The notes under the pieces were generated by a model. That model ran no database searches. It was not told the DNA's origin and was given only the letters and a program-made list of their open reading frames with translations. The position numbers and the translations under genes were made by a program. A stretch of DNA of 64,000 nucleotides from Haematococcus lacustris (Eukaryota; Chlorophyta; Chlorophyceae; Chlamydomonadales; Haematococcaceae), in NCBI GenBank assembly GCA_030144725.1, contig JASKMD010000008.1, forward strand, positions 13,968,915 to 14,032,914, read 5' to 3'. This document shows, one piece after another, positions 1 to 64,000 of this stretch. Each line of letters begins with the position of its first letter. Position 1 is the first letter of the stretch.

Positions 1-297
1 GCCTACATTTTTCAACCTAACCCAACTTGAATATTCCCAACCATATGCCCAACCAATCTTGCCTTGACCCCACCTAACCCAGTACTACCTTCCTCAGCCT
101 CAGCTGCAGCAGCTGCGGCCATGGCTACAGCATGCTGTCAAAGAGCATAAAACCACAACCGACCGCTCCATGCGGCCATGTCCGCTTTTAGCTACTTTTG
201 AGATGTTGTGTGGAGAGCATTACAGTTGCTTACTGATACAGGCCACCCACTGCCTAAACCTCCAGTCTGCGTGCACCCTGCACCCCTGCAAGCCCAC

Positions 298-3200
298 CTT
301 GAGCACGATGGCGGCACGCCGCGCCTTGGCCGCCCTCTCCTCCTCCACAGTGTCCTCTGCCAGAGCTGCGGCCTTGACCTTCTGCTGTGCCGCCGCCACC
401 TCATCTGCCGCTGCCAGCATCTGTGCAGTCAGCGACATGCCGCCCTCTGGCACCTCCTCGCCCCCTACAGCCGCTGCAGCCTCGGCCTGTGCCTGCAGCT
501 CTTGCAGCCGCCGGGTGGCAGCTTCTGCAGCCACACTGGCCTGTGCCTGCGCCTCCTGCTGCCGCCGCTTCTTCTCAGTCTGCATGCATGTGCGTGAGAA
601 AGCCATACGGTGTCAGGCACTGTGCTGAGAGTGAAAGGGGCAGGCACAGGCGCAGGCACAGGCGCAGGCGCAGGGGCAGGGGCAGGGGCAGGGGCGGGCA
701 GGGCAGGGCAGGGCAGGGCAGGGCAGGGCAGGGCAGGGCAGGGCAGGGCAGGGCAGGGCAGGGCAGGGCAGGGCAGGGCAGGGCAGGGCAGGGCAGGGCA
801 GGGCAGGGCAGGGCAGGGCAGGGCAGGGCAGGGCAGGGCAGGGCAGGGCAGGGCAGGGCAGGGCAGGGCAGGGCAGGGCAGGGCAGGGCAGGGCAGGGCA
901 GGGCAGGGCAGGGCAGGGCGCTGCTGCGCTGCTGTGCTGCTGACCTTGGAGTCGTCCAGCAACTGCTTCTTCACATTTGCCACCTCTTCCACGCGAGCGT
1001 CCAGCAGGTTGCGCACGCTGGGACCGTCACACACCTACACCCCTCCAGGGGCCATGCAGGAGGGGCTATGGGGCGCAGCGCCACACCAAGGGTGTAGCAA
1101 GGGTCAGGGGGCAGGGTGGGAGAACAGGAGCCAGACATCAGGCCTTACCAGCACTGAGGCTGCCACCCTGACCACAACCAGCCTCAACCAAGCACCTTAC
1201 CCTGCTCCCAACACCTCCTCCCCACCCCTCCTCCCCTCCTCCTCAGCCCCCCTCACCAGGTGGATGAGCCACACCAGCGCGTCAAGCCGCTCCCTCAGCC
1301 CCAGCTGGCCGTAGTCCCCAGCAGCCAGGGCACCCACCCAGCTCTCCCTCGAGAACTCGTGAGCCGCCGGGCCCGCCTCATGCCCCCCACCCTCCTCCTC
1401 CTCCTCCTCCTCCTCACCGCTGTACCCTCCCGCCTCCTCCTCCTCCCCCCCTGGACCCTGAGTGCCCTCCCCTGCTGCCCCGCTAGTTCTCCCAGCCCCT
1501 GCCTCCGCCCCAGTGCCTGGGGTGGCAGCAGGGGGGGCCCCATGACAAGGGGTGGCAGGGGTGGGGCCATTGCCCGGGGTGGCTGACGCGGCTGCGCTGG
1601 CCTGCAGCAGCAGCTTCTGGTGGTGCTGGATGACGGAGGACAGCGCAAAGGTGGCTGGAGCTACCCGTGTGAATACTCCGTCACGACTCAATGCCCCTGA
1701 TGTACACATGCACACATGCACGGTGCCCTTAAGACCACATCTGCCACCACGTCTGTACTCCTAGCCCTTAGTCATTGGGTAGTCTGGGCGAGCCACAAGC
1801 TGGCGTATCACACCACATGACCAGGCAGCCAGGTGATGGGGCTCAGGCGCTGGGTGACAGCCTTCACCTAGCCTGACCTGAACAACATAACTGCTGGCGT
1901 GCGCCCGGGCAGCCCTGGCAACTTCCCCACAATGGTGGGCGCTGTCACAGCTACTGGCTCACAGCGATTTAGTGACAGCAGTGGTAGACCATGCACGCAA
2001 TAAATCCTGCTCCATGCTGCATGGAGAATCGGTGCACCATGCTGTGAGTGACAGCCGACCCACCCACTGCCCAGCCAGCATGTCAGGGTTCAGGGCGACC
2101 ACACGCCTGCCGCCTTGCTCTGCTGCCTGCCTGCCTACCCAGCGGCCTGGCCCTGCTGTCCAGCCAGGCAGGCGCCGCCCCACCTGCCACTGAGGCCTCC
2201 GGGGTCCTGCTGGTGGTGAGGTCCCTGAGGCCGCCCTCCTGGATGCGGCGAGCGATGGTGGCGATGCCCAGACCCTCCGGCCCCACCTCCGCCAGCACCT
2301 GCCAGGCTGCGGCCTTCACGCTGCCTATACCCAGCCGGGCAGGCAGGCTGAGCCGGATGTTGCCGCCAGGCAGCTCCTCTGCGGGGCAGGCCAAGGGGGC
2401 AGGGGCGACGGCTATGGAGGCAGGTGATAGGTTTGGAGCTGTTCACTGCGGCGCTGGGCTGGGCTGGTCTGCGCTGCGCTGGTCTGGTCTGGTCTGGTCT
2501 GGTCTGGGCTGGGCTGAGTGCTTAGTCAGCCGTGAGGTGCCCTCCTGCTGTCAGCCAGGTGGCCTCCTGCACAGCACTCACCTACATCTTCCCCCGCATC
2601 TCCCAGCTTTGGCTTGCCGCCCACATGCGTGCGGGTGCGCTGCCCAGCCTTGCGGCCCCCAGACCCAATGGTGGCGGTCACTGCCAGCTCCCTCAACACC
2701 TCTGGCCACTGCAGTACAGCGACAGGCACAGCAGCCAGCCCTGCTGCAGCTAGGCGGTGGATCCAGGCCCTCCAGCCCACCAGGGGAGATATGCCCTCCA
2801 GCCCACCAGGGGAGAAGTGCTGTAGGTCCAGCTTTCAGCACAGTTGATCGGACAGCACCAGGACTTTGGGAGGTCACAGCTAAGCTGACGGACACCAGGA
2901 GACCACACCAATGCATACCAATGCCTGCAGCAACCTGCAGCGACTGCCCTCCTGCCAAACCAGCTTGTGTGGCCTCTGCCAGTGATCCCAATCTTGATCC
3001 AACACCACCAGGATAGGATCAAACCCTAACACGCCACAGCCTTCTGTTCAGCCAGTGCCTGGATGTTCTCTGCCAGAGCATCAGCTCATACCACACCAGG
3101 CGTGGCGAGAGCAGATGGTGAGTTCCTTGCATGCTGAAGTGCACCAAGTTTTGGCCCTGCTGCGTTGTGCTCAGTCTCAGGGCACGGCTGCTACTCACCG

Positions 3201-6200
3201 TCAGCATGTTGGTGTGAGCTCGCCACACGTCCACATCATAGCCCCAGGCTGCCGCCTCATCCACCAGGTGCGCTGCCATCACCAGACCTCGGTCAAACAT
3301 GAGTCCGGGGCCCCCAGCACCTGACTGCTGCCAGCAGGCCAGCGCAGGAGCAGGCCAGGCAAGCAGCAAGGCTGGGGTTAGTGGGTCGGCACGCTGCGGG
3401 GCTGGGAGCCCTGGGTCGGCAATGTGATCAAGAATAAAAAGCAAAGAGATTGGGGGGATGGGGGGACTGGGTATTAGGGAAGATTGGGGGGTTAAGGGGG
3501 ACTGGGTAGGGTGGGGGGTGGAGTTGGTTGGCAAGCAGGAGAGGGTTGGGGGTCAGTCAGTTACTTAATAAGCATGTCTGCCAGGCAGACTCCAAGGAGG
3601 GGAGCTGCAGGGCCATGACAGGGTGGCTGTTTGCATGAGAAGGGGCAGCAGCAGTGCAGGCAGCCACTGCGGACCTGTGCTGCCCCAGACGCATGCGCCT
3701 CATCCATGTCGGCTTGCATGAGCCGCAGGAGGCCTATGTGCACCGCAGCCAGCAGCGGAGATTCGTCCCCATCATGCAAAGCCTGCCAGCACCAGCAGCA
3801 GCAGCAGTAGCAGCATCTTGGTCCATACGCCAGTACCACAGCATGAGGATGGCAGCAGGCTATGGAGCCAAAGCAAGAGGGACAGTGGTAGGAGGAAGAG
3901 GAGGAGGAGGAGGAGGGCAGGAGGATCAGGAGGAGGGGAAGGCGGAGGAGGACAGGGAGGAGGGGAAGGCGGAGGAGGTCAGAGCTGCACCGGGTGCATC
4001 AGGTCAGAGTGCATCAGGTCAGAGCCCCTTCAGGTGCTACCATAGCTGCAGGGACCTGTCTTATCATTGCAGCTAGCCTGCTGCTGCTGCTGCTGCTCCA
4101 TGCCACCCTTCACCACCCTGGCCCCTCCCAACCATAGCTGCAGCTGTGGATGGTTAGGGGAGTGAGCTGAAGAGTCTGTGGTCTGGCAAGTTCCATTGGG
4201 CCCCCTGCACTGCTGCTGCTGCTGCTGCTGCTGCTGCCCCCAGCCCCCCTGGTCACCTGGGCTAGCTGGTCCACAGTGGGTACCGGCCTCAGCCCCACTA
4301 GCTGTGCAAAGCTGTGCAGGAAGGCCGTCACCATCAGCAGGTCAGGGCCCAGGCTCCCTGCCGCCAGCTCCCCCTCAAAGGCAGGGCTCAGGTCCAGGCT
4401 GGCAGGGGGGAAGGCTGGGGGGGTGGGGGGTGGCAGCAGGGGCCTGCCCTGCGCCAGGTCACTGTCAGGTAGGGCGGCCAGGGTGGCTGAGGCAGAGGCA
4501 GCGGCGTCTGCGTCATTCTCCAGTGTGGCTGCAGCGAGCTGGGCCATACAGGACAGCTGCTCTGGGCTGAGGGGCGGGTAGCCCGCAGCCTCGCGCTGGG
4601 CCTACAGAGTGGCATTGGGAACAGTATAGTGACATTCCAGGTGTGTCTGGTGTGTCAGGTCTCCTGCCTTGCCTGAGTGCTGGGCCTTCAGGGCGGCAGC
4701 ACAGCTGTGGTGCACAGATCAAAGGCAGGCACCGCAGCCAGCTGTTTCAGGTAAATGCGCAGCTACAGCCTTCCAGGTACCAGCAGTGGCCGCAACTTGG
4801 CAAAGTCAATCAAAGGAGGGCAGTAGGAGCGGGAGGAAGGAAGGGATGCGCCCCAGGGCAGCAGTGGCACAAAGCAGTTGAGAGCATGTGGTTTCAGCAA
4901 AGTCTGATGTCTGGATGCACGCATGCTGCTGTGTCATGCAACAAGGTATCCAGGGCGGTGCGCCCTTACCGCCACTAGCCCCTCCAGCTCCAGCTCATCA
5001 TCATCTGGTGGCCCAGCTGGTCCAGCCACCTTGACCCCTCGTGCACCACGTTCCGCCCCCCTGCCAGTGCTGCCGCCCCTGCACACAACCACCTGGCAAC
5101 TGCCACTGCGCTGCTGCCCAACGCCAGCAGCACCTGGCAGCTGCAAGCAGTGGACGCCTCAGCTCCCTCCAGTGGAGGCCATAATGACACTGCTTGCTCA
5201 GAGGCCTCCATGACACCAAGTGTTGGCAAGAGGGGAGGTTGTGGAGAGGGGGAAAGCAAAGAGAAAGCTGAGCGCGAGGTGGAGGAAGGGCTGGTGGGTG
5301 CCGCATGGCCGCATGGCAGCATGGCCGCATGGCCGCGTAGCAAAGCGTGAGGACTGCCACCCATGCCCCCCCGCCTACTTCTTTTTGTCCTCCCGCTCGC
5401 GACGCTTCTCCTCCGCCTTGCGCTCCTTTTCCTTCTGAGCCTCCACCTTACGAGCCTCTCGCTCCTGCAGCCATCTCACGCTGGTGCATGAGTCGCCATC
5501 ATCACACACTCGCCCATGGTCAGCCAGTGGTTGTAGGAACAGCACATTGCTGAGGTAATTCACCATGACCAGGCATGGGAACTGGCAGCAGGGAGGAAGG
5601 CAAAGACTGGAACTGGAAGGAAGGAGGAAGGCAAAGACTGAAACAGGGCATGGGAACTGGTGGGAGGGGAGGGGGAGGAGCATGCCCCTGCCCTTGCTCC
5701 TGCCCACGGTGCTGCACCTGTATGGACCGCTGCCTGTCTGCCTCCTTCTGCCGCCGCTGCTCCTCCCGCACCCGCTCCTTCTCAGCACGCTCAGCCTCAC
5801 GGCGCCGCGCCTGCTCTGCACGGTCGTCCACACGCGGCCGCTCCACGTCCATCCAGCCCTGCCCCTTGTACCCTGCACTGAGCATGCCCTGCAGGCCGCA
5901 GAGTGCAGGGCGACAGGCTGGCAGCAGGGCGAGGCAGCCACTGGGCGGGCTGCTTGATCTGCTCTGTGCGCCTAGCCCTTTGTGGCAGTGGTGCCATAGG
6001 CTGGCTGGGTGGCAAGAAGAGACCAGCCACACCTACAGCGCATCCTCTCTGCTTGCTGCCTGTTGCTGTTGGCTGTAGTAAGCGCACCCTTAGCTTTGCA
6101 GGAAATTAAGCTGGTTGTGAGTAGCAAGACAGGCTGTGTGTGCTGGCACAGCCTCCTCCCACTGTCCTGAGCTGCCACTCCAACTGGTAAGCCTGTACCG

Positions 6201-7622
6201 CCAGCTGACCTGAGCCTTCACTGCTTTGGCAGCGTGGCTGCTAAGCTGACACCTCACCTGCTGGGGCACCATGAGGGTATGGTGGCCATAGCCGCCCAGG
6301 TGCCCAATGACTGCTGGACCAGGCACCACAGCAGGCCCGCGAATGTTGACAATGCCTAGACGGGCAACGTCCTGCATGACAGCCACCACAGCTGAGTAAC
6401 CAGGAGGCTGGCAACAGGGTGAGGGCAAAACCAGCAGCAGCCACCGCCCCTGCCACACCACCACCACCACCACCTCCAGCCACATGCACCAACAAGCAAC
6501 CACCCAGTCGAGCAAACGAACACACCCTGCCCATGGCTGCCTGCGGCATGGTCTGCCTCCCACCTCTCCTTCCTGCTTTACTACGTTGCCGCTGCTCCCA
6601 GGCGCCGCATCAAAAAGGAAGCCCAGCGGCGGGCCATCCTCTCTGTACTGCGGCCCAAGGGCCAGCCTGGCTGCCTCCACCAGCTGAGCTGCCTCTGCCA
6701 CTGTCCTTGGGTCCAGCCAGCTCCCTCCCCCACTCTCCAGCCCCTGCCCTGCTGTTGGGCTGGCACCTACGGGAAGCTGCTTGACAGGGCTGGGGCTGGG
6801 CCAGGCAGCGTGCACTTGGGGGCTGGGTAAAGCCACCATTGCAGGGTGGGTGCTGTGGCTGGGTGCAGGGGGAGGCTGTGGGGGGCCAGCTGCCGGTGCA
6901 GCTGGGCTGAGGAGTCTGGGGCCCACTCCACTGGCAAAGGCTGCTGCAGCAGCTTGCATGGAGGCAGCGCTGCTAGGTGTGCGCACGTGGGCGCTGGCTG
7001 GGACGCCAGAGGTGCTCTGGAAGGGATGGTGTGCTGGTGTGCTGCTGGCTGGGGCTGGTGGTTGGGATGGCAACGCTGGTGGGGCAGAGGACTGAACTTG
7101 CGCATATGAGTGGTTCTGGGGAGCAGTGCCTGATGAGCTGGCTGCAGCTGTTGGGGTGGCAGTGAGTGGGGCAGCAGCACTGGCTGCACGGTGAGGGCTT
7201 CCTGCTGCACTTGAGCCTTGAGGTGTAGCCCGTATGGCAGGCTGTGGGAGTGAAGCTGCACCTGCTGATCCTGCAGCATCGCCATGCTGATCCTTGCCTT
7301 TGGCGTCCTTCCTGCGTCTTCCTGCAAACCATGCCTGCATGGCAGCGCCCAATTTGGGCAACATTGAATGAGCTGCCGCAGTTGGCGGTATCAGGGTGCC
7401 AGGGTCGTATTTTACCGCGACTTGCTTCTCGTCTAAGTTTATGCGAGCTGCGAGCCCCTTGTATTTCTCGGCAGGGAAGAAAGGATTGACTGCGACGAAG
7501 AGGACAAGAGAGGTGTAGCAGGCGGGTTGCGGGGCCATTAATTCAGTTGGACCCACGTCTGTACGCCGCTTCGAGCGTTTCTCGTTGCAGTGGCGTCTTC
7601 AAGGCTCGTGCTTTCTTAGGTT
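298..7622 (-). CDS. RLT-type homeobox-DDT chromatin-remodelling protein, multi-exon, possibly continuing off the left edge
   Basis: Minus-strand gene. Its exons carry, in order, the domains of plant RINGLET/RLT proteins, partners of ISWI remodellers in the nucleus. Supported exons: 7557-7622, 7416-7489, about 6580-7334, about 6250-6410, about 5800-5900, about 5370-5480, about 4250-4620, about 3690-3800, 3199 to about 3272, 2586-2708, 2184 to about 2390, 1257-1696, 945-1034 and 298-579. Most boundaries have GT-AG signals and matching phase. Family landmarks are a split homeodomain, a GPPLGFLFD segment, an Arg/Glu/Lys-rich coil (RRREAERAEKERVREEQRR), a DDT domain, an AWGYDVDVW segment joined to WPEVLREL, a HARE-HTH domain and a WHIM/WSD block. 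The start codon is not resolved: no in-frame ATG lies directly before the homeodomain, so a further 5' exon above 7640 is likely. Function is inferred from family; domain identity is strong. Confidence 0.85.
696..919 (+). repeat. (GGGCA)n pentanucleotide array, about 45 copies
   Basis: A near-perfect tandem array of GGGCA lies inside an intron of the minus-strand RLT gene, between the 945-1034 and 298-579 exons. It is preceded at 640-695 by related GGCGCA and GGGGCA units. Three Gs every five bases make the plus strand a strong G-quadruplex candidate; the transcribed RLT pre-mRNA carries the C-rich complement. Confidence 0.98.
1257..3290 (-). other. WHIM and HARE-HTH domains of the RLT gene
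   Basis: The 3199-3272 exon ends HTNMLT and the 2586-2708 exon begins WPEVLREL, recreating the plant RLT junction (LNLLTWPEILRQ). The 2184-2390 exon holds the HARE-HTH core (VKAAAWQVLAEVGPEGLGI, then GGLRDLTTSRTPEASVA). Its tail continues in phase at 1696 with GALSRDGVFTRVAPATF. Near 1257-1400 comes SWVGALAAGDYGQLGLRERL, matching the WHIM1/WSD segment. The match order is the same as in land-plant RLT1/RLT2. Confidence 0.85.
3690..4620 (-). other. DDT domain of the RLT gene
   Basis: The exon at about 4250-4620 encodes a conserved hydrophobic stretch (GPDLLMVTAFLHSFAQLVGL) that aligns with plant DDT domains, where the equivalent reads LLMVWRFCITFADVLGLWP. The next exon, near 3690-3800, supplies SPLLAAVHIGLLRLMQADMD, matching the following DDT helix. 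The domain mediates contact with ISWI-type ATPases in known family members. The intervening sequence is intronic and rich in CTG and GGA repeats. Confidence 0.85.
7300..7622 (-). other. Homeodomain of the RLT gene, split over three exons
   Basis: Three exons join in phase to give one homeodomain. 7557-7622 encodes helix 1 (KTPLQRETLEAAY), 7416-7489 encodes helix 2 (NPFFPAEKYKGLAARI), and the exon starting at 7334 encodes the recognition helix (AWFAGRRRKDAKGK). The intron between the first two ends in a pyrimidine-rich tract plus CAG at 7490-7492. The intron between the last two starts GTAAAA at 7415 and ends at 7335. The WF..RR..K pattern of helix 3 is intact, so DNA binding is plausible. Confidence 0.85.
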
Positions 7623-7882
7623 CTGCAGATCGCCAGGATTCGGGCGCCTGACATGACAATCTTGCGGTGTTGTCACAAGCTTACACATAGCAAGGCGTGA
7701 TAGAGGTAGCAAACTGGAATGCAGCTCCCGTGCGACAGTTGGTCAAGCAAGACTATCTGTATAAGTGGCGCGCGCGAAGGCTCAGCAGCCAATTAGGAGG
7801 AGACAAAGGGATCGCACCGGTCGATCCCGAGCCCGCCGCTGGGGAGCCAAGACCATCTTCCGCCTCCATTTCTGCCTACCTA

Positions 7883-8284
7883 CTACACATAAACGGCCGA
7901 CTTCCTTTCCCCGACCATTATCTTTGTCCATGGGCAAAGCTCTACTTTCAAACTCGGACATGTTGTCTTGCATTTCCAGCCTAATCTAGTGCAACTGTGT
8001 AGCACTCGCTTTGGTACCGCTGCTTGTAGACGGCATGGCTCCTTGCTTCGCGCACCGCAGTGCTCGGGCCTCCATTCGCGCAGCTTGCCTCTCCCGCCGC
8101 TGGTGCCGGACTTTTTTCTTGGCGTTCCCGCACGAGCTGCACCAGGGCCGGATCTTGTGCCAGGCGAGCCTAGCGCTGCCTTGCGCTGGTCCAGCCGGTC
8201 AATGCACCGCTGCATCCGGTGGACCTGCCGGTCCAGACCCGCCTCGGTGTCCGTAATGTCAAACATGTGCTCAGTGCACTTCAA
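7883..8284 (-). CDS. Hypothetical ORF upstream of RLT, not recognised
   Basis: Minus-strand ORF with a plausible helical N-terminus (GLDRQVHRMQRCIDRLDQRK) followed by a basic Gly/Arg/Lys region. It lies just upstream of the RLT 5' end on the same strand and could be a separate small gene or an upstream exon. A 26-bp stretch at about 8146-8172 recurs exactly near 12869-12895, so part may be repeat-derived. No family recognised. Confidence 0.25.
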   Translation of the reverse strand: MKCTEHMFDITDTEAGLDRQVHRMQRCIDRLDQRKAALGSPGTRSGPGAARAGTPRKKSGTSGGRGKLREWRPEHCGARSKEPCRLQAAVPKRVLHSCTRLGWKCKTTCPSLKVELCPWTKIMVGERKSAVYV

Positions 8285-8429
8285 TTCAACATGGCAAACG
8301 GGGGCATAGCTCAGCTGCCGTCATGCATCAGCTGCAGCATGCCTCTGCTGTTCCCATTACTGTTGCTCACGCTGCTGGACGTTGCGCTGGCTGGCTGGCT
8401 GGCCTAGTAGTGGCCTGCAGCAATGCCTA

Positions 8430-9122
8430 CCAGCGGAGGAGGAGGAAGGTGCCCTGGGCTGGATCGAGGCTGGATCAAGTGCTGGATCATGGAGGCTGCT
8501 AGGGGCTCTGCGAATGTAGCGTCACAAGCCGACGAATGTAGCGTCACACAACCGTCACACAAGCCGGCAGCTGAGCCCACCAAGGGCACAGGCAAGGGCA
8601 AGGCCCAAGGCAAGGCTGCCAAAGCCAAGCCAGCACCACAGCCAGGTAGATGGCTGGACAGGGACTGCAATGCAGCGCTGAACATGCAGCGCATTGGGGA
8701 GAGCAGGTGGCGCCCACTGGAGCTGTGCTACTGGCCAGACCAGGGAGCGCTGCCAGCCAAGGGCAAGGAGTACCCTGGCCTGGGCTACAAGCGGCTGCGA
8801 GACAAGCCACCAAAGGCCCAGCAGCAGCAGCAGCAGCCTGCTGAGGCACAGTAGTGTGTGCCCCCCCCATCTGAGCTGTCATCAGCTTACAATTAGTGCA
8901 TGTTTTGTCATGCCACGTCTACACGATAGCCCTTAGGGGTCAGGCAATAATGTATGTGGTAGGCGGCTCATGTGCCATGTGCACTGGGTTTACTCCACAC
9001 AGCCCAATAACACCGTTTGAGTCGGGCCACTATTGCCCACTAGTATATTCCCGCTAGTGGCTGCTAGTGGCTACTACTGGTCCGGCTCAAATGGAGGCCC
9101 TAGTGAGGGACAAGGGGGCTGC
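8430..9122 (+). mobile_element. Truncated Fanzor-family element (copy A)
   Basis: Plus-strand fragment coding for the Fanzor C-terminus from the linker (AAEPTKGTGKGKAQGKAAK) through the RuvC-III motif (WLDRDCNAALNMQRIGE) to the stop at about 8854, followed by the family 3' segment and right-end palindrome. The right end is at about 9122, where similarity to other copies stops (GTGAGGGACAAGGGGGCTG). Upstream of the linker the normal zinc-finger segment is replaced by a module of about 105 bp (8448-8555), also present in copy H. The RuvC-I and RuvC-II regions are missing, so the protein cannot be an active nuclease. Confidence 0.85.
8855..9122 (+). ncRNA. Candidate omega-RNA / right-end region of Fanzor copy A
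   Basis: The 3' segment after the Fanzor stop is conserved in copies A, B, D, E and F and, more divergently, in C, L, N and O, although the coding part is often gone. It holds an invariant core (GTCAGGCAATA, then GTGGTAGGCG) preceded by a short variable hairpin, and ends with a large imperfect palindrome at 9013-9094. In known OMEGA systems the guide RNA overlaps the nuclease 3' end and runs to the element end. Assignment as RNA is inference; conservation and palindrome are seen. Confidence 0.5.
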
Positions 9123-10022
9123 TGGCCTAGTACGTCTTTGTGCCTGTGCGGCACAATGAATACCAACCAGGCCATTGGCATAGTATCAGGCTCCACGCTC
9201 TCCCAGGTGCACTGCAGCTGCAGCGTCGTCCCGGTCCAGCCACTGAACCTGACCCCTGCCTGGCCTGGCTGCTGAGCTTGGCAACATTGTCCATCACAAT
9301 TAGACTTTGCCGCCGACACATGACCAGCTACAGCATTACACATACTACACACTCTTGTCACAAGTTTCAGTGCCTGACGCTGTGCGAAAATTGACAGCCT
9401 GATGACCACGCATAACAGGACCATGTAGACCATGAGACAAGAGAGGATGTGTGTCAGTGCATGTGTGCTTCTGCCACCCGACCCTTCACAAGCCTGTGAC
9501 TGCGTCAATCAGTAATGCCATAGTTATCACGCTAATGAACTTGTCATCACCACAGCTAGTTCCGACCCTTTCAACCAGCACTGGTCACCGCACCAGCCTG
9601 ACTTGTGGTGAAGGGCATGTGTGAATGCAGCATAGCTACACCCAGTGCGTTGTTGAACCAGGCAATTACATGCACAGGGGTGTACAGCACTCAAGATGGG
9701 GCGGGCCAAACAACCCGATGCTGCATGTTTCTTGTAGCATTCCCCACATTGTAACAAAGTCCCAGAAGAAGGCAGTCAATGCATCCACGTCATTGCCTGG
9801 GGAACTGCTCTAATCCATGTCTGCTATACCTCCAGCTCACCGAAGAAACTGCTGGTCTTGAAACAGCCTTCCCGCTGTGCGCCATAATCGTGAAAGTGCT
9901 GGGCGCAGGTCCATGCCCTTCCACGCTTGACAAGAGTCCTCCAGGGCGGTGCGGCAGCTCTACCAGCAAGTTTGGACCCAGGGTACGGGGGGTCAGGGTC
10001 TTGAAGCTTCGCGCGTGACATG
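9123..10022. other. Intergenic stretch without a recognised gene
   Basis: Between Fanzor copy A and V-ATPase subunit e no reading frame has recognisable coding character. The part next to 10022 is the likely 3' untranslated region of the minus-strand V-ATPase gene. Confidence 0.6.
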
Positions 10023-10226
10023 CTAGTCCTTGAACTCGGGCATTATCAGCGGGTTGAGCTGCGCCATGTAAATGATGGCCCACATCAGCCAACACTGGAA
10101 TACCGCCGTGAAGGCAAGGATGTGCGGAAGGCCCTTGTTTCCTGGCTTCGCGAACAGGTTGACGCCTCCGGTAACTACAATCTGAATTAGGAAGAAAATG
10201 AGCGTACCCAACCAGAATCCAGCCAT
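10023..10226 (-). CDS. V-type H+-ATPase subunit e (V0 sector)
   Basis: Single-exon gene for a 67-residue protein, the usual size for V-ATPase subunit e (VHA-e/Vma9). It has two membrane helices: residues about 3-23 (FWLGTLIFFLIQIVVTGG) and about 33-55. The family hallmark after helix 2 is clear (WLMWAIIYMAQLNPLI), close to the plant form WMMWAIVYLAQMKPLI. The subunit sits in the membrane V0 sector of the proton pump on vacuole, Golgi and contractile-vacuole membranes. The region upstream of the start holds a hAT-type MITE (10357-10624), which may affect its promoter. The gene is flanked by inverted Fanzor copies A and B. Start is the first ATG, giving full family length. Confidence 0.93.
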   Translation of the reverse strand: MAGFWLGTLIFFLIQIVVTGGVNLFAKPGNKGLPHILAFTAVFQCWLMWAIIYMAQLNPLIMPEFKD

Positions 10227-10356
10227 CGCAGCTGCGAGCAGGTGGGTCTCTACCAGCTGTAGCGCGGACTGTCAGAACTCATCGGAGCTTGCATGAAAAG
10301 AGCATGCCAGATTTGTGAGTTCTGACATGCGCATGATAGCTATAGGGCGCGACCGG

Positions 10357-10624
10357 TAGGGCGCGACCGGACCTTGTTAAGGTTAATAGTCTTAACACAA
10401 CCTTAACACAGCCGCCTGGCCCCGCCCGGCTCTCTTTTTGCCCCGCTCTTGTTGTGATGGATGGAGAAGCAGCCAATGGTTGGGATGCCGACGAGAGCGA
10501 GAGCTTAAGCGTTCTGTTTCGTAAGTGCCAAGGGTTTGTTAAGGTTTTTGTTTGTTTTGTTGGTTTTGTTAAGGTGGTTAAAGGTCCAAAACATCAGGCT
10601 GTTAATATTAACAGTCGTGCCCTA
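10357..10624. mobile_element. hAT-type MITE with 8-bp target duplication, inserted in another element's terminal repeat
   Basis: Non-coding element of 268 bp. Ends are TAGGGCGCGACCGG at the left and, read inward from the right, TAGGGCACGACTGT. It is flanked by a perfect 8-bp direct repeat GCGACCGG (10349-10356 and 10625-10632), the target duplication length of hAT transposons. The flanking sequence on the left starts with another TAGGGCGCGACCGG-type terminus at 10343, so it inserted inside a relative's terminal repeat. It lies about 130-400 bp upstream of the V-ATPase e start. Confidence 0.85.
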
Positions 10625-10632
10625 GCGACCGG

Positions 10633-10860
10633 GCTTATTAGGTAAAGGCTAATAGTCTTGACACTGCCTTGACACAGCCGCCCAGCCCCGCTGGGCTCAT
10701 GTTCCGCTCCGCTCTTGCCGTGGTGAATGGAAAACTAGCCACTGATTGGGATGCCGACGACGCTGAAGTCGAAACCGTTCTTTGCCGTTGAGGCGAAGGG
10801 TATGTTTAAAGGTTTTTGTTAAGGTTTGCTACACCACTGCTTTAGGCCCACCCAAACCGG
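10633..10860. mobile_element. Remnant of the outer, related MITE
   Basis: Sequence right of the nested MITE is a diverged copy of its interior: TAATAGTCTTGACACTGCC matches TAATAGTCTTAACACAACC at about 10386, and both share TTGGGATGCCGACGA. With the terminus at 10343-10356 it forms the interrupted outer element. I could not find its right end or target duplication. Confidence 0.6.
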
Positions 10861-11215
10861 TCTGTCTCTTCTTCCTCGCAGCAACTACTAGTCCGAACTA
10901 GTACGAATACTTGACTTGTCACACACGTCCACACACATGTCGCGCCAAAAGCCCTCGTTATACCAGGTATCTTGACGCCGCCGATGTCGTTGCGCATAAA
11001 AGTTTACCTATACTGTGCTGTGTGCCTCATCAGGACTCAAAAGGGAAACGACACATCATGCCGGTCACACGTCTTGGCGGCCTCGACGGCAAAACAACTC
11101 GATACCACAATCAGAAGTACAGCAAGTATACCAAAACCCAGGAATTAGAACACGGTGATAAACACTTCACGCATCCTAAACGCTTTGCCCCACGCAACAA
11201 GCGCAATGGCGCTCT

Positions 11216-11611
11216 GCGCATCGTCCCGCCATCCTCTTGTCAGGGGATTCACCGCGGGCTGGAGGGCAGCGCACGGCAGCGTGACTCACAAGCATGCGAT
11301 CACAGTGTCATGGACGCTTGCGAGAGAGCACCAGCACGCCTGCTCACGGCAGTGGCCAGCGTCTCATCATCTGTCCAGGCCCCAGCACATGCCCAGGTTT
11401 CTAGTCTCCAGGCTGTGGGCAGCCAAGGACGAGACAGGGCCCAGCCCCTCAGCTGGCCCCATAGAACCCCTGCAAGCTGTTCAATCAGACATCCAAGCCC
11501 CTGAGCCCTCACCCCCCTACCCCCCGGACGCCCCAGAGCAGAGCTGCCCCATGACAGCAGCCGCCTCCCCCTGGGTGCTGCTGGCAGGCGTCGCAGGGCT
11601 GTCAGCCACAG
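11216..11611 (+). CDS. Possible 5' exon of an unrecognised gene, cut off by Fanzor copy B
   Basis: An open frame begins MALCASSRHPLVRGFTAGWR, rich in Arg and Ser and poor in acidic residues, like an organelle-targeting peptide, and ends in a hydrophobic stretch (SPWVLLAGVAGLSA) at a good donor (CACAG|GTGAGC). About 50 bp later the right end of Fanzor copy B starts, so any continuing exons would lie beyond it. No family recognised. It could also be chance ORF in GC-rich sequence. Confidence 0.3.
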
Positions 11612-11659
11612 GTGAGCCCTGCAGCTCACCATCTTTACCTTCACCATTTTTACCATCAT

Positions 11660-12446
11660 CAGCCCCCTTGTCCCTCACTAGGGCCTCCATTGGAGCCGGA
11701 CCAGTGGTAGCCACTAGCAGCCACTAGCGGGAATATACTAGTGGGCGATAGTGGCCCGACTCAAATGGTGTTATTGGGCTGTGTGGAGTAAACCCAGTGC
11801 ACATGGCACATGAGCTGCCTACCACATACATTATTGCCTGACCCCTAAGGGCTATCGTGTAGACGTGGCATGACAAAACATGCACTAATTGTAAGCTGAT
11901 GACAGCTCAGATGGGGGGGGCACACACTACTGTGCCTCAGCAGGCTGCTGCTGCTGCTGCTGGGCCTTTGGTGGCTTGTCTCGCAGCCGCTTGTAGCCCA
12001 GGCCAGGGTACTCCTTGCCCTTGGCTGGCAGCGCTCCCTGGTCTGGCCAGAAGCACAGCTCCAGTGGGCGCCACCTGCTCTCCCCAATGCGCTGCATGTT
12101 CAGCGCTGCATTGCAGTCCCTGTCCAGCCATCTGCCTGGCTGTGGTGCTGGCTTGGCTTTGGCAGCCTTGCCTTGGGCCTTGCCCTTGCCTGTGCCCTTG
12201 GTGGGCTCAGCTGCCGGCTTGCTGCGCTTGGCTGGAGGGGGAGTGCTGGGCCCTGGCTCTGAGGCTGCTGCCGGTGTGGCTGCCTGGCTGCTGCGTGGGG
12301 CCTGTGGGGGCTTGCGTGGTGCCACTAAAGGGCACCACATCAGGCCCCGCACTGGCTGGTAACACTCCTGGCTCCAGGCTGGGCGCACCAGGCGCTGCTC
12401 CACCTGCCCCGCTGGGGGCTTCCAGGCCCCCACAAGCTGCAAACCA
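11660..12446 (-). mobile_element. Truncated Fanzor-family element (copy B)
   Basis: Minus-strand copy with an open frame of 171 codons (12442 to 11927). It covers the zinc-finger region (RPAWSQECYQPVRGLMWCP), the Lys/Ala linker and RuvC-III (WLDRDCNAALNM), ending in a polyQ tail. The 3' segment runs to the right end at 11660, with the palindrome at 11687-11768. The N-terminal two thirds are missing. It faces copy A (3' ends pointing inward), so the two form widely spaced inverted repeats around the V-ATPase e gene. Confidence 0.85.
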
Positions 12447-12590
12447 GTCAGGCATGAGCTGCAGAGCTAGAGGCTTCACTGCAGGCGGTGAACCAACCAT
12501 GCAGTTAGGCAGCTGGCATAGTATGAGGCGGCCTGCTGCACTCTGATTCCTGCTGCGCACTGACCCTACCTCGTCTGTCGTCTGACGCCT
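12430..12590. repeat. Repeat R1, first copy
   Basis: A segment of about 140 bp (GCATGAGCTGCAGAGCTAGA through ACTGACCCTACCTCGTC) is nearly identical to 63455-63595, which lies in an intron of the AP2 gene. On the minus strand both copies keep the same open frame (DEVGSVRSRNQ, then SPPAVKPLALQLMPD), so it may be a coding piece of an unidentified element. Here it joins the 5' edge of Fanzor copy B. Confidence 0.8.
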
Positions 12591-12600
12591 TCCTGCACAC

Positions 12601-12790
12601 TTAACCATCATCAGCGTCAGCCTGCACCACATACCGCACAAGCTGCGGGGTATGTTGTCAGGCCTGGCAGCCGGTATGCTCAAGGCTGGACCCTGGCCCT
12701 GAGCAGGGCTGGCACATGGCAGGGGCACGGCAGAAGGCAGGCACATGGCTTTAGAAGAGTGAACATGTGTGGGCTATGAGATTAGCTGCA
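12601..12790. repeat. Repeat R2, first copy (second at 14750-14955)
   Basis: Both stretches share long near-identical runs, such as GGCTTTAGAAGAGTGAACAT and GTGTGGGCTATGAGATTAGC, in the same orientation about 2.1 kb apart. The second copy lies in the PAP2 gene intron. No coding potential seen. Confidence 0.85.
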
Positions 12791-13169
12791 CGGACAATGA
12801 TGATGAATCCAGCTATGTGTCTGTTTCAGTGGCAGCTCTGATGTGACCGGGGTGTGCCCGAGCAGCTCAAGGGCCGGATCTTGTGCCAGGCGAGCCATGC
12901 GTAACAGCCTCTTCCATCTTCTAGCCTGCCAGCAGTGAGGACCAGCCCCCTTGAGACCTTGATGCGGGGTGTGAGCAGCGACCTAGCCATTTCCTTGCTT
13001 GCCTGCTTTGGGGGGCCACACTCACAGAGGAACCACACCCCTTGCTTGACACCTGCGGAGGCCACACCTACAGTGAAATCACACCCATTGTGGGGTCACA
13101 CCCACAGCGGGGTCACACCCACAGTGGGGTTTACATACATGGCAGCACCTTCAGTGCTGCTGCTGATGC

Positions 13170-13525
13170 CAGCAGCCCCTGTCGTAAACCATTGGTCACA
13201 CTCCCTGGCGTGCCTGCTTCCACCTTGATGTCACCGGCCTGTCTGCTGCCCCGCCTACTGCTGTGTGCTGCTCTCGCGCAGCGCTTGACTTGTTCCACCC
13301 GAGCAGCCCGCACCTGCTGCTGGGAGTGGACCAGCAGTGCCATCAGTTTGCGCAAGGGCTAGGCCCGGTGAGCCGCCTGTTCTTTGCAGGTCAGTGCATG
13401 CCCTGCGCCCTGCTGCGCCGGGATGTCCAGCCAGTACCCTACACAGTTCCAGCCACACAGTTCCAGCCAGCCTGTCAGCCTGGGCCCCCCAAGCCATGTT
13501 GACCGCAGCTGGGCTGGGCTGTTGC
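13170..13525 (+). repeat. Duplicated exon-like block, uninterrupted copy
   Basis: This block recurs in two halves at 48779-48851 and 52097-52360. It contains a possible exon (LFHPSSPHLLLGVDQQCHQF, continuing AQGLGPVSRLFFAG) followed by a donor-like CAGGTCAGTG. I do not recognise the protein; the segment may be an upstream exon of the PAP2 gene or a captured exon. The second copy is split by 3.2 kb of satellite DNA. Confidence 0.7.
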
Positions 13526-14148
13526 AGCTGACAGCAGGCAGCCAAGGCACCAGTGGGCCGGGCTGGCAGCAATGACTGGGCCAAGTCAATGCAGAGGAGA
13601 CAGAGGCTGGGCCAACTCCAGTCCAGGCCAAGCTAGGGCAGACTACAGCCAACCAGCTCCATGACAGCTGACAGCAGGCAGGGCCATCGACAGAGGCAGA
13701 GCCAAGTAAGTCTCTGCCACCTGTCAGCACCATGCTAGCTAGCCTGGGACACCGTGCCCTGCAGCCCTCAGTCGCCAGACCCACTGTGGCAGCCCTGGGG
13801 CCCCACTAGCGCCTGCATGGGGCAGCACTGGCGGCCCACACCACATGAGCTGTCGCCTGCACCTCATGGCATGTCAGCCCTGCATTGTGATGTGACTGGC
13901 AGCTCAGATTTGTATACAAAAACAAAGAGGCAATGAAGCACAGCGCTGGTCAACAGGGGTGGCCTCCAAGACCTTTGCCGCCATAAGGATTCCTAGCTGA
14001 TGCCAGCACTGGTCTGCACCAGCAGGTGGCCTAAGCAGGCAGCAGTGTGACCAGGATGTGACTGCTTGTGCCCATGGCCCGGCGTGGAGTCTGACGCAAG
14101 CCTACCAGCCCAGCCTGGTGACTGCTGCCCACCTTGTGAGTGCAGACA

Positions 14149-16073
14149 TCGTGATGTCAGACGTACCCATCGTGCTGGGCTTGCTGGGCTGGACCATCTG
14201 CTCAGCCACCTCCCTGCTGCAAGGCACACAGCCCATCAGGCTGTCCATCCTACTAGCATGGACCGCCTATGCCTGGGGTGCAGGTGTGTAGCTACCGCCC
14301 AGCTTCTGCCCCCACACTGCTGTATCGCAACACTGCCCCAACACCGCTGGCCAAAGCCTTATGTGCTGCCAGCTGCCAGGTGCCTGCCAGCTGACTGGTG
14401 CTGTTCGCCTTCAGTAGCTTGTTGACGCAGTTGAGGGCCCCCATTTGAGCTGTCATCAGCTCACACTTAGTGCATGTTTGTCATGCCAACTCTACATCAT
14501 AGCCCTCCAGGGTCAGGCAATAGTGTAGGTGGTAGGCGAGTATGATCATGTGTATGCCATGTATAAGCCATGTGTATGCCATGTGCATAGGAACTCCATA
14601 CAGACAATAAAACGGTTTTGTAGATGTCCACACTTAGTGTTCCACTGCAATGAAGGCTCTAGGTTGAGGGCTAACGTGCTGGTCGCCTTTAGTACACCAC
14701 CAGCACGGTGGCCAAGAGTATCTAAGTATATTCAGTATGACCACTGAGTGCCTCCATCTTCACCATCATCATCGCCAGCCTTGGCTGCACCACATACCAC
14801 ACCAGCTACGGGGCTCATTGTCAGGCCTGGCAGCTGGTATGCTCAAGGCTGGACCCTGGCCCTGACTAGGTCTGGCACATGGCAGGGGCGCGGCAGAAGG
14901 CAGGCAGATGGCTTTAGAAGAGTGAACATGTGTGGGCTATGAGATTAGCTGCATGGGGCGAGGATCGTCTGCTAGCAATCCAGCTATGTTATTGTTTTAG
15001 TGGCAGCCAGGGTTTTATGTAGGTTTTCTGAAGTGTTACTTGAGTGTGACAAAAGTGTGACTGTGTGGCTGTGCCCATACCTGTGGCTGCTGGCTGCAGG
15101 CCCCCTACAGTACGACCCCTTCATGGTAGACCTGATAAAGCAGGTGTTCCAACGCACCCGCCCCTCCCCCATCCATGATAGCTTCTCCTTCCCTTCCGGC
15201 CATACCTCCTCCGCCACCTTCCTGGCAGGCGCGCTGCTGTTCGTGCTGCTGCCCGTGGTGCAGCGCACATGGCAGCCTACCGCTACAGCTGCTGTGCAGG
15301 TGGCAGCTCAGCTGGAGGCTGGGGCACAGCCGGCTAGCAGGGGCAGCATGAAGGTGCTGCCGGACACGGTGCAGCGCCTGCGCAAGCTGGCAGTGCAGAT
15401 GCAGGTGAGGGGGACGGCTTACCATGAAGGGCAGTTCATGAGCCAGGGGCAGGGGCCTGAGGTAGAGTTGGGGTCAGGGCAGGAGGCAGCAGGCAGCAGG
15501 TAGGAGGCAGGAGGCAGGGCAGGGACCATGGAGGAGTACAGGGAAAGTTCCCTGACCTCACCAGCAAGCACCTCGGGCCATGCTGGAATGAAATGGGAGT
15601 CGCCATGCACTGCCCTGGAAGGCACTGACGGTCATATAGACTCGTTGGGGCAGCAGTCATGGGGTGGGCCGGTCTGGCTGAGATGGGTGCGGGGGTGAGC
15701 AGCAGAGACCTTGTGGTGGGTGGCTGGGGCGGAGCAGGGTGGACGATCCTCCACCTCCTAAGCTCCTACATTCCCTGCCCCAGCCCCTCCCCCGGAAGTG
15801 ACACAATCAATCAAGAATCACACGAGCAGCAACACACAGATAGAGTTGGGCTGAGATGGGCACCTTGGCCGCTTGTCTGCCCTGCGCCCCATGCTGCGCC
15901 ATGCGTAGGGGTCGTGGGGCTTGTGGGCTGCCGCCAGCTGCACAACAGCTGCGGGGCGAGTGATGGCAGACGCGCATTGGTTCTCGGACACCCTCGGAGC
16001 GTCCTTCCTCGGCATCACGCTGGTATCCTTGCTGGCCAATGCCGTGCGCCTCATCTACAAGGCGAATCGCTGA
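14149..16073 (+). CDS. PAP2-family lipid phosphatase / phosphatidic acid phosphatase-like membrane protein, 5' end uncertain
   Basis: Three phase-consistent exons. About 14149-14283 encodes hydrophobic helices (DVPIVLGLLGWTICSATSLL), 15100-15404 carries catalytic motifs C1 (KQVFQRTRPSP, the KX6RP signature) and C2 (PSGHT), and 15909-16073 carries C3 (GRVMADAHWFSD, with the catalytic His) and ends YKANR-stop. Joins are phase 1 and phase 0 with GT-AG signals at 14284, 15099, 15405 and 15908. PAP2 enzymes dephosphorylate lipid phosphates or polyprenyl diphosphates at membranes; the exact substrate cannot be told. Upstream exons are not resolved. The 816-nt first intron is loaded with repeats: a solo Fanzor right end and repeat R2. 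A decayed copy of the second exon sits in a duplicated block at 30.8 and 53.1 kb. Confidence 0.82.
14432..14690 (+). mobile_element. Solo Fanzor-family right end (copy L) in the PAP2 intron
   Basis: Matches the 3' segment of Fanzor copy C: TTGAGCTGTC..CAGC, TGTCATGCCAACTCTACATC, the core GGTCAGGCAATAGTGTAGGT, then the subfamily-specific GTATGCCATG repeats and CCACACTTAGTGTTCCACTG. No Fanzor coding sequence precedes it. It belongs to the C/L/M subfamily, whose end differs from copies A, B, E and F. Confidence 0.75.
14750..14955. repeat. Repeat R2, second copy, inside the PAP2 intron
   Basis: Near-identical to 12601-12790, same orientation. See the first copy for shared motifs. Confidence 0.85.
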
Positions 16074-17115
16074 CGTGTACTAAGGTTTATGTTGTACATA
16101 AACAAGAGGCTATGTTGTACATAAACTTGCGGGTTAGAACACGAGGCTTGCAACTATGCACCTCCTGGCCGTGCACATGATCACACTGACCATTCGGATC
16201 ATGCACGCCAAATCAGTGACTCTTGTTTGTGCCGTAAGATAATGTTGTATTGGGAATATCTACGTTGTCGTATAAACCCTACGACCTCTTGTCAGAAGAG
16301 TTAGAGGAGCCACGCACTATCAAGAGAGCCGTTTTCCGCGCGATGGGGCTGGATCTATGCTGGAGCAGTAGTCCTGTAGAAGTAGCCAATAGTAGCCTAT
16401 AATTCTAGGTCCCTCTTGCCTAGAATTCCATGGGCGTACACTAGTAGCCAACCCAAGGCTGCCATGGCTACCCATCCCTGGCTCCCCATCCCTGGACAGA
16501 TGCATTCGGACATGCATGGTATTCAGTGAGCCAGACTTACAAAGTTACATCACAAACCACAGTAATCTACATGTGATGGCATGGAATTGGCATAAAAATA
16601 AATTGTTACAAAGCTACATTAGTTACAAAGTTATAAAGTTACGCGTGTGATTACATATGATTACATACTATTACATGTACTTATACAACACTGATGGTAT
16701 TGCATCTGGTGCACTATATGATGCCGCCTGCAAACAACATAGCAAGGGCATGATGACAAACCAAGGCACAGCGATATGGCAAAGCAAGGGCAGGGGGGAA
16801 CAAAGCAAGGCTAGAGCACCGCACAAGACCTCTGCTGCGCTGGGCTGTCGTGTTTTGCTGGGCTGCGTTCTCATGCTGAGCGAGACCTCGCCGCATTCAT
16901 TTATCGCTGCTTGCTCTGGCTACATATGCTTTGGCCACCTGCAGCCCATTTTTCAGCAAATGGCGCTCACAGCTCGATGGCAATGGGGTATGTCAATGAA
17001 TCAGGCATGTGAAAATTGCAGTATTTCATGAAATCTTGCACTGAAATCTTTCACGTGCAAGAAATGAAACTTTCACTGCAACAAATGAAATCCCGGTAGC
17101 CCCCAGCACCGCCCG
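16074..17115. other. PAP2 3' region and AT-richer intergenic stretch
   Basis: No gene recognised. The first 100 bp after the PAP2 stop contain two copies of ATGTTGTACATAAAC. Near 16380-16440 an AATTCTAGG-rich patch resembles the interior of hAT MITEs, but no terminal repeats or target duplication could be assigned. TTTCATGAAAT-type repeats begin at about 17020. Confidence 0.5.
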
Positions 17116-17466
17116 ATGGCTGAGGCTGTTGCGACGACTAGTGGCCTTCAGCAGAACGCTCATGTTCACTGGCCCTTCGCTGGCATTGCCACGGTTTCTG
17201 GGTTTCCCTCTACAGCCTACTCGCACACAGCCGCAGGCACAGCCGCAGGCATTACAGCAGGTGCAGCCACAGGTGCAGCCACAAGCAGCCCGCGCAGCAG
17301 TTGGATCAGAGCGCAATCGAGGACTGTAGCAGAGGGTCGCGGGATATGCCTCTATTGCGGCGAGGACAGGTTCCTCAACAACATCACGCGCATTAAGGAG
17401 TCACTTGCTAAAGTGCATGAAAAGCCCAGGAGATGCTTTGAGGTCACTGCAGCCATCGCCCTTTAG
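17116..17466 (+). CDS. BED-type zinc-finger ORF, probably transposon-derived
   Basis: ORF of 116 codons. The N-terminal half is Ala/Thr/Gln-rich (low complexity). The C-terminal part reads GICLYCGEDRFLNNITRIKE followed by SLAKVHEKPRRC, giving a Cys-X2-Cys and a His/Cys pair in the spacing of BED fingers of hAT and related transposases. TTTCATGAAAT-rich AT tracts lie at 17020-17090 and again at 18540-18620, possibly the subterminal regions of one element of about 1.6 kb. No catalytic domain was found between them, so it is at best an internally deleted element or a domesticated fragment. Confidence 0.5.
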   Translation: MAEAVATTSGLQQNAHVHWPFAGIATVSGFPSTAYSHTAAGTAAGITAGAATGAATSSPRSSWIRAQSRTVAEGRGICLYCGEDRFLNNITRIKESLAKVHEKPRRCFEVTAAIAL

Positions 17467-17469
17467 CTA

Positions 17470-18869
17470 TTAGGCCTTATTAATCAGCTGTTGAGCCTGA
17501 GCTGGATGATGTATGCTTGCAATTGGAGACAACTGGTGTATGCTGGTGTAGCATGGCTTGGTGATTGCAAGCAAGGCGGCAGCGGTGTAGAGCAACAGCC
17601 TTCTACCACCATTACCTTCCAAGCCATCAACAACAGCAAGTCTTTCCCCGCCTCCTTCCTTACACAACCCTCCCCATGACATGTTGATTGCTTCCAGGTG
17701 TAACATGACACGTGATTTGAGGTAGCACGTGTGTGGCAGGTGTGGTTACAGGCAAGGCGGCAGCGGCGTAGAGCAGCCGGCATCAAGGAGCCAGCAATGA
17801 GAATGCAAGGCATAACATGGAGCAAAACTGTAAGTGCCCGGTTCATGCACATGAGTGGCCCCCAATGTCCAGCCTGATTGCAAGGATGCCCCTTGTTGGC
17901 TGCAGGTCTTATGGTCACACTCCTGCCCCTCCACCTTCCCACCACCGCCACCTCCGAGTCTTTCACCCCACCTCCCCTCCCCCCTTACGCAACACACGCC
18001 GTAGCCCCCTCCCTACCCTACCCAACAGCCCTTGGTGTAGCATCCTAGAGTGGGCAGCCTGGAGCGGGCAGCCTAGAGCGGGCAGCCAGGAGCGGCACCC
18101 AAGAGTGGCAGCCACTTTCCCCCTCCCTAAAGGCCAGCCTATCCCTCCCCTAAGGGGACAGCAGCAGGAGAGCCAAGCCACCGTACTTGATGGCTTGGTG
18201 GTGGTGGTGTGGTGGTCGTGTTGTTGGTGCTGGTGTTATTGTTGGTGTCACTTGTCACTATGGAGGTGCCGTATGGAGGTGCCGCGGGGGGCAATAGCAT
18301 AGCATCATGCATGAACAGCAACGGTGGGGGAGTATTGGGCAGTAGTAAGTAACTCACCAGCTTAGTATGCATGGTTTGGAGCTGTGGTATCCTTGTTAAC
18401 CTTTGGTTTTGGATGTCATTGATGACCTTTGGTTTTTGTGGATGTGGTGCACCAAACCGTGTCCTGATTGTTACATTGGGTTGGCAGATGTTAAAGAGGG
18501 TTGTGTGCAAAGTTTCAGGTCAAAACTCCCACGGCAACCACGCGTTTTCATCCCGTTTCATGTCTTTCATTCTTTTCATGAAATTTCACAAATTTCATGA
18601 TGAAATGATGAATGAAAGAAATGAAAGAACGCAAAGTCACAACCCTGCAATGAATAATGCTGAGCCTGAGTGCCAATCCTCATGCAAGGTGGGCCTGCAG
18701 GCCAGGGGCGGGCCCTCAGCTGGACCAAGTGATAGTGGGGAGGCAGCAGCAACATGAGCAGGGCCGTGGCAGAGAACCCCGTTCAAGGAACCGGTTCGAG
18801 GGGTGCATGTGCAGCTTGCAGGGACAGGAATGGCTGCTGCAGAGTCACGCACCTTCTCAAACAAGTGGG
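17470..18869. other. Non-coding stretch, possible element interior
   Basis: No gene recognised. Contains internal short duplications (AGGCGGCAGCGGTGTAGAGC near 17573 and a close copy near 17755), a run of CAGCCTGGAGCGGGCAG-like units near 18050-18110, and AT-rich TTTCAT repeats at 18540-18620. Confidence 0.5.
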
Positions 18870-18975
18870 GTTGGCAGTCATCAAGGGTGCGACCGAGGAT
18901 GCTTCAATTTGATTGTAGCTGAGTCAGATTACTCGCAGTCAAACATGCTGCTCCCTGTTGAATGAGTTTTGCTTG
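18870..18975 (+). mobile_element. Right-end fragment of element family 2
   Basis: Shares GTCATCAAGGGTGCGACCGA, GGATGCTTCAA and TGTTGAATGAGTTTTG with 30290-30450 and 36810-36985. Only the terminal 100 bp is recognisable here. The family is defined by these three copies. Confidence 0.7.
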
Positions 18976-19401
18976 TCTGGCTATGCTCACCCCCCACTGT
19001 TCTTTGATCAGTGGTACTGCAGTGAATTAGCAATGTGACAATTGCCAATTGCCAATGTCAGAGCAGTGTCGAGCAAATGGCGAGATTGGATGCCATGCAC
19101 ACGTTGCTGGGATGTCACTGACGTGGACTGTCCCGCTTTCATGACTGAACTGAAAGCTCTGTAACTGAAAGCTCTGTAATTGACATCAAGGTATTTAATG
19201 ACACCTAATGATGGGGCATGTTGAGCTTACTGCAGGACTTGTTGTGTGTTCGGAACCATTCATCGTCCTCCCAGCTCTTCCCTTCTTTCACTGGTAGTCA
19301 CGGACTAGTGATACTGTTTTCTACTGTAGGTGTGACCCCAGGAGTGCTCAGGCCCTACCTGGCAATATGTGCCAAGTGCCTTTGCTGCCCTGGTGATCAT
19401 C
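18976..19401. other. Region upstream of PEN-2
   Basis: Holds short direct repeats (TGACAATTGCCAATTGCCAATG; GAACTGAAAGCTCTGTAACTG, the latter repeated) and the probable promoter of the PEN-2 gene. No other gene seen. Confidence 0.4.
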
Positions 19402-19811
19402 ATGGATAGTCCGGAGCCTGTGGTAGAGAGCGTCGATGGAGAGCTCATCGCGGTCCATAAGGCACACAAGCTGGCTCGAAGAAGTTAGTGCTTGCCTGAC
19501 TGCTTGTCTAATGTACGGGCATTGAGTTGTCGCGGTGTGTCTGCTCTGCAGTGTTCGTCGCGGGCTTCTTTTGCTTGCCACTTCTCTGGGGATTCAACGT
19601 CTGGTTGTTTTGGCCAGACTTTAGAAGTGGACGGGACGCCGTACTCTCCAAATTCACGAGGCGCTCCGCGGTCTGCTTCCTTGTGTCTTCCCTGCTTTAC
19701 TTCCCTTGGACATTTTTCTTCACTAGCGCGGGTTCTCGGTACATCAACAGCGATCTATACAACAAGCTGGACATAACTCGAGTGCCCATCAGGGACTACA
19801 TCGGGTTTTGA
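19402..19811 (+). CDS. PEN2: PEN-2, gamma-secretase subunit
   Basis: Two exons, 19402-19483 and 19552-19811, joined in phase (donor GTTAGT, acceptor CTGCAG), giving about 113 residues; animal PEN-2 is 101. The N-terminus is MDSPEPVVESVDGELIAVHK. Two hydrophobic helices follow: FVAGFFCLPLLWGFNVWLFW and SAVCFLVSSLLYFPWTFFF, with the family RRSAV/WRSAV junction between them. The C-terminus ends RDYIGF, equivalent to the conserved DYLSF motif needed for stability of the complex. PEN-2 activates presenilin endoproteolysis in the gamma-secretase membrane complex (presenilin, nicastrin, APH-1, PEN-2). The first exon starts at the only ATG giving the conserved hydrophilic N-terminus. Confidence 0.88.
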
Positions 19812-20189
19812 GAACTGTGCGTTTCGTCCCTGAGGAGGATCACGCAGGCTGTGAATGGGACCCCACTGTATGGAAGGGCAAGCTAGGCTCAGCTTGCGTT
19901 GACGCAGGCAGACATGGCTCAATGGTTACCTGCCCATGGGCAGCATTGCACTGGAAATGCCCTCAATAGGGTAACGTGTGAAGTGCCCTAGGGGCGGGGC
20001 AGCTCTGCTGAACAACCCTTGGCTATTGCCAAACACCTAGCACGCCGCACTTGCAGCTTAGTTCTGACGCAATGCATACTTTTCGACCTACATGGCCTTG
20101 CATGCATGTACCCTAGCAACCTTAACAATATGTTCTCAACTGTGCAGTTCGACTCGCTGCCTTGCATGATCTACTACCTATCTGCACTT

Positions 20190-23100
20190 CTAGGCCAGGG
20201 ACGAATTAAATGCCTGCCAGGTCGGCACCTGCTGCTGCTGATCTGCCCCACCACCAAGGGCAGCAGGTGGCTCCCAACCCTGCTGCTGAGGGCCTGCTGT
20301 GCTGTTGCCACGCCTCCTTTCTGAGGGTGACACTGTCATACCTGCGCTTGCCTGCAGCTGGGCAATGAGTGCAGCCTGCTGGGTGATGAGTGCCGCTTGG
20401 TGGGCCACAGCTTCTTCCAGCTGCCTTACCCGCGGAAGCAAGCTGTTGTGGCTGGTCATCAGGCCTTTGACTTGCACCCTGCGCCCACGCCACATGCAGT
20501 CACATGCACATCACTCACATCACACATGCAAGGTACTCCACAATGCCCACATGAGGATGGCAGTTGCAGTGGAGCAAGTGCAAGTGTTGGGTATACACGC
20601 ATACGTTTAGGCAGTGTGTGTTGGGCACTATCCCACCCCGCCTGCCATGATGGTGTAAGTCGCCTGAGTGGGCCAGAGCAGCCCAGCAGCTGGCTGTCAG
20701 CTGCAATGCAGCCACATTCGTACTGGCACCTGTCCACTCCACGCACCAAGAATACATGCAGGCAAAGACCGCAGTTCCAAGCAAGCCATGCCCGCCCTAG
20801 CCCGAGCTGAACAGGTGGCCAGGCAATCGGTAGGGTTTGATACGGGTAAGCCCCCCTTTGTGGGTAAAGCAGTAGTGCAGAGGGTGGGCTTAGGGACAGC
20901 CTTAGGGACACTAGTGTGGATGAAGTGAATCATGAGTTGGGCAGGGGACAGCAATAGGGTTTAACATCAGGCTTGATTTGACCAGACTTGAAAAGTGGGC
21001 AAGACACCATGCTCCCCACTTTGAGAGGGCGCTCCTCTACTTCCTTACATCGCCACCGCTTTACCTCCCTTGGCCGTTGTCCCTCAGCAAAGCAGGCTGT
21101 GTATCGCAGACCAAGGGTGCAGTGCTGGCAAGCAGAGCAGGTGCTGGCCACAGCTGTGTGCAGACGCGCAGGGGGCAGGGAGCAGGCAATGAGGGTGCAG
21201 GGGGGCACGCACCGCAACGCGTTGAAGTCCAGGTGAGATGATGGCGTCTGGGCGGCTCCCCCGGGCGCATGTGAGCCTGGCGGTGCCATGTCCAGGCTGC
21301 CGTCCATCAAGGAGCTGTGGCGGGAGTGTGCGGGCGTGCCCCGCCGGCTGCTGCTGCCTGGCTGCTGCTGCCAGGGCGTGGCGGCTGCTCCTGGGGCTGC
21401 GTTGCTGCTGCCGGGCAGGTGGGGCAAGGGCTGGTGAGGTGCAGGGCTGGCTGTGGCGTCTTGGGCTGTGTGCAGGACAGGTAGGGTGCACAGCAGGGAG
21501 GCTAGGGCAGCAGCAGCCAAGGGAAGTGACGGCTTTGCAGGAGAAGCTGTGTCACGGCCAGCAAGCAGGCGCATGCAGACAGGGGCAGCAGGAAGGATGC
21601 CGACAAAGGATGCTGCACTGTCGACAAGGGGCCGATGCCCTGACAAGGAGAACAGCGGTGGTGGTGGTGCCAGGTGGTGCCAGGCCTGGTGGGGCTACTG
21701 GTAAGGGTGAGCTCACCTGTCTGGGTGGGTGGCGCTGAGGGGCCCCAGGCTGGCTGTTCACCCCAGTCCGGCTCAAAGCCCTCCACCACCCCCTTCCCCA
21801 TTGAGCTGCCGCGCCGGTGGTGGCCCCCCAGCATGGCAGCCATCAAGCCCCCTGGCCCTGCCCCGCTCGTGCGCCCCACACCCCTGGCCCCCCCAGCTGC
21901 TGCCGGCCCCCCTGACCCTGTCTGGGGCACAGCCGCGCTGCTGCTGCTGCCACCCACACTGCTGCTGCTGCCCCCCTGGACAGCGGAGGGCAGCAGGGAC
22001 TGCTCCTGCTCCAGCAAGCTGAGGGTGGCAGCCAGGCGGCCGCCTCCTGCTGGCCCAGTGGGGGAGGCGATGGGAGGAGCCAGGTCAATGAGCGTGTCAG
22101 TGGTTCTGGGGGCACTGGCCAGGCCCGGGGGGGCTGCTAGGGGAGGGGGCAGCTGGGCTTGACTGCCTACCCCATGGCCTGGTCTGGTGGGGGGGCCGGG
22201 CGTGGCGTGGGCGGGGTGTGGGCCAGGGGAGTGCTGGGGTTGGAAGGAAGGGGAGAGGCGGCCGAGGCTGGGTTTGGCATTGTGGGAGGGGTGGGGGGGC
22301 TGGGGCTGCTGCAGTGCATGAGGGAGGGATTGGGACGGTTGGTGGTGGGGATGGAAGGGGGGATGGTGGTGGGTGGGTGGGGCTGCCTGGTTGTAGGGGG
22401 GTTGGCTCGGGTATTGAGGTTGTGGCTGCACCCCTGACACCCCAGGCTGCGGTGGCGACTGCCCAGGGTGCTGCTGTCTCCCGCTACTGCTGCTGCCCAA
22501 CAAATCTGGCTGCCTCCCTGGCAAGCTGCTGACGTGCTGCTGCTGAGTAGCTGGCCCAGGGCGCACCTGGTGGGCGGCTACAGAGCCATTGGCATGCATC
22601 GCTGAGGCACCAGCACCGGGCGCCACGCTGACCTGGCCAGGTGCTGGGGCAGGGGCTGGACTTGAGAGGGGGAGCGGTCCTGGGCCGGGAGCAGCTGGCA
22701 GGGGCTGTCCTGGGCGTGACCCGTGGCCCATGGCCTGCTGTGTCAAGGCCTTGCGCCAGCTCTCCAGCAACGACAGCACCTGGGCGGCAGGGTAGGTGGG
22801 AGAAGGCAGGCTAGAGGGGCACCTGTGGCATTGGCCCCTGTGGCACGCCCTCACTATGGATGCGCACTGGGAGGATGGAGTGACGGTGCTGCTTCACATT
22901 GTCGCCAGGACAAGTCGTCAGGAAGGCAGGGCATGTTCACCGGCAGCTGCTCACATGCCACATGCAGAGCAGGTCGTCAAAATTCAAAAGCACCACTGCT
23001 GCGAGCCCTGCGGTGCTCTGATAGCACTCTGTGGACAGGCTGCTGGGCCATGCGCTGGCTTGGACACCACCCCTTTCAAGGTGCCCGTCGAACCTTAGGA

Positions 23101-26100
23101 GGTGCCCCTTGGAGGTGCCCTTGCCTGAACTGGAGTTTGAGGCAAGGAGCCGTCATGGTCATTGCCAGGAGCACACTCAGCTCAGGAGCACACTTAGCTC
23201 AGCACACTCAGCTCAGCACACTCAGCTCAGCACACTCAGCTCAGCACACTCAGCTCAGCACACTCAGCTCAGCACACTCAGCTCAGCACACTCAGCTCAG
23301 CACACTCAGCTCAGCACACTCAGCTCAGCACACTCAGCTCAGCACACTCAGCTCAGCACACATGCGTTCTCACACATGGACACCAACCCAGGTAGCCCAT
23401 CCTGCTAGCCCACCTACCAGCTCTCACACCACCGCCCCTCCACACCGAGCAGTCCCTGGCAGCCTGACACCCTGAGCCGCACCTGGACAATGTCTGGGCG
23501 CTGTGCCGGGTCCGTGGTGAGGAGGATGCGCACGAGGTCGCACAGCACCTGGGGCTTGTTGTGCCCCGCTGGCAGCTCATACTTGCCAAACAACACCGAC
23601 AGCTTGGAGTCCCCGGGGAAGGGCAGCTTGCCAAACACCAGCACGTACAGCAGCACGCCCAGCGCCTGCAGCAGCCAGGTGGGCAGGCGCCAGCCAGGTG
23701 TGCAGGGCTGGTGCAGGGGCTGGTGATGGACACTGCAGGGGGTGTGGTGGGCAAGGGGCGACGCAGGTAGGGCGGGGCCTGTGTGCTGGCCAGGCCTATG
23801 TGCTGGCGAGCTTTGGCGGAGCAAGAGCCCTGACAGCAGTGATGGTGATGGGGGTCCACACCGCTGAAGCTGTACGGTACAGGCCACAGCTGCTTGACAG
23901 CTGTGGCCTGTGATATGGGCGGCACCCCGGGCTGCGGGCCTTGGCAGGTCTGTGAGCGCTAGGGTTAGTCTAGGTGGCCCCAACAGCTTTACCCTGGTCA
24001 TTCTCAAGATGGCGGTTGCGGGCGTGTGGCACTAAGCAAAGACCCGGCATTGCTGCCGCACATGATCACCCCGATCCAAGCAGCTGGTGTCAGGGCTCAC
24101 CCAGATGTCGACCTTCGTGTCCACCAGCTGCCGGCTCAGCAGGTCCCACATCTCTGGAGCCCTGTCGGATCAAGGGTTAAGGGTCAAGGGTGGAGGGAGG
24201 TCAGCCCAGACCTGGACGCTAACCTGGACCCTGCCCTTAACTTGGCCACGTCAGGCAAGGTAGGGCAGGGCATGCAATTTGACCTCAGACTAGAGCCAGT
24301 GCCTGCTATTTGGATTCTCCCTGCTGTGATGTGCGTGCCCTGCAGGGGGCTGCCATGCACCACCATGCTGGGCTGAGCCTCCAGGGTTGCTGCCAGCTGG
24401 ACACCCGCCTGTATGCAGGTGTGGTGGTGCGCCGGATCACCTCCTCCTCCATAGCAACCTCCGCAGGGCTGCTGTACACTTGTGCCCGGTCTGTCACACT
24501 GCCAAAGTCACACCTTGGGTCCAGGCAAGGGGCAGGCAGGGGGGTTCCAGGAGTCAGCAGCAGGGGAAGGGGTAGGTGGCCAAAGGCAGACTGTGGCATG
24601 TGTTCAAAGCACGGGAGGGTGCAGTTGGGCAGGCCCTGCGCAGCTGTGGCTGGCGAGGAATACAGCAGGCACCATGTGGCATGCCAGATGCAGCAGGGAA
24701 GCATCGAGCCATAGCAGCCCACAGCCCTGCCATTAACAGGAACTGCAGCAACAGCAAGAGCGCCTGACTTCCAGGCCACACTGCATCCCCTGATCCACAG
24801 TGATGCTCGTTCTAACAGTAGGCAAAGTCACCAATCTATGAATGTGGCTGGCATGGCATGGCGCCCATCCTGCCATGTTTGGCTGCCCATTGAGTAGCAT
24901 GGTGCTGTTTCACTCACAGTACCCAGCGGCCGTCACTGCTGCGCAGCACGTTCTCCGCCTTGATGTCCCTGGGCAGAGCAGCCACCACCCACACAGGCTG
25001 GCGCTGATGAGCCGCTCGTGCGCCCCACACCCCTTGCCTCCCCAGCTGCTGCTCCCCAGCCACCGCTGGCCACAGACCCACAGCCCCTATTGCTCAACCA
25101 CACCCAGCCCACTGAGCCAAGAACGTAGCTGGTTTCCGCTCCTGCCATGCCAGGTCGCCAGCCTGACTGCCCATTGCTATACTGCTTCTGGCGATGGCTG
25201 CTGCTCCAATGCTGGCTTGAGGCTTGAGGTGGTGCTGCAACAGTCCTGACCTCTTCCCTGTCACGCCAGCGCTCACAGCAGAGCCGCTGTACCTGTGTGC
25301 CAAGGGCGGCTTCTGGCGGTGCATGTGCGCCACTGCCTGGCACACCTCGGAGAAGACCTCATACACAAAGAAGTCGTCCTGTACAATGGTCATGCACAGA
25401 TCTCCCAATGAAACCCCTGGCAGCGTCAGTGCCGGCGGTGTTCAAGGTGGCAGGAAGGCAGGAGTGTGTTTGTATCAGCAGCCTGCCCACAAATTGCCAG
25501 GCGCAGGGTGGGGTGCGTGTGCAAACGCACCAGCATGAAGCTGGCTTTCTGCATGGCCTCCAGCAGCGTGCTGGGGCAGTAGTCCAGCAGCATGTAGCCG
25601 TCCGTCTCCTTCCCTGCTTGCCATGCAACACCATGAACCCGTGTGACATCAAGAACATGAGCATGTGCTGAGCCCGTGGGCGGTAGGTGCAAGGTGTAGT
25701 TCCTGGATGGCAGGGCATGCGCTGCTTCATTGCCCTGCTGACAGTCACCATTTGAAAATGACCTAGGTTGGCACAATGGCACTACAAAACAGCAGAAGCA
25801 AAGGAGGCCAGCTTACACCCAGGGATCAGCAGTGGAGCTGAGTGTCTAGAACTATGGGCCAGTACAGTGCCATGCAGGTTAGCATTAGCTGCCTTCATAA
25901 GTGATGAGCAAGCAGTGGGGCATGAACAGGAGAGGTGTGCTACGTGTAGGGGCCTATGGTGGCCACGGCATACCTGGGGCTCCAGCAAAGGCAATGGCAT
26001 GCATGCTTAGTATATTCTTGTGCCCGCTCAGCTTCGCCATCACTATGGCCTGAAGCAGGGAAGCAGGGAAGAACTATGTAATCTGACTCTCTGCCTGGCA

Positions 26101-26763
26101 TGATACACGACCTATCTGCACTTCTAGGCCAGGGACGAATTGAATGCCTGCCAGGTCGGCACCTTCTGCTGCTGATCTGCCCCACCACCAAGGGCAGCAG
26201 GTGGCTCCCAACCCTGCTGCTGAGGGCCTGCTGTGCTGTTGCCACGCCTCCTTTCTGAGGGTGACACTGTCATACCTGCGCTTGCCTGCAGCTGGGCAAT
26301 GAGTGCAGCCTGCTGGGTGAGCCTGAGCTGTTGGCAGAGAGGGGTCATGCTGAGGTATGCTGTTATGCAGGTCATGCTTTTGTGCAGTTAGTACGCTGGG
26401 CTATGCACTTGTTTACCCCAGTTGACTCAACCCTAGTTGCAAGCTCACTTCTTGCTGGATTTCTGCGATTGAGTCGGACCCCCCCCCTCCAGCTCCCATT
26501 CCATCAACACCCAGGCGGATGTGTTTAAGGGCATAGATGTTGCCCGTGCGCTCATCACGGCACCGGTAGACTACAAGATCATCGACAGTTAGACGGGCAC
26601 ATGCGTACAAGTAGATATGAAGCCTTCACTCACTGCTTGCGTAGCCGCCCTCTCCTATCGCAGCTTCGCATCGGACCACATATCCCTGAATCTGAACCTG
26701 TTTTCCGACTAACGACAGAGCATCCTTGTCGGCCTGTCCGAGCTTATCAAGTAGCCTCCGCAT
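20190..26763 (-). CDS. NAK-family Ser/Thr kinase (AAK1/BIKE/GAK-like), 12 exons
   Basis: Complete phase-consistent model: 26634-26763, 26449-26570, 25974-26049, 25531-25613, 25293-25378, 24918-24968, 24409-24513, 24101-24161, 23483-23665, 21717-22779, 21213-21465 and 20190-20478. Kinase landmarks in order are the Gly loop (GEGGYAS), Lys (NIYALKHI), HKNILSMHAIAFAGAPG, ETDGYMLLDYCPSTLLEAM, HRD-type RDIKAENVL, DFG (LCDFGS), the NAK activation loop (RRTTTPAYRAPEMWDLL) and LGVLLYVLVFGKLPFPG. All catalytic residues are present. A long Pro/Gln/Ser-rich tail follows, then a short coiled coil (QQAALIAQLQ) and the C-terminus FNSSLA. Relatives phosphorylate clathrin adaptors in endocytosis. The exon 7/8 junction needs a GC donor at 24408. 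A copy of the last exon lies in intron 2. Confidence 0.9.
23020..23125 (+). mobile_element. Left-end fragment shared with Fanzor copy E
   Basis: CACTCTGTGGACAGGCTGCT and AACCTTAGGAGGTGCCC match 39030-39130, the segment just 5' of the mini-ORF of copy E, and partly 28855-28915 before copy C. It marks a solo left end in a kinase intron. Confidence 0.6.
23173..23362 (+). repeat. 14-bp minisatellite in a kinase intron
   Basis: About 13 copies of CACACTCAGCTCAG, almost perfect, in the intron between the 23483-23665 and 21717-22779 exons. Confidence 0.95.
26100..26321 (-). repeat. Copy of the kinase's last exon, inside its own intron 2
   Basis: About 220 bp nearly identical to 20163-20387, same orientation relative to the gene. 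It encodes LTQQAALIAQLQASAGM through to FNSSLA-stop, the kinase C-terminus. Similarity begins abruptly where the copy leaves the ACTCATCACCCAGCAG segment of exon 12, and ends in the 3' untranslated region. If spliced in after exon 2 it would give a short protein without most of the kinase domain. Confidence 0.85.
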
Positions 26764-27880
26764 TTTACACGAAATGTGAAGTCGATGCTGTTCTGCGCGC
26801 ATGCATGTGTCATTTTCTGGAGTGCCCAGGTCGGGTTCAAGTCAGGGCCACCATTGGCTGAAGAAAGCCGCTGAGGTAAAGTACCATAGCATTTAGGAGG
26901 CCTGTACAGCGAATGGTTGGTAGGAAGGTGGCACATCCAGCAGCTAGACATCAGTGGGGTAGGGGCTGGGCGAGAAGGCGGGAGGAAACTGGCATGGTGC
27001 GTCGCTATCTGACCGATGCCCATGAGGGGTGGTAGGGTAGGGAAGTTCAGGCTTCAACTTAGGCACTGGCTGGCTTAGACACTGGAAAAATCCAAGTGAA
27101 GCACAACTTGGGCTTTTCACATGGGCCTAAGGGCCTAAAGGCTATGGGCCTAAGGGCTATGGGCCTAAGGGCTATGGGCCTAAGGGCTATGGGCCTATGG
27201 GCCTAAGGGCTGTCTGCCTTGGGTCAGGGCCTCCCAACCCCCTTGAAAAGGGGGTGTGTCCGTTTCACGCGGTTTATTTCTCGCACAGTTTGCGGATTGC
27301 TCAACGAAGCACATCAGTATGTAGAGGGCTCGCTTGGCTACACGCTACGGCTGTCCTGAGCGTCCATGACTATGTATATGATGCACTGCTTAGGCGTGAA
27401 CCCGGCCTACATTTTGTGGGCAGATATCACCATGCACGCCTCCTCCACCCTCGACCTTCTTAATGACGTCGTGATTAAGCAAACGCAAGTTTGTGTGCAG
27501 TCGCGCTTTGTGTTGCGATGGCCACAATCGCGAGTTTGAAAGCTAAGAAGCTGAAATGCCTCTTTAATGCACCCACACCACTGCTGATGCTGCGATTAGA
27601 ACAGCTGCATACTTCTTAGCATCGATTAGCTTTTACTCGTCATTTGTGTCGCTCGCGCTGTCAAGCGAGAGACGGAGTGGTTGCATGCTCAAGCGATCCA
27701 TCAAGCATCTATATGCACCCTTCACATCTTATTATGTGGCCTGATAGTCAAACTGACCGCGGGACTCTTCATACTTGAGCCTTTTCTGCTCGTTCCCCGT
27801 TGGTTATGTGCTTTGTTCAATGTAGCAAGAGCATAGGCGTAGGTGCGAAGCCTTCGTTGTGTCGCTACATCGTTTTGTCG
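26764..27880. other. Intergenic stretch with a 15-bp tandem repeat
   Basis: No recognised gene. At 27117-27205 there are about five copies of a GGGCCTAAGGGCTAT unit; related CAGACAGCCCTTAGG pieces recur at 28830-28860 on the other side. The first hundreds of bases are the likely kinase promoter. Confidence 0.6.
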
Positions 27881-28186
27881 CTACATCACCACCGAGACAT
27901 GTGCTTCGGTCCATCGCTGGTCGACCTGCTGCATAAACCCCAGCAGGTCTAACTCCCACTGCTGCTCACGCTGACCAGCAGAGACCAGCAGGCTGCAGTG
28001 CCGCTCCCTCAACTGGCTGTACATCTGCTTGGAGTTGAGAAGCTCAGCTGTGATGGCTGCCTGTGCAGCGGTGAGGGCTGCATGCGCAGCAGTGAGCTGC
28101 TCCATGCTCTTGGCTGCCTCATGCCCAGCCTGGGTCTTTGCACCATTGGCTCTGCTTGCTCTCGTGTGTTTTGGGACGGGTGGCAT
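27881..28186 (-). CDS. Small coiled-coil ORF, not recognised
   Basis: ORF of 101 codons starting MPPVPKHTRASRANGAK, then a long helix (AAHAALTAAQAAITAELLNS, then KQMYSQLRERHCSLL) and an acidic/aromatic end. The start resembles the MPPR-type starts of the repeat elements at 28960 and 36356. It could be a transposon-derived fragment or an exon of a larger gene. Confidence 0.3.
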   Translation of the reverse strand: MPPVPKHTRASRANGAKTQAGHEAAKSMEQLTAAHAALTAAQAAITAELLNSKQMYSQLRERHCSLLVSAGQREQQWELDLLGFMQQVDQRWTEAHVSVVM

Positions 28187-28854
28187 GTCAGGCAGAAGGG
28201 CAGTGAGGAGGTGCTGGGAGGTGGTGGTAGGCAGCTGGGCCTGCTAGGGTGGGCTGCTGGCAGGTACTGTGGGCAGGAAGGGTTAGTGGTGCTTGGGCTC
28301 CTGCAATTGACAATCCATGGCTCACTGAGCTTTGAGAGCAATATTATTTCTATTGTTACAGATGTGCATATGTGTAGGGTAGCCTTTGATTCAGCGGTCA
28401 GCACAAATTTAAGACAAACTCCTACCTGCTCCAGCTGAGCCGCAGCCGTAGCTAAAAAGATCTGTTTACGTGTGCTGTGGTGTACTCGAAAACTCCTGCA
28501 TCATCAGATGTTCGTCGGGTGACATGTGCTGGCGCAGGAGTGGTGGCACTTGCTGCGTGCACCTCACCTCGCGGGCTAGCAGCAGCGCCTATGCGTAGAG
28601 CACCAACAACACGCCTGCACTGCGCGATGTCTTGAGGGTGGCCGGCGGATCCCAACCACCCTGCCGACCACAATCGAAGCAGCTACTGGTTGCTGCCGTA
28701 ACTAGAGTCCGCGTTTAAGCCATGCCGCGCGGGGCTAAAGCCATCGGCCTGCTCCCGGAGCAATCGGTCGCATGTGACGGTCTTACATGCCAAAACATCA
28801 GAGTTGGGAGGCCCTGACCTTGGGCCCCAAGGCAGACAGCCCTTAGGCAGACAG

Positions 28855-29790
28855 CCCTAAGGCAGCCCTTTGAAGGTGCCTTTTGAACCTTAGGCCCTAG
28901 GAGGTGCGAGAATGAGTGACACACGAGCCGGTATACGCTGGTATGAGCCTAGTGTCGCAATGCCTCCGAGGAAGCGGCCCAGTACCGCGGAGCAAGAGCC
29001 GCGTCCGACTGATTGCCCGCGAAACAAGGTTCGTCGTAGTCGTAGTGTGGTCCGCAGTCCGGTGAGCTCCGCGCCTGGTGTGCCCAGCCTGGAGCCAGCA
29101 GCGTGACCAGCCAGTGAGGGGCCTGATGTGGTGCCCTGTAGTGGCCCCCCGCAAGCCCCCACAGGCCCCATGCAGCAACCAGGCAGCCACACAGCCAGCA
29201 GCCTCAGAGCCTGGGCCCAGCACTCCCCCGCCAGCCCAGCGCAGCAAGCGCACCAAGGCTGATCCGGCAGCTGAGCCCACCAAGGGCACAGGCAAGGCCC
29301 AAGGCAAGGCTGCCAAGGCCAAGCCAGCCCCACAGCCTGGCATGTGGCTGGACAGGGACTGCAATGCAGCGCTGAACATGCAGCGCATTGGGGAGAGCAA
29401 GTGGCGCCCACTGGAGCTGTGCTGGTGGCCAGAGCAAGGGAGCGCTGCCAGCCAAGGGCAAGGAGTACCCAGGCTTGGGGTGCAAACGGGTGCGAGACAA
29501 GCCACCCAAGTCCCAGCCCGCTGTGGCACAGTAGTGTGCCCCTCCCCCCCTCTTGAGCTGTTGTCAGCTTACACTCAGTGCATGTTTGTCATGTCAACTC
29601 TACATCATAGCCCTCCGTGGTCAGGCAATAGTGTAGGTGGTAGGCGACCATGACCATGCGTATGCCATGTATAAGCCATGTGTATGCCATGTGCATGGGA
29701 ACTCCACACAGACAAAAACACCGTTTGGTAGTGGTTCACACTTGGTATTCCACTGCAATGGTGGAGGAATCCAGGTTGAGGAATGGACTC
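28855..29790 (+). mobile_element. Truncated Fanzor-family element (copy C)
   Basis: Plus-strand copy. At its 5' side it shares the GAACCTTAGG..GGAGGTGCGAGAATGAGTG segment with copy E, with a start MSDT, and a second MPPRKRPSTAEQ segment. The coding remnant from 29095 covers QQRDQPVRGLMWCPVVAPRK, the linker, and WLDRDCNAALNMQRIGE. A frameshift near 29450 replaces the ALPAKGKEYPGLG segment. The 3' end belongs to the C/L/M subfamily (GTATGCCATG repeats, CCGTTTGGTAGTGGTTCACA). Not a functional nuclease. Confidence 0.8.
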
Positions 29791-29989
29791 TTGAGCTGTC
29801 AATGAGGCCACACGACCCGAAGGTCCATAGCCTCAGCGCCAGTGCTTCAGGCCATGCAAATGAACCCCAAGCATCGTCCACATCCAGCCTCAACAATCAA
29901 CTGTAGGTCGTGCCTCTTGCCTGCTGCTGCTGCTGCCCCCCTTGCCAGCTTAGCCCGGCCCCCACCGGCATGCTTACCTGCCCACTGAC

Positions 29990-30092
29990 CTTGACCAGGC
30001 TCTTGCCTAAGAGGGTGGCCCCAAAGAACTGCCAGAAGGGCATTCTGAAGGCCCCGCAGCATAGCCCATACAGGTCAAAGGTTGCGTTGGGC
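29990..30092 (-). pseudogene. Isolated VMP1-like exon
   Basis: A single 103-nt exon with intact splice signals (acceptor ATACAG at 30093, donor AAG|GTCAGT at 29989) encodes [15 protein letters not shown] then [19 protein letters not shown]. This matches the conserved segment of vacuole membrane protein 1 (animal form PNPLFDLAGITCGHF..PFWTFFGATLIGKA). I found no other VMP1 exons nearby. It sits between Fanzor copy C and a family-2 right end, so it is probably a captured exon, though a dispersed real gene cannot be excluded. Confidence 0.6.
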
Positions 30093-30289
30093 CTGTATTG
30101 GCCTTTCCGCGCATTCCCTAGCCTTAGCTCACCCTGCTCTGCAATTTCATCCGCCCCCAGTGCTCAGCTGCAACCAGGCCCATACCGCCCAGCTTCCTCA
30201 CCTGGTCAGCACCTGGCCTCCCCCCATGGTCATCCCGGCCGCGCCAGGGCACTGTACCCAGCAGCCACCCTCTGTGCCGCCTGTTGGTT

Positions 30290-30450
30290 TTGGTGAGGTG
30301 CCCAGTGGTCATGTGGGAACGAGTGCCACCGGTGTAGGGGCTGCAGTCATCAAGGTTGCGACCGAGGATGCTTCAACTTGATTGGAGTAGCTAAGTGAGC
30401 GAGATTACCCACAGCCAAACAGGTTTTCCTTGTTGAATGAGTTTTGTCTG
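30290..30450 (+). mobile_element. Right-end fragment of element family 2
   Basis: Shares GAGGTGCCCAGTGGTCA, GAGTGCCACCGGTGT, GCGACCGAGGATGCTTCAA and TTGTTGAATGAGTTTTG with 36810-36985 and, partly, 18870-18975. No coding sequence. Confidence 0.75.
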
Positions 30451-30568
30451 ACTGCTACATTGCAGTCATAGCGTCTTCCTCCAAAGTTTTTACAGCGCAC
30501 TGTCACAATCGTCAACTTCACAGTGCAATGCAATGCACAGCTAGTTGCAATGGAGTGATACACAAATT

Positions 30569-31089
30569 ATCAGCTGAAGCTGTACAACTAGAATAAATGC
30601 AGATCAGGGCTGAGCAGGTGTCACCAGCACTAGCTCACCAGCACTCTCCCCTCACTAAAGGCTGTGTTTTGTCTGTATGGAGCTATGTTTCCATGCACAT
30701 GTATTGGGCGCCTACCACCTACACTATTGCCTGACCCCTGTGACAGGGCTATAGCCTAGTTGTTCCAGCGCACCCACCCCTCCCCCCATCCATGCCAGCT
30801 TCTCCTTCCTCTCCAGCCACATCTCCTCCACCACCTTCCTGGCAGGCTACCTCCTCTACCACCTACCTGTGACCTTGCTTTGCTCAATGGTCAGCAATAT
30901 AGCATCAGGCAGAAGACTGTCCAGCACATAAACCAACGATGCCCCTACTGTGCAAAGGGCTGTCAGACTAACCATCATCGTAAGATCGCCACAGCGAGGT
31001 GTCAAACATGCTAGGCTGTGCCACACAGTCATGGAGTGCATTGCTTGTGTTACATGACTTGCATAACGCAATGATGGGCAGCAAGTGCA
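30569..31089 (+). repeat. 521-bp duplicated block (inverted partner at 52861-53380) with PAP2 exon fragment and Fanzor right-end core
   Basis: Near-identical to the reverse complement of 52861-53380. It joins three things: a Fanzor-family right-end piece (30660-30765, reverse; core GCCTGACCCCTGTGACAGGG), a decayed copy of the PAP2 catalytic exon (30763-30870; TGTTCCAGCGCACCCACCCC compares with TGTTCCAACGCACCCGCCCC of the gene), and unique sequence to 31089. In the PAP2 copy an extra C shifts the frame and PSGHT is lost. Confidence 0.88.
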
Positions 31090-31212
31090 TACAAGGCGCA
31101 AGCTACGCTCACAGCCTTGAGTGACAGCGCAAGCTGTTGGCCTGACCCAGGCGACCTGCCCACCAACCCCAACCACTGCACTGCACTCACAGCAACACAC
31201 AGAGCATATGTG

Positions 31213-33091
31213 TCATGAATCATGGGCAAAAGGCGAAGCAATGCGGGCTGTCTCATAACCTGCTGCAGCCAGGGCTTTGCGAGCCAGGATTGCGCAGATC
31301 AGGACACCTAGCACCACGGCCAGCAGTGTAAGGGCCCAAGTGTCTTGGGGTGGCACAGTGGCAGGTGTGCCAGCCATGTTGGTGCGCCCTGCTGCACGCT
31401 GCTGCACATGCGTTGCCTGCATGGCTGCTGCTGGCATGCTTGGAGCAAGTGCCTGTGGGGTGTGTCCAGGGATGGCAGTGCGGCGATAGGGCACAGATGC
31501 TGCCTGGTGTGGAGCATGGCTGGGAGTGGGTGCCACTGCGACACTGCTGGCAGGTACTGGCAGGGATGGCTGGGCAGGGGCAGTAGACACTGCCTTGCTG
31601 TCTTGCTGCGGTTGAACCAAGGGTTGTGCTGCAGGGTGCTGCTGCTTGTGTAGGGTCCCCTGGCTGCCTGGGAGTGTTGGTTGGGTCACCGTGGGCTGGG
31701 CTGGGGCGTTGTGACCTCCAGCTGTGTCCTGGCTGGAGGCTGAGCTGGTGGTGTGGGTATTGGGTGTGCCACAGGGTTTGCAGCCGGGCACTTCTGTGGT
31801 GGTGGGGGATGTAGGGGGCACAGAGGCTGGGAGAGTGGGGGCTTGCCCACCACTGGTCCCAGCGGCCTGTACAATGCACAGAGGCACATGGCACATGTGT
31901 GACCTGCCTTGACACTTGAGGCACCAGGCCCAGGCACAGAGGGATGCAAAGGATATCACACGCCTCAGAATGAGGTGCCTTTGCATGTGGCTGGCCTGCA
32001 TCATGACATGAGCATGGTTGAGACCCAGCCTGTGGCCCAGTGCCTACGTCACAGAAGTCTTGCCTGTGGTGTTGGTAGGGCGAGCATGCGAGCATGCATT
32101 TCATCGGTGATGCGTTGCCGCTCTGCAGAGCCAAACTTGGGAATAGTTGTTCGGGATTTGATGGCCAATGCCCGGCGCTCCTCCTTAGTGTAGTCCTGCA
32201 ATGCACATGCAGTAGTGGAGCAACGCTCAAGCCGTCTTGGTTAAGCAAGCAATGTAATAGCTGAGCAGGTTGACAGTTGAGCACATGTGATCAGGAGCTT
32301 CCTAGAAGGATGGCATGGTACTGACCAAGGAGCCCACTGCACTGCCTGCTGGTGTGGGCATGAACGCCACGAGTGCTGTCAATGCTGTCCGCACGCTCCA
32401 TGACGGCTGCCATTGCTCTGGATGGTAGGAAGAGATTGTGAGGCATATCTTCACGCCTGTCTCAAACCGTCCGGAGGGCGTAAGCATCATGAAGCCTGGA
32501 GGCTGCAGCGGTGCAAACAGACAGGTACAGTGGGTCAGCTCCATATCCACATGCACGCAGTGGCTGCCATTATGTAGCATACCTTAAACGGATACTCAGC
32601 AGGAAGCAGGATACGCCCATGGTATACCCCACCCTGCAAGGAACGTTGCAGTGACCTAACGAGACCAGTGTAGGAAGCTTTGAGACTAAACACTACTGCT
32701 TACCTCAAACTCAGAGTCAGCAGGCCCTCTGATGACAAAGTGCCATTCAAAGATATCGTCCTGAAACACAGCAAAAACTGGCCAGACTCAGATGAGCTCT
32801 TGGAGTGTTCAACATGACATGTCTCAGGCAGTTTTGCGTGGCACAGGATGAATGCTCGCATCGATGTTAGCGCAGACAGAGTGGAGATATGCTCTACGCG
32901 ATGCATAGTTTTAGCGATGCAGAGCACGCCCTGGCTGGCAAGCTTGGGGCCGTAGCAGGGTTCAGGGTGGCGTAGCCCACCTCTAGCGCTTCTGCGATGA
33001 AGTCGCCTGACGTGTCCGCTTGCACCTCTTTGATCTCTTGCAAGATGCGCTTGACGCCTGCGTTTTTTAGGTTCAGTCCGGTAGGAGGCAT
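31213..33091 (-). CDS. Tail-anchored ubiquitin-conjugating enzyme E2 (UBE2J/UBC6-like)
   Basis: Exons 32981-33091, 32704-32760, 32583-32633, 32326-32502, about 32070-32195, and about 31888 down to 31213. The first four join in exact phase. They encode MPPTGLNLKNAGVKRILQEI, FEWHFVIRGPADSEFE, GGVYHGRILLPAEYPFK, and the active-site block GRFETGVKICLTISSYHPEQ (catalytic Cys in KICL) followed by WQPSWSVRTALTALVAFMP. This is the diagnostic J-type E2 pattern, without the HPN motif. The fifth exon gives DYTKEERRALAIKSR. The last exon is a Pro/Ala/Gln-rich linker, a C-terminal membrane helix (LTLLAVVLGVLICAILA) and a short lumenal tail. Such enzymes act at the ER membrane in ER-associated degradation. 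The exon 5/6 junction is not resolved. Confidence 0.9.
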
Positions 33092-33282
33092 TAGACGCGC
33101 AGGGTCTATTGCTGAGGCAAATTCTGTCACTTGGTAATGAAGGAGAGGAAAGTGGTACATTTAAAATAGCAAGAGCTTGTTTGGTCAAGCTCATAAGGGT
33201 AACCCAGCGGGTCATATAGCATACATAGCGATAGATGCTTGTAGGATGTCAAGTAGTTTGCCTGGAGCATGCACCAGCCCAC

Positions 33283-33700
33283 TCAGCAACTCTGAGTTTT
33301 GGGTGAGGGATGTCTGCCTCTGTCTGTGTATGTCAGTGGCTGGCCTTGCGCGTCAAGCTGGTCGGCTGCTTGCAGGGTAAACAGGTCCCGAACGAGAAAA
33401 CCCAGCAGCAGGCTGCCAATCACCGCCCGCTCGCTGCAGGCCTTCCCTCGTGGCTGCACAGCGTCGGCCAGGAAGGCATCCCAAAGCTCTTGCGGCAAGT
33501 GCTCGGTCAGCTGAGCAAATTTACACGGGCCAGCAAGTGTATTGTCCTAACACGGGCAGCGCGGGCGCTTTTCCTGAAGCCTTCCTTCTGCGCTGTGCCT
33601 CGGTCAGTTCGGGTAGTGCTGCCTCGTCGCGGTCAAATCGAGTCGAGTCCGGCACTGCTCTACGCCCACCCACATCGGTTCGTCTTTTCTTCCTCGCCAT
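33283..33700 (-). CDS. Hypothetical protein with basic N-terminus, exon structure uncertain
   Basis: Begins MARKKRRTDVGGRRAVPDS at 33700, continues DEAALPELTEAQRRRKASGK, then the frame changes and a well-formed helical segment follows (FAQLTEHLPQELWDAFLADA, then ERAVIGSLLLGFLVRDLFTL). A 43-nt GTGTTA..CTCAG stretch near 33530 could be a very small intron, or there is an indel. It is divergent from the coiled-coil gene at 33986 and lies upstream of the E2. No family recognised. Confidence 0.4.
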
Positions 33701-33985
33701 AAGCAATAGCAACGCGAGGCAGGAACATATACTAAGGATTTTCATGTTTGTCGCACACATGTGACATGTCCAACGCAATGGACACACTGCAAAAAGGATG
33801 CAAGGCGCATTGGTCACGGGCCCGTAGCGCCCAATGTGGCCGGCGGCTATGAAACGTACTACAACATACGAGTTACCCTGGTAGCTGCGCTATGTTATTT
33901 CATGTCATGGCGAGGAAAGTACGTTTACGACAAATCGTGTTTGCGTGTGCTGAAACCTGGGGTGTTGGGCGGGTGGGTAGTCGCG

Positions 33986-35869
33986 ATGCAGGACATGCTC
34001 GCTCAGCTCCGACGGGAGGTGGGCATCTCTTTATCGGTGCAACGTCTGGTGGACGCTTTGGAGCAAGGCATTGCCAGCAGGTGCGTTGTTGGCATTGGTG
34101 GTGCATTAACGGCGGCATAGCGACAGCGGGTTAGCCCATGTGCAGGGCAGCCCGGGAGCAGGAGCTGGCAGGACAAGTGGCCAACAAAGATGCTGAAGCA
34201 GCCCGGCTGAGGGCAGAGATCAACCGCTTGCGTCAGGCCCACTCTGCCTCTGACAAGCTCAGTGCCTTACACGCAGCTGACAGCGAGAGTCTGCAGTCCC
34301 AAGTTCGGCAGCTGGAAAGTGCGAGCAAGTGGGTGGGTGTGCTGCATCATGCTCAGGCCTGACCCTGATGTCACTCATTTTTGTTTTGTCAGCACCAAGG
34401 CACCAACCCCACCAATACCCACCATTGGTGGGCTGGGTGGACCTGGGTGCCTGCTCAGCCTTGGTGCGCTTGCTGCGCCTGACTGGCACTCTGCACTGTG
34501 CAGCATGCTGTGATGCCGCACCTGCTGCTGCACAGGGCGGCTGAGCGTGCGGCTATCCTCAGTGCAGCCATCCCAGCTGCCGCCTCGCCCTCTGCACAGC
34601 TGCACCGGCTGCAGGCTGAGGTGGACGCCCAGGCACAGCTGGTGGCACGGCTGCAGGCAGAGCTAGGTGCCCAGTTAGCGTCCTCCACCGCACGGGCAGC
34701 AGAGCTTCAAGACAGCTTTGCAGCCAAGGTGGCGGACATGCGGCGAGCTCATGCAGAGAGGGTGGCTGCGCTGGAGCAGCAGCTGGCAGCAGCCGTGGCT
34801 TCCAAGGCGACGGAGCAGGGTGATTCAGTGAGTGGCTGTGGCTGTCCTGTGGCATACCTTCGATGATAAACTCGTCCCTGTCACCTGCCTTGATTCATCA
34901 GGGTCTGGGTTGCCATCCTTGTTGTGGCAAAAAGTATGCAAGCACATGGCAAACTGGTGGGAAAGCGCACATTCTTATTGCAGTGTGGGGGTTTGGGTGA
35001 ATAGCTGGAACCTATGGGCAGCTGTGGAGCTTGGGGTCTATAGTGAAGTGGTTTGGTGCGAGGCATTGAGCAAGAAACTGCCTTCCTAAGCTGACCAACA
35101 AATCGGATGCCAGGCAGAGCTGGCTCGACCTTGATGCCCAGGAAGCAACGGCCTGTAGGCGCTGCCTATGCAGGCACTGCGACAGACTTCCAAAACACAA
35201 TCCGCAGAGCTGCTGCGGCTTCAGGCGGATGCAGCCGCACAGCACGAGGCCGCGGACGAACTGCGTGCTGAGCTGGCGCGCCTCCACCACCAGCTAGACG
35301 CCAGCCGCAGGGAGAACGCAACGCTCAGTGCGAAGGTGGCCGCACAGGAAGCAGAGCTGTCTCGACTCACCAAGGCAGTGACAGCGGCTGAGGCGCAAGC
35401 AGCAGAGCATGCCGCCCGAGCTCAAGAGCTGAACACACAGCTGATGAAACGCAGCAGCCACGAGGGCAAAGGGGGAGGCTCCATGGGGGGTGGAGGAGGC
35501 GCCCCAGGGCCGCCCAATGGTTGTCTGACTGACATGAGCAACATGGTGGCGATGATGGAGGGGCAGCTGGCACGTCTCAGTGACCTGATCCGCACCAAGG
35601 ATAGGGAGGTGGCTGACCTGCGGGGGGCACTCACGGCGGGCTGCGAGGAGCGGCGTGACCTGATGCAGCAGCTCCAGGCAGCAGAGCTGCAGCAGCAGCA
35701 GCAGCAGGGGGGTTCTGCGGCAGCTGCCGGGCCACGGTCGCCTGGAAGTGTAGGCATGGGCGCCCCTCACAGCCCCACTGGGGTCAGGCAGGCGGGTAGC
35801 CATGGCGGTGCAGCAGGCATTGGGAAACCATATCGCACTGGCCTGAGATCAAAGCCCTTGTTCAAGTAG
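33986..35869 (+). CDS. Coiled-coil protein of about 420 residues, four exons, not recognised
   Basis: Exons 33986-34080, 34146-34328, 34536-34827 and 35174-35869 join in phase with GT-AG signals. The start is MQDMLAQLRREVGISLSVQR. Exons 2-4 are almost all heptad coiled coil (AEAARLRAEINRLRQAH; LVARLQAELGAQLASS; ELLRLQADAAAQHEAADELR). A conserved-looking helical block LARLSDLIRTKDREVADLRG comes before a Gly/Ser/Gln-rich tail ending RTGLRSKPLFK. The pattern suits a centrosomal, basal-body or cytoskeletal scaffold, but I cannot name the family. A CAG run codes for polyQ at about 35690-35706. Confidence 0.75.
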
Positions 35870-36089
35870 CATTAGCTCGCCCTTGTTCGCAGCAGTAGCC
35901 TCAGCAGCAGCAGATTTTAACCTCAAGTTATTCCTGGCGCTGGACGACAGGAACTCCGCAGTGGGTGGGCCCTTTTTTGCATTCCTGAAGCTTCTATTCT
36001 TTATCCTCCGTAGCAGTAGGGTTGAGTGTTGGGGTCAGCCCGGTACTGAAGGATGGCTTGACTAATACATATCCAGTAGTATGGCCATT

Positions 36090-36985
36090 ACACTCAAGAA
36101 TACGCCAAGAATGAGGTGCACCAACTGCACCCTGAAGTCCTTCACGCTTGAAGCCCACCACTTCCGGGGCGGTGTTGAAAGGGGAGTGCCAGGTGGTGAG
36201 AATGTAATGTAATTGCCATGAAATTATGGCATGTGATTATATGTAATGGACCTCACTTCCGGCCACTCCGGTCGCCGGCCCTCCGGTTAGATGCCAACCT
36301 GATGTCACACCTCAACACGGCCACTCCACTTGGATAATGTAACTAAATCCCTGAGATGCCCCCGAGGGGGAAACGAAAGCGCCCCGTCTCCCCTGCGCGG
36401 AGTGCAGCCGGTAAGCCGAAGTGCTCAACGACAGGCTAGGCTCCCCCGAAGCTAACTGACGACGCGACGCAGTGTGCGCCACGCGACATTGCGACTCCGT
36501 GCATCAAGTCCTGCCGTGCGTGTGCTGTGCTTTCCCGTGTCTGCAGGTGCCAGTGGCAGCGGGCAGCAAGTCCAGGGGCAGGGGCAGGCTGTCAAGGTAG
36601 TAATTGCAGAGAGGCGCCAGAATTGGCGCATTGGCAAGGAGTACCAGCAGGGGTACAAGCGGGTCAATGACCGGCTGCCCAAAGGCAGGCAGTGGTTGCA
36701 CCGGGCTGCTGAGTACAGGCGGGGCATTGATGGCCGGGCCCGCAACAATGCATAAGGCCCTAGTAGTTTACACAGGCTGTTAGCCTTCTAAGCATTAAGC
36801 TCTTAGTTTTAGTGAGGTGCCCAGTGGTCAAGGGGGATTAGCCCCAGGAAAGAGTGCCACCGGTGTGGGGTTTGCTGTCATCAAGGGTGCGACCGAGGAT
36901 GCTACAACGTGTTTGTAGTAGCTGAGTGAGATTACCCACAAGCCAACATGTTGTTCCTTGTTGAATAAGTTTTGTTGGCCCTGAA
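36090..36985 (+). mobile_element. Deletion derivative of element family 2 with first- and last-exon remnants
   Basis: A likely first exon at 36356 (MPPRGKRKRPVSPARSAA, then donor GTAAGC) is followed by a coding remnant at 36541-36755 (RRQNWRIGKEYQQGYKRVND, then EYRRGIDGRARNNA-stop), then the family right end (36810-36985). The middle of the protein is absent. The start resembles that near 28960 in Fanzor copy C. I cannot assign the protein; a second Fanzor-like or other transposase family is possible. Confidence 0.6.
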
Positions 36986-37298
36986 GTTCTTCACGCCCTG
37001 AAGTACATCTCCAACCATCAATGTGTGTACCCTACCAGCATCTCAATCATTAGCCCGCGAAGGCAGATTCAGGTCCCTTCACTAGGTGTGCCGGATTTGC
37101 ACGTCTCATTTTCACGGAGTAATGAACATGGAGGTGGCCTTTACTGGACCTGTTGCTACTGAGGCAGCGGCGGCCGGCCTAGTCATCATTGCCAGCCCAG
37201 CCCTCCATGTGCCATGCTCAACTTCATGGAGCCACCAGGTGACTGCCATCTACTCAACATCTGCCTCTTGCATGTTCGCACTGCTCACACAATCACTG

Positions 37299-37404
37299 CT
37301 GCTGCTCCTGCAGTATCTGCTGTTGCTTTGGCAATACCTGCTGCTCCTGCTGCTCCTGCTGGTACAGCTCCTGCACTCCAGCACCCTTGTCACCACTGCT
37401 GCTA

Positions 37405-37453
<49 letters not shown>

Positions 37454-37471
37454 GGCAACACCTGCCTGTTT

Positions 37472-37502
<31 letters not shown>

Positions 37503-37505
37503 GCT
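37299..37505 (+). repeat. CTG/CAG trinucleotide tracts
   Basis: Two pure CTG runs (37403-37450 and 37475-37498) within a CTG/CTC-rich region. No supported gene covers them. Just 5', at 37105-37155, TTTTCACGGAGTAATGAACA..TTTACTGGACCTG resembles 52815-52865. Confidence 0.9.
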
Positions 37506-37664
37506 CCTGCAGCCACACTCCATAGCATATTTTCTGTAGCACCTGCGCAACAGGGAGCGATTGCACCCCTGGCCACATAATGCCACAACAGGCGCTGCAG
37601 GCCGGCAGGTCCAGGTCACCCTTGCGCCACAAAAGCACCACTGCTGCAAGCCCTTTAAAGGGCA

Positions 37665-37790
37665 GCCCTTGTGTATGCCATGTGTATGCCATGTGCATGG
37701 GAACTCCACACAGACAAAAATACCGTTTTGCAATGGTCCACACTTAGTGTTCCACTTCAATGAAGGCTCTAGGTTGAGGGCTAAGGTGCT
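37665..37790 (+). mobile_element. Solo Fanzor-family right-end fragment (copy M)
   Basis: Matches copies C and L: GTGTATGCCATGTGTATGCC, GGGAACTCCACACAGACAAA, CCACACTTAGTGTTCCACTT and AAGGCTCTAGGTTGAGGGCT. No coding part. Confidence 0.7.
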
Positions 37791-37886
37791 GCAAGCCCTG
37801 CAAGAATCCTCCACAAGCATTCCCATTTCGTAGCTGTTCAGTGTAATCCATGTTTCGTCACATCCAAGTCACATCTAAATCACAGT

Positions 37887-40420
37887 TTACAACACAAGGC
37901 TGAAGAAGGCACAAGGCCCCTCAACACTGCCCAGCCTCACCTCCTTCTGCACTAAGTAGCCGTGGCGGATGGACAAGTAGAACTGCACAGGGGGGCCAGC
38001 AGCGCTGCCCTGCGGCTGCACCTCCAGGGGCATGAGCGTGGCGCCAGCCAGGCGACGCACCTCAGCCACGCTGCGGCCCTTGAAGGGCGGCAAGATGTCT
38101 GCCACGGGCACATCCTGATGGCAGGCGGAAGGGCGAGGGTTTGTGAACTGGGCAGTGCACGTGGCGGCGGCTGTGGGCATGTGTAGGGGTCAACCCTTCG
38201 TCCCTCACTAGGGCCACCATTTGAATCAGACCACTAGGGACCACTAGAGGCCACTAGCGGGACCACTGAAGATGGTGTTATGTGACTGTGTGGAGTTATG
38301 TTCCCATGCACATGGCACATGGCACAAACGCCTACCACCTACACTATTGCTTGACCCCTGTGACAGGGCTATAGTCTAGAGTTGGCATGACAAACATGCA
38401 CTAAATGTGAGCTGATGACAGCTTGACAGGGGACACACACTACTGTGCCTCAGCAGGCTGCTACTGCTGCAGCTGGGCCTTAGGTGGCTTGTCTCGCAGC
38501 CGCTTGTAGCCAAGCTCAGGGTACCCCTTGCCCTTGGCTGGCCACCAGCACAGCTCCAGGGGTCAGCCTAACAGCTTCCATGTGGTGCAGTAGGGCGAGG
38601 GTTCTCAATTCAAGTAACAGCCGCACCTTGTCCAGGCGGTTGCCATACATGTCAAGCACACTGAAGCGTGCCACACGCCGCTCAGGCAGCAGCAGCGACA
38701 GCTCGCCCACATAGCGGCTGGAGTAGAACCTGTGCGGCACAGCCTCATGGCCAGCTGCCTTAGTGAGCATGCGCTGTATATTGGATGTCAGAGCTGGCCT
38801 TACCAGATGCAGTACGAGGTGACCACGCAGCCGAGCATGACAGCCGTGACGGCGGCTATGTAGTTCCAATCAATGTCATGCTGCAAGCACGGGACAGCAG
38901 GGTCAAGGAGCAGCAGCCACTGCAGTAGAGCTGGAGCAATGGCAGCAGCAGCAGCAGCAGCAGCGGTGGTGGCGATAGCAGCAGCTCAGACATGATAAGG
39001 ATGATGAGCAGCAGTGCAGTGCGCGATAACACTCTGTGGGCAGGCTGCTGTGTCATACGCTTAGACACCAGGCAGCCCTTAGAAGGTGCCCTTTGGACCT
39101 TAGGAGGTGCCCTTTGGAGGTGCCCTTTGGAGGTGCCCTATGGAGGTGCCCTACGGAGGTGCGAGAATGAGTGACACACAGGCAGCTGAGCCCACCAAGG
39201 GCAAGTGCAAGGCCCAAGGCAAGGCTGCCAAAGCCAAGCCAGCACCACAGCCAGGCAGGTGGCTGGACAGGGACTGCAATGCAGCGCTGAACATGCAGCG
39301 CATTGGGGAGAGCAGGTGGCGCCCACTGGAGCTGTGCTACTGGCCAGACCAGGGAGCGCTGCCAGCCAAGGGCAAGGAGTACCCTGGCCTGGGCTACAAG
39401 CGGCTGCGAGACAAGCCACCAAAGGCCCAGCAGCAGCAGCAGCAGCCTGCTGTGGCACAGTAGTGTGTGCCCCCCCCCATCTGAGCTGTCATCAGCTTAC
39501 AATTAGTGCATGTTTTGTCACACCATATCTACACTATAGCCCTAACGCGTCAGGCAATAATGTAGGTGGTAGGCGGCTCATGTGCCATGTGCACTGGGTT
39601 TACTCCACACAGCCCAATAACACCATTTGAGTCGGGCCACTATTGCCCACTAGTAGATTCCCGCTGGTGGCTGCTAGTGGCTACTACTGGTCCGGCTCAA
39701 ATGGAGGCCCTAGTGAGGGACGAGGGGGCTGTTTGCAGAGCCTTGAGGGCCGGGGTGCTGCTGCCTGACACTTACCCCACTTGGGATGGAGGCCAGCAGC
39801 GCTGCCCCCATGAACACGCCCAGCAGCTGAAACACCTTGGCCCTCACAAGGATACGGAAAGGCAGCATCCACCTATGAGGAAGGGAGGGAGGGTGGGTGG
39901 ATGGTATGTGGAAGGGAGGGTAGTGAGTACTGCTAAATAGGTTGAAGGGGCTAAATAGCTCCATTTCAGCAGCCATGCTATGTTGCTAAATTCGTGGTTC
40001 AGCTCCTGATTATGCACCTGCCTCTGTACAGCACCTGCCGGGGCACTGGGGCACCTAGACGAGTTGTATCCAGAGGACTGCCTGGAAGCTCAAAGCTCAA
40101 GCCTGCATGCCACAGCCAGCATGGTCCTGCATGTCAGGTGGCAGAGTAACATAACGCTTTCGTGAGAAATTGCAGCACCCCGCGTAACCTTGAAGCTGGC
40201 GTTGCAGTTCCTGTTGCATGGTTGCCATGCCCCTGGCAGCCATGGGAACGACACAGATGCTGCTGGCTGTCAGGCTATAACGCTGCCAACACTGCTTGCC
40301 AGGGACAAGCCCTTGCGTTGGTATAGTGGCCATTGGGTGTTGGTGTAGCGCGTGTTGGCTCAATATCATGTCACATGACAAGAGAAGGGCCGGCAGATAT
40401 CGCCTACACGATGCTGCCAT
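37887..40420 (-). CDS. TMEM186-like mitochondrial membrane protein
   Basis: Exons: 5' exon from 40420 (MAASCRRYLPALLLSCDMIL, Arg-rich and without acidic residues early, like a mitochondrial presequence), about 39776-39880, 38804-38880, 38627-38729 and 37887-38114. The last three join in phase. The second exon encodes RWMLPFRILVRAKVFQLLGV, the third HDIDWNYIAAVTAVMLGCVV (membrane helix), the fourth FYSSRYVGELSLL followed by RFSVLDMYGNRLDK, and the fifth DVPVADILPPFKGRSVAEVR. YVGELSLL..SxLDxxGNRxD is the TMEM186 hallmark; the animal protein helps assemble respiratory complex I. Introns hold Fanzor copies D and E. The exon 1 donor and a possible extra 3' exon (GTGAGG after GAG near 37944) are unresolved. 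Confidence 0.78.
38190..38575 (-). mobile_element. Truncated Fanzor-family element (copy D) in the last TMEM186 intron
   Basis: Minus-strand remnant: right end at about 38190 (CCTTCGTCCCTCACTAGGGC), a diverged palindrome, the core GCTTGACCCCTGTGACAGGG, and the last about 40 codons of the Fanzor frame (LRDKPPKAQ.., polyQ tail) truncated near 38575. RuvC-III itself is missing. Confidence 0.75.
39030..39730 (+). mobile_element. Internally deleted Fanzor element (copy E) in the TMEM186 exon 2-3 intron
   Basis: Left-end segment 39030-39165 (shared with 23020-23125 and 28855-28915; contains a five-fold GGAGGTGCCC(T/A) repeat), a short intact ORF, then the full family 3' segment and right end at about 39730. 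The palindrome is at 39623-39704. It is antisense to the host gene. The right end abuts host sequence leading into TMEM186 exon 2, and this flank recurs at 44844-44949 beside copy F. Confidence 0.85.
39167..39463 (+). CDS. 98-residue Fanzor C-terminal mini-ORF
   Basis: An uninterrupted frame starts MSDTQAAEPTKGKCKAQGK, passes through RuvC-III (WLDRDCNAALNMQRIGE) and ends with a polyQ tail (AQQQQQQPAVAQ). Its start codon is the same MSDT start seen at copy C, so it has its own initiation context rather than being a chance truncation. It lacks RuvC-I, RuvC-II and the zinc finger, so nuclease activity is not expected. Whether it is expressed is unknown. Confidence 0.55.
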   Translation: MSDTQAAEPTKGKCKAQGKAAKAKPAPQPGRWLDRDCNAALNMQRIGESRWRPLELCYWPDQGALPAKGKEYPGLGYKRLRDKPPKAQQQQQQPAVAQ

Positions 40421-40769
40421 GGTGCGTGGAAGCTTGCTTCTGAGCGGGGCACCCGCAAACTACAGATGATGATTTAACTATCTCTCGGGATTACTCTCCG
40501 CACTTTCAGTTCGCACACTTTTCACTTTCGATTTTCACTTTCACTTTTCACTTTCACTTCGAAGCCACATCCGTCGTAATAGTCCGTGATGGATATTGTT
40601 CTAAAGCAAACTGCAAAGCAGAATATACATGCAGCGGCTTGCTGAAATTCCGTGCGCAACAAAAGCTGGTTGTAGTAGGTCCCTCTGCATTCCTTGCAGC
40701 AACCCGTGCCTTTCCGCCCACCACCGGCACCTCTTATATTCTTATCAGCTTTGTCATGTTTCTAATAGC
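40421..40769. promoter_or_regulatory. Region upstream of the TMEM186-like gene
   Basis: No gene recognised. At 40500-40562 a TTTTCACTTTCA-type tandem repeat (about five units) lies 80-140 bp upstream of the start codon, a likely promoter-proximal element for the minus-strand gene. Confidence 0.4.
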
Positions 40770-40932
40770 TAGGGCGCGCCCATAGAATTCTATGTGGCTC
40801 GGAATCCTAGAAATATTTCCTGAGCCTTGAAACCTAGAAATAGAATTCTAGGTTGGCCGGCCGGAATCCTAGAAATTTTTCCTGAGCCTAGATACCTAGA
40901 AATAGAATTCTAGGTTGGCCGGTCGCGCCATA
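40770..40932. mobile_element. hAT-type MITE, 163 bp
   Basis: Ends TAGGGCGCGCC at the left and, inward from the right, TATGGCGCGACC, flanked by a perfect 8-bp repeat CTAATAGC (40762-40769 and 40933-40940). The interior is two diverged copies of a segment of about 60 bp containing GGAATCCTAGAAAT and CCTAGAAATAGAATTCTAGG. Terminal sequence resembles the MITE at 10357 and the hAT at 41076. Confidence 0.9.
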
Positions 40933-41075
40933 CTAATAGCACCTTCGTATACTCTAAACACAGCATTTGCACCCCGAACCCTAACACCTTGAGAACCCGG
41001 AGTGTGATGGACTTGGGGGGTGGGATCAGGTCATGGTAATGCGCTACGATGCACGGAGCACAAATGCGCCATGCA

Positions 41076-43298
41076 TAGGGTACGCCCATATAATTATAGT
41101 TGGCTCGGATTCCTATAAAAAGCTATAATTATAGGCTATAGGACTATAATTATAGCCTGGCTCAGTGCACAGCAGCCTAGTGCGAGAGGTCACGAGTTCG
41201 AACCCACGCAAGAGCGTACTTTTCAGGCCAAGCAGCCTAACGGCTGACGGCTTAAGCGGCCTAACGGCTGACGGATTAAGCCACATCATCATCACGCAAA
41301 GTCAGCCTAAACTACCCGAAGCAACCCGCATGTTCATTACAAGCTCGTACACAAGACAAGAGAGTTCATGACGGTGTGACGTTAGGAGGCAGTCCATGTT
41401 AGCTAGGCCTATGCGAAGATGTTGATGCGAACGTCCTTGGGGAGGGCGAGCGTGTCCGTCTCATCCCTAGAGTTTGCCTTCAAATACACAAGCTTCTCGG
41501 CCTGCTCCACGCTGAGCTTACTGCGAAGTCCGTTGCGGTAGATGGAGGTCCACACTGACCAGTTGCGCTCAGCCGCTGCCGTAGATACGTGGACTGAAAG
41601 CAACCGAACGGCTGCTTTTGCCAAGATGGGAAACTGCAAGTTGACAATGGCAGAAGAATGGGGGATTGGTAGTGGCAGGGGGCTAGGGAAGAAGGGATGA
41701 AGGGAAGGCAATCAGGAAGGAATATAGGTAATGAAGACACACCTGCTCAGCCGCTGTGACAGACCAGAATGCCCGACGGCTGTCCAGGTCAGCAATGTAC
41801 GTGACAGTGGGTTGGCCGGGCTCTGTGACAATCCTGCTGGTACGGAGGATAGAGTTTGCTTGTCTGACCATGGCTGGAGACCAAGGTGTGTTCTGAAAGC
41901 TGTCCAACTCGCGTAGAGTAGCTTGATACGAAGCTCCAGCCAGACGGGCCACCTCCGGCACCAAGTGCTCGAACTGCTCCTCACTCAGATGATCCACAGG
42001 TGGCAAAGGCTTGGCCGTCCCACCCATGGAACGGAAGTTCACAGGGTCTAACACCCTGCAGTGCATGTATGCATGTATGCATGTGCATGTGAATCAGGCA
42101 TGGGGTGGTGCATGGGGTAAATGAGGTGCATGGGATGGTCGTGGTCATGGGGTGCATTGCATGCATGACTAGGCAAGGTAAGAAGAAAGAGATGTAGGGG
42201 GCTGGGAGGGGGTGGGCATGGCTGGGAGGGGGTGAGCATGGCTGGGAGGGGGTGGGCATGGCTGGGAGGGGGTGAGCATGGCTGGGAGGGGGTGGGCATG
42301 GCTGGGAGGGGGTGGGCATGGCTGGGAGGGGGTGGGCATGGCTGGGAGGGGGTGGGCATGGCTGGGAGGGGGTGGGCATGGCTGGGAGGGGGTGGGCATG
42401 GCTGGGAGGGGGTGGGCATGGCTGGGAGGGGGTGGGCATGGCTGGGAGGGGGTGGGCATGGCTGGGAGAGGGTGAGCATGGCTGGGAGGGGGTGGGCATG
42501 GCTGGGAGGGGGTAGGCATGGCTGGGAAGGGGGTGGGCAAGGCTTGCGCACCTGGAGCATCTCATCCAACTCAGCTCCCACGACTCGGCGTAGCTCTCCA
42601 TAAGCATCTCTTAGGCCTGTGGTTCTTGCTTGTTTAGCTGTAGGGCAGACCGCATCGAATGAGGCAAAGACCGCTCTAAGGAACGGGTTGTCAAGGCATG
42701 CGAAGGTGACACCAGCGCTTGCCACAAACATAACCATCTTCTTGGCAACGTCATTTTGCTCCATGGGTGCCCCCTTGCGCTTGGCTGCGGCATGACATGC
42801 ATAGTTGCTTATCAGGGAAGATTAGCTTTGACTGGACATCAGTAGTTTGGCTGAGGTTGCTTGCCTGAAGTGCCCTGGGTGGCTTTGGGGGTTGGCGGGC
42901 TGTGCGGACGAGCACGCATCGCACAGTGCTCGTCATGTTTGCATTGGGAGTCGGTGGGGTTGATGATGCCGAGCTCTTTGTTGCACGCATGCGATGACGA
43001 CCAGCTTCTTTATTAGGCTGATTCGGACAACGTAGTTGGCCCGCACAGTGCAGCCTTTGAGCTGGTTGTACACCTGAGCGACGGTGCTTTTCTTTCCTCC
43101 AAAGGTTTGCGTGGTGGTATGGGCAAACTTGGGCAGACCATCCGACCCTAGCGCATTGGGGTCATCGGGGCTAGGCGCAGCCATTGCGCTGGTCGGCGGT
43201 GGAAGCGGATGCAAGATTCGAGGACCTATAAAAACTATAAAAGTGCTCAAGCCATATAAAACTATAAATATAATTATAGTCGGGCCGGTCGCTCCCTA
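41076..43298 (-). mobile_element. hAT transposon, internally deleted, with 8-bp target duplication
   Basis: 2,223-bp element flanked by a perfect GCCATGCA duplication (41068-41075 and 43299-43306). Termini are TAGGGTACGCCC and, inward from the right, TAGGGAGCGACC; both subterminal regions are rich in TATAATTATAG. The minus-strand coding remnants are hAT transposase: an N-terminal part near 43200-42930 (FAHTTTQTFGGKKSTVAQVY), MEQNDVAKKMVMFVASAGVT at 42764, FRSMGGTAKPLPPVDHLSEE at about 42040, and the C-terminal dimerisation segment (LLSVHVSTAAAERNWSVW, then LSVEQAEKLVYLKAN) ending at 41409. The RNase-H-like catalytic core between DEMLQ and the DPVNF block is missing, with a minisatellite at that point. 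It cannot transpose on its own. Confidence 0.92.
42205..42540 (+). repeat. 20-bp minisatellite inside the hAT element
   Basis: About 16-17 copies of CATGGCTGGGAGGGGGTGGG with few variants, sitting where the transposase catalytic core should be. Confidence 0.97.
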
Positions 43299-43435
43299 GC
43301 CATGCATGGATGACATGCATGGGTGGCCGCTGCTCGCTGGCGCACTAGGAAGACCTCCCCAAAAATGCGCCATGACGCGCCTCACATATGTATATAGCGT
43401 GGCTTGAGGTCTCCTCCCACATGGGATCCCACACC

Positions 43436-43540
43436 TCCAGCCCCCTTGTCCCTCACTAGGGCCTCCATTTGAGCCGGACCAGTAGTAGCCACTAGCAGCC
43501 ACCAGCGGGAATCTACTAGTGGGCAATCGTCGGAAAGTTT
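43436..43540 (-). mobile_element. Solo Fanzor-family right end (copy G)
   Basis: Terminal about 100 bp only: CCCCTTGTCCCTCACTAGGG, CCATTTGAGCCGGACCAGTA and AATCTACTAGTGGGCAAT, after which similarity stops in the middle of the palindrome. Confidence 0.85.
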
Positions 43541-44340
43541 CGGACCTCTTCCGAACCTCTCATTCGCGACTGATCAGGACTTCTAATTGTGCACTAAATG
43601 TGAGGTTCGGGGTCGCTCTGAAAACCGCAATTTGGCATTGGAAATGACAGGTTGCCCGACCTCTAAACATGGTCTGATTCACAGGTAGTTCAGAGGGGTC
43701 TAAATTAGTGCTGAATGTGAGCTTGGAAAGCTATGTATTTGTGTAGAATCATAGCTGATTCATAGGGCTCTAAATCCCCTCTAAAAAGCGGTGTATTAGA
43801 GGTAATCCAGCTGTAGTTTAGTGGTATATCAGAGGTGAACCAGCTGTGCGTGTGTGGTGTTTTAGAGGTGATTTAGTTTGTGATTTGGTGGCGTATTGGA
43901 GGTGACTCAGCTATCAATCTGTGGTGGATCAGAGGTGACTCAGATGTGAATCATTACTGGTTACTTGCACAAGGAAACTGCAAAGTACAACGCAACGCAA
44001 CACCTCGCAAAGGCACTACAGTACACACGTCACCACGCTCAAACACCTTGCAAAACTCCGCAAAGGTACTGCAAAGTACATAATTCCACACACAAACAAC
44101 TCGCAATACAACTCACTAATATACCCTCAACTACCCTAAACAAATATACTCACAACTCACCAATATACCTACCTCGCAAACCACTATAAAAGACGTGCAT
44201 CGGCGTTAACCCCTCACTACGAACACCTCCAGTTTACTACATGACAGTTTACCTGACAGTTTACTACATTGTGACAAGGTGACACGGTGACAAGGTAACA
44301 CGGTAACACAACACAACACAACACAACACAACAGTAACAC
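43541..44340 (+). other. Low-GC stretch with degenerate repeats, no gene
   Basis: 43660-43960 holds diverged tandem units around TCAGAGGTGA(A/C)(T/C)CAGCTGT; 43970-44200 is strongly A/C-biased with repeated CTCGCAAA, CAAAGTAC and CAACTCACTAATATAC pieces; 44270-44370 is an ACACAACACA-type simple repeat. The strand asymmetry and composition differ from all neighbours. No long reading frame has coding character. Confidence 0.6.
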
Positions 44341-44843
44341 AACAACGTGACAACACAACACAACACAATGGGGCTTGGCTTGGCTGGGCCGGGCAAGGAG
44401 AGCGTGGTTGTATGGCTGCAGTCCCCTGGCTGCACCTCCCCACTATACCTCCCCACTATGGCTGCAGTTTTATTCATGCCTTGCTGCCCCTGCCAAACTG
44501 CTGCCCCTGCCAAACTCATGCCTGCTAGCACCACACTGGTTGCTGCTCAATGCTGCGCCTCTTTGCCTCGCGTCTTGGCTGCTCCCCTTGGCCCCTTGGC
44601 TGGCTCCTGGGTATGGGAGGGGTAGGCAGTCTCAGGTTGGAGTCTCAACCAGCCTGTCATGGGAAGGGTTGCCTCTCATCGCTGATGTCAGCTGGCTGTT
44701 GTTGGGTGTTGGTCAGAGAGGAGGGAAGGTGGGTGAAACCATGACTGTTAGACCTGCAATGAACAGGGGGTGTGGCAACGGTTTGGCTGGGTAATGGGTG
44801 CAACATATTGGCAATAGTGGCCCGACTCAAACGGTGTTCAAAC

Positions 44844-44949
44844 GGTGTTTCAGCTGCTGGGCGTGTTCATGGGGGCAGCGCTGCTGGCCTCCATCCCAAG
44901 TGGGGTAAGTGTCAGGCAGCAGCACCCCGGCCCTCAAGGCTCTGCAAAC
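44844..44949 (+). repeat. Second copy of TMEM186 exon 2 and its donor, next to Fanzor copy F
   Basis: Reads GGTGTTTCAGCTGCTGGGCG through ATCCCAAGTGGGGTAAGTGT to the F right end. It is nearly identical to the reverse complement of 39731-39838 (exon 2, its GTAAGT donor and the intron sequence up to copy E's right end). The order ORF, right end, host exon is the same at both loci. A further fragment of Fanzor right-end arm (GGCAATAGTGGCCCGACTCA) lies just outside, at 44811-44840. Confidence 0.9.
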
Positions 44950-45057
44950 AGCCCCCTCGTCCCTCACTAGGGCCTCCATTTGAGCCGGACCAGTAGTAGC
45001 CACTAGCAGCCACCAGCGGGAATCTACTAGTGGGCAATAGTGGCCCGACTCAAATGG

Positions 45058-45215
45058 TGTTATTGGGCTGTGTGGAGTAAACCCAGTGCACATGGCACAT
45101 GAGCCGCCTACCACCTACATTATTGCCTGACCCGTTAGGGCTATCGTGTAGAGTTGGCATGACAAAACATGCACTAATCGTAAGCTGATGACAGCTCAGA
45201 TGGGGGGGGCACACA
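45058..45215 (-). ncRNA. Candidate omega-RNA core of Fanzor copy F
   Basis: The segment between the stop codon and the palindrome (core read on the minus strand: GCCCTAACGGGTCAGGCAAT, then AATGTAGGTGGTAGGCGG). It matches the same position in copies A, B and E with a short hairpin whose arms vary together. RNA status is inference. Confidence 0.45.
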
Positions 45216-47896
45216 CTACTGTGCCACAGCAGGCTGCTGCTGCTGCTGCTGGGCCTTTGGTGGCTTGTCTCGCAGCCGCTTGTAGCCCAGGCCAGGGTAC
45301 TCCTTGCCCTTGGCTGGCAGCGCTCCCTGGTCTGGCCAGTAGCACAGCTCCAGCGGCCGCCACCTGCTCTCCCCAATGCGTTGCATGTTCAGCGCTGCAT
45401 TGCAGTCCCTGTCCAGCCATCTGCCTGGCTGTGGGGCTGGCTTGGCTTTGGCAGCCTTGCCCTTGCCCTTGCCTTTGCCCTTGGTGGGCTCAGCTGCCGG
45501 CTCAGCCATGGTGCGCTTGCTGCGCTTGGCTGGAGGGGGAGTGCTGGGCCCTGGCTCTGAGGCTGCTGCCGGTGTGGCTGCCTGGCTGCTGCGTGGGGCC
45601 TGTGGGGGCTTGCGGGGGGCCACTACAGGGCACCACATCAGGCCCTTTACTGGTTGGTCACGCTGCTGGCTCCAGGCTGGGCGCACCAGGCGGTGTTCCA
45701 CCTGCCCTGCTGGGGGCTTCCAGCCTGCAGGCCTTGTGGCACTGAGTTTGTTCAGCTCCTCCTCACAGGGCTGCTGGCCATTCACTGCTGAGCTGACCCG
45801 GCTGGTGCGGTGCTCATCCTCAAGCACCACCCTGCCTCGTCGCTGGCCTGCGCCCCTGGGCCTGCACACCACCTTGCAGCAGGCTCGCAGCACCGCATCA
45901 GCACCCCACCCACCCCCAGTGCCAATGGTAGCTGCACCAAAGAGCACCACCAACTGCTTGGCATGCCCATGGCGCTCCATGGACAACTCCTCCATGTCCT
46001 CCTCCAGCTGCAAGCATGCACACAAGGCACATACATGGTGGCTGACATGGTGGCACACGGTTAGGCATGGCACAATCAAGAACTCTTTCGTTTCGTGCCC
46101 GACCCACCACCTCTCAGTCCTTTACCCTCCCCCCCTCCCTCCCAGTCCCTTACCCTCCCTCACCCACTCTCACCTTGTTGAAGAACTGCTCCAGCGCCCG
46201 GTCCTGGGCTCCGTACAGCCTCAGCCGCTGCCGTGCCCACTTGGGGTCCAGGTTCACCTCCCACACCGCATCCCAGGTGGCCAGGGCGACGGTGATGTGC
46301 TTCAGGTTTGCCTCCAGGGAGGTGCCGGCTGAGCTTGCTGCTGCCAGGTGCTGGAGGTGGGGCTTGATCGGTGCAAGCCACCGCTCTGTGTCACGGCGGG
46401 CATTGTTCAGGTCGCTGGGGCATGCTTCACCTCGCCCTTGGTCAGCTTCCACCGGCGCAGCTGGTCTGCCATCAGCTCCCTGCCTATGTGGGGGAGTCCC
46501 ATTGCATGCGCCGCTGCTGCTGCTGCACTTGGGCGGCTGCTGCTGCTGCTGCTGCTGGCAGCTGGGGGTGGGGCTGGAGGAGGGGGAAGGGGGCGCGTGT
46601 AGTGCACGCACACGCTGACACCGTCAGTGTCCACCGTCCTCTCAAATGCAAACTCCTTGTTACGAAGCTTGTTGGTGTTGAACCACCTGGCCCAGTGCTG
46701 GCTCAGTGCTGGCTCTGAGGTGAATGCTGCCCGGGTTTCCGTGGTTAGGCCCAGCTGCTTGCATACCCCATGCAGTACCCTGCTGTCCACCTTGATGAAG
46801 TGCACCCCCGCCCTGGCCATGGGGGTGAGGGTGAAGGGGGGTGGACAGGTCAGGGTCCGGGGACCAACCCCACGCCTCTTGCCGCGCTTTGGTTGCCCTG
46901 GCACAGGGGGGGTGTGGGGCTGCTGCCACTGCTCTAGCCACCGGCACACATGCACTGCATGTCGCATGCGGCAGGGCAGGGGCAGGGTGTCCTGCAGGGA
47001 GCCTTGCTTCTTCATGCCCAGTAGGCGACGGTGCTTGCCGGCCTCCTCTATCTTGTACGCCACATGCCCCTTGTCCAGGGCGGCGGCCTTCAGCTACGAG
47101 CTCTTGGCGTTGATGCCATACCCGCACGCCATCTTGATGAACAGCTGCGCCTCCTCACCGCTCCAGCCACGCTGGGCCCTGGCTGCATTGACGTACAGCT
47201 TGACAAAGCGCTCTGCAGGTCAGGTACAGGTCAGGCCAGGTCAGGTCAGGTCAGGTCAGGTCCAAGTTCGGGGTCTAGTCACCACCATCACTTGCCTGGG
47301 TTGGAGTAATGCTGCTGCATGGCCACCGCCAGCTGCATGGAGTGTGCGTCGATGGTGTTGGCGTCACCCGCCAGGTTGATGCTGCCCAGCTCCTGCAGCT
47401 TGGCCAGAAGCGCCTGGTTGCTGGGGTCCTCAAAGGCTGGCATGAGCATGGGGTGGCGGTGCTGCCCTGGGCGCACAAGGCGCCGCTGCAGCTGGTTGTA
47501 GACTGTCGAAGTTGGGGTTGGCGAAGAACTTGCAGAAGTCTTTCAGCTGCCTCAGCATCGCTGGGTCCTCGCAGTCGAGGGGCATGGGGGGGCCAGTGGG
47601 TGCTGCGGGTGCAAGGGCTGTCAGGCGGGCGCTGCAGCGCCTTTGGGGGGGTTGCGTGACTGGCTCAGGTTCTGGCTCTGACTCCGAGTCAGACTGTGGC
47701 TCTGGCTCAGAGTCACAATCTGACTCGGAGTCAGAGTCAGTGTCACACTACATGCTGGCAGGCTGGGCAGGGGTAGGCTGGGCAGGGGCCCGTGGGGGGA
47801 GTGGGGGTAGGGGGGGAGCATCAGGGGGTTGGGGGGGCTGCACGGCTGGAGGCTGAGGGGCGCTGGGGAAGCCCGGGGTAGGGTAGCCCACCAGGC
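45216..47896 (-). pseudogene. Fanzor (eukaryotic TnpB-like, OMEGA) protein gene, disrupted
   Basis: Reading order on the minus strand: Pro-rich and acidic N-terminus (DSDSESDCDSEPEP), QLKDFCKFFANPNFD, YNQLQRRLVRPGQHRHPMLM, a GC-AG intron (CCAG|GCAAGT near 47295 to 47217), ERFVKLYVNAARAQRGWSGE, FAFERTVDTDGVSVCVHYTR, WKLTKGEVKHA, WARQRLRLYGAQDRALEQFF, a GT-AG intron (about 46177-46013), VVLFGAATIGTGGGWG, VVLEDEHRTS (RuvC-II region), a zinc-finger remnant (RGLMWCPVV) and RuvC-III (WLDRDCNAALNMQRIGE). Lesions are TAG at 47748-47750, a frameshift near 47503, TAG at 47094-47096 and a frameshift near 46415. At the RuvC-I site the sequence reads GLPHIGREL without the expected DPG Asp. It is inactive as it stands. 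Confidence 0.85.
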
Positions 47897-47912
47897 ACGT
47901 CAGAAAAATGCG

Positions 47913-48321
47913 CTAGACAAACAATGAAGCGATGACGCGGAGCTGGGAGTGGATTTTAGCCCGCAGCCGGAGGTGCTCCCGCAGCTTGCGCCTGGTCTTC
48001 TTGCAGCCGCGCAGCACTGCGCCCTCGGGGACCTTGATGACCTGCAGCCAAGCACAGTTGCCATTTTGACAGGCCAAGACACACTGCGGGGACACAAAGA
48101 GTGCGGGGACACATAAGGCGGGGGCGGCACCTGACGTCTGCGCGTGGTCCAGCCATCCCGACGCTCCTGTCGTTGCTTGCCTTGAGGGGAACGAGACGCT
48201 GCGATGGAACCAACAGGAGCGACGGGTTATCACACAGCGCGGTACTCACGTAGCCCACAGTCGGCTAGGGACACGAACCTTTCTGTTTCTTTCCCGGGCC
48301 CTTCCGCTTGTCCATAGCCAT
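47913..48321 (-). CDS. Small very basic protein, three exons, not recognised
   Basis: Exons 48279-48321, 48131-48198 and 47913-48041 join in phase (phases 1 and 0) to a protein of about 79 residues. It starts MAMDKRKGPGKKQK, continues SRSPQGKQRQERRDGWTTRR and ends VIKVPEGAVLRGCKKTRRKL then REHLRLRAKIHSQLRVIASL. High Lys/Arg content suggests nucleolar or RNA/ribosome-related function, but no family is recognised. Its stop codon lies against the left end of Fanzor copy F, so the natural C-terminus may have been lost or changed by the insertion. Confidence 0.5.
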
Positions 48322-48386
48322 CACGCGATGCGCAGTGAGACGGGCGGTGGCCTTTTCAAGCAACTTGGGTTTCCCGTGAAAATACA

Positions 48387-48545
48387 CGGTTGTGTGACGC
48401 TACATTCGTCGGCTTGTGACGCTACATTCGCAGGGCCCCTAGCAGCCTCCATGATCCAGCACTTGATCCAGCCTTGATCCAGCCCAGGGCACCACATTAG
48501 GCCCCGCACTGGCTGGTCATGCTGCTGGCTCCAGGCTGGGCGCAT
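48387..48545 (-). mobile_element. Fanzor-family fragment (copy H) with the 105-bp module of copy A
   Basis: Encodes RPAWSQQHDQPVRGLMWCP of the zinc-finger region, followed directly by the module (GGATCAAGTGCTGGATCATG, GTAGCGTCACAAGCCGACGA) that also occurs at 8448-8555. It lies just upstream of the small basic gene. No right end is present. Confidence 0.75.
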
Positions 48546-48722
48546 CCTTACAGCTGTTTGTCCTAACAGTAGGCCGTGTGGCTATTAGGAGGATGAGTGT
48601 CATCGTGCTAGGCCTTGTAGGTGTCAAGGGTGCCCCAAGGATGTAAGATCGACAGTAAAGGGTCATTCCCACAGGCCAACAACCTGCAGGACACTCTGAA
48701 ATCCCAGCTTACACCTCCAGCC
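48487..48722 (-). repeat. Repeat R3, first copy (second at 54998-55232)
   Basis: Shares GTGTGGCTATTAGGAGGATG, TCATCGTGCTAGGCCTTGTA, ATGTAAGATCGACA and CCAACAACCTGCAGGACAC with 54998-55232 in the same orientation. In both places it joins the Fanzor segment coding for the GLMWCP region. Confidence 0.85.
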
Positions 48723-48778
48723 CAACCAGCTAATATAACATGGGAAATATGTTTGACTGTGGATATTCTCGCATATTG

Positions 48779-48851
48779 GGTGCCAGCAGCCCCTGTCGTA
48801 AACCATTGGTCACACTCCCTGGCGTGCCTGCTGCCACCTTGATGTCACCGT
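48779..48851 (+). repeat. Left part of the split duplicated block
   Basis: Matches 13167-13231 (GCCCCTGTCGTAAACCATTG, CACTCCCTGGCGTGCCTGCT). The match stops at GATGTCACC. The continuation is found at 52097 beyond 3.2 kb of satellite DNA. Confidence 0.85.
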
Positions 48852-48861
48852 ATGTCACCTT

Positions 48862-49120
48862 GATATCGCGCAGCCATGTCCACCACCTCCTCCTGCTAGC
48901 AGCCCGCGCGGACATATGGCATATCGCGCAGCCATGTCCACCACCTCCTCCTGCTAGCAGCCCACGCGGACATATGGCATATCGCGCAGCCATGTCCACC
49001 ACCTCCTCCTGCTAGCAGCCCGCGCGGACATATGGCATATCGCGCAGCCATGTCCACCACCTCCTCCTGCTAGCAGCCCGCGCGGACACAGGGCATATCG
49101 CGCAGCCATGTCCACCACCT
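48862..49120 (+). repeat. 58-bp tandem repeat, about 4.5 copies
   Basis: Unit contains GCGCAGCCATGTCCACCACC, TCCTCCTGCTAGCAGCCC and GCGGACATATGGCATATC. Copies are nearly identical. Confidence 0.95.
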
Positions 49121-49370
49121 CCTCCTACTCACATCGTTCCTCCTGCTCACCTCCTGCTCACCTCCACCTCCTTTTTCACCTCCACCTTCATCTTCCACTA
49201 CACCTCCACCTCCTTCTTCACCTCCATCTCCACCTCCATCTTCACCTCCACCTCCATGTTCACCTCCACCTCCTTCTTCACCTACACTTACCTCTTCACC
49301 TACTCCCCACCCACCATCGCCACATACACCCCCATCTCCATCTCCACCCTTACCCTCATCTTCGACCTGG
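49121..49370 (+). repeat. Pyrimidine-rich CACCTCCA-type simple repeat
   Basis: Degenerate array of CACCTCCACCTCCTTCTT-like units, almost pure C/T/A on the plus strand. Confidence 0.9.
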
Positions 49371-51895
49371 ACCCTCGTTGGTCACCCTACCTCCCCCAGC
49401 CCCTCCTTCAAGCTCAGCCTTTGACCCTCCCCCTCCTGCCTCCCTTAGCCCCTCACCCACCTGGACCCCTCGTTGGTCACCCTACCTCCTCCAGCCCCTC
49501 CTTCAAGCTCAGCCTTTGACCCTCCCCCTCCTGCCTCCCTTAGCCCCTCACCCACCTGGGCCCCTCGTTGGTCACCCTACCTCCTCCAGCCCCTCCTTCA
49601 AGCTCAGCCTTTGACCCTCCCCCTCCTGCCTCCCTTAGCCCCTCACCCACCTGGACCCCTCGTTGGTCACCCTACCTCCTCCAGCCCCTCCTTCAAGCTC
49701 AGCCTTTGACCCTCCCCCTCCTGCCTCCCTTAGCCCCTCACCCACCTGGACCCCTCATTGGTCACCCTACCTCCTCCAGCCCCTCCTTCAAGCTCAGCCT
49801 TTGACCCTCCCCCTCCTGCCTCCCTTAGCCCCTCACCCACCTGGACCCCTCGTTGGTCACCCTACCTCCTCCAGCCCCTCCTTGAAGCTCAGCCTTTGAC
49901 CCTCCCCCTCCTGCCTCCCTTAGCCCCTCACCCACCTGGACCCCTCGTTGGTCACCCTACCTCCTCCAGCCCCTCCTTCAAGCTCAGCCTTTGACCCTCC
50001 CCCTCCTGCCTCCCTTAGCCCCTCACCCACCTGGACCCCTCGTTGGTCACCCTACCTCCTCCAGCCCCTCCTTCAAGCTCAGCCTTTGACCCTCCCCCTC
50101 CTGCCTCCCTTAGCCCCTCACCCACCTGGACCCCTCGTTGGTCACCCTACCTCCTCCAGCCCCTCCTTCAAGCTCAGCCTTTGACCCTCCCCCTCCTGCC
50201 TCCCTTAGCCCCTCACCCACCTGGACCCCTCGTTGGTCACCCTACCTCCTCCAGCCCCTCCTTCAAGCTCAGCCTTTGACCCTCCCCCTCCTGCCTCCCT
50301 TAGCCCCTCACCCACCTGGACCCCTCATTGGTCACCCTACCTCCTCCAGCCCCTCCTTCAAGCTCAGCCTTTGACCCTCCCCCTCCTGCCTCCCTTAGCC
50401 CCTCACCCACCTGGACCCCTCGTTGGTCACCCTACCTCCTCCAGCCCCTCCTTCAAGCTCAGCCTTTGACCCTCCCCCTCCTGCCTCCCTTAGCCCCTCA
50501 CCCACCTGGGCCCCTCGTTGGTCACCCTACCTCCTCCAGCCCCTCCTTCAAGCTCAGCCTTTGACCCTCCCCCTCCTGCCTCCCTTAGCCCCTCACCCAC
50601 CTGGACCCCTCGTTGGTCACCCTACCTCCTCCAGCCCCTCCTTCAAGCTCAGCCTTTGACCCTCCCCCTCCTGCCTCCCTTAGCCCCTCACCCACCTGGA
50701 CCCCTCGTTGGTCACCCTATCTCCTCCAGCCCCTCCTTGAAGCTCAGCCTTTGACCCTCCCCCTCCTGCCTCCCTTAGCCCCTCACCCACCTGGACCCCT
50801 CGTTGGTCACCCTACCTCCTCCAGCCCCTCCTTCAAGCTCAGCCTTTGACCCTCCCCCTCCTGCCTCCCTTAGCCCCTCACCCACCTGGACCCCTCGTTG
50901 GTCACCCTACCTCCCCCAGCCCCTCCTTCAAGCTCAGCCTTTGACCCTCCCCCTCCTGCCTCCCTTAGCCCCTCACCCACCTGGACCCCTCGTTGGTCAC
51001 CCTACCTCCTCCAGCCCCTCCTTCAAGCTCAGCCTTTGACCCTCCCCCTCCTGCCTCCCTTAGCCCCTCACCCACCTGGACCCCTCATTGGTCACCCTAC
51101 CTCCTCCAGCCCCTCCTTCAAGCTCAGCCTTTGACCCTCCCCCTCCTGCCTCCCTTAGCCCTTCACCCACCTGGACCCCTCGTTGGTCACCCTACCTCCT
51201 CCAGCCCCTCCTTCAAGCTCAGCCTTTGACCCTCCCCCTCCTGCCTCCCTTAGCCCCTCACCCACCTGGACCCCTCGTTGGTCACCCTACCTCCTCCAGC
51301 CCCTCCTTCAAGCTCAGCCTTTGACCCTCCCCCTCCTGCCTCCCTTAGCCCCTCACCCACCTGGACCCCTCGTTGGTCACCCTACCTCCTCCAGCCCCTC
51401 CTTCAAGCTCAGCCTTTGACCCTCCCCCTCCTGCCTCCCTTAGCCCCTCACCCACCTGGACCCCTCGTTGGTCACCCTACCTCCTCCAGCCCCTCCTTCA
51501 AGCTCAGCCATTGACCCTCCCCCTCCTGCCTCCCTTAGCCCCTCACCCACCTGGACCCCTCGTTGGTCACCCTACCTCCTCCAGCCCCTCCTTCAAGCTC
51601 AGCCTTTGACCCTCCCCCTCCTGCCTCCCTTAGCCCCTCACCCACCTGGACCCCTCGTTGGTCACCCTACCTCCTCCAGCCCCTCCTTCAAGCTCAGCCT
51701 TTGACCCTCCCCCTCCTGCCTCCCTTAGCCCCTCACCCACCTGGACCCCTCGTTGGTCACCCTACCTCCTCCAGCCCCTCCTTCAAGCTCAGCCTTTGAC
51801 CCTCCCCCTCCTCCCTCCCTTAGCCCCTCACCCACCTGGACCCCTCGTTGGCAACCCTACCTCCTCCAGCCCATCCCTTCAAGCTCAGCCTTTGA
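49371..51895 (+). repeat. 95-bp minisatellite, about 26.5 copies
   Basis: Tandem unit of 95 bp containing CTCGTTGGTCACCCTACCTC, CTCCTTCAAGCTCAGCCTTT and CCTCACCCACCTGGACCC. Sites such as GTTGG/ATTGG, TTCAAGC/TTGAAGC and CTGGACC/CTGGGCC vary between copies, otherwise homogeneous. The plus strand is poor in G and A. Since 95 is not a multiple of three, the overlapping 78-codon frames that start in almost every unit are a by-product and not a gene. Confidence 0.98.
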
Positions 51896-52096
51896 CCCTC
51901 CTGCCTCCCTTAGCACGTGTCGCAGTATTTACCTCTTCTCTATAAGCTCCTTTTCCTTTGGTCCCAGAGTTCTCTTCTCCTAGTTTGTTTCCCTCTTTTG
52001 CTTTTACGTTCAGTTCAACTCTTCGGCTTTCTACCTTTGGAGGTTGGCTTGTATCCATCCAAGCCCTGCCTCTTCAGTGTAACAACTACTACTACC

Positions 52097-52360
52097 GGCC
52101 TGTCTGCTGCCCCGCCTACTGCTGTGTGCTTCTCTCGTGCAGCGCTTGACTTGTTCCACCCGAGCAGCCCGCACCTGCTGCTGGGAGTGGACCAACAGTG
52201 CCATCAGTTTGCGCAAGGGCTAAGCCCAGTGAGCCGCCTGTTCTTTGCAGGTCAGTGCATGCCCTGCGCCCTGCTGCACCGGGATCCCCAGCCAGTCCCC
52301 TACACCTGGGGCCCTACACAGTTCCAGCCAGCCTGTCAGCCTGGGGCCCCCATGCCATGT
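52097..52360 (+). repeat. Right part of the split duplicated block
   Basis: Matches 13238-13500: GGCCTGTCTGCTGCCCCGCC, TTGACTTGTTCCACCCGAGC and GCCGCCTGTTCTTTGCAGGT. It carries the same exon-like frame (LFHPSSPHLLLGVDQQCHQF) with few changes. Confidence 0.88.
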
Positions 52361-52574
52361 AGGCCACAGCTGGGCTGGGCTGTCACAGCACTACCGCAAC
52401 ACCGCTGACAGAGGCCTCATCTGCTCCAACACTGCCTGCTGCCTGCTAGCTGACTGGCGCTAGTCGTGGCTACCACCGTGCCTCTACACCAGCATATAAC
52501 AGCTTGATTGATAACAGTTGACATATGTAACTTACAGTTGATAAGTTGATAACAGCTGTCAACTGCTGACAGCC

Positions 52575-52735
52575 CAAGAGGGGGCACACACTACTGTGCC
52601 TCAGCAAGAGGCTGCTGCTGCTGGGCCTTGGGTGGCCAGTCTCGCAGCCGCTTGTAGCCCAGGCCTGGGTACTCCACGCCCTTGGCTGGCAGCTCAGGCC
52701 ACTAGTACAGCTCCAGTGGGCGCCATGCTCTTCCC
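52575..52735 (-). mobile_element. Fanzor-family fragment (copy I)
   Basis: The last about 45 codons of the Fanzor frame (RPLELY-stop, then PAKGVEYPGLGYKRLRD and a polyQ tail) plus the first bases of the 3' segment. It has an in-frame stop and is truncated at both sides. Confidence 0.75.
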
Positions 52736-52860
52736 TTCTCTTGAGTTATTGCGCTGCTATGTGCTGTGCTTCGAGACGTCTGTGTTGTGTCCACGCAACT
52801 TAGGATTTTAACGGCTCACTCTCACGGAGTGATGAGCATGAAGGTAGCCTTCACTGGACC

Positions 52861-53380
52861 TGCACTTGCTGCCCATCATTGCGTTATGCAAGTCATGTAG
52901 CACAAGCAATGCACTCCATGACTGTGTGGCACAGCCTAGCATGTTTGACACCTCGCTGTGGCAATTTTACGATGATGGTTAGTCTGACAGCCCTTTGCAC
53001 AGTAGGGCATCGTTGGTTTATGTGCTGGACAGTCTTCTGCCTGATGCTATATTGCTGACCATTGAGCAAAGCAAGGTCACAGGTAGGTGGTAGAGGAGGT
53101 AGCCTGCCAGGAAGGTGGTGGAGGAGATGTGGCTGGAGAGGAAGGAGAAGCTGGCATGGATGGGGGGAGGGGTGGGTGCGCTGGAACAACCAGGCTATAG
53201 CCCTGTCACAGGGGTCAGGCAATAGTGTAGGTGGTAGGCGCCCAATACATGTGCATGGAAACATAGCTCCATACAGACAAAACACAGCCTTTAGTGAGGG
53301 GAGAGTGCTGGTGAGCTAGTGCTGGTGACACCTGCTCAGCCCTGATCTGCATTTATTCTAGTTGTACAGCTTCAGCTGAT
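52861..53380 (-). repeat. Inverted partner of the 521-bp block at 30569-31089
   Basis: Nearly identical reverse complement, including the Fanzor right-end core (53195-53300) and the decayed PAP2 exon (about 53080-53190). The high identity implies a recent duplication. Confidence 0.88.
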
Positions 53381-53451
53381 CATTTCAGGGGACCACTGAT
53401 GTTAGTCCATTCAGCTGATGTCTTCAGGGTTGGGGTAGGGGTTGGCTAGGC

Positions 53452-53975
53452 TCCCCATCGGCTCCTTGAGGCTGCCATGCCGTGAGCTGCCGGGTACTCA
53501 ATGTTGCCCTCCTCCTGCCGCAGGTCCATGGCCATTGTCATGAGGTTGCTAACCCGGGTCACAGCCCCACACCACAATGCCCTGCCTACCTGCCAAGGGG
53601 CTGCCTGTTCCCTTCCCTGATGGCATCCAAGGCAGCCCATCCCGGCTCCTGAGCTGTCCTGATGTGGGTGGGGTGGAGGGGCCAGCAGGGGCCAGGATGA
53701 TGTGGAGGGGCCAGGCTGGTGGACAGCAGGGGGGTGGGTCAGGGGGCCCTCGTCGTCGGTCACTGCCAACCGTGCAAAGCTACCCCCTGCCCCCTAAAGT
53801 CATGTATGGTGGAGGGGCATGGGACTCCAAAGAGGCAGCTTGCTCCAAGCTTGTCCTCCAGGGATAGGTGCAACATAGAGAGAGGCTCGACCCCCGCATG
53901 AGCACGATCCCTGAGCAACTCCTGCAGCTTGTTCTTGTGCACAGCCTCATTTCTTCTGCAACGGCCGCCTGCTTG
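53452..53975 (-). CDS. C-terminal exons of an unrecognised gene
   Basis: Two plausible exons. About 53790-53965 encodes RNEAVHKNKLQELLRDRAHA then EPLSMLHLSLEDKLGASCLF, and about 53452-53555 encodes NLMTMAMDLRQEEGNIEYPA then AAHGMAASRSRWGA-stop. Acceptor-like CAG and TAG sites precede both; the first ends near a GTAGCT donor. Composition is more protein-like than the surroundings. The upstream part would run into Fanzor copy J at 54245, so the gene may have been truncated. Confidence 0.4.
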
Positions 53976-54244
53976 ACTGCAGAACGGGTGGCGCGAGACG
54001 CCTTGGGAACCGTAGGCTGGGGCCAGGGACTAGGCTGGGTGCGTGGCTTAAGGGGTCGGAGTGGGCTGCAGAAGGTTGGGATCCCTGGTGTTGTGGCCAG
54101 AAGGTGGAGCTGGGAATGGGGAGGGGGGAGCACTGGGCACAGGCACTGGGCACAGGCTCTACTGGTGAGCATCTGCTGCCAGACCCTGGCTGGCCCACGT
54201 CCCCAGAGCTGGCCCACGTCCCCAGAGCGAGGTTCTACCTTCCA

Positions 54245-54655
54245 GCCCCTTGCCCTTGCCCTTGCCTGTGCCCTTGGTGGGCTCAGCTCCCGGCTCAGCC
54301 ATGGTGCGCTTGCTGCGCTTGGCTGGAGGGGGAGTGCTGGGCCCTGGCTCTGAGGCTGCTGCTGGCTGTGTGGCTGCCTGGCTGCTGCGTGGGGCCTGTG
54401 GGGGCTTGCGGGGGGTCACTACAGGGCACCACATCAGGCCCCTTACTGGCTGGTCACGCTGCTGGCTCCAGGCTGGGCGCACCAGGCGGTGTTCCACTTG
54501 CCCTGCTGGGGGCTTCCAGCGTGCAGGCCTTGTGGCACTGAGTTTGTCCAGCTCCTCCTCACAGGGCTGCTGGCCATTCACTGCTGAGCTGACCAGGCTG
54601 GTGCGGTGCTCATCCACAAGCACCACCCTGCCCCGCCGCTGGCAGCTGGCAGCCT
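54245..54655 (-). mobile_element. Fanzor-family fragment (copy J)
   Basis: Encodes VVLVDEHRTSLVSSAVNGQQ, the zinc-finger region (QQRDQPVRGLMWCPVV) and the linker up to AEPTKGTGKGKGKG, where similarity ends at 54245. RuvC-III and the right end are absent. At the first site it keeps VDEHRTS where copy F reads EDEHRTS. Confidence 0.8.
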
Positions 54656-55060
54656 AGAGTTGGCATGACAAACATGCACTGATTAAGCTGACAGCTCAAG
54701 AGGGGGAACAATACTGTGCCGCAGACTGCTACTGCTGCTGCTGCTGCTGGGCCTTGGGTGGGCGGTCTCACAGCCGCTTCTAGCCCAGGACCTGGATACT
54801 CCCCGTCCTTGGCTGGCAGCTCAGGCCACTAGTACAGCTCTAGGGGGTGCCACCTGCTCTCCCCAATGCGCTGCATATCCAGCGCTGCATTGCAGTCCCT
54901 GTTTACCCACCCGCAGAGCTGGTGCTGGTGTGGTGCTGAGCTGTGGTGCTCCGAGGCTGCTGGCTGTGTCAGGGCTGTATGGGCTGGCATTGAGGCACCT
55001 GGAGGCACCACATTAGGCCCCGCACTGGCTGGTCATGCTCCTGGCTCCAGGCTGGGTGCA
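54655..55060 (-). mobile_element. Diverged Fanzor-family element (copy K)
   Basis: Separate, more decayed copy: 3' segment piece (TTGGCATGACAAACATGCAC), tail frame with in-frame stop (RWHPLELY-stop), and an altered RuvC-III (WVNRDCNAALDMQRIGE), then a junction with repeat R3. The change of the first motif residue shows relaxed constraint. Confidence 0.75.
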
Positions 55061-55232
55061 TCCATACAGCTGTTTGTACTGACAGTAAGCCGTGTGGCTA
55101 TTAGGAGGATGAGTGTCATCGTGCTAGGCCTTGTAGGTGTCAAGGATGCCCCATGGATGTAAGATCGACATTTAAGGGTCATTCCCTCAGGCCAACAACC
55201 TGCAGGACACCTTGAAATCCCAGCTTACATGC
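54998..55232 (-). repeat. Repeat R3, second copy
   Basis: Near-identical to 48487-48722, same orientation, and again fused to Fanzor zinc-finger sequence (GGCTGGTCATGCTCCTGGCT). Confidence 0.85.
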
Positions 55233-57205
55233 CTATCTTTCCAGGGATGGCAGTGTGATACACTTTCTACCTTCCAGTCCCAAGATACGCAAGATGTGTT
55301 CATGAATTGTGCAGTGTGAACGGCTGAGACAGATAGTGGTCCCCTTGTGTACTAGAGCGTTCTCACGCGAGAGCAGTGCCCTTCTCACACTCTACAAACC
55401 CAAACACGGCGACAAAGCTCTGCTGTTTGGTAGTATCTGGGGCGGTCATCAAATTGTCGGGCAGCGCAGTGGACAATCTCTTACGAAGTCACTCCGCTAG
55501 CTATAACATTTAAGCAAGAACTTCTGACTGCTGCTACCTCACGGCCCTGGCAGCACTACCAGCACGATAGACATTATGAATGAGCGAAAGCTAAGCCGAG
55601 CACCTCGCGCCGTTCAAGGCAGTGCGAACAACTCTAGCTCAGTTCACGCTATGCTGCTCGATAGCTGCTAAATTTCAGTTCCTTGCCGCGAAGCACACTC
55701 TCTTGGAAAATTCATCCGCGCCTCGGAAGTCCAAAGTGCGCATTTGCAACGCACTGCAGGTCAGCCGTAGAGCCTGTTGCCGTATGCCTGCTGTGCGCTT
55801 GCTTTGGCGTCGCCGCCTAACGTGCGTGACGCCTTGACGTGCAGGGTGAAGTCGCCTGGACACCAGCCGTGCTTCCCCTTGGCGCGCCGGAGCATGGAGC
55901 AGCTAGTGGCTCATGGCCGTCAAGCAGGTGCGCTACGCCGACTCGGTGAAATCCCGAAGCACGTTCCACTCCTTAGAAACGCTGGCGCTGGTAGAGGGCT
56001 ATGGAGCGTGATGGGCTGCGACTAGCCACCTTGGTTGCGATAGGCCACCTCGGCACACCTGAGCCAGGCGCCCACCGCCGGATAAGCAGTTCGTGTCTCT
56101 CCGCCCACCACCGGACATGAAATGCCGCCCCCTCAACATGGTAGCAGGCAACCGCCACTGACAGCGCAACCCCACCCTCGACACTGACTGTACCCATATG
56201 CACCCATATGTAACCAACGCCATGTCTTAGAATGGCCTTGTGTGTGACACAGGCAGTGGGCCTTGTATGTATGACACAGCAAGGGGTCAATGGGAGCAAA
56301 ACCTGGTCTCAGGCATGGAGTGCCGCTGTGCTTGAGCCCCTGTGCCCGATCCTGTGGAAATACCATGCACCTGTCTGTGCTGACTACGGAATGCTGATTG
56401 CGCCAAATACAGCCTGCCATATGCTCTTCATGCCAGCCAGATCAGGCAGGCTCATGTCAGACAGGCACACGGACACAGAGCGGCAGACAGCATCCCGCAC
56501 AAGGTGTGGCATGCCACCAGTCGCATGCCACCAGTCGCATGCCACCCTGCCACCAGTGGCTGCACATCCAGGGGCAAAGGCCGCAAGGCATGCAGCACAT
56601 GGTGTGCCTGTGGTAAGGAGCCTGCTAGATGCCTCCTGTCAGTTGTCCACTATGCTGATTGCTGACACACACTGTCCACATGTCCTCAACGCACCCATCC
56701 TAACATTGCCCGTTGATGTGCACTGCCACACGCAGAAGCAGCCAAGGAGCTGGGCGACCACCCCCCTTTGCCGACCCGACTGCCCAGCCTAGACGCCACA
56801 GATGTGAGAGCTACGGTGGAGGCTGCACGTGACGCCGTGATGAGCTGCAGTGCTGCCACACTACAAGCGGTGAGGCACAGGGCCAGTGGCAGGGGTACTC
56901 AGCTGGCAAGATCCGGATGCGAGCCAACATAAGCAAATGCAAACATGGGGAGTGCTGTCACTAGCACTGGCAGTTGCACAGCTTAGTGCAGAACCCGCCC
57001 TGTTCATCAGTCCATCATTGAACGTCCTCCTTAGCGGGTGGTTAGGAATTTTATCGGCCTGTCGCGTCACGCGGACATGCGTTCAACTATCGCCGCCTCT
57101 TCCCCTACCCCTGTGAATATCACTAGCCCTCCGTATCAAGACAAAGGCCGACTAAGTGTCAGGCTTTGGTGCACGCAATAGCCACTGACCACTCACGGGT
57201 AAAGT
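55233..57205. other. Intergenic stretch without a recognised gene
   Basis: Only short frames. One at 55913-56011 on the plus strand (MAVKQVRYADSVKSRSTFHS, then LETLALVEGYGA-stop) looks somewhat protein-like but matches nothing I know. CCAGTCGCATGCCAC is repeated at 56515-56545. The last few hundred bases are the probable promoter and 5' untranslated region of the AP2 gene. Confidence 0.5.
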
Positions 57206-58815
57206 GTGACCTCTTGCAAACTACCGCCCACCGCACGGAGCGCAGTTCGTGAGAAATGCCAGGAACAATGTATAGGACATGCGGCGGCTGGTTTAGCCAT
57301 CCCTGTCGCCAAAGGACCATCGCGCGTTGGTGTACCGCTTATGCCAAGTAGTCGGACCTTCAGCTGCGCCTCACCCGACCTTACTGATGTAAGCAATTAC
57401 AGGCGTATGCACATCGCATCCCCAACAGTATGCCCTTCCGTATGTCCAGTCCATAGTTCGCTATTGTTGCTGATGGCCTGCTTGCCTTCACTGCCTTCGC
57501 AGAACACCTCCGGCAACTCGTCGATGCGCCCGCTTGCTCCTCTCGCACTCGCGACTGCCGTTCGTGACCCCAGCTTGCCTTTCGACAACACTTTCCATGC
57601 CAGCACTTTCCATGCCAGCCAGGAGGACCTCCATGCAAGCGAGCAGGGGCTCCAGCTGCATGCCCCACCCAGTAGCACTGCAGACCGTGACCCTTCCTGC
57701 TCTGGGAGTCCTCCAGGACCTGGCTCAGCCCTTGACCTGGCAGGCAGACAGGCCCACCTCCACCCTGAGCCTCCCCAAGCCGCTGTGCATGGCCCCCCTG
57801 ATGCCCTACACACAGCCATGCTGACATCCCACCCCTCCCTCACCGACGCCTTGACCTTGGATTCCGAGTTAACCCTGCAGGGCATGCTAACCTCTGCTGA
57901 CCTGGCCCTGATCCAATCCCTGCCCGCCCCTCCCCCACTGCCCACCAGCACCCGTCGTCACCATAGCAGCAAGCGGGGCCATGCGCACCGGCAGCCCCAA
58001 GCCTCAGTCCATGCCGCTGCACCCAGCCTCCACCCCGCCTGCCACACTGCACCAACCGCTGGTGCAGCAGGGGAGCCAGGGGAGCAGTCAGAGGCAGCTG
58101 CCCCTGCAGCACCGCCAGGGGCTGAGCCTGAGGGGTTAGCTGGGGGCTTGGGAGGTGCAGCTGCCTGCTCCGGTGCACCAGGACCCCACTCCCTGGCCAG
58201 CCCCGCGCTCCCTGCCTCCCTCCCTGCGACCCAGCGCCTTCACTGCCCTCCTGCACAGCCTGGGGTGGGGGCCCCCCTGCACTGCCTGGGCTTGGGCGCG
58301 GACTCCCCTCAGCGCCTGCCCAGCCTTGGCATGCTGCTGCCCCAGGACTCCCAGCTGGCTGAGATGCTGGCCAACCTGGATGAGATGCTGGCCGTGGGCC
58401 AGGAGGGGCAGGCTGGGGCCAGAGGGCCGGAGGGTGGTCCATCTCCTCTGAGGGCCCCCAGCCTGAGTCAGGGCATCAGCAGCAGCAGCAACCTGACACG
58501 TGGGGTACCTTCCGCTTCAACCGTCTTGCACACACACACGGCTCCGACGCCACCCGCATTGTTGGGCCTGGCCAGGCAGCGGGCAGGGGAGTGGGCGTCT
58601 GTTGAGCAGCTGGCCAGGAGCGTGGTGCACAAGGGCTGTGGCCGGGCAGGGCCAGATGGTGCCGGGGCTGTGGGGTGGGAGGTGGAGGGGGAGACATCAG
58701 CAGCCCGGAGCAGTGGGTTGGGGAGTGGTCGGCCTGGGCTCAGTGCTGGTAGTGCAGTTAGTCAGGGGCTTCAAATAGGCTCTGCCTGGGCTTGGGCCTT
58801 GGGGCAACCAGCTGG

Positions 58816-58849
<34 letters not shown>

Positions 58850-59952
58850 GAGGTAGAAGTCCGCCCCTCCCATGCCGACCCTACTTTGCATGGTGAGGGA
58901 ACGGAGTGGGAAGGGGAGTGCCACACACCTCCCCCACCTGCTGCCCTATGGCCAGCCGCCTCCCTCCCCTCCCACCCCCTGCCATCCTGCTCCCTTCCCC
59001 CAAGCACCCAGCCTGGCGCCACCTCCTCCCCTCCCCCTCTGCCAACAGAGTTTGGGGAGACTGCCACTGGGCCAGGGCTGAGAGGGGCAGGTGTTGGGTG
59101 CTTGAGGCAGCTGGCAGCTCCTCATGCGCCTCCTCCTGGGCCCCACCCCTCCCCTGGATCTGGCTCTGCAACCACCATCGCTTGCGGGCACTCCAGCAGC
59201 AGCCAAGTCCATGCCGTGCCCCCCTACTCCCACCGCATTTCCTGGCCAGGCACAGCCACCCCGCCTGGCCCCCTTCAATGGGGTGCACCCCCAGGACCCT
59301 CCCCGCCTGCGGGCTGCCTTCCTTCCCCCTCACCTTCCATGGGCGGCAGCTTGGCGCAGGCCAGGAGTGATGCGGGGGAGGAGTCACACTTCTACACACC
59401 ACCACCCTGTCCCTGCTCGCTCCACCATCAAGCCTCAATGCTGGGCTCAGCAGCAGAGGAGGGAGGGGGCCATGCTCCTGGGCACATGGTCCACCCCATG
59501 TCTCACTCCCTGTCGTACCCAGGCGGGTCCTCCTTCCCATGCAGCCATGCAGCGGGCAGTCACAGCCCTGCCACCCCTGGTGCCGACATGGAGATGGGGC
59601 TGAGAATGGCACCCAGTCTGGCCCTGGAGCTGCTGACCTGGCCCGAGCCCCGCTATGATGGCCACGGTGGTGGGGGGGTGGAGCAGGCTGCGGGTGTGGG
59701 GTGGGAGGCTCAGGAGCAGGGGGGCGCTTGTGGGGATGCCGGTCAGGGGGAGAGGCACCCCCACACAGTTCAGGGGCGGCAGACAGTGACGTCACACCCC
59801 TCCACTGGCCTCGATATGCATGGGTGGGGGGGGTCTCAGGGGCAGGGAGTCGGGGGCCAGGGTGGCCTGGGGGCTGCCGGTGACACCTGGCGCCTCAGCA
59901 GCAGCAACTGCATGGCAGGCTATGGGCAGCTGCACGCTGAGGGGGCGGTCAT

Positions 59953-59999
<47 letters not shown>

Positions 60000-62900
60000 G
60001 GGGCCACATACTCGTCCATAGCACCAACAATGTAGGGGACGTGGCAGGGGTGCCTGAGGCAGGTCAAACTGATGAAGCTTGGGCTAGCCCAGGCCCCTAC
60101 CTGAGCAGCCACGGGCAGCCTGAGCAGGGCCCCCAGCACCAGGCTTGGGGTCAGGGTCATGCAGCAGCAGCAGCAGCAGCAGCAGCAGCTGAGAGGGGTG
60201 AGGGCCTGTGCAGCAGTAGCCAGCCTGTGGCCAGAAGGTCTAGCCACACTGGCAGCGGGGGGTTGGGTCACCAGGGTATGCTTATCCCCATGGCCCACCA
60301 GGGTGGTAGGGGTGCCTGGTACCCACAGCAGCTGACCCAGCACTGGCTGACACAGCAGCAGCAGCAGCAGCTTGAGCATGAGCAACAGCAGCAGCAGCAG
60401 CAACAGTATGAGCAGCAGCAGCAGCAGCAGCAGTATGAGCAGCAGCGGCAGTACCAGCAGCAGCAGCAGCAGCAGTATGAGCAGCAGCAGCAGTACCAGC
60501 AGCAACAGCAGTATGAGCAGCAGCAGTACCAGCAGCAGCAGCAGCAGCAGCAGCAGCTTCATCAGCCGCAACACTATGCTTCGTATGACCCTCAAGTGCT
60601 GCAGGCGGGAGAACAGCCTGCTTCCCAGTACTGGGTGCCTCAAACCAGCCATGACATGGACACCCACTTTTCTAATGGAGCTTGGCAGCATGCAGACGGC
60701 CAGCCCCAGCAGCTGCCCCACCACCTGGCCCAGCACACTTTGCCGCAGCCACAGGCGGGGCTGGCTCCAGGCCCAATGACCACAGCTGCTGCTGCCGCCG
60801 CTGCCGTGGCAGCTATGGTTGGGGACTTGATGCAGTTGGACGGCAGCAGCACACCCCCACCCCAGAGGCTGCTGACAGAAGAAGGCAACGACGCTCCCGC
60901 CCCTGGCCTGCCGGTGCCTCGCCGTAGTAGCAGGTGGGCTTGTTTCGCCCGGCCTGACAGCTCCTTGTTGGCCAGTAAGCACGTGGGAATGCCTTATCAA
61001 CGCATTTGGTGCATTGCCTGATTTTGTCTGCTGTTGTGCTTGGTAGCTGCTGCAGCATGACCGCTGCTGCATGACCGCTCCATGATTGTCGCAGGGCGAG
61101 CTCGCGCACCGCGCGGGCGGCTGCACGGCTGGCGGCGCAGTTCTGTGAGCTCAGCACAGAAGACGAGGCGTCTTCTGACAGCAACTATGAGGCCGACTCG
61201 CCACGCACCGGTCAGCATAGCAGCAACCCATTCGCCAGAGGTGACGCCAGCGACAGCAGCGCAAGCCCTTCGGCTCACTCTAGGCGTCGTCAAGGGTCGC
61301 GGACCCATAAGTCTGCGAGGCAGCATGCCGGCTCCAAAGCTCAGCAGACGCAGCCGCACTTGGCGAAGAAATCGCGCTTTGCAACATCAGCCGCCACCCC
61401 GGCCAGCCGGCTGAACATCTCCGGGCTGTTTACCGCGACCCCAGGTCCGCTGCTCGGCCAAGTCCCTTCACTCTCTGGCTCTGGCGTTCCGCTGCAGGTC
61501 CCGTGCGCGGCTCAGGTGCACTCGGGCAGCCAGCTGATGGCTGGCGCCCCAAGCAGTTGTCAAGGGGTGATGCATACAGCGAGGGTCTCCGACACCGGGA
61601 CCGCCCTATCGAACTCCGCCTCAGCGGCCGCGGCTGCTGCAGCTGCAGCGGCTGTGGTCTCCAGCGTGACTCAGAGCTTCCCTGGCAGCCAGCTTGGCCC
61701 AGCAGCCAGGCGTCAGTCTTGGCAGTCCTCGGCTGCCAGCGACTGCGCAAACATGGTCGTCTCGCTGCCAACGGTGATGACGCAAGTCTCAGCAATACCG
61801 GGTCCCGCCGCTGTAACTGCCAGCGGGCCAGTTCGCCGTCGCACATCGGGCACCGGATCTGCTGTCGCCGCGCCAGCGGTGAAGCGCAAGTCGAGCGGGA
61901 ATGGCATCGAGACCAGGGCCACCGAGGAAGCCTCCACAGCTCGCTCCTCACGCTTCCGTGGTGTGACGAAACATCGCCGCAGCGGCAGGTATAGAGCGAC
62001 CTCATATTCGATCCTACTCGTGCGCTGCCATACCCTGCCCTGCTCCATACTCACCGGAGGGGTTTGAGCTCACGTTGCAGCTCTATGGGACACAGGGTGT
62101 GAAACGATCTGGAAGGCCTTAGTGGTGCAGGTGGGGCGTCGGATATGAAGCCACAAGCCAGCTTGCCATTGCATTCTGCAGGTGGGAGGCCCACATCTGG
62201 ATCAAAGACCTGGGCCGCCAAGTTTACCTAGGTGAGGGTCTACACTGCTGTGCGTAGCCCGAAGAGTGCCATGACAGACACTGGCACCCTAAGCTGCCAC
62301 CCTCAGCTTATGTCAACAACCTGGCTGCTCGTCATTTGGCAGTGACTCCCCTCAGCACACCATGCACCTCCACTGCTCCCATCACCACCACCATCATTAC
62401 CATTATGTGTCACCAGCGTCCCTATCCTTCCACTTGGGCAGAGCTGTTGCCTCACAACGTGTGCATTGACAGCTGTGCGACCATGCACTCCATGAACCTT
62501 CAGGGGGCTATGAGCATGAGGAGCACGCTGCAGAGGCGTATGATGTGGCAGCATTGAAGACCAAAGGCTTAAAGGTGAGCAGGGCACCCACACTGATGGC
62601 AGCTGGCACATGCGGTAACCCCTTTCAAAGCCTGACATCACCTTGGCCCTGCCCACCAGCTCTGGCGAAGCATTAGTGCACTGGGCTATGGAGTCCTCAC
62701 CTGGGGCTGGTTGCTGGCTGTGGGGTCATGCTCAGCCTTGTTACACATGTTTGTTCCTTGCTGTCTTGATGCCTAGCCTTTTTTGGCTACACATGCTGTC
62801 TTGCTGCTTACTCGGTTGCTGTTGTGACTTGGTGCGCAGAGCAAAACTAACTTCCCGCAATCGCGATACGAGGCGCTGGTAGGCTGCATCGACTCTATCA

Positions 62901-64000
62901 GCGTGGACGAAATCATCATGGCTGTGCGACGGCAAAGCCAAGTGAGCGGTATTTGCAAGTCGCATCAACGGTGCCAGACTCATTAGCAGGCGCCGCAGCA
63001 GCATTACCACAGCGTGTGATTGTCCAGGGGGCGCGATGACGAGCTGGGCTGCTTGTGCGCAGGGATTCTCCCGTGGAACGAGCAGCTTTCGGGGTGTGAC
63101 AGCGCATCCGAGCGGGCGGTGGGAGAGCCGCATCGGCATCCCGCAATCCAAACACGTGTATCTCGGTAAGGGCGACCGCAGTTCGCGATCCGCCATCGCC
63201 ATCACGCAGCTTGTGACGGGGCGGACAGTGATATATTTTTGTGCGTGGTCTGCAACGTAGGCCTGTTTGACGACGAGCGCGAGGCTGCACTGGCCTATGA
63301 CCGGGCGCTGGTCCGGCTGCGCGGCACAGCGGCGGCTACGAACTTCGGACTCGCACAGTACAATCGCGAGCTGGCAGAGTTCAACTGGGTTCAAGACGTG
63401 GGTTTGGATACTCATTGCATCAAGCCATTCATGCACCCACTGGCGCCCCATCAAGCTGCAAACTAGTCAGGCATGAGCTGCAGAGCTAGAGGCTTCACTG
63501 CAGGCGGTGAACCAATCATGCAGTTAGGCAGCTGGCATAGTATGAGGCAGCCTGCTGCACACTGGTTCCTGCTGCGCACTGACCCTACCTCGTCATGCCC
63601 TGCAGCCAGTGAATGCGGCCCGCGAGGACGTGAAGGTGACAATGTCCCTGGGCCCTGACTTCGAGCGCTGGGTGAAGCATGGCAGCAGTGTGTTCCCCCA
63701 CATGGCGGTAGCAGTGGCTGGCTGGGACGAGGCGCCCGCGACCCCAGTGCCCCATGCTGCGCTATCCACAGGCCATAAGCTTGGAGGTCCAACCAGCTCT
63801 CAGGCCAGCAGCTTGGCAGCAGTTGAGGCAGGTGCAGCAGGGTCCGGCACCTGGCTGCCTCACGGAGGCCTGGGGGAGGATGAGGCGGGCAACTCTTGGA
63901 GTGCGGCAGTGCTGGCGGCAGTGGCAGCAGGGCGAGCAGACCCTGCACCATTGGGCCTCAGCCAGGCAATGCCAGGGGCAAGGCCTGGGGAAGGAGGTCA
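57206..64000 (+). CDS. Double-AP2 transcription factor with long Q-rich N-terminus, incomplete at the right edge
   Basis: Phase-consistent exons: 57206-57388, 57503-60933, 61095-61988, 62182-62231, 62504-62574, 62840-62941, 63063-63165, 63261-63397 and 63606 to beyond 64000. The AP2 repeat pair with its linker is of the AINTEGUMENTA/euAP2 class of plant DNA-binding regulators. The N-terminal 1,200 or so residues are low-complexity: Pro/Ala/Ser-rich, then Gln-rich with Tyr. Before the first AP2 repeat comes a Ser-rich region with a basic stretch (AVKRKSSGNGIETRATEE), a possible nuclear signal. The first exon start (57206) is the earliest ATG in a frame that splices correctly; a later start at 57524 is possible. 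The last exon stays open to the window end. Targets cannot be inferred. Confidence 0.85.
59955..60560 (+). repeat. CAG-rich coding tracts (polyglutamine/QY region)
   Basis: CAG runs at 59955-59998, 60163-60188 (read as polyAla in this frame) and 60355-60560 inside the AP2 gene. The last encodes Gln runs interrupted at intervals by Tyr-Glu (QQQYEQQRQYQQQQ), a prion-like composition. Confidence 0.95.
61925..63397 (+). other. Tandem AP2 DNA-binding domains split over six exons
   Basis: Repeat 1: SRFRGVTKHRRSGR (end of 61095-61988), WEAHIWIKDLGRQVYLG (62182-62231), GYEHEEHAAEAYDVAALKTK (62504-62574). Linker: TNFPQSRYEALVGCIDS (62840-62941), in the position of the TNFPLSDYE linker of plant proteins. 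Repeat 2: SSFRGVTAHPSGRWESRIGI (63063-63165), FDDEREAALAYDRALVRLRG then TNFGLAQYN (63261-63397). Both repeats keep YRG/FRG and RAYD-type elements. Exon breaks fall after the GR of repeat 1 and after the YLG of both repeats. Confidence 0.92.
63455..63595. repeat. Repeat R1, second copy, in an AP2 gene intron
   Basis: Nearly identical to 12440-12590. It lies wholly between the exon ending 63397 and the exon starting 63606, so it does not disrupt the coding sequence. Confidence 0.85.

Follow-up and report, generated by a model that had tools for sequence, protein, structure and literature searches.

A probable Fanzor1-like nuclease family with 3'-anchored copies in the genome of Haematococcus lacustris

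Copies in the 64-kb window

The window analysed here is a 64-kb stretch of the Haematococcus lacustris genome. It contains one near-full-length Fanzor1-like element, copy F, which runs from 48435 to its 3' terminus at 44952 on the minus strand (~3.5 kb). We searched the window with L051, a 3,761-bp element from another locus, and obtained 20 alignments at 16 places (E<=1e-5), while a reversed-query control gave 0. Taking the alignments inside F once and excluding 29-bp matches at 30709 and 53212, the count is copy F plus 13 fragments, in agreement with an earlier, sequence-only reading of this DNA that had proposed one near-full-length copy and at least a dozen fragments. A search with the F region as query gave the same picture.

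On the plus strand lie copy A (8410-9118), copy C with a RuvC-III segment (29071-29646), copy E, a RuvC-III-bearing 3' segment (39181-39728), and a fragment at 14438-14538. Copy C and the last fragment represent a subfamily with a differing 3' end, their match ending 131 bp short of the usual one. The minus strand carries copy B (11663-12603, with homology spanning 11663-12425), a 36-bp fragment (34453-34488), a diverged 3' segment (38194-38542, 78% identical), a 3'-terminal fragment (43441-43502), a GLMWCP fragment adjoining the 5' side of copy F (48487-48544), a C-terminal/3' fragment (52557-52735, 80% identical), copy J with the segment from DEHRTS to GLMWCP (54248-54634), copy K, an altered RuvC-III segment (54655-54928, 78%), and an altered GLMWCP fragment (55004-55060).

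The motifs described in the sequence-only reading were recovered. The RuvC-III motif WLDRDCNAALNMQRIGE is exact at 8651-8701 (+), 12080-12130 (-), 29345-29395 (+), 39260-39310 (+) and 45369-45419 (-), that is, in copies A, B, C, E and F, and copy K has the altered form WVNRDCNAALDMQRIGE at 54859-54909 (-). DEHRTS occurs in F (45801-45818, -) and J (54597-54614, -), and GLMWCP, likewise noted for these two copies, is found at five sites in the window, with one further site changed to GLMWCL. Many copies are indeed 5'-truncated, such as B, or internally deleted. Copy A, which had been taken as 5'-truncated, belongs to the latter: it retains a 108-bp 5' module (8448-8555), which has 98% identity with its counterpart in F and precedes the 3' segment at 8566-9118.

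Copy F extends ~1.2 kb farther 5' than the first joined protein pieces (47220) and has at least one GT...AG intron (46173-46008). A 120-bp gap at 46478/46477 covers RuvC-I, and the copy also carries a frameshift and an in-frame stop. Since the RuvC-I aspartate, the first D of the catalytic triad, is gone, copy F is unable to yield an active nuclease. The segment 47003-46809 (~65 residues) was considered as another intron and rejected, being coding in relatives; the joined-frame query used to search for relatives and against Pfam and PDB was without these residues.

The 3' region of copy A (9013-9118, +) contains a 17-bp stem, a CCCT-AGTG-AGGG hairpin and a ACAAGGGGG tail, with a structure score of z -2.43. 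The stem is conserved with some compensatory changes across 32 aligned ends, which remained of 48 distinct 3' ends after near-identical ends and those cut inside the stem were left out. Fourteen of the 16 double-change cells fall at a single pair, and two of the five measures were unremarkable (double-change pairs were reached by 53 of 500 shuffles, pair types by 89 of 500). Rfam gave no match in the window. This terminal region is a candidate guide-RNA scaffold or recognition end.

Identity of the encoded protein

The Fanzor identity proposed in the sequence-only reading was not borne out by profile tests of copy F: with a threshold as loose as E<=10, its joined frames matched nothing in Pfam, and a sequence search of PDB returned no Fanzor. 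Profiles of its relatives retrieved no Fanzor from PDB either. PF07282 (Cas12f1-like_TNB) gave weak matches, reaching E<=1 in 14 of 22 relatives (best 0.0029) and in 6 of 20 members of a further set (best 0.0081). No tested sequence reached the curated cut-off; the relative P0126, for instance, scored 14.5 bits where 26.3 would be needed. Precomputed PF07282 matches are present on 6 among the 120 listed proteins (of 976 matches), and a PF07282 search of the alga's own genome, in which six candidates were scored, yielded 0.

The relatives and a second family tell more. The RuvC triad D...E...D, with DPG and RD, is present in 144 of the 279 returned proteins, a set that includes partial and chimeric gene models, and in 68 of the 120 listed relatives by a separate count; the commonest D-to-E spacings are 174-185. 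The published Fanzor/TnpB motif includes a zinc finger (PMC3627910), and a search expression of the type used by Yoon (PMC10711439) was also tried on the proteins. After setting aside 44 of the 279 proteins in which E[FH]RT[ST] is missing, none of the remaining 235 has CxxC directly after this motif or a full C4 zinc finger ([TS][TS]xx-C4 between the second motif and RD), and 222 have RVSS.

The window family aligns with the second family over 445 columns. Seven Fanzor1 chains resemble the predicted fold of the second family over 364-467 residues; they include SpuFz1 and the structures of GtFz1 and PpFz1 (the latter two represented by 9cer, 9cf0 and 9cf1, with 10-14% identity in the fold alignments). 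This model has a mean pLDDT of 53, and confidence drops below 50 across residues 651-766, where RuvC-III lies. Modelling of the window family itself failed (pLDDT 32), and a fold was obtained for the second family alone.

A Fanzor-like identity is supported, in spite of the profile search of F, by the triad in relatives, by their alignment with the second family and by the predicted fold of that second family. It is likely that the product of the family is a Fanzor1-like RuvC nuclease lacking the customary zinc knuckle, and that the copies are 3'-anchored and mobilised in trans. The weak or absent profile matches and the missing knuckle would also fit an unrelated RuvC-type nuclease whose RDxNAAxN likeness arose by convergence. 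However, the motif order and spacing, together with the long alignment to a family of Fanzor1-like predicted fold, make such convergence highly improbable. A giant-virus link was also considered: 138 stretches of viral contigs fit a pattern, and none was confirmed.

Genome-wide amplification and target sites

The exact 3' end of the element defines 3,515 termini in the H. lacustris genome; the best 40 of 2,665 candidate 3' ends, which were scored, are 98-100% identical to the query. The predicted proteins of H. lacustris, a biotechnological alga, contain many element pieces, and the 120 matches listed (of 976) are all from the alga. The burst that had been proposed for this locus does correspond to many copies, but the cluster is part of a genome-wide amplification. 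The copies show a 3' bias, with a fixed and structured 3' end and a 5' part that is often truncated or internally deleted, and 5' modules vary between loci. The one intron tested is retained, with no spliced copies seen among those examined for it, and no transposase was seen within the element family.

Could the window copies instead stem from one insertion by tandem and segmental duplication? Copies E and F have ~105 bp of 3' flank in common, and 132 copies reduce to 106 distinct 40-nt flanks. However, the flanks of A, B and the copy at 43441 diverge exactly at the terminus, and A and B are surrounded by candidate target duplications, so that a purely local origin appears very unlikely.

Insertions occur at GG|CTG, with the junction of 3' end and target reading GGCCCTAGTGAGGGACAAGGGGG|CTG. 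Across the 106 distinct flanks, bases beyond CTG are unrestricted and no A-rich tail is found at the element 3' end. Duplications of 13-15 bp are found in part of the sample. Copy A is preceded by GCTGGCCTAGTA (8398-8409) and followed, beyond 9118, by CTGCTGGCCTAGTA; this repeat is likely a target duplication, imperfect by one base. Copy B has CTGATGATGGT at 12604-12614 and 11652-11662, an 11-bp candidate target duplication without a preceding GG. For the copy at 43441 we claim no duplication: its 10-bp repeat lacks a GG before it, and 63 of 2,756 null values equal 10. No convincing target duplication was found at the flanks of E or F. In the duplication test, copies whose flanks agree over the first 25 nt were merged, leaving 53 of 74; 42 of the 53 have no repeat of at least 11 bp, and for 30 of the 53 the upstream sequence spans just 0.6-4.5 kb. 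Two copies that keep the leader and start codon, L053 and L057, have exact duplications of 13 and 14 bp, respectively. Both are incomplete, L053 with a middle portion that does not match P0020 and L057 with residues 358-538 missing. Duplication length is near-constant on truncated and leader-keeping copies alike.

One conceivable mechanism is that the Fanzor-like protein itself takes part in insertion, so that a eukaryotic OMEGA element would home under RNA guidance. Its guide, taken from the flank starting at CTG, would pick GG-adjacent sites that agree with an existing copy over their first 10-16 bases, and repair from the shared side would copy the element in, 3' end first. If true, homing would account at once for the anchoring at the 3' end, the truncation at the 5' end and the retained intron. 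The 106 distinct flanks form 5,565 pairs, of which 13 are identical over at least 10 nt from CTG, against 0.48 expected from column shuffles. For most of the pairs inspected, the signs are of a repeat, a duplication or a nested insertion: L006/L019 have downstream sequence in common beyond a 19-nt gap; the 14-mer of L038/L120 also occurs in a dispersed repeat (L037), and L120 departs after 14 nt; L108/L109 are 1.7 kb apart; L012/L013/L023/L028 look like a single duplicated target; and L117/L123 and L119/L121 have near-identical flanks. L073/L077, which share 10 nt, are not accounted for in these ways. We consider homing very improbable.

Copying mechanism and relation to known Fanzor systems

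We then propose a model in which a trans-acting enzyme would make a staggered cut at GG|CTG, copying would begin from the element's 3' end, and early stops or skipping would leave truncated and internally deleted copies. The 3' hairpins may serve as a guide-RNA scaffold, and cleavage of empty sites by the nuclease would aid retention of the element.

Two forms of copying were weighed. Bao and Jurka proposed Helitron2 one-ended transposition for the Fanzor1 elements CRe-1, CRe-2 and CRe-3 of Chlamydomonas reinhardtii, in which a trans-acting RepHel enzyme would operate at the 3' end and synthesis would halt early. These elements are non-autonomous, encode a multi-exon (5-10 exons) Fanzor1-type protein, and combine 5' truncation and internal deletions with intact 3' ends and duplications of ~7-19 bp after a fixed tetranucleotide (PMC3627910). 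The Haematococcus family matches this pattern, and its 3' bias, retained intron and hairpin near the 3' end fit rolling-circle copying, which we regard as a serious but tentative possibility. However, CRe insertions that reach the consensus 5' end are described as lacking duplications (PMC3627910), while the leader-keeping L053 and L057 have them, although their 5' ends differ and may be incomplete. Moreover, since the bases after CTG are unrestricted, the CTRR end of the Helitron rule (PMC3627910) is missing.

Alternatively, a LINE- or Penelope-like enzyme could perform target-primed reverse transcription in trans on unspliced nuclear transcripts whose last part comprises the 3' hairpins and GGGGGCUG. 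The near-constant duplications on truncated and leader-keeping copies and the variable 5' modules are consistent with this, as is the invariable CTG at the junction, which annealing of a primer with a CAG end would predict. An enzyme copying mRNA should, however, also meet spliced templates, which were not seen, and the 3' end has no A-rich tail; target priming is plausible without being a firm choice. On balance, rolling-circle one-ended transposition seems to us very slightly less likely than target-primed synthesis from unspliced nuclear RNA.

The family differs from the CRe elements in its target (GG|CTG versus TTTT), in its number of termini (3,515, compared with 150, 70 and 35 CRe loci) and in the absence of the first zinc knuckle (PMC3627910). 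SpuFz1 of Spizellomyces punctatus is matched by the predicted fold of the sister (second) family. The many gene-less element ends in Haematococcus would resemble the 134 "ghost" loci of Spu-1, an element that is bounded by inverted repeats on either side and has a CCCC zinc finger (Saito et al. 2023, PMC10432273). In Haematococcus, by contrast, 5' ends vary by locus and the family has lost the first knuckle. In the Fanzor1 structures from Guillardia theta and Parasitella parasitica, which the sister-family fold also matches, the catalytic E lies in the loop that leads into the TNB domain, and D on the helix that follows (PMC11423790). E[FH]RT and RD of the Haematococcus family would sit at these positions, the third catalytic residue being D rather than the N of GtFz1. 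In Auxenochlorella, another green alga, no repeat is more abundant than a Fanzor-encoding element, in a genome of low repeat content, unlike Haematococcus (PMC12633428). We found no description of a Haematococcus Fanzor element in the accessible portions of open-licence PMC texts.

Bao and Jurka left open why Fanzor1-bearing algal elements duplicate targets and lose 5' ends, which related non-autonomous Helitrons rarely do (PMC3627910). Haematococcus provides an independent case: termini number in the thousands, the target motif is sharp and duplications vary little in length, which is sufficient material to tell whether copying is rolling-circle or target-primed. A family of RuvC nucleases without the first zinc knuckle that has kept its triad would also test the need for the ribbon.

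Copies of the element in the window

In the window (contig C476, 13,968,915-14,032,914, of a 307.9 Mb assembly), self-comparison and a query with L051, a 3,761-bp element from elsewhere in the genome, located the element family at 16 places, and the reversed query gave 0. With two 29-bp matches set aside, the L051 query recovered copy F and 13 fragments, in agreement with the sequence-only reading of one near full-length copy and at least a dozen fragments. A motif scan likewise confirmed the RuvC-III sequence where that reading had placed it in copies A, B, C, E and F, and its altered form in copy K.

Copy F (48435 to 44952, minus strand) carries a frameshift as well as an in-frame stop, and at least one GT...AG intron interrupts it (46173-46008). 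It lacks the 120 bp coding for IGVGIDPGVTQ in L051, and thus the first catalytic aspartate is gone. Copy A retains the 5' module common to copy F, while its middle is absent. Differing 5' modules precede a common leader in L053/L055, L056/L057, L047/L051 and window copies A/F, and the internally deleted copies L055, L056 and A each keep their own.

Past the terminus, copies E and F have some 105 bp of 3' flank in common (39732-39836 and 44844-44948) before diverging, which may reflect either read-through or a duplicated target. At 29071-29646 and 14438-14538 lies a subfamily whose match ends 131 bp short of the usual terminus, where another 3' end takes over. A 95-bp tandem repeat (49365-51901; 26.7 copies, 98% matches) with strong strand asymmetry (GC skew -0.64 over 50001-52000) is located about 0.9 kb upstream of copy F. 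An open frame of 1,271 codons (57206-61021, plus strand) had no Pfam match at E<=0.1.

Abundance, intron retention and insertion sites

The 26-base terminus followed by CTG occurs 3,515 times in the genome at no more than one mismatch (reversed control, 0), a mean of 0.73 per 64 kb versus five in the window, which was chosen for them. For the intron-donor site, which lies some 1.2 kb upstream of the terminus, the count is 934; 3' ends are thus roughly 3.8 times commoner than this mid-gene site, a rough ratio as the pattern lengths differ. Since the spliced junction never occurs exactly in the genome, the copies retain the tested intron, the sole one tested. Five places match the junction at two mismatches: L031 and L032 read as unspliced, L033 and L034 carry CTGAGG, and L035 has two exon mismatches.

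Among 55 ends, 48 read GGGGGCTG in a sample mostly picked for CTG, and CTG still follows five of the seven deviating ends. For 11 of 53 distinct flanks, the bases from CTG on recur exactly upstream over 11 bp or more, versus 0.8% of cross-locus comparisons (22 of 2,756). Seven of these 22 reach the 30-base maximum, as duplicated surroundings would give. Nine of the 11 repeats are 13-15 bp long, and GG precedes eight of the nine. The other 42 flanks had no such repeat, with an upstream span of only 0.6-4.5 kb for 30 of the 53. Where 6 kb upstream was covered (20 loci), exact repeats of 13-14 bp flank six of the copies, and L056 shows a 14-bp repeat with one mismatch.

Clear duplications flank copies as short as 134 bp and as long as 3.5 kb. 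L053 (13 bp) and L057 (14 bp) both retain the 5' leader and start codon; the middle of L053 has no match to the predicted protein P0020, and residues 358-538 are missing from L057. In the complete L051, an 11-bp repeat follows GG, and the repetitive surroundings are shared with L047. L046 is inserted precisely at the 3' junction of an older copy, as expected if every junction renews the target GG|CTG.

Predicted fold of the 3' end

In the predicted fold, the 3' end forms a 17-bp stem whose loop varies, a CCCT-AGTG-AGGG hairpin and a tail rich in G (z -2.43; 3 of 200 shuffles fold equally well). In 32 of 48 distinct 3' ends, used as rows of the structure test, pairing cells reached 95.1% versus 93.4 in shuffles and double-change cells 16 versus 5.3, 14 of the 16 at a single pair. 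For two of the five structure measures, 53 and 89 of 500 shuffles reached the observed value. The unconstrained RNAalifold consensus retains the small hairpin and a large part of the stem. By analogy with the OMEGA design, as outlined in PMC10432273, the 3' RNA may act as a guide scaffold.

Relatives and a proposed mode of spread

Joined pieces of copy F match 976 proteins (E<=1e-3; 7,992 candidates scored), and the best 120 are all annotated as Haematococcus lacustris. A chimeric protein led to a second Fanzor1-like family of 331 proteins (E<=1e-4; 7,999 candidates), the best 120 again all from this species. This family (P0121-P0279; DWLGCDPGKTNMATVAHEE ... VHEFRTSRVSS ... FYDRDVSAALNIRR) shares 29% identity with the window family across 445 columns and also lacks the first zinc knuckle. 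The predicted protein P0032 joins Fanzor-like pieces to ribosomal protein S11 and BT1 domains, and is probably an annotation chimera. For a published H. pluvialis assembly, the gene count is given as 30,575 and the share of transposable elements as 50.8% (PMC10400597).

The copies combine a fixed 3' end, one retained intron, truncation and internal deletion, the GG|CTG junction and, in some, target duplications. A nearly identical pattern in the Chlamydomonas reinhardtii Fanzor1 elements CRe-1/2/3 was attributed to one-ended Helitron transposition (PMC3627910). No duplications occur at the consensus 5' ends of CRe-1/2/3 (PMC3627910), whereas in Haematococcus they surround copies retaining the leader. 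A trans-acting enzyme probably copies from the element's 3' end into a staggered cut, and we lean very slightly towards target priming on unspliced RNA. In sum, a Fanzor1-like element that lacks the first zinc knuckle and follows a clear target rule has been amplified on a very large scale.
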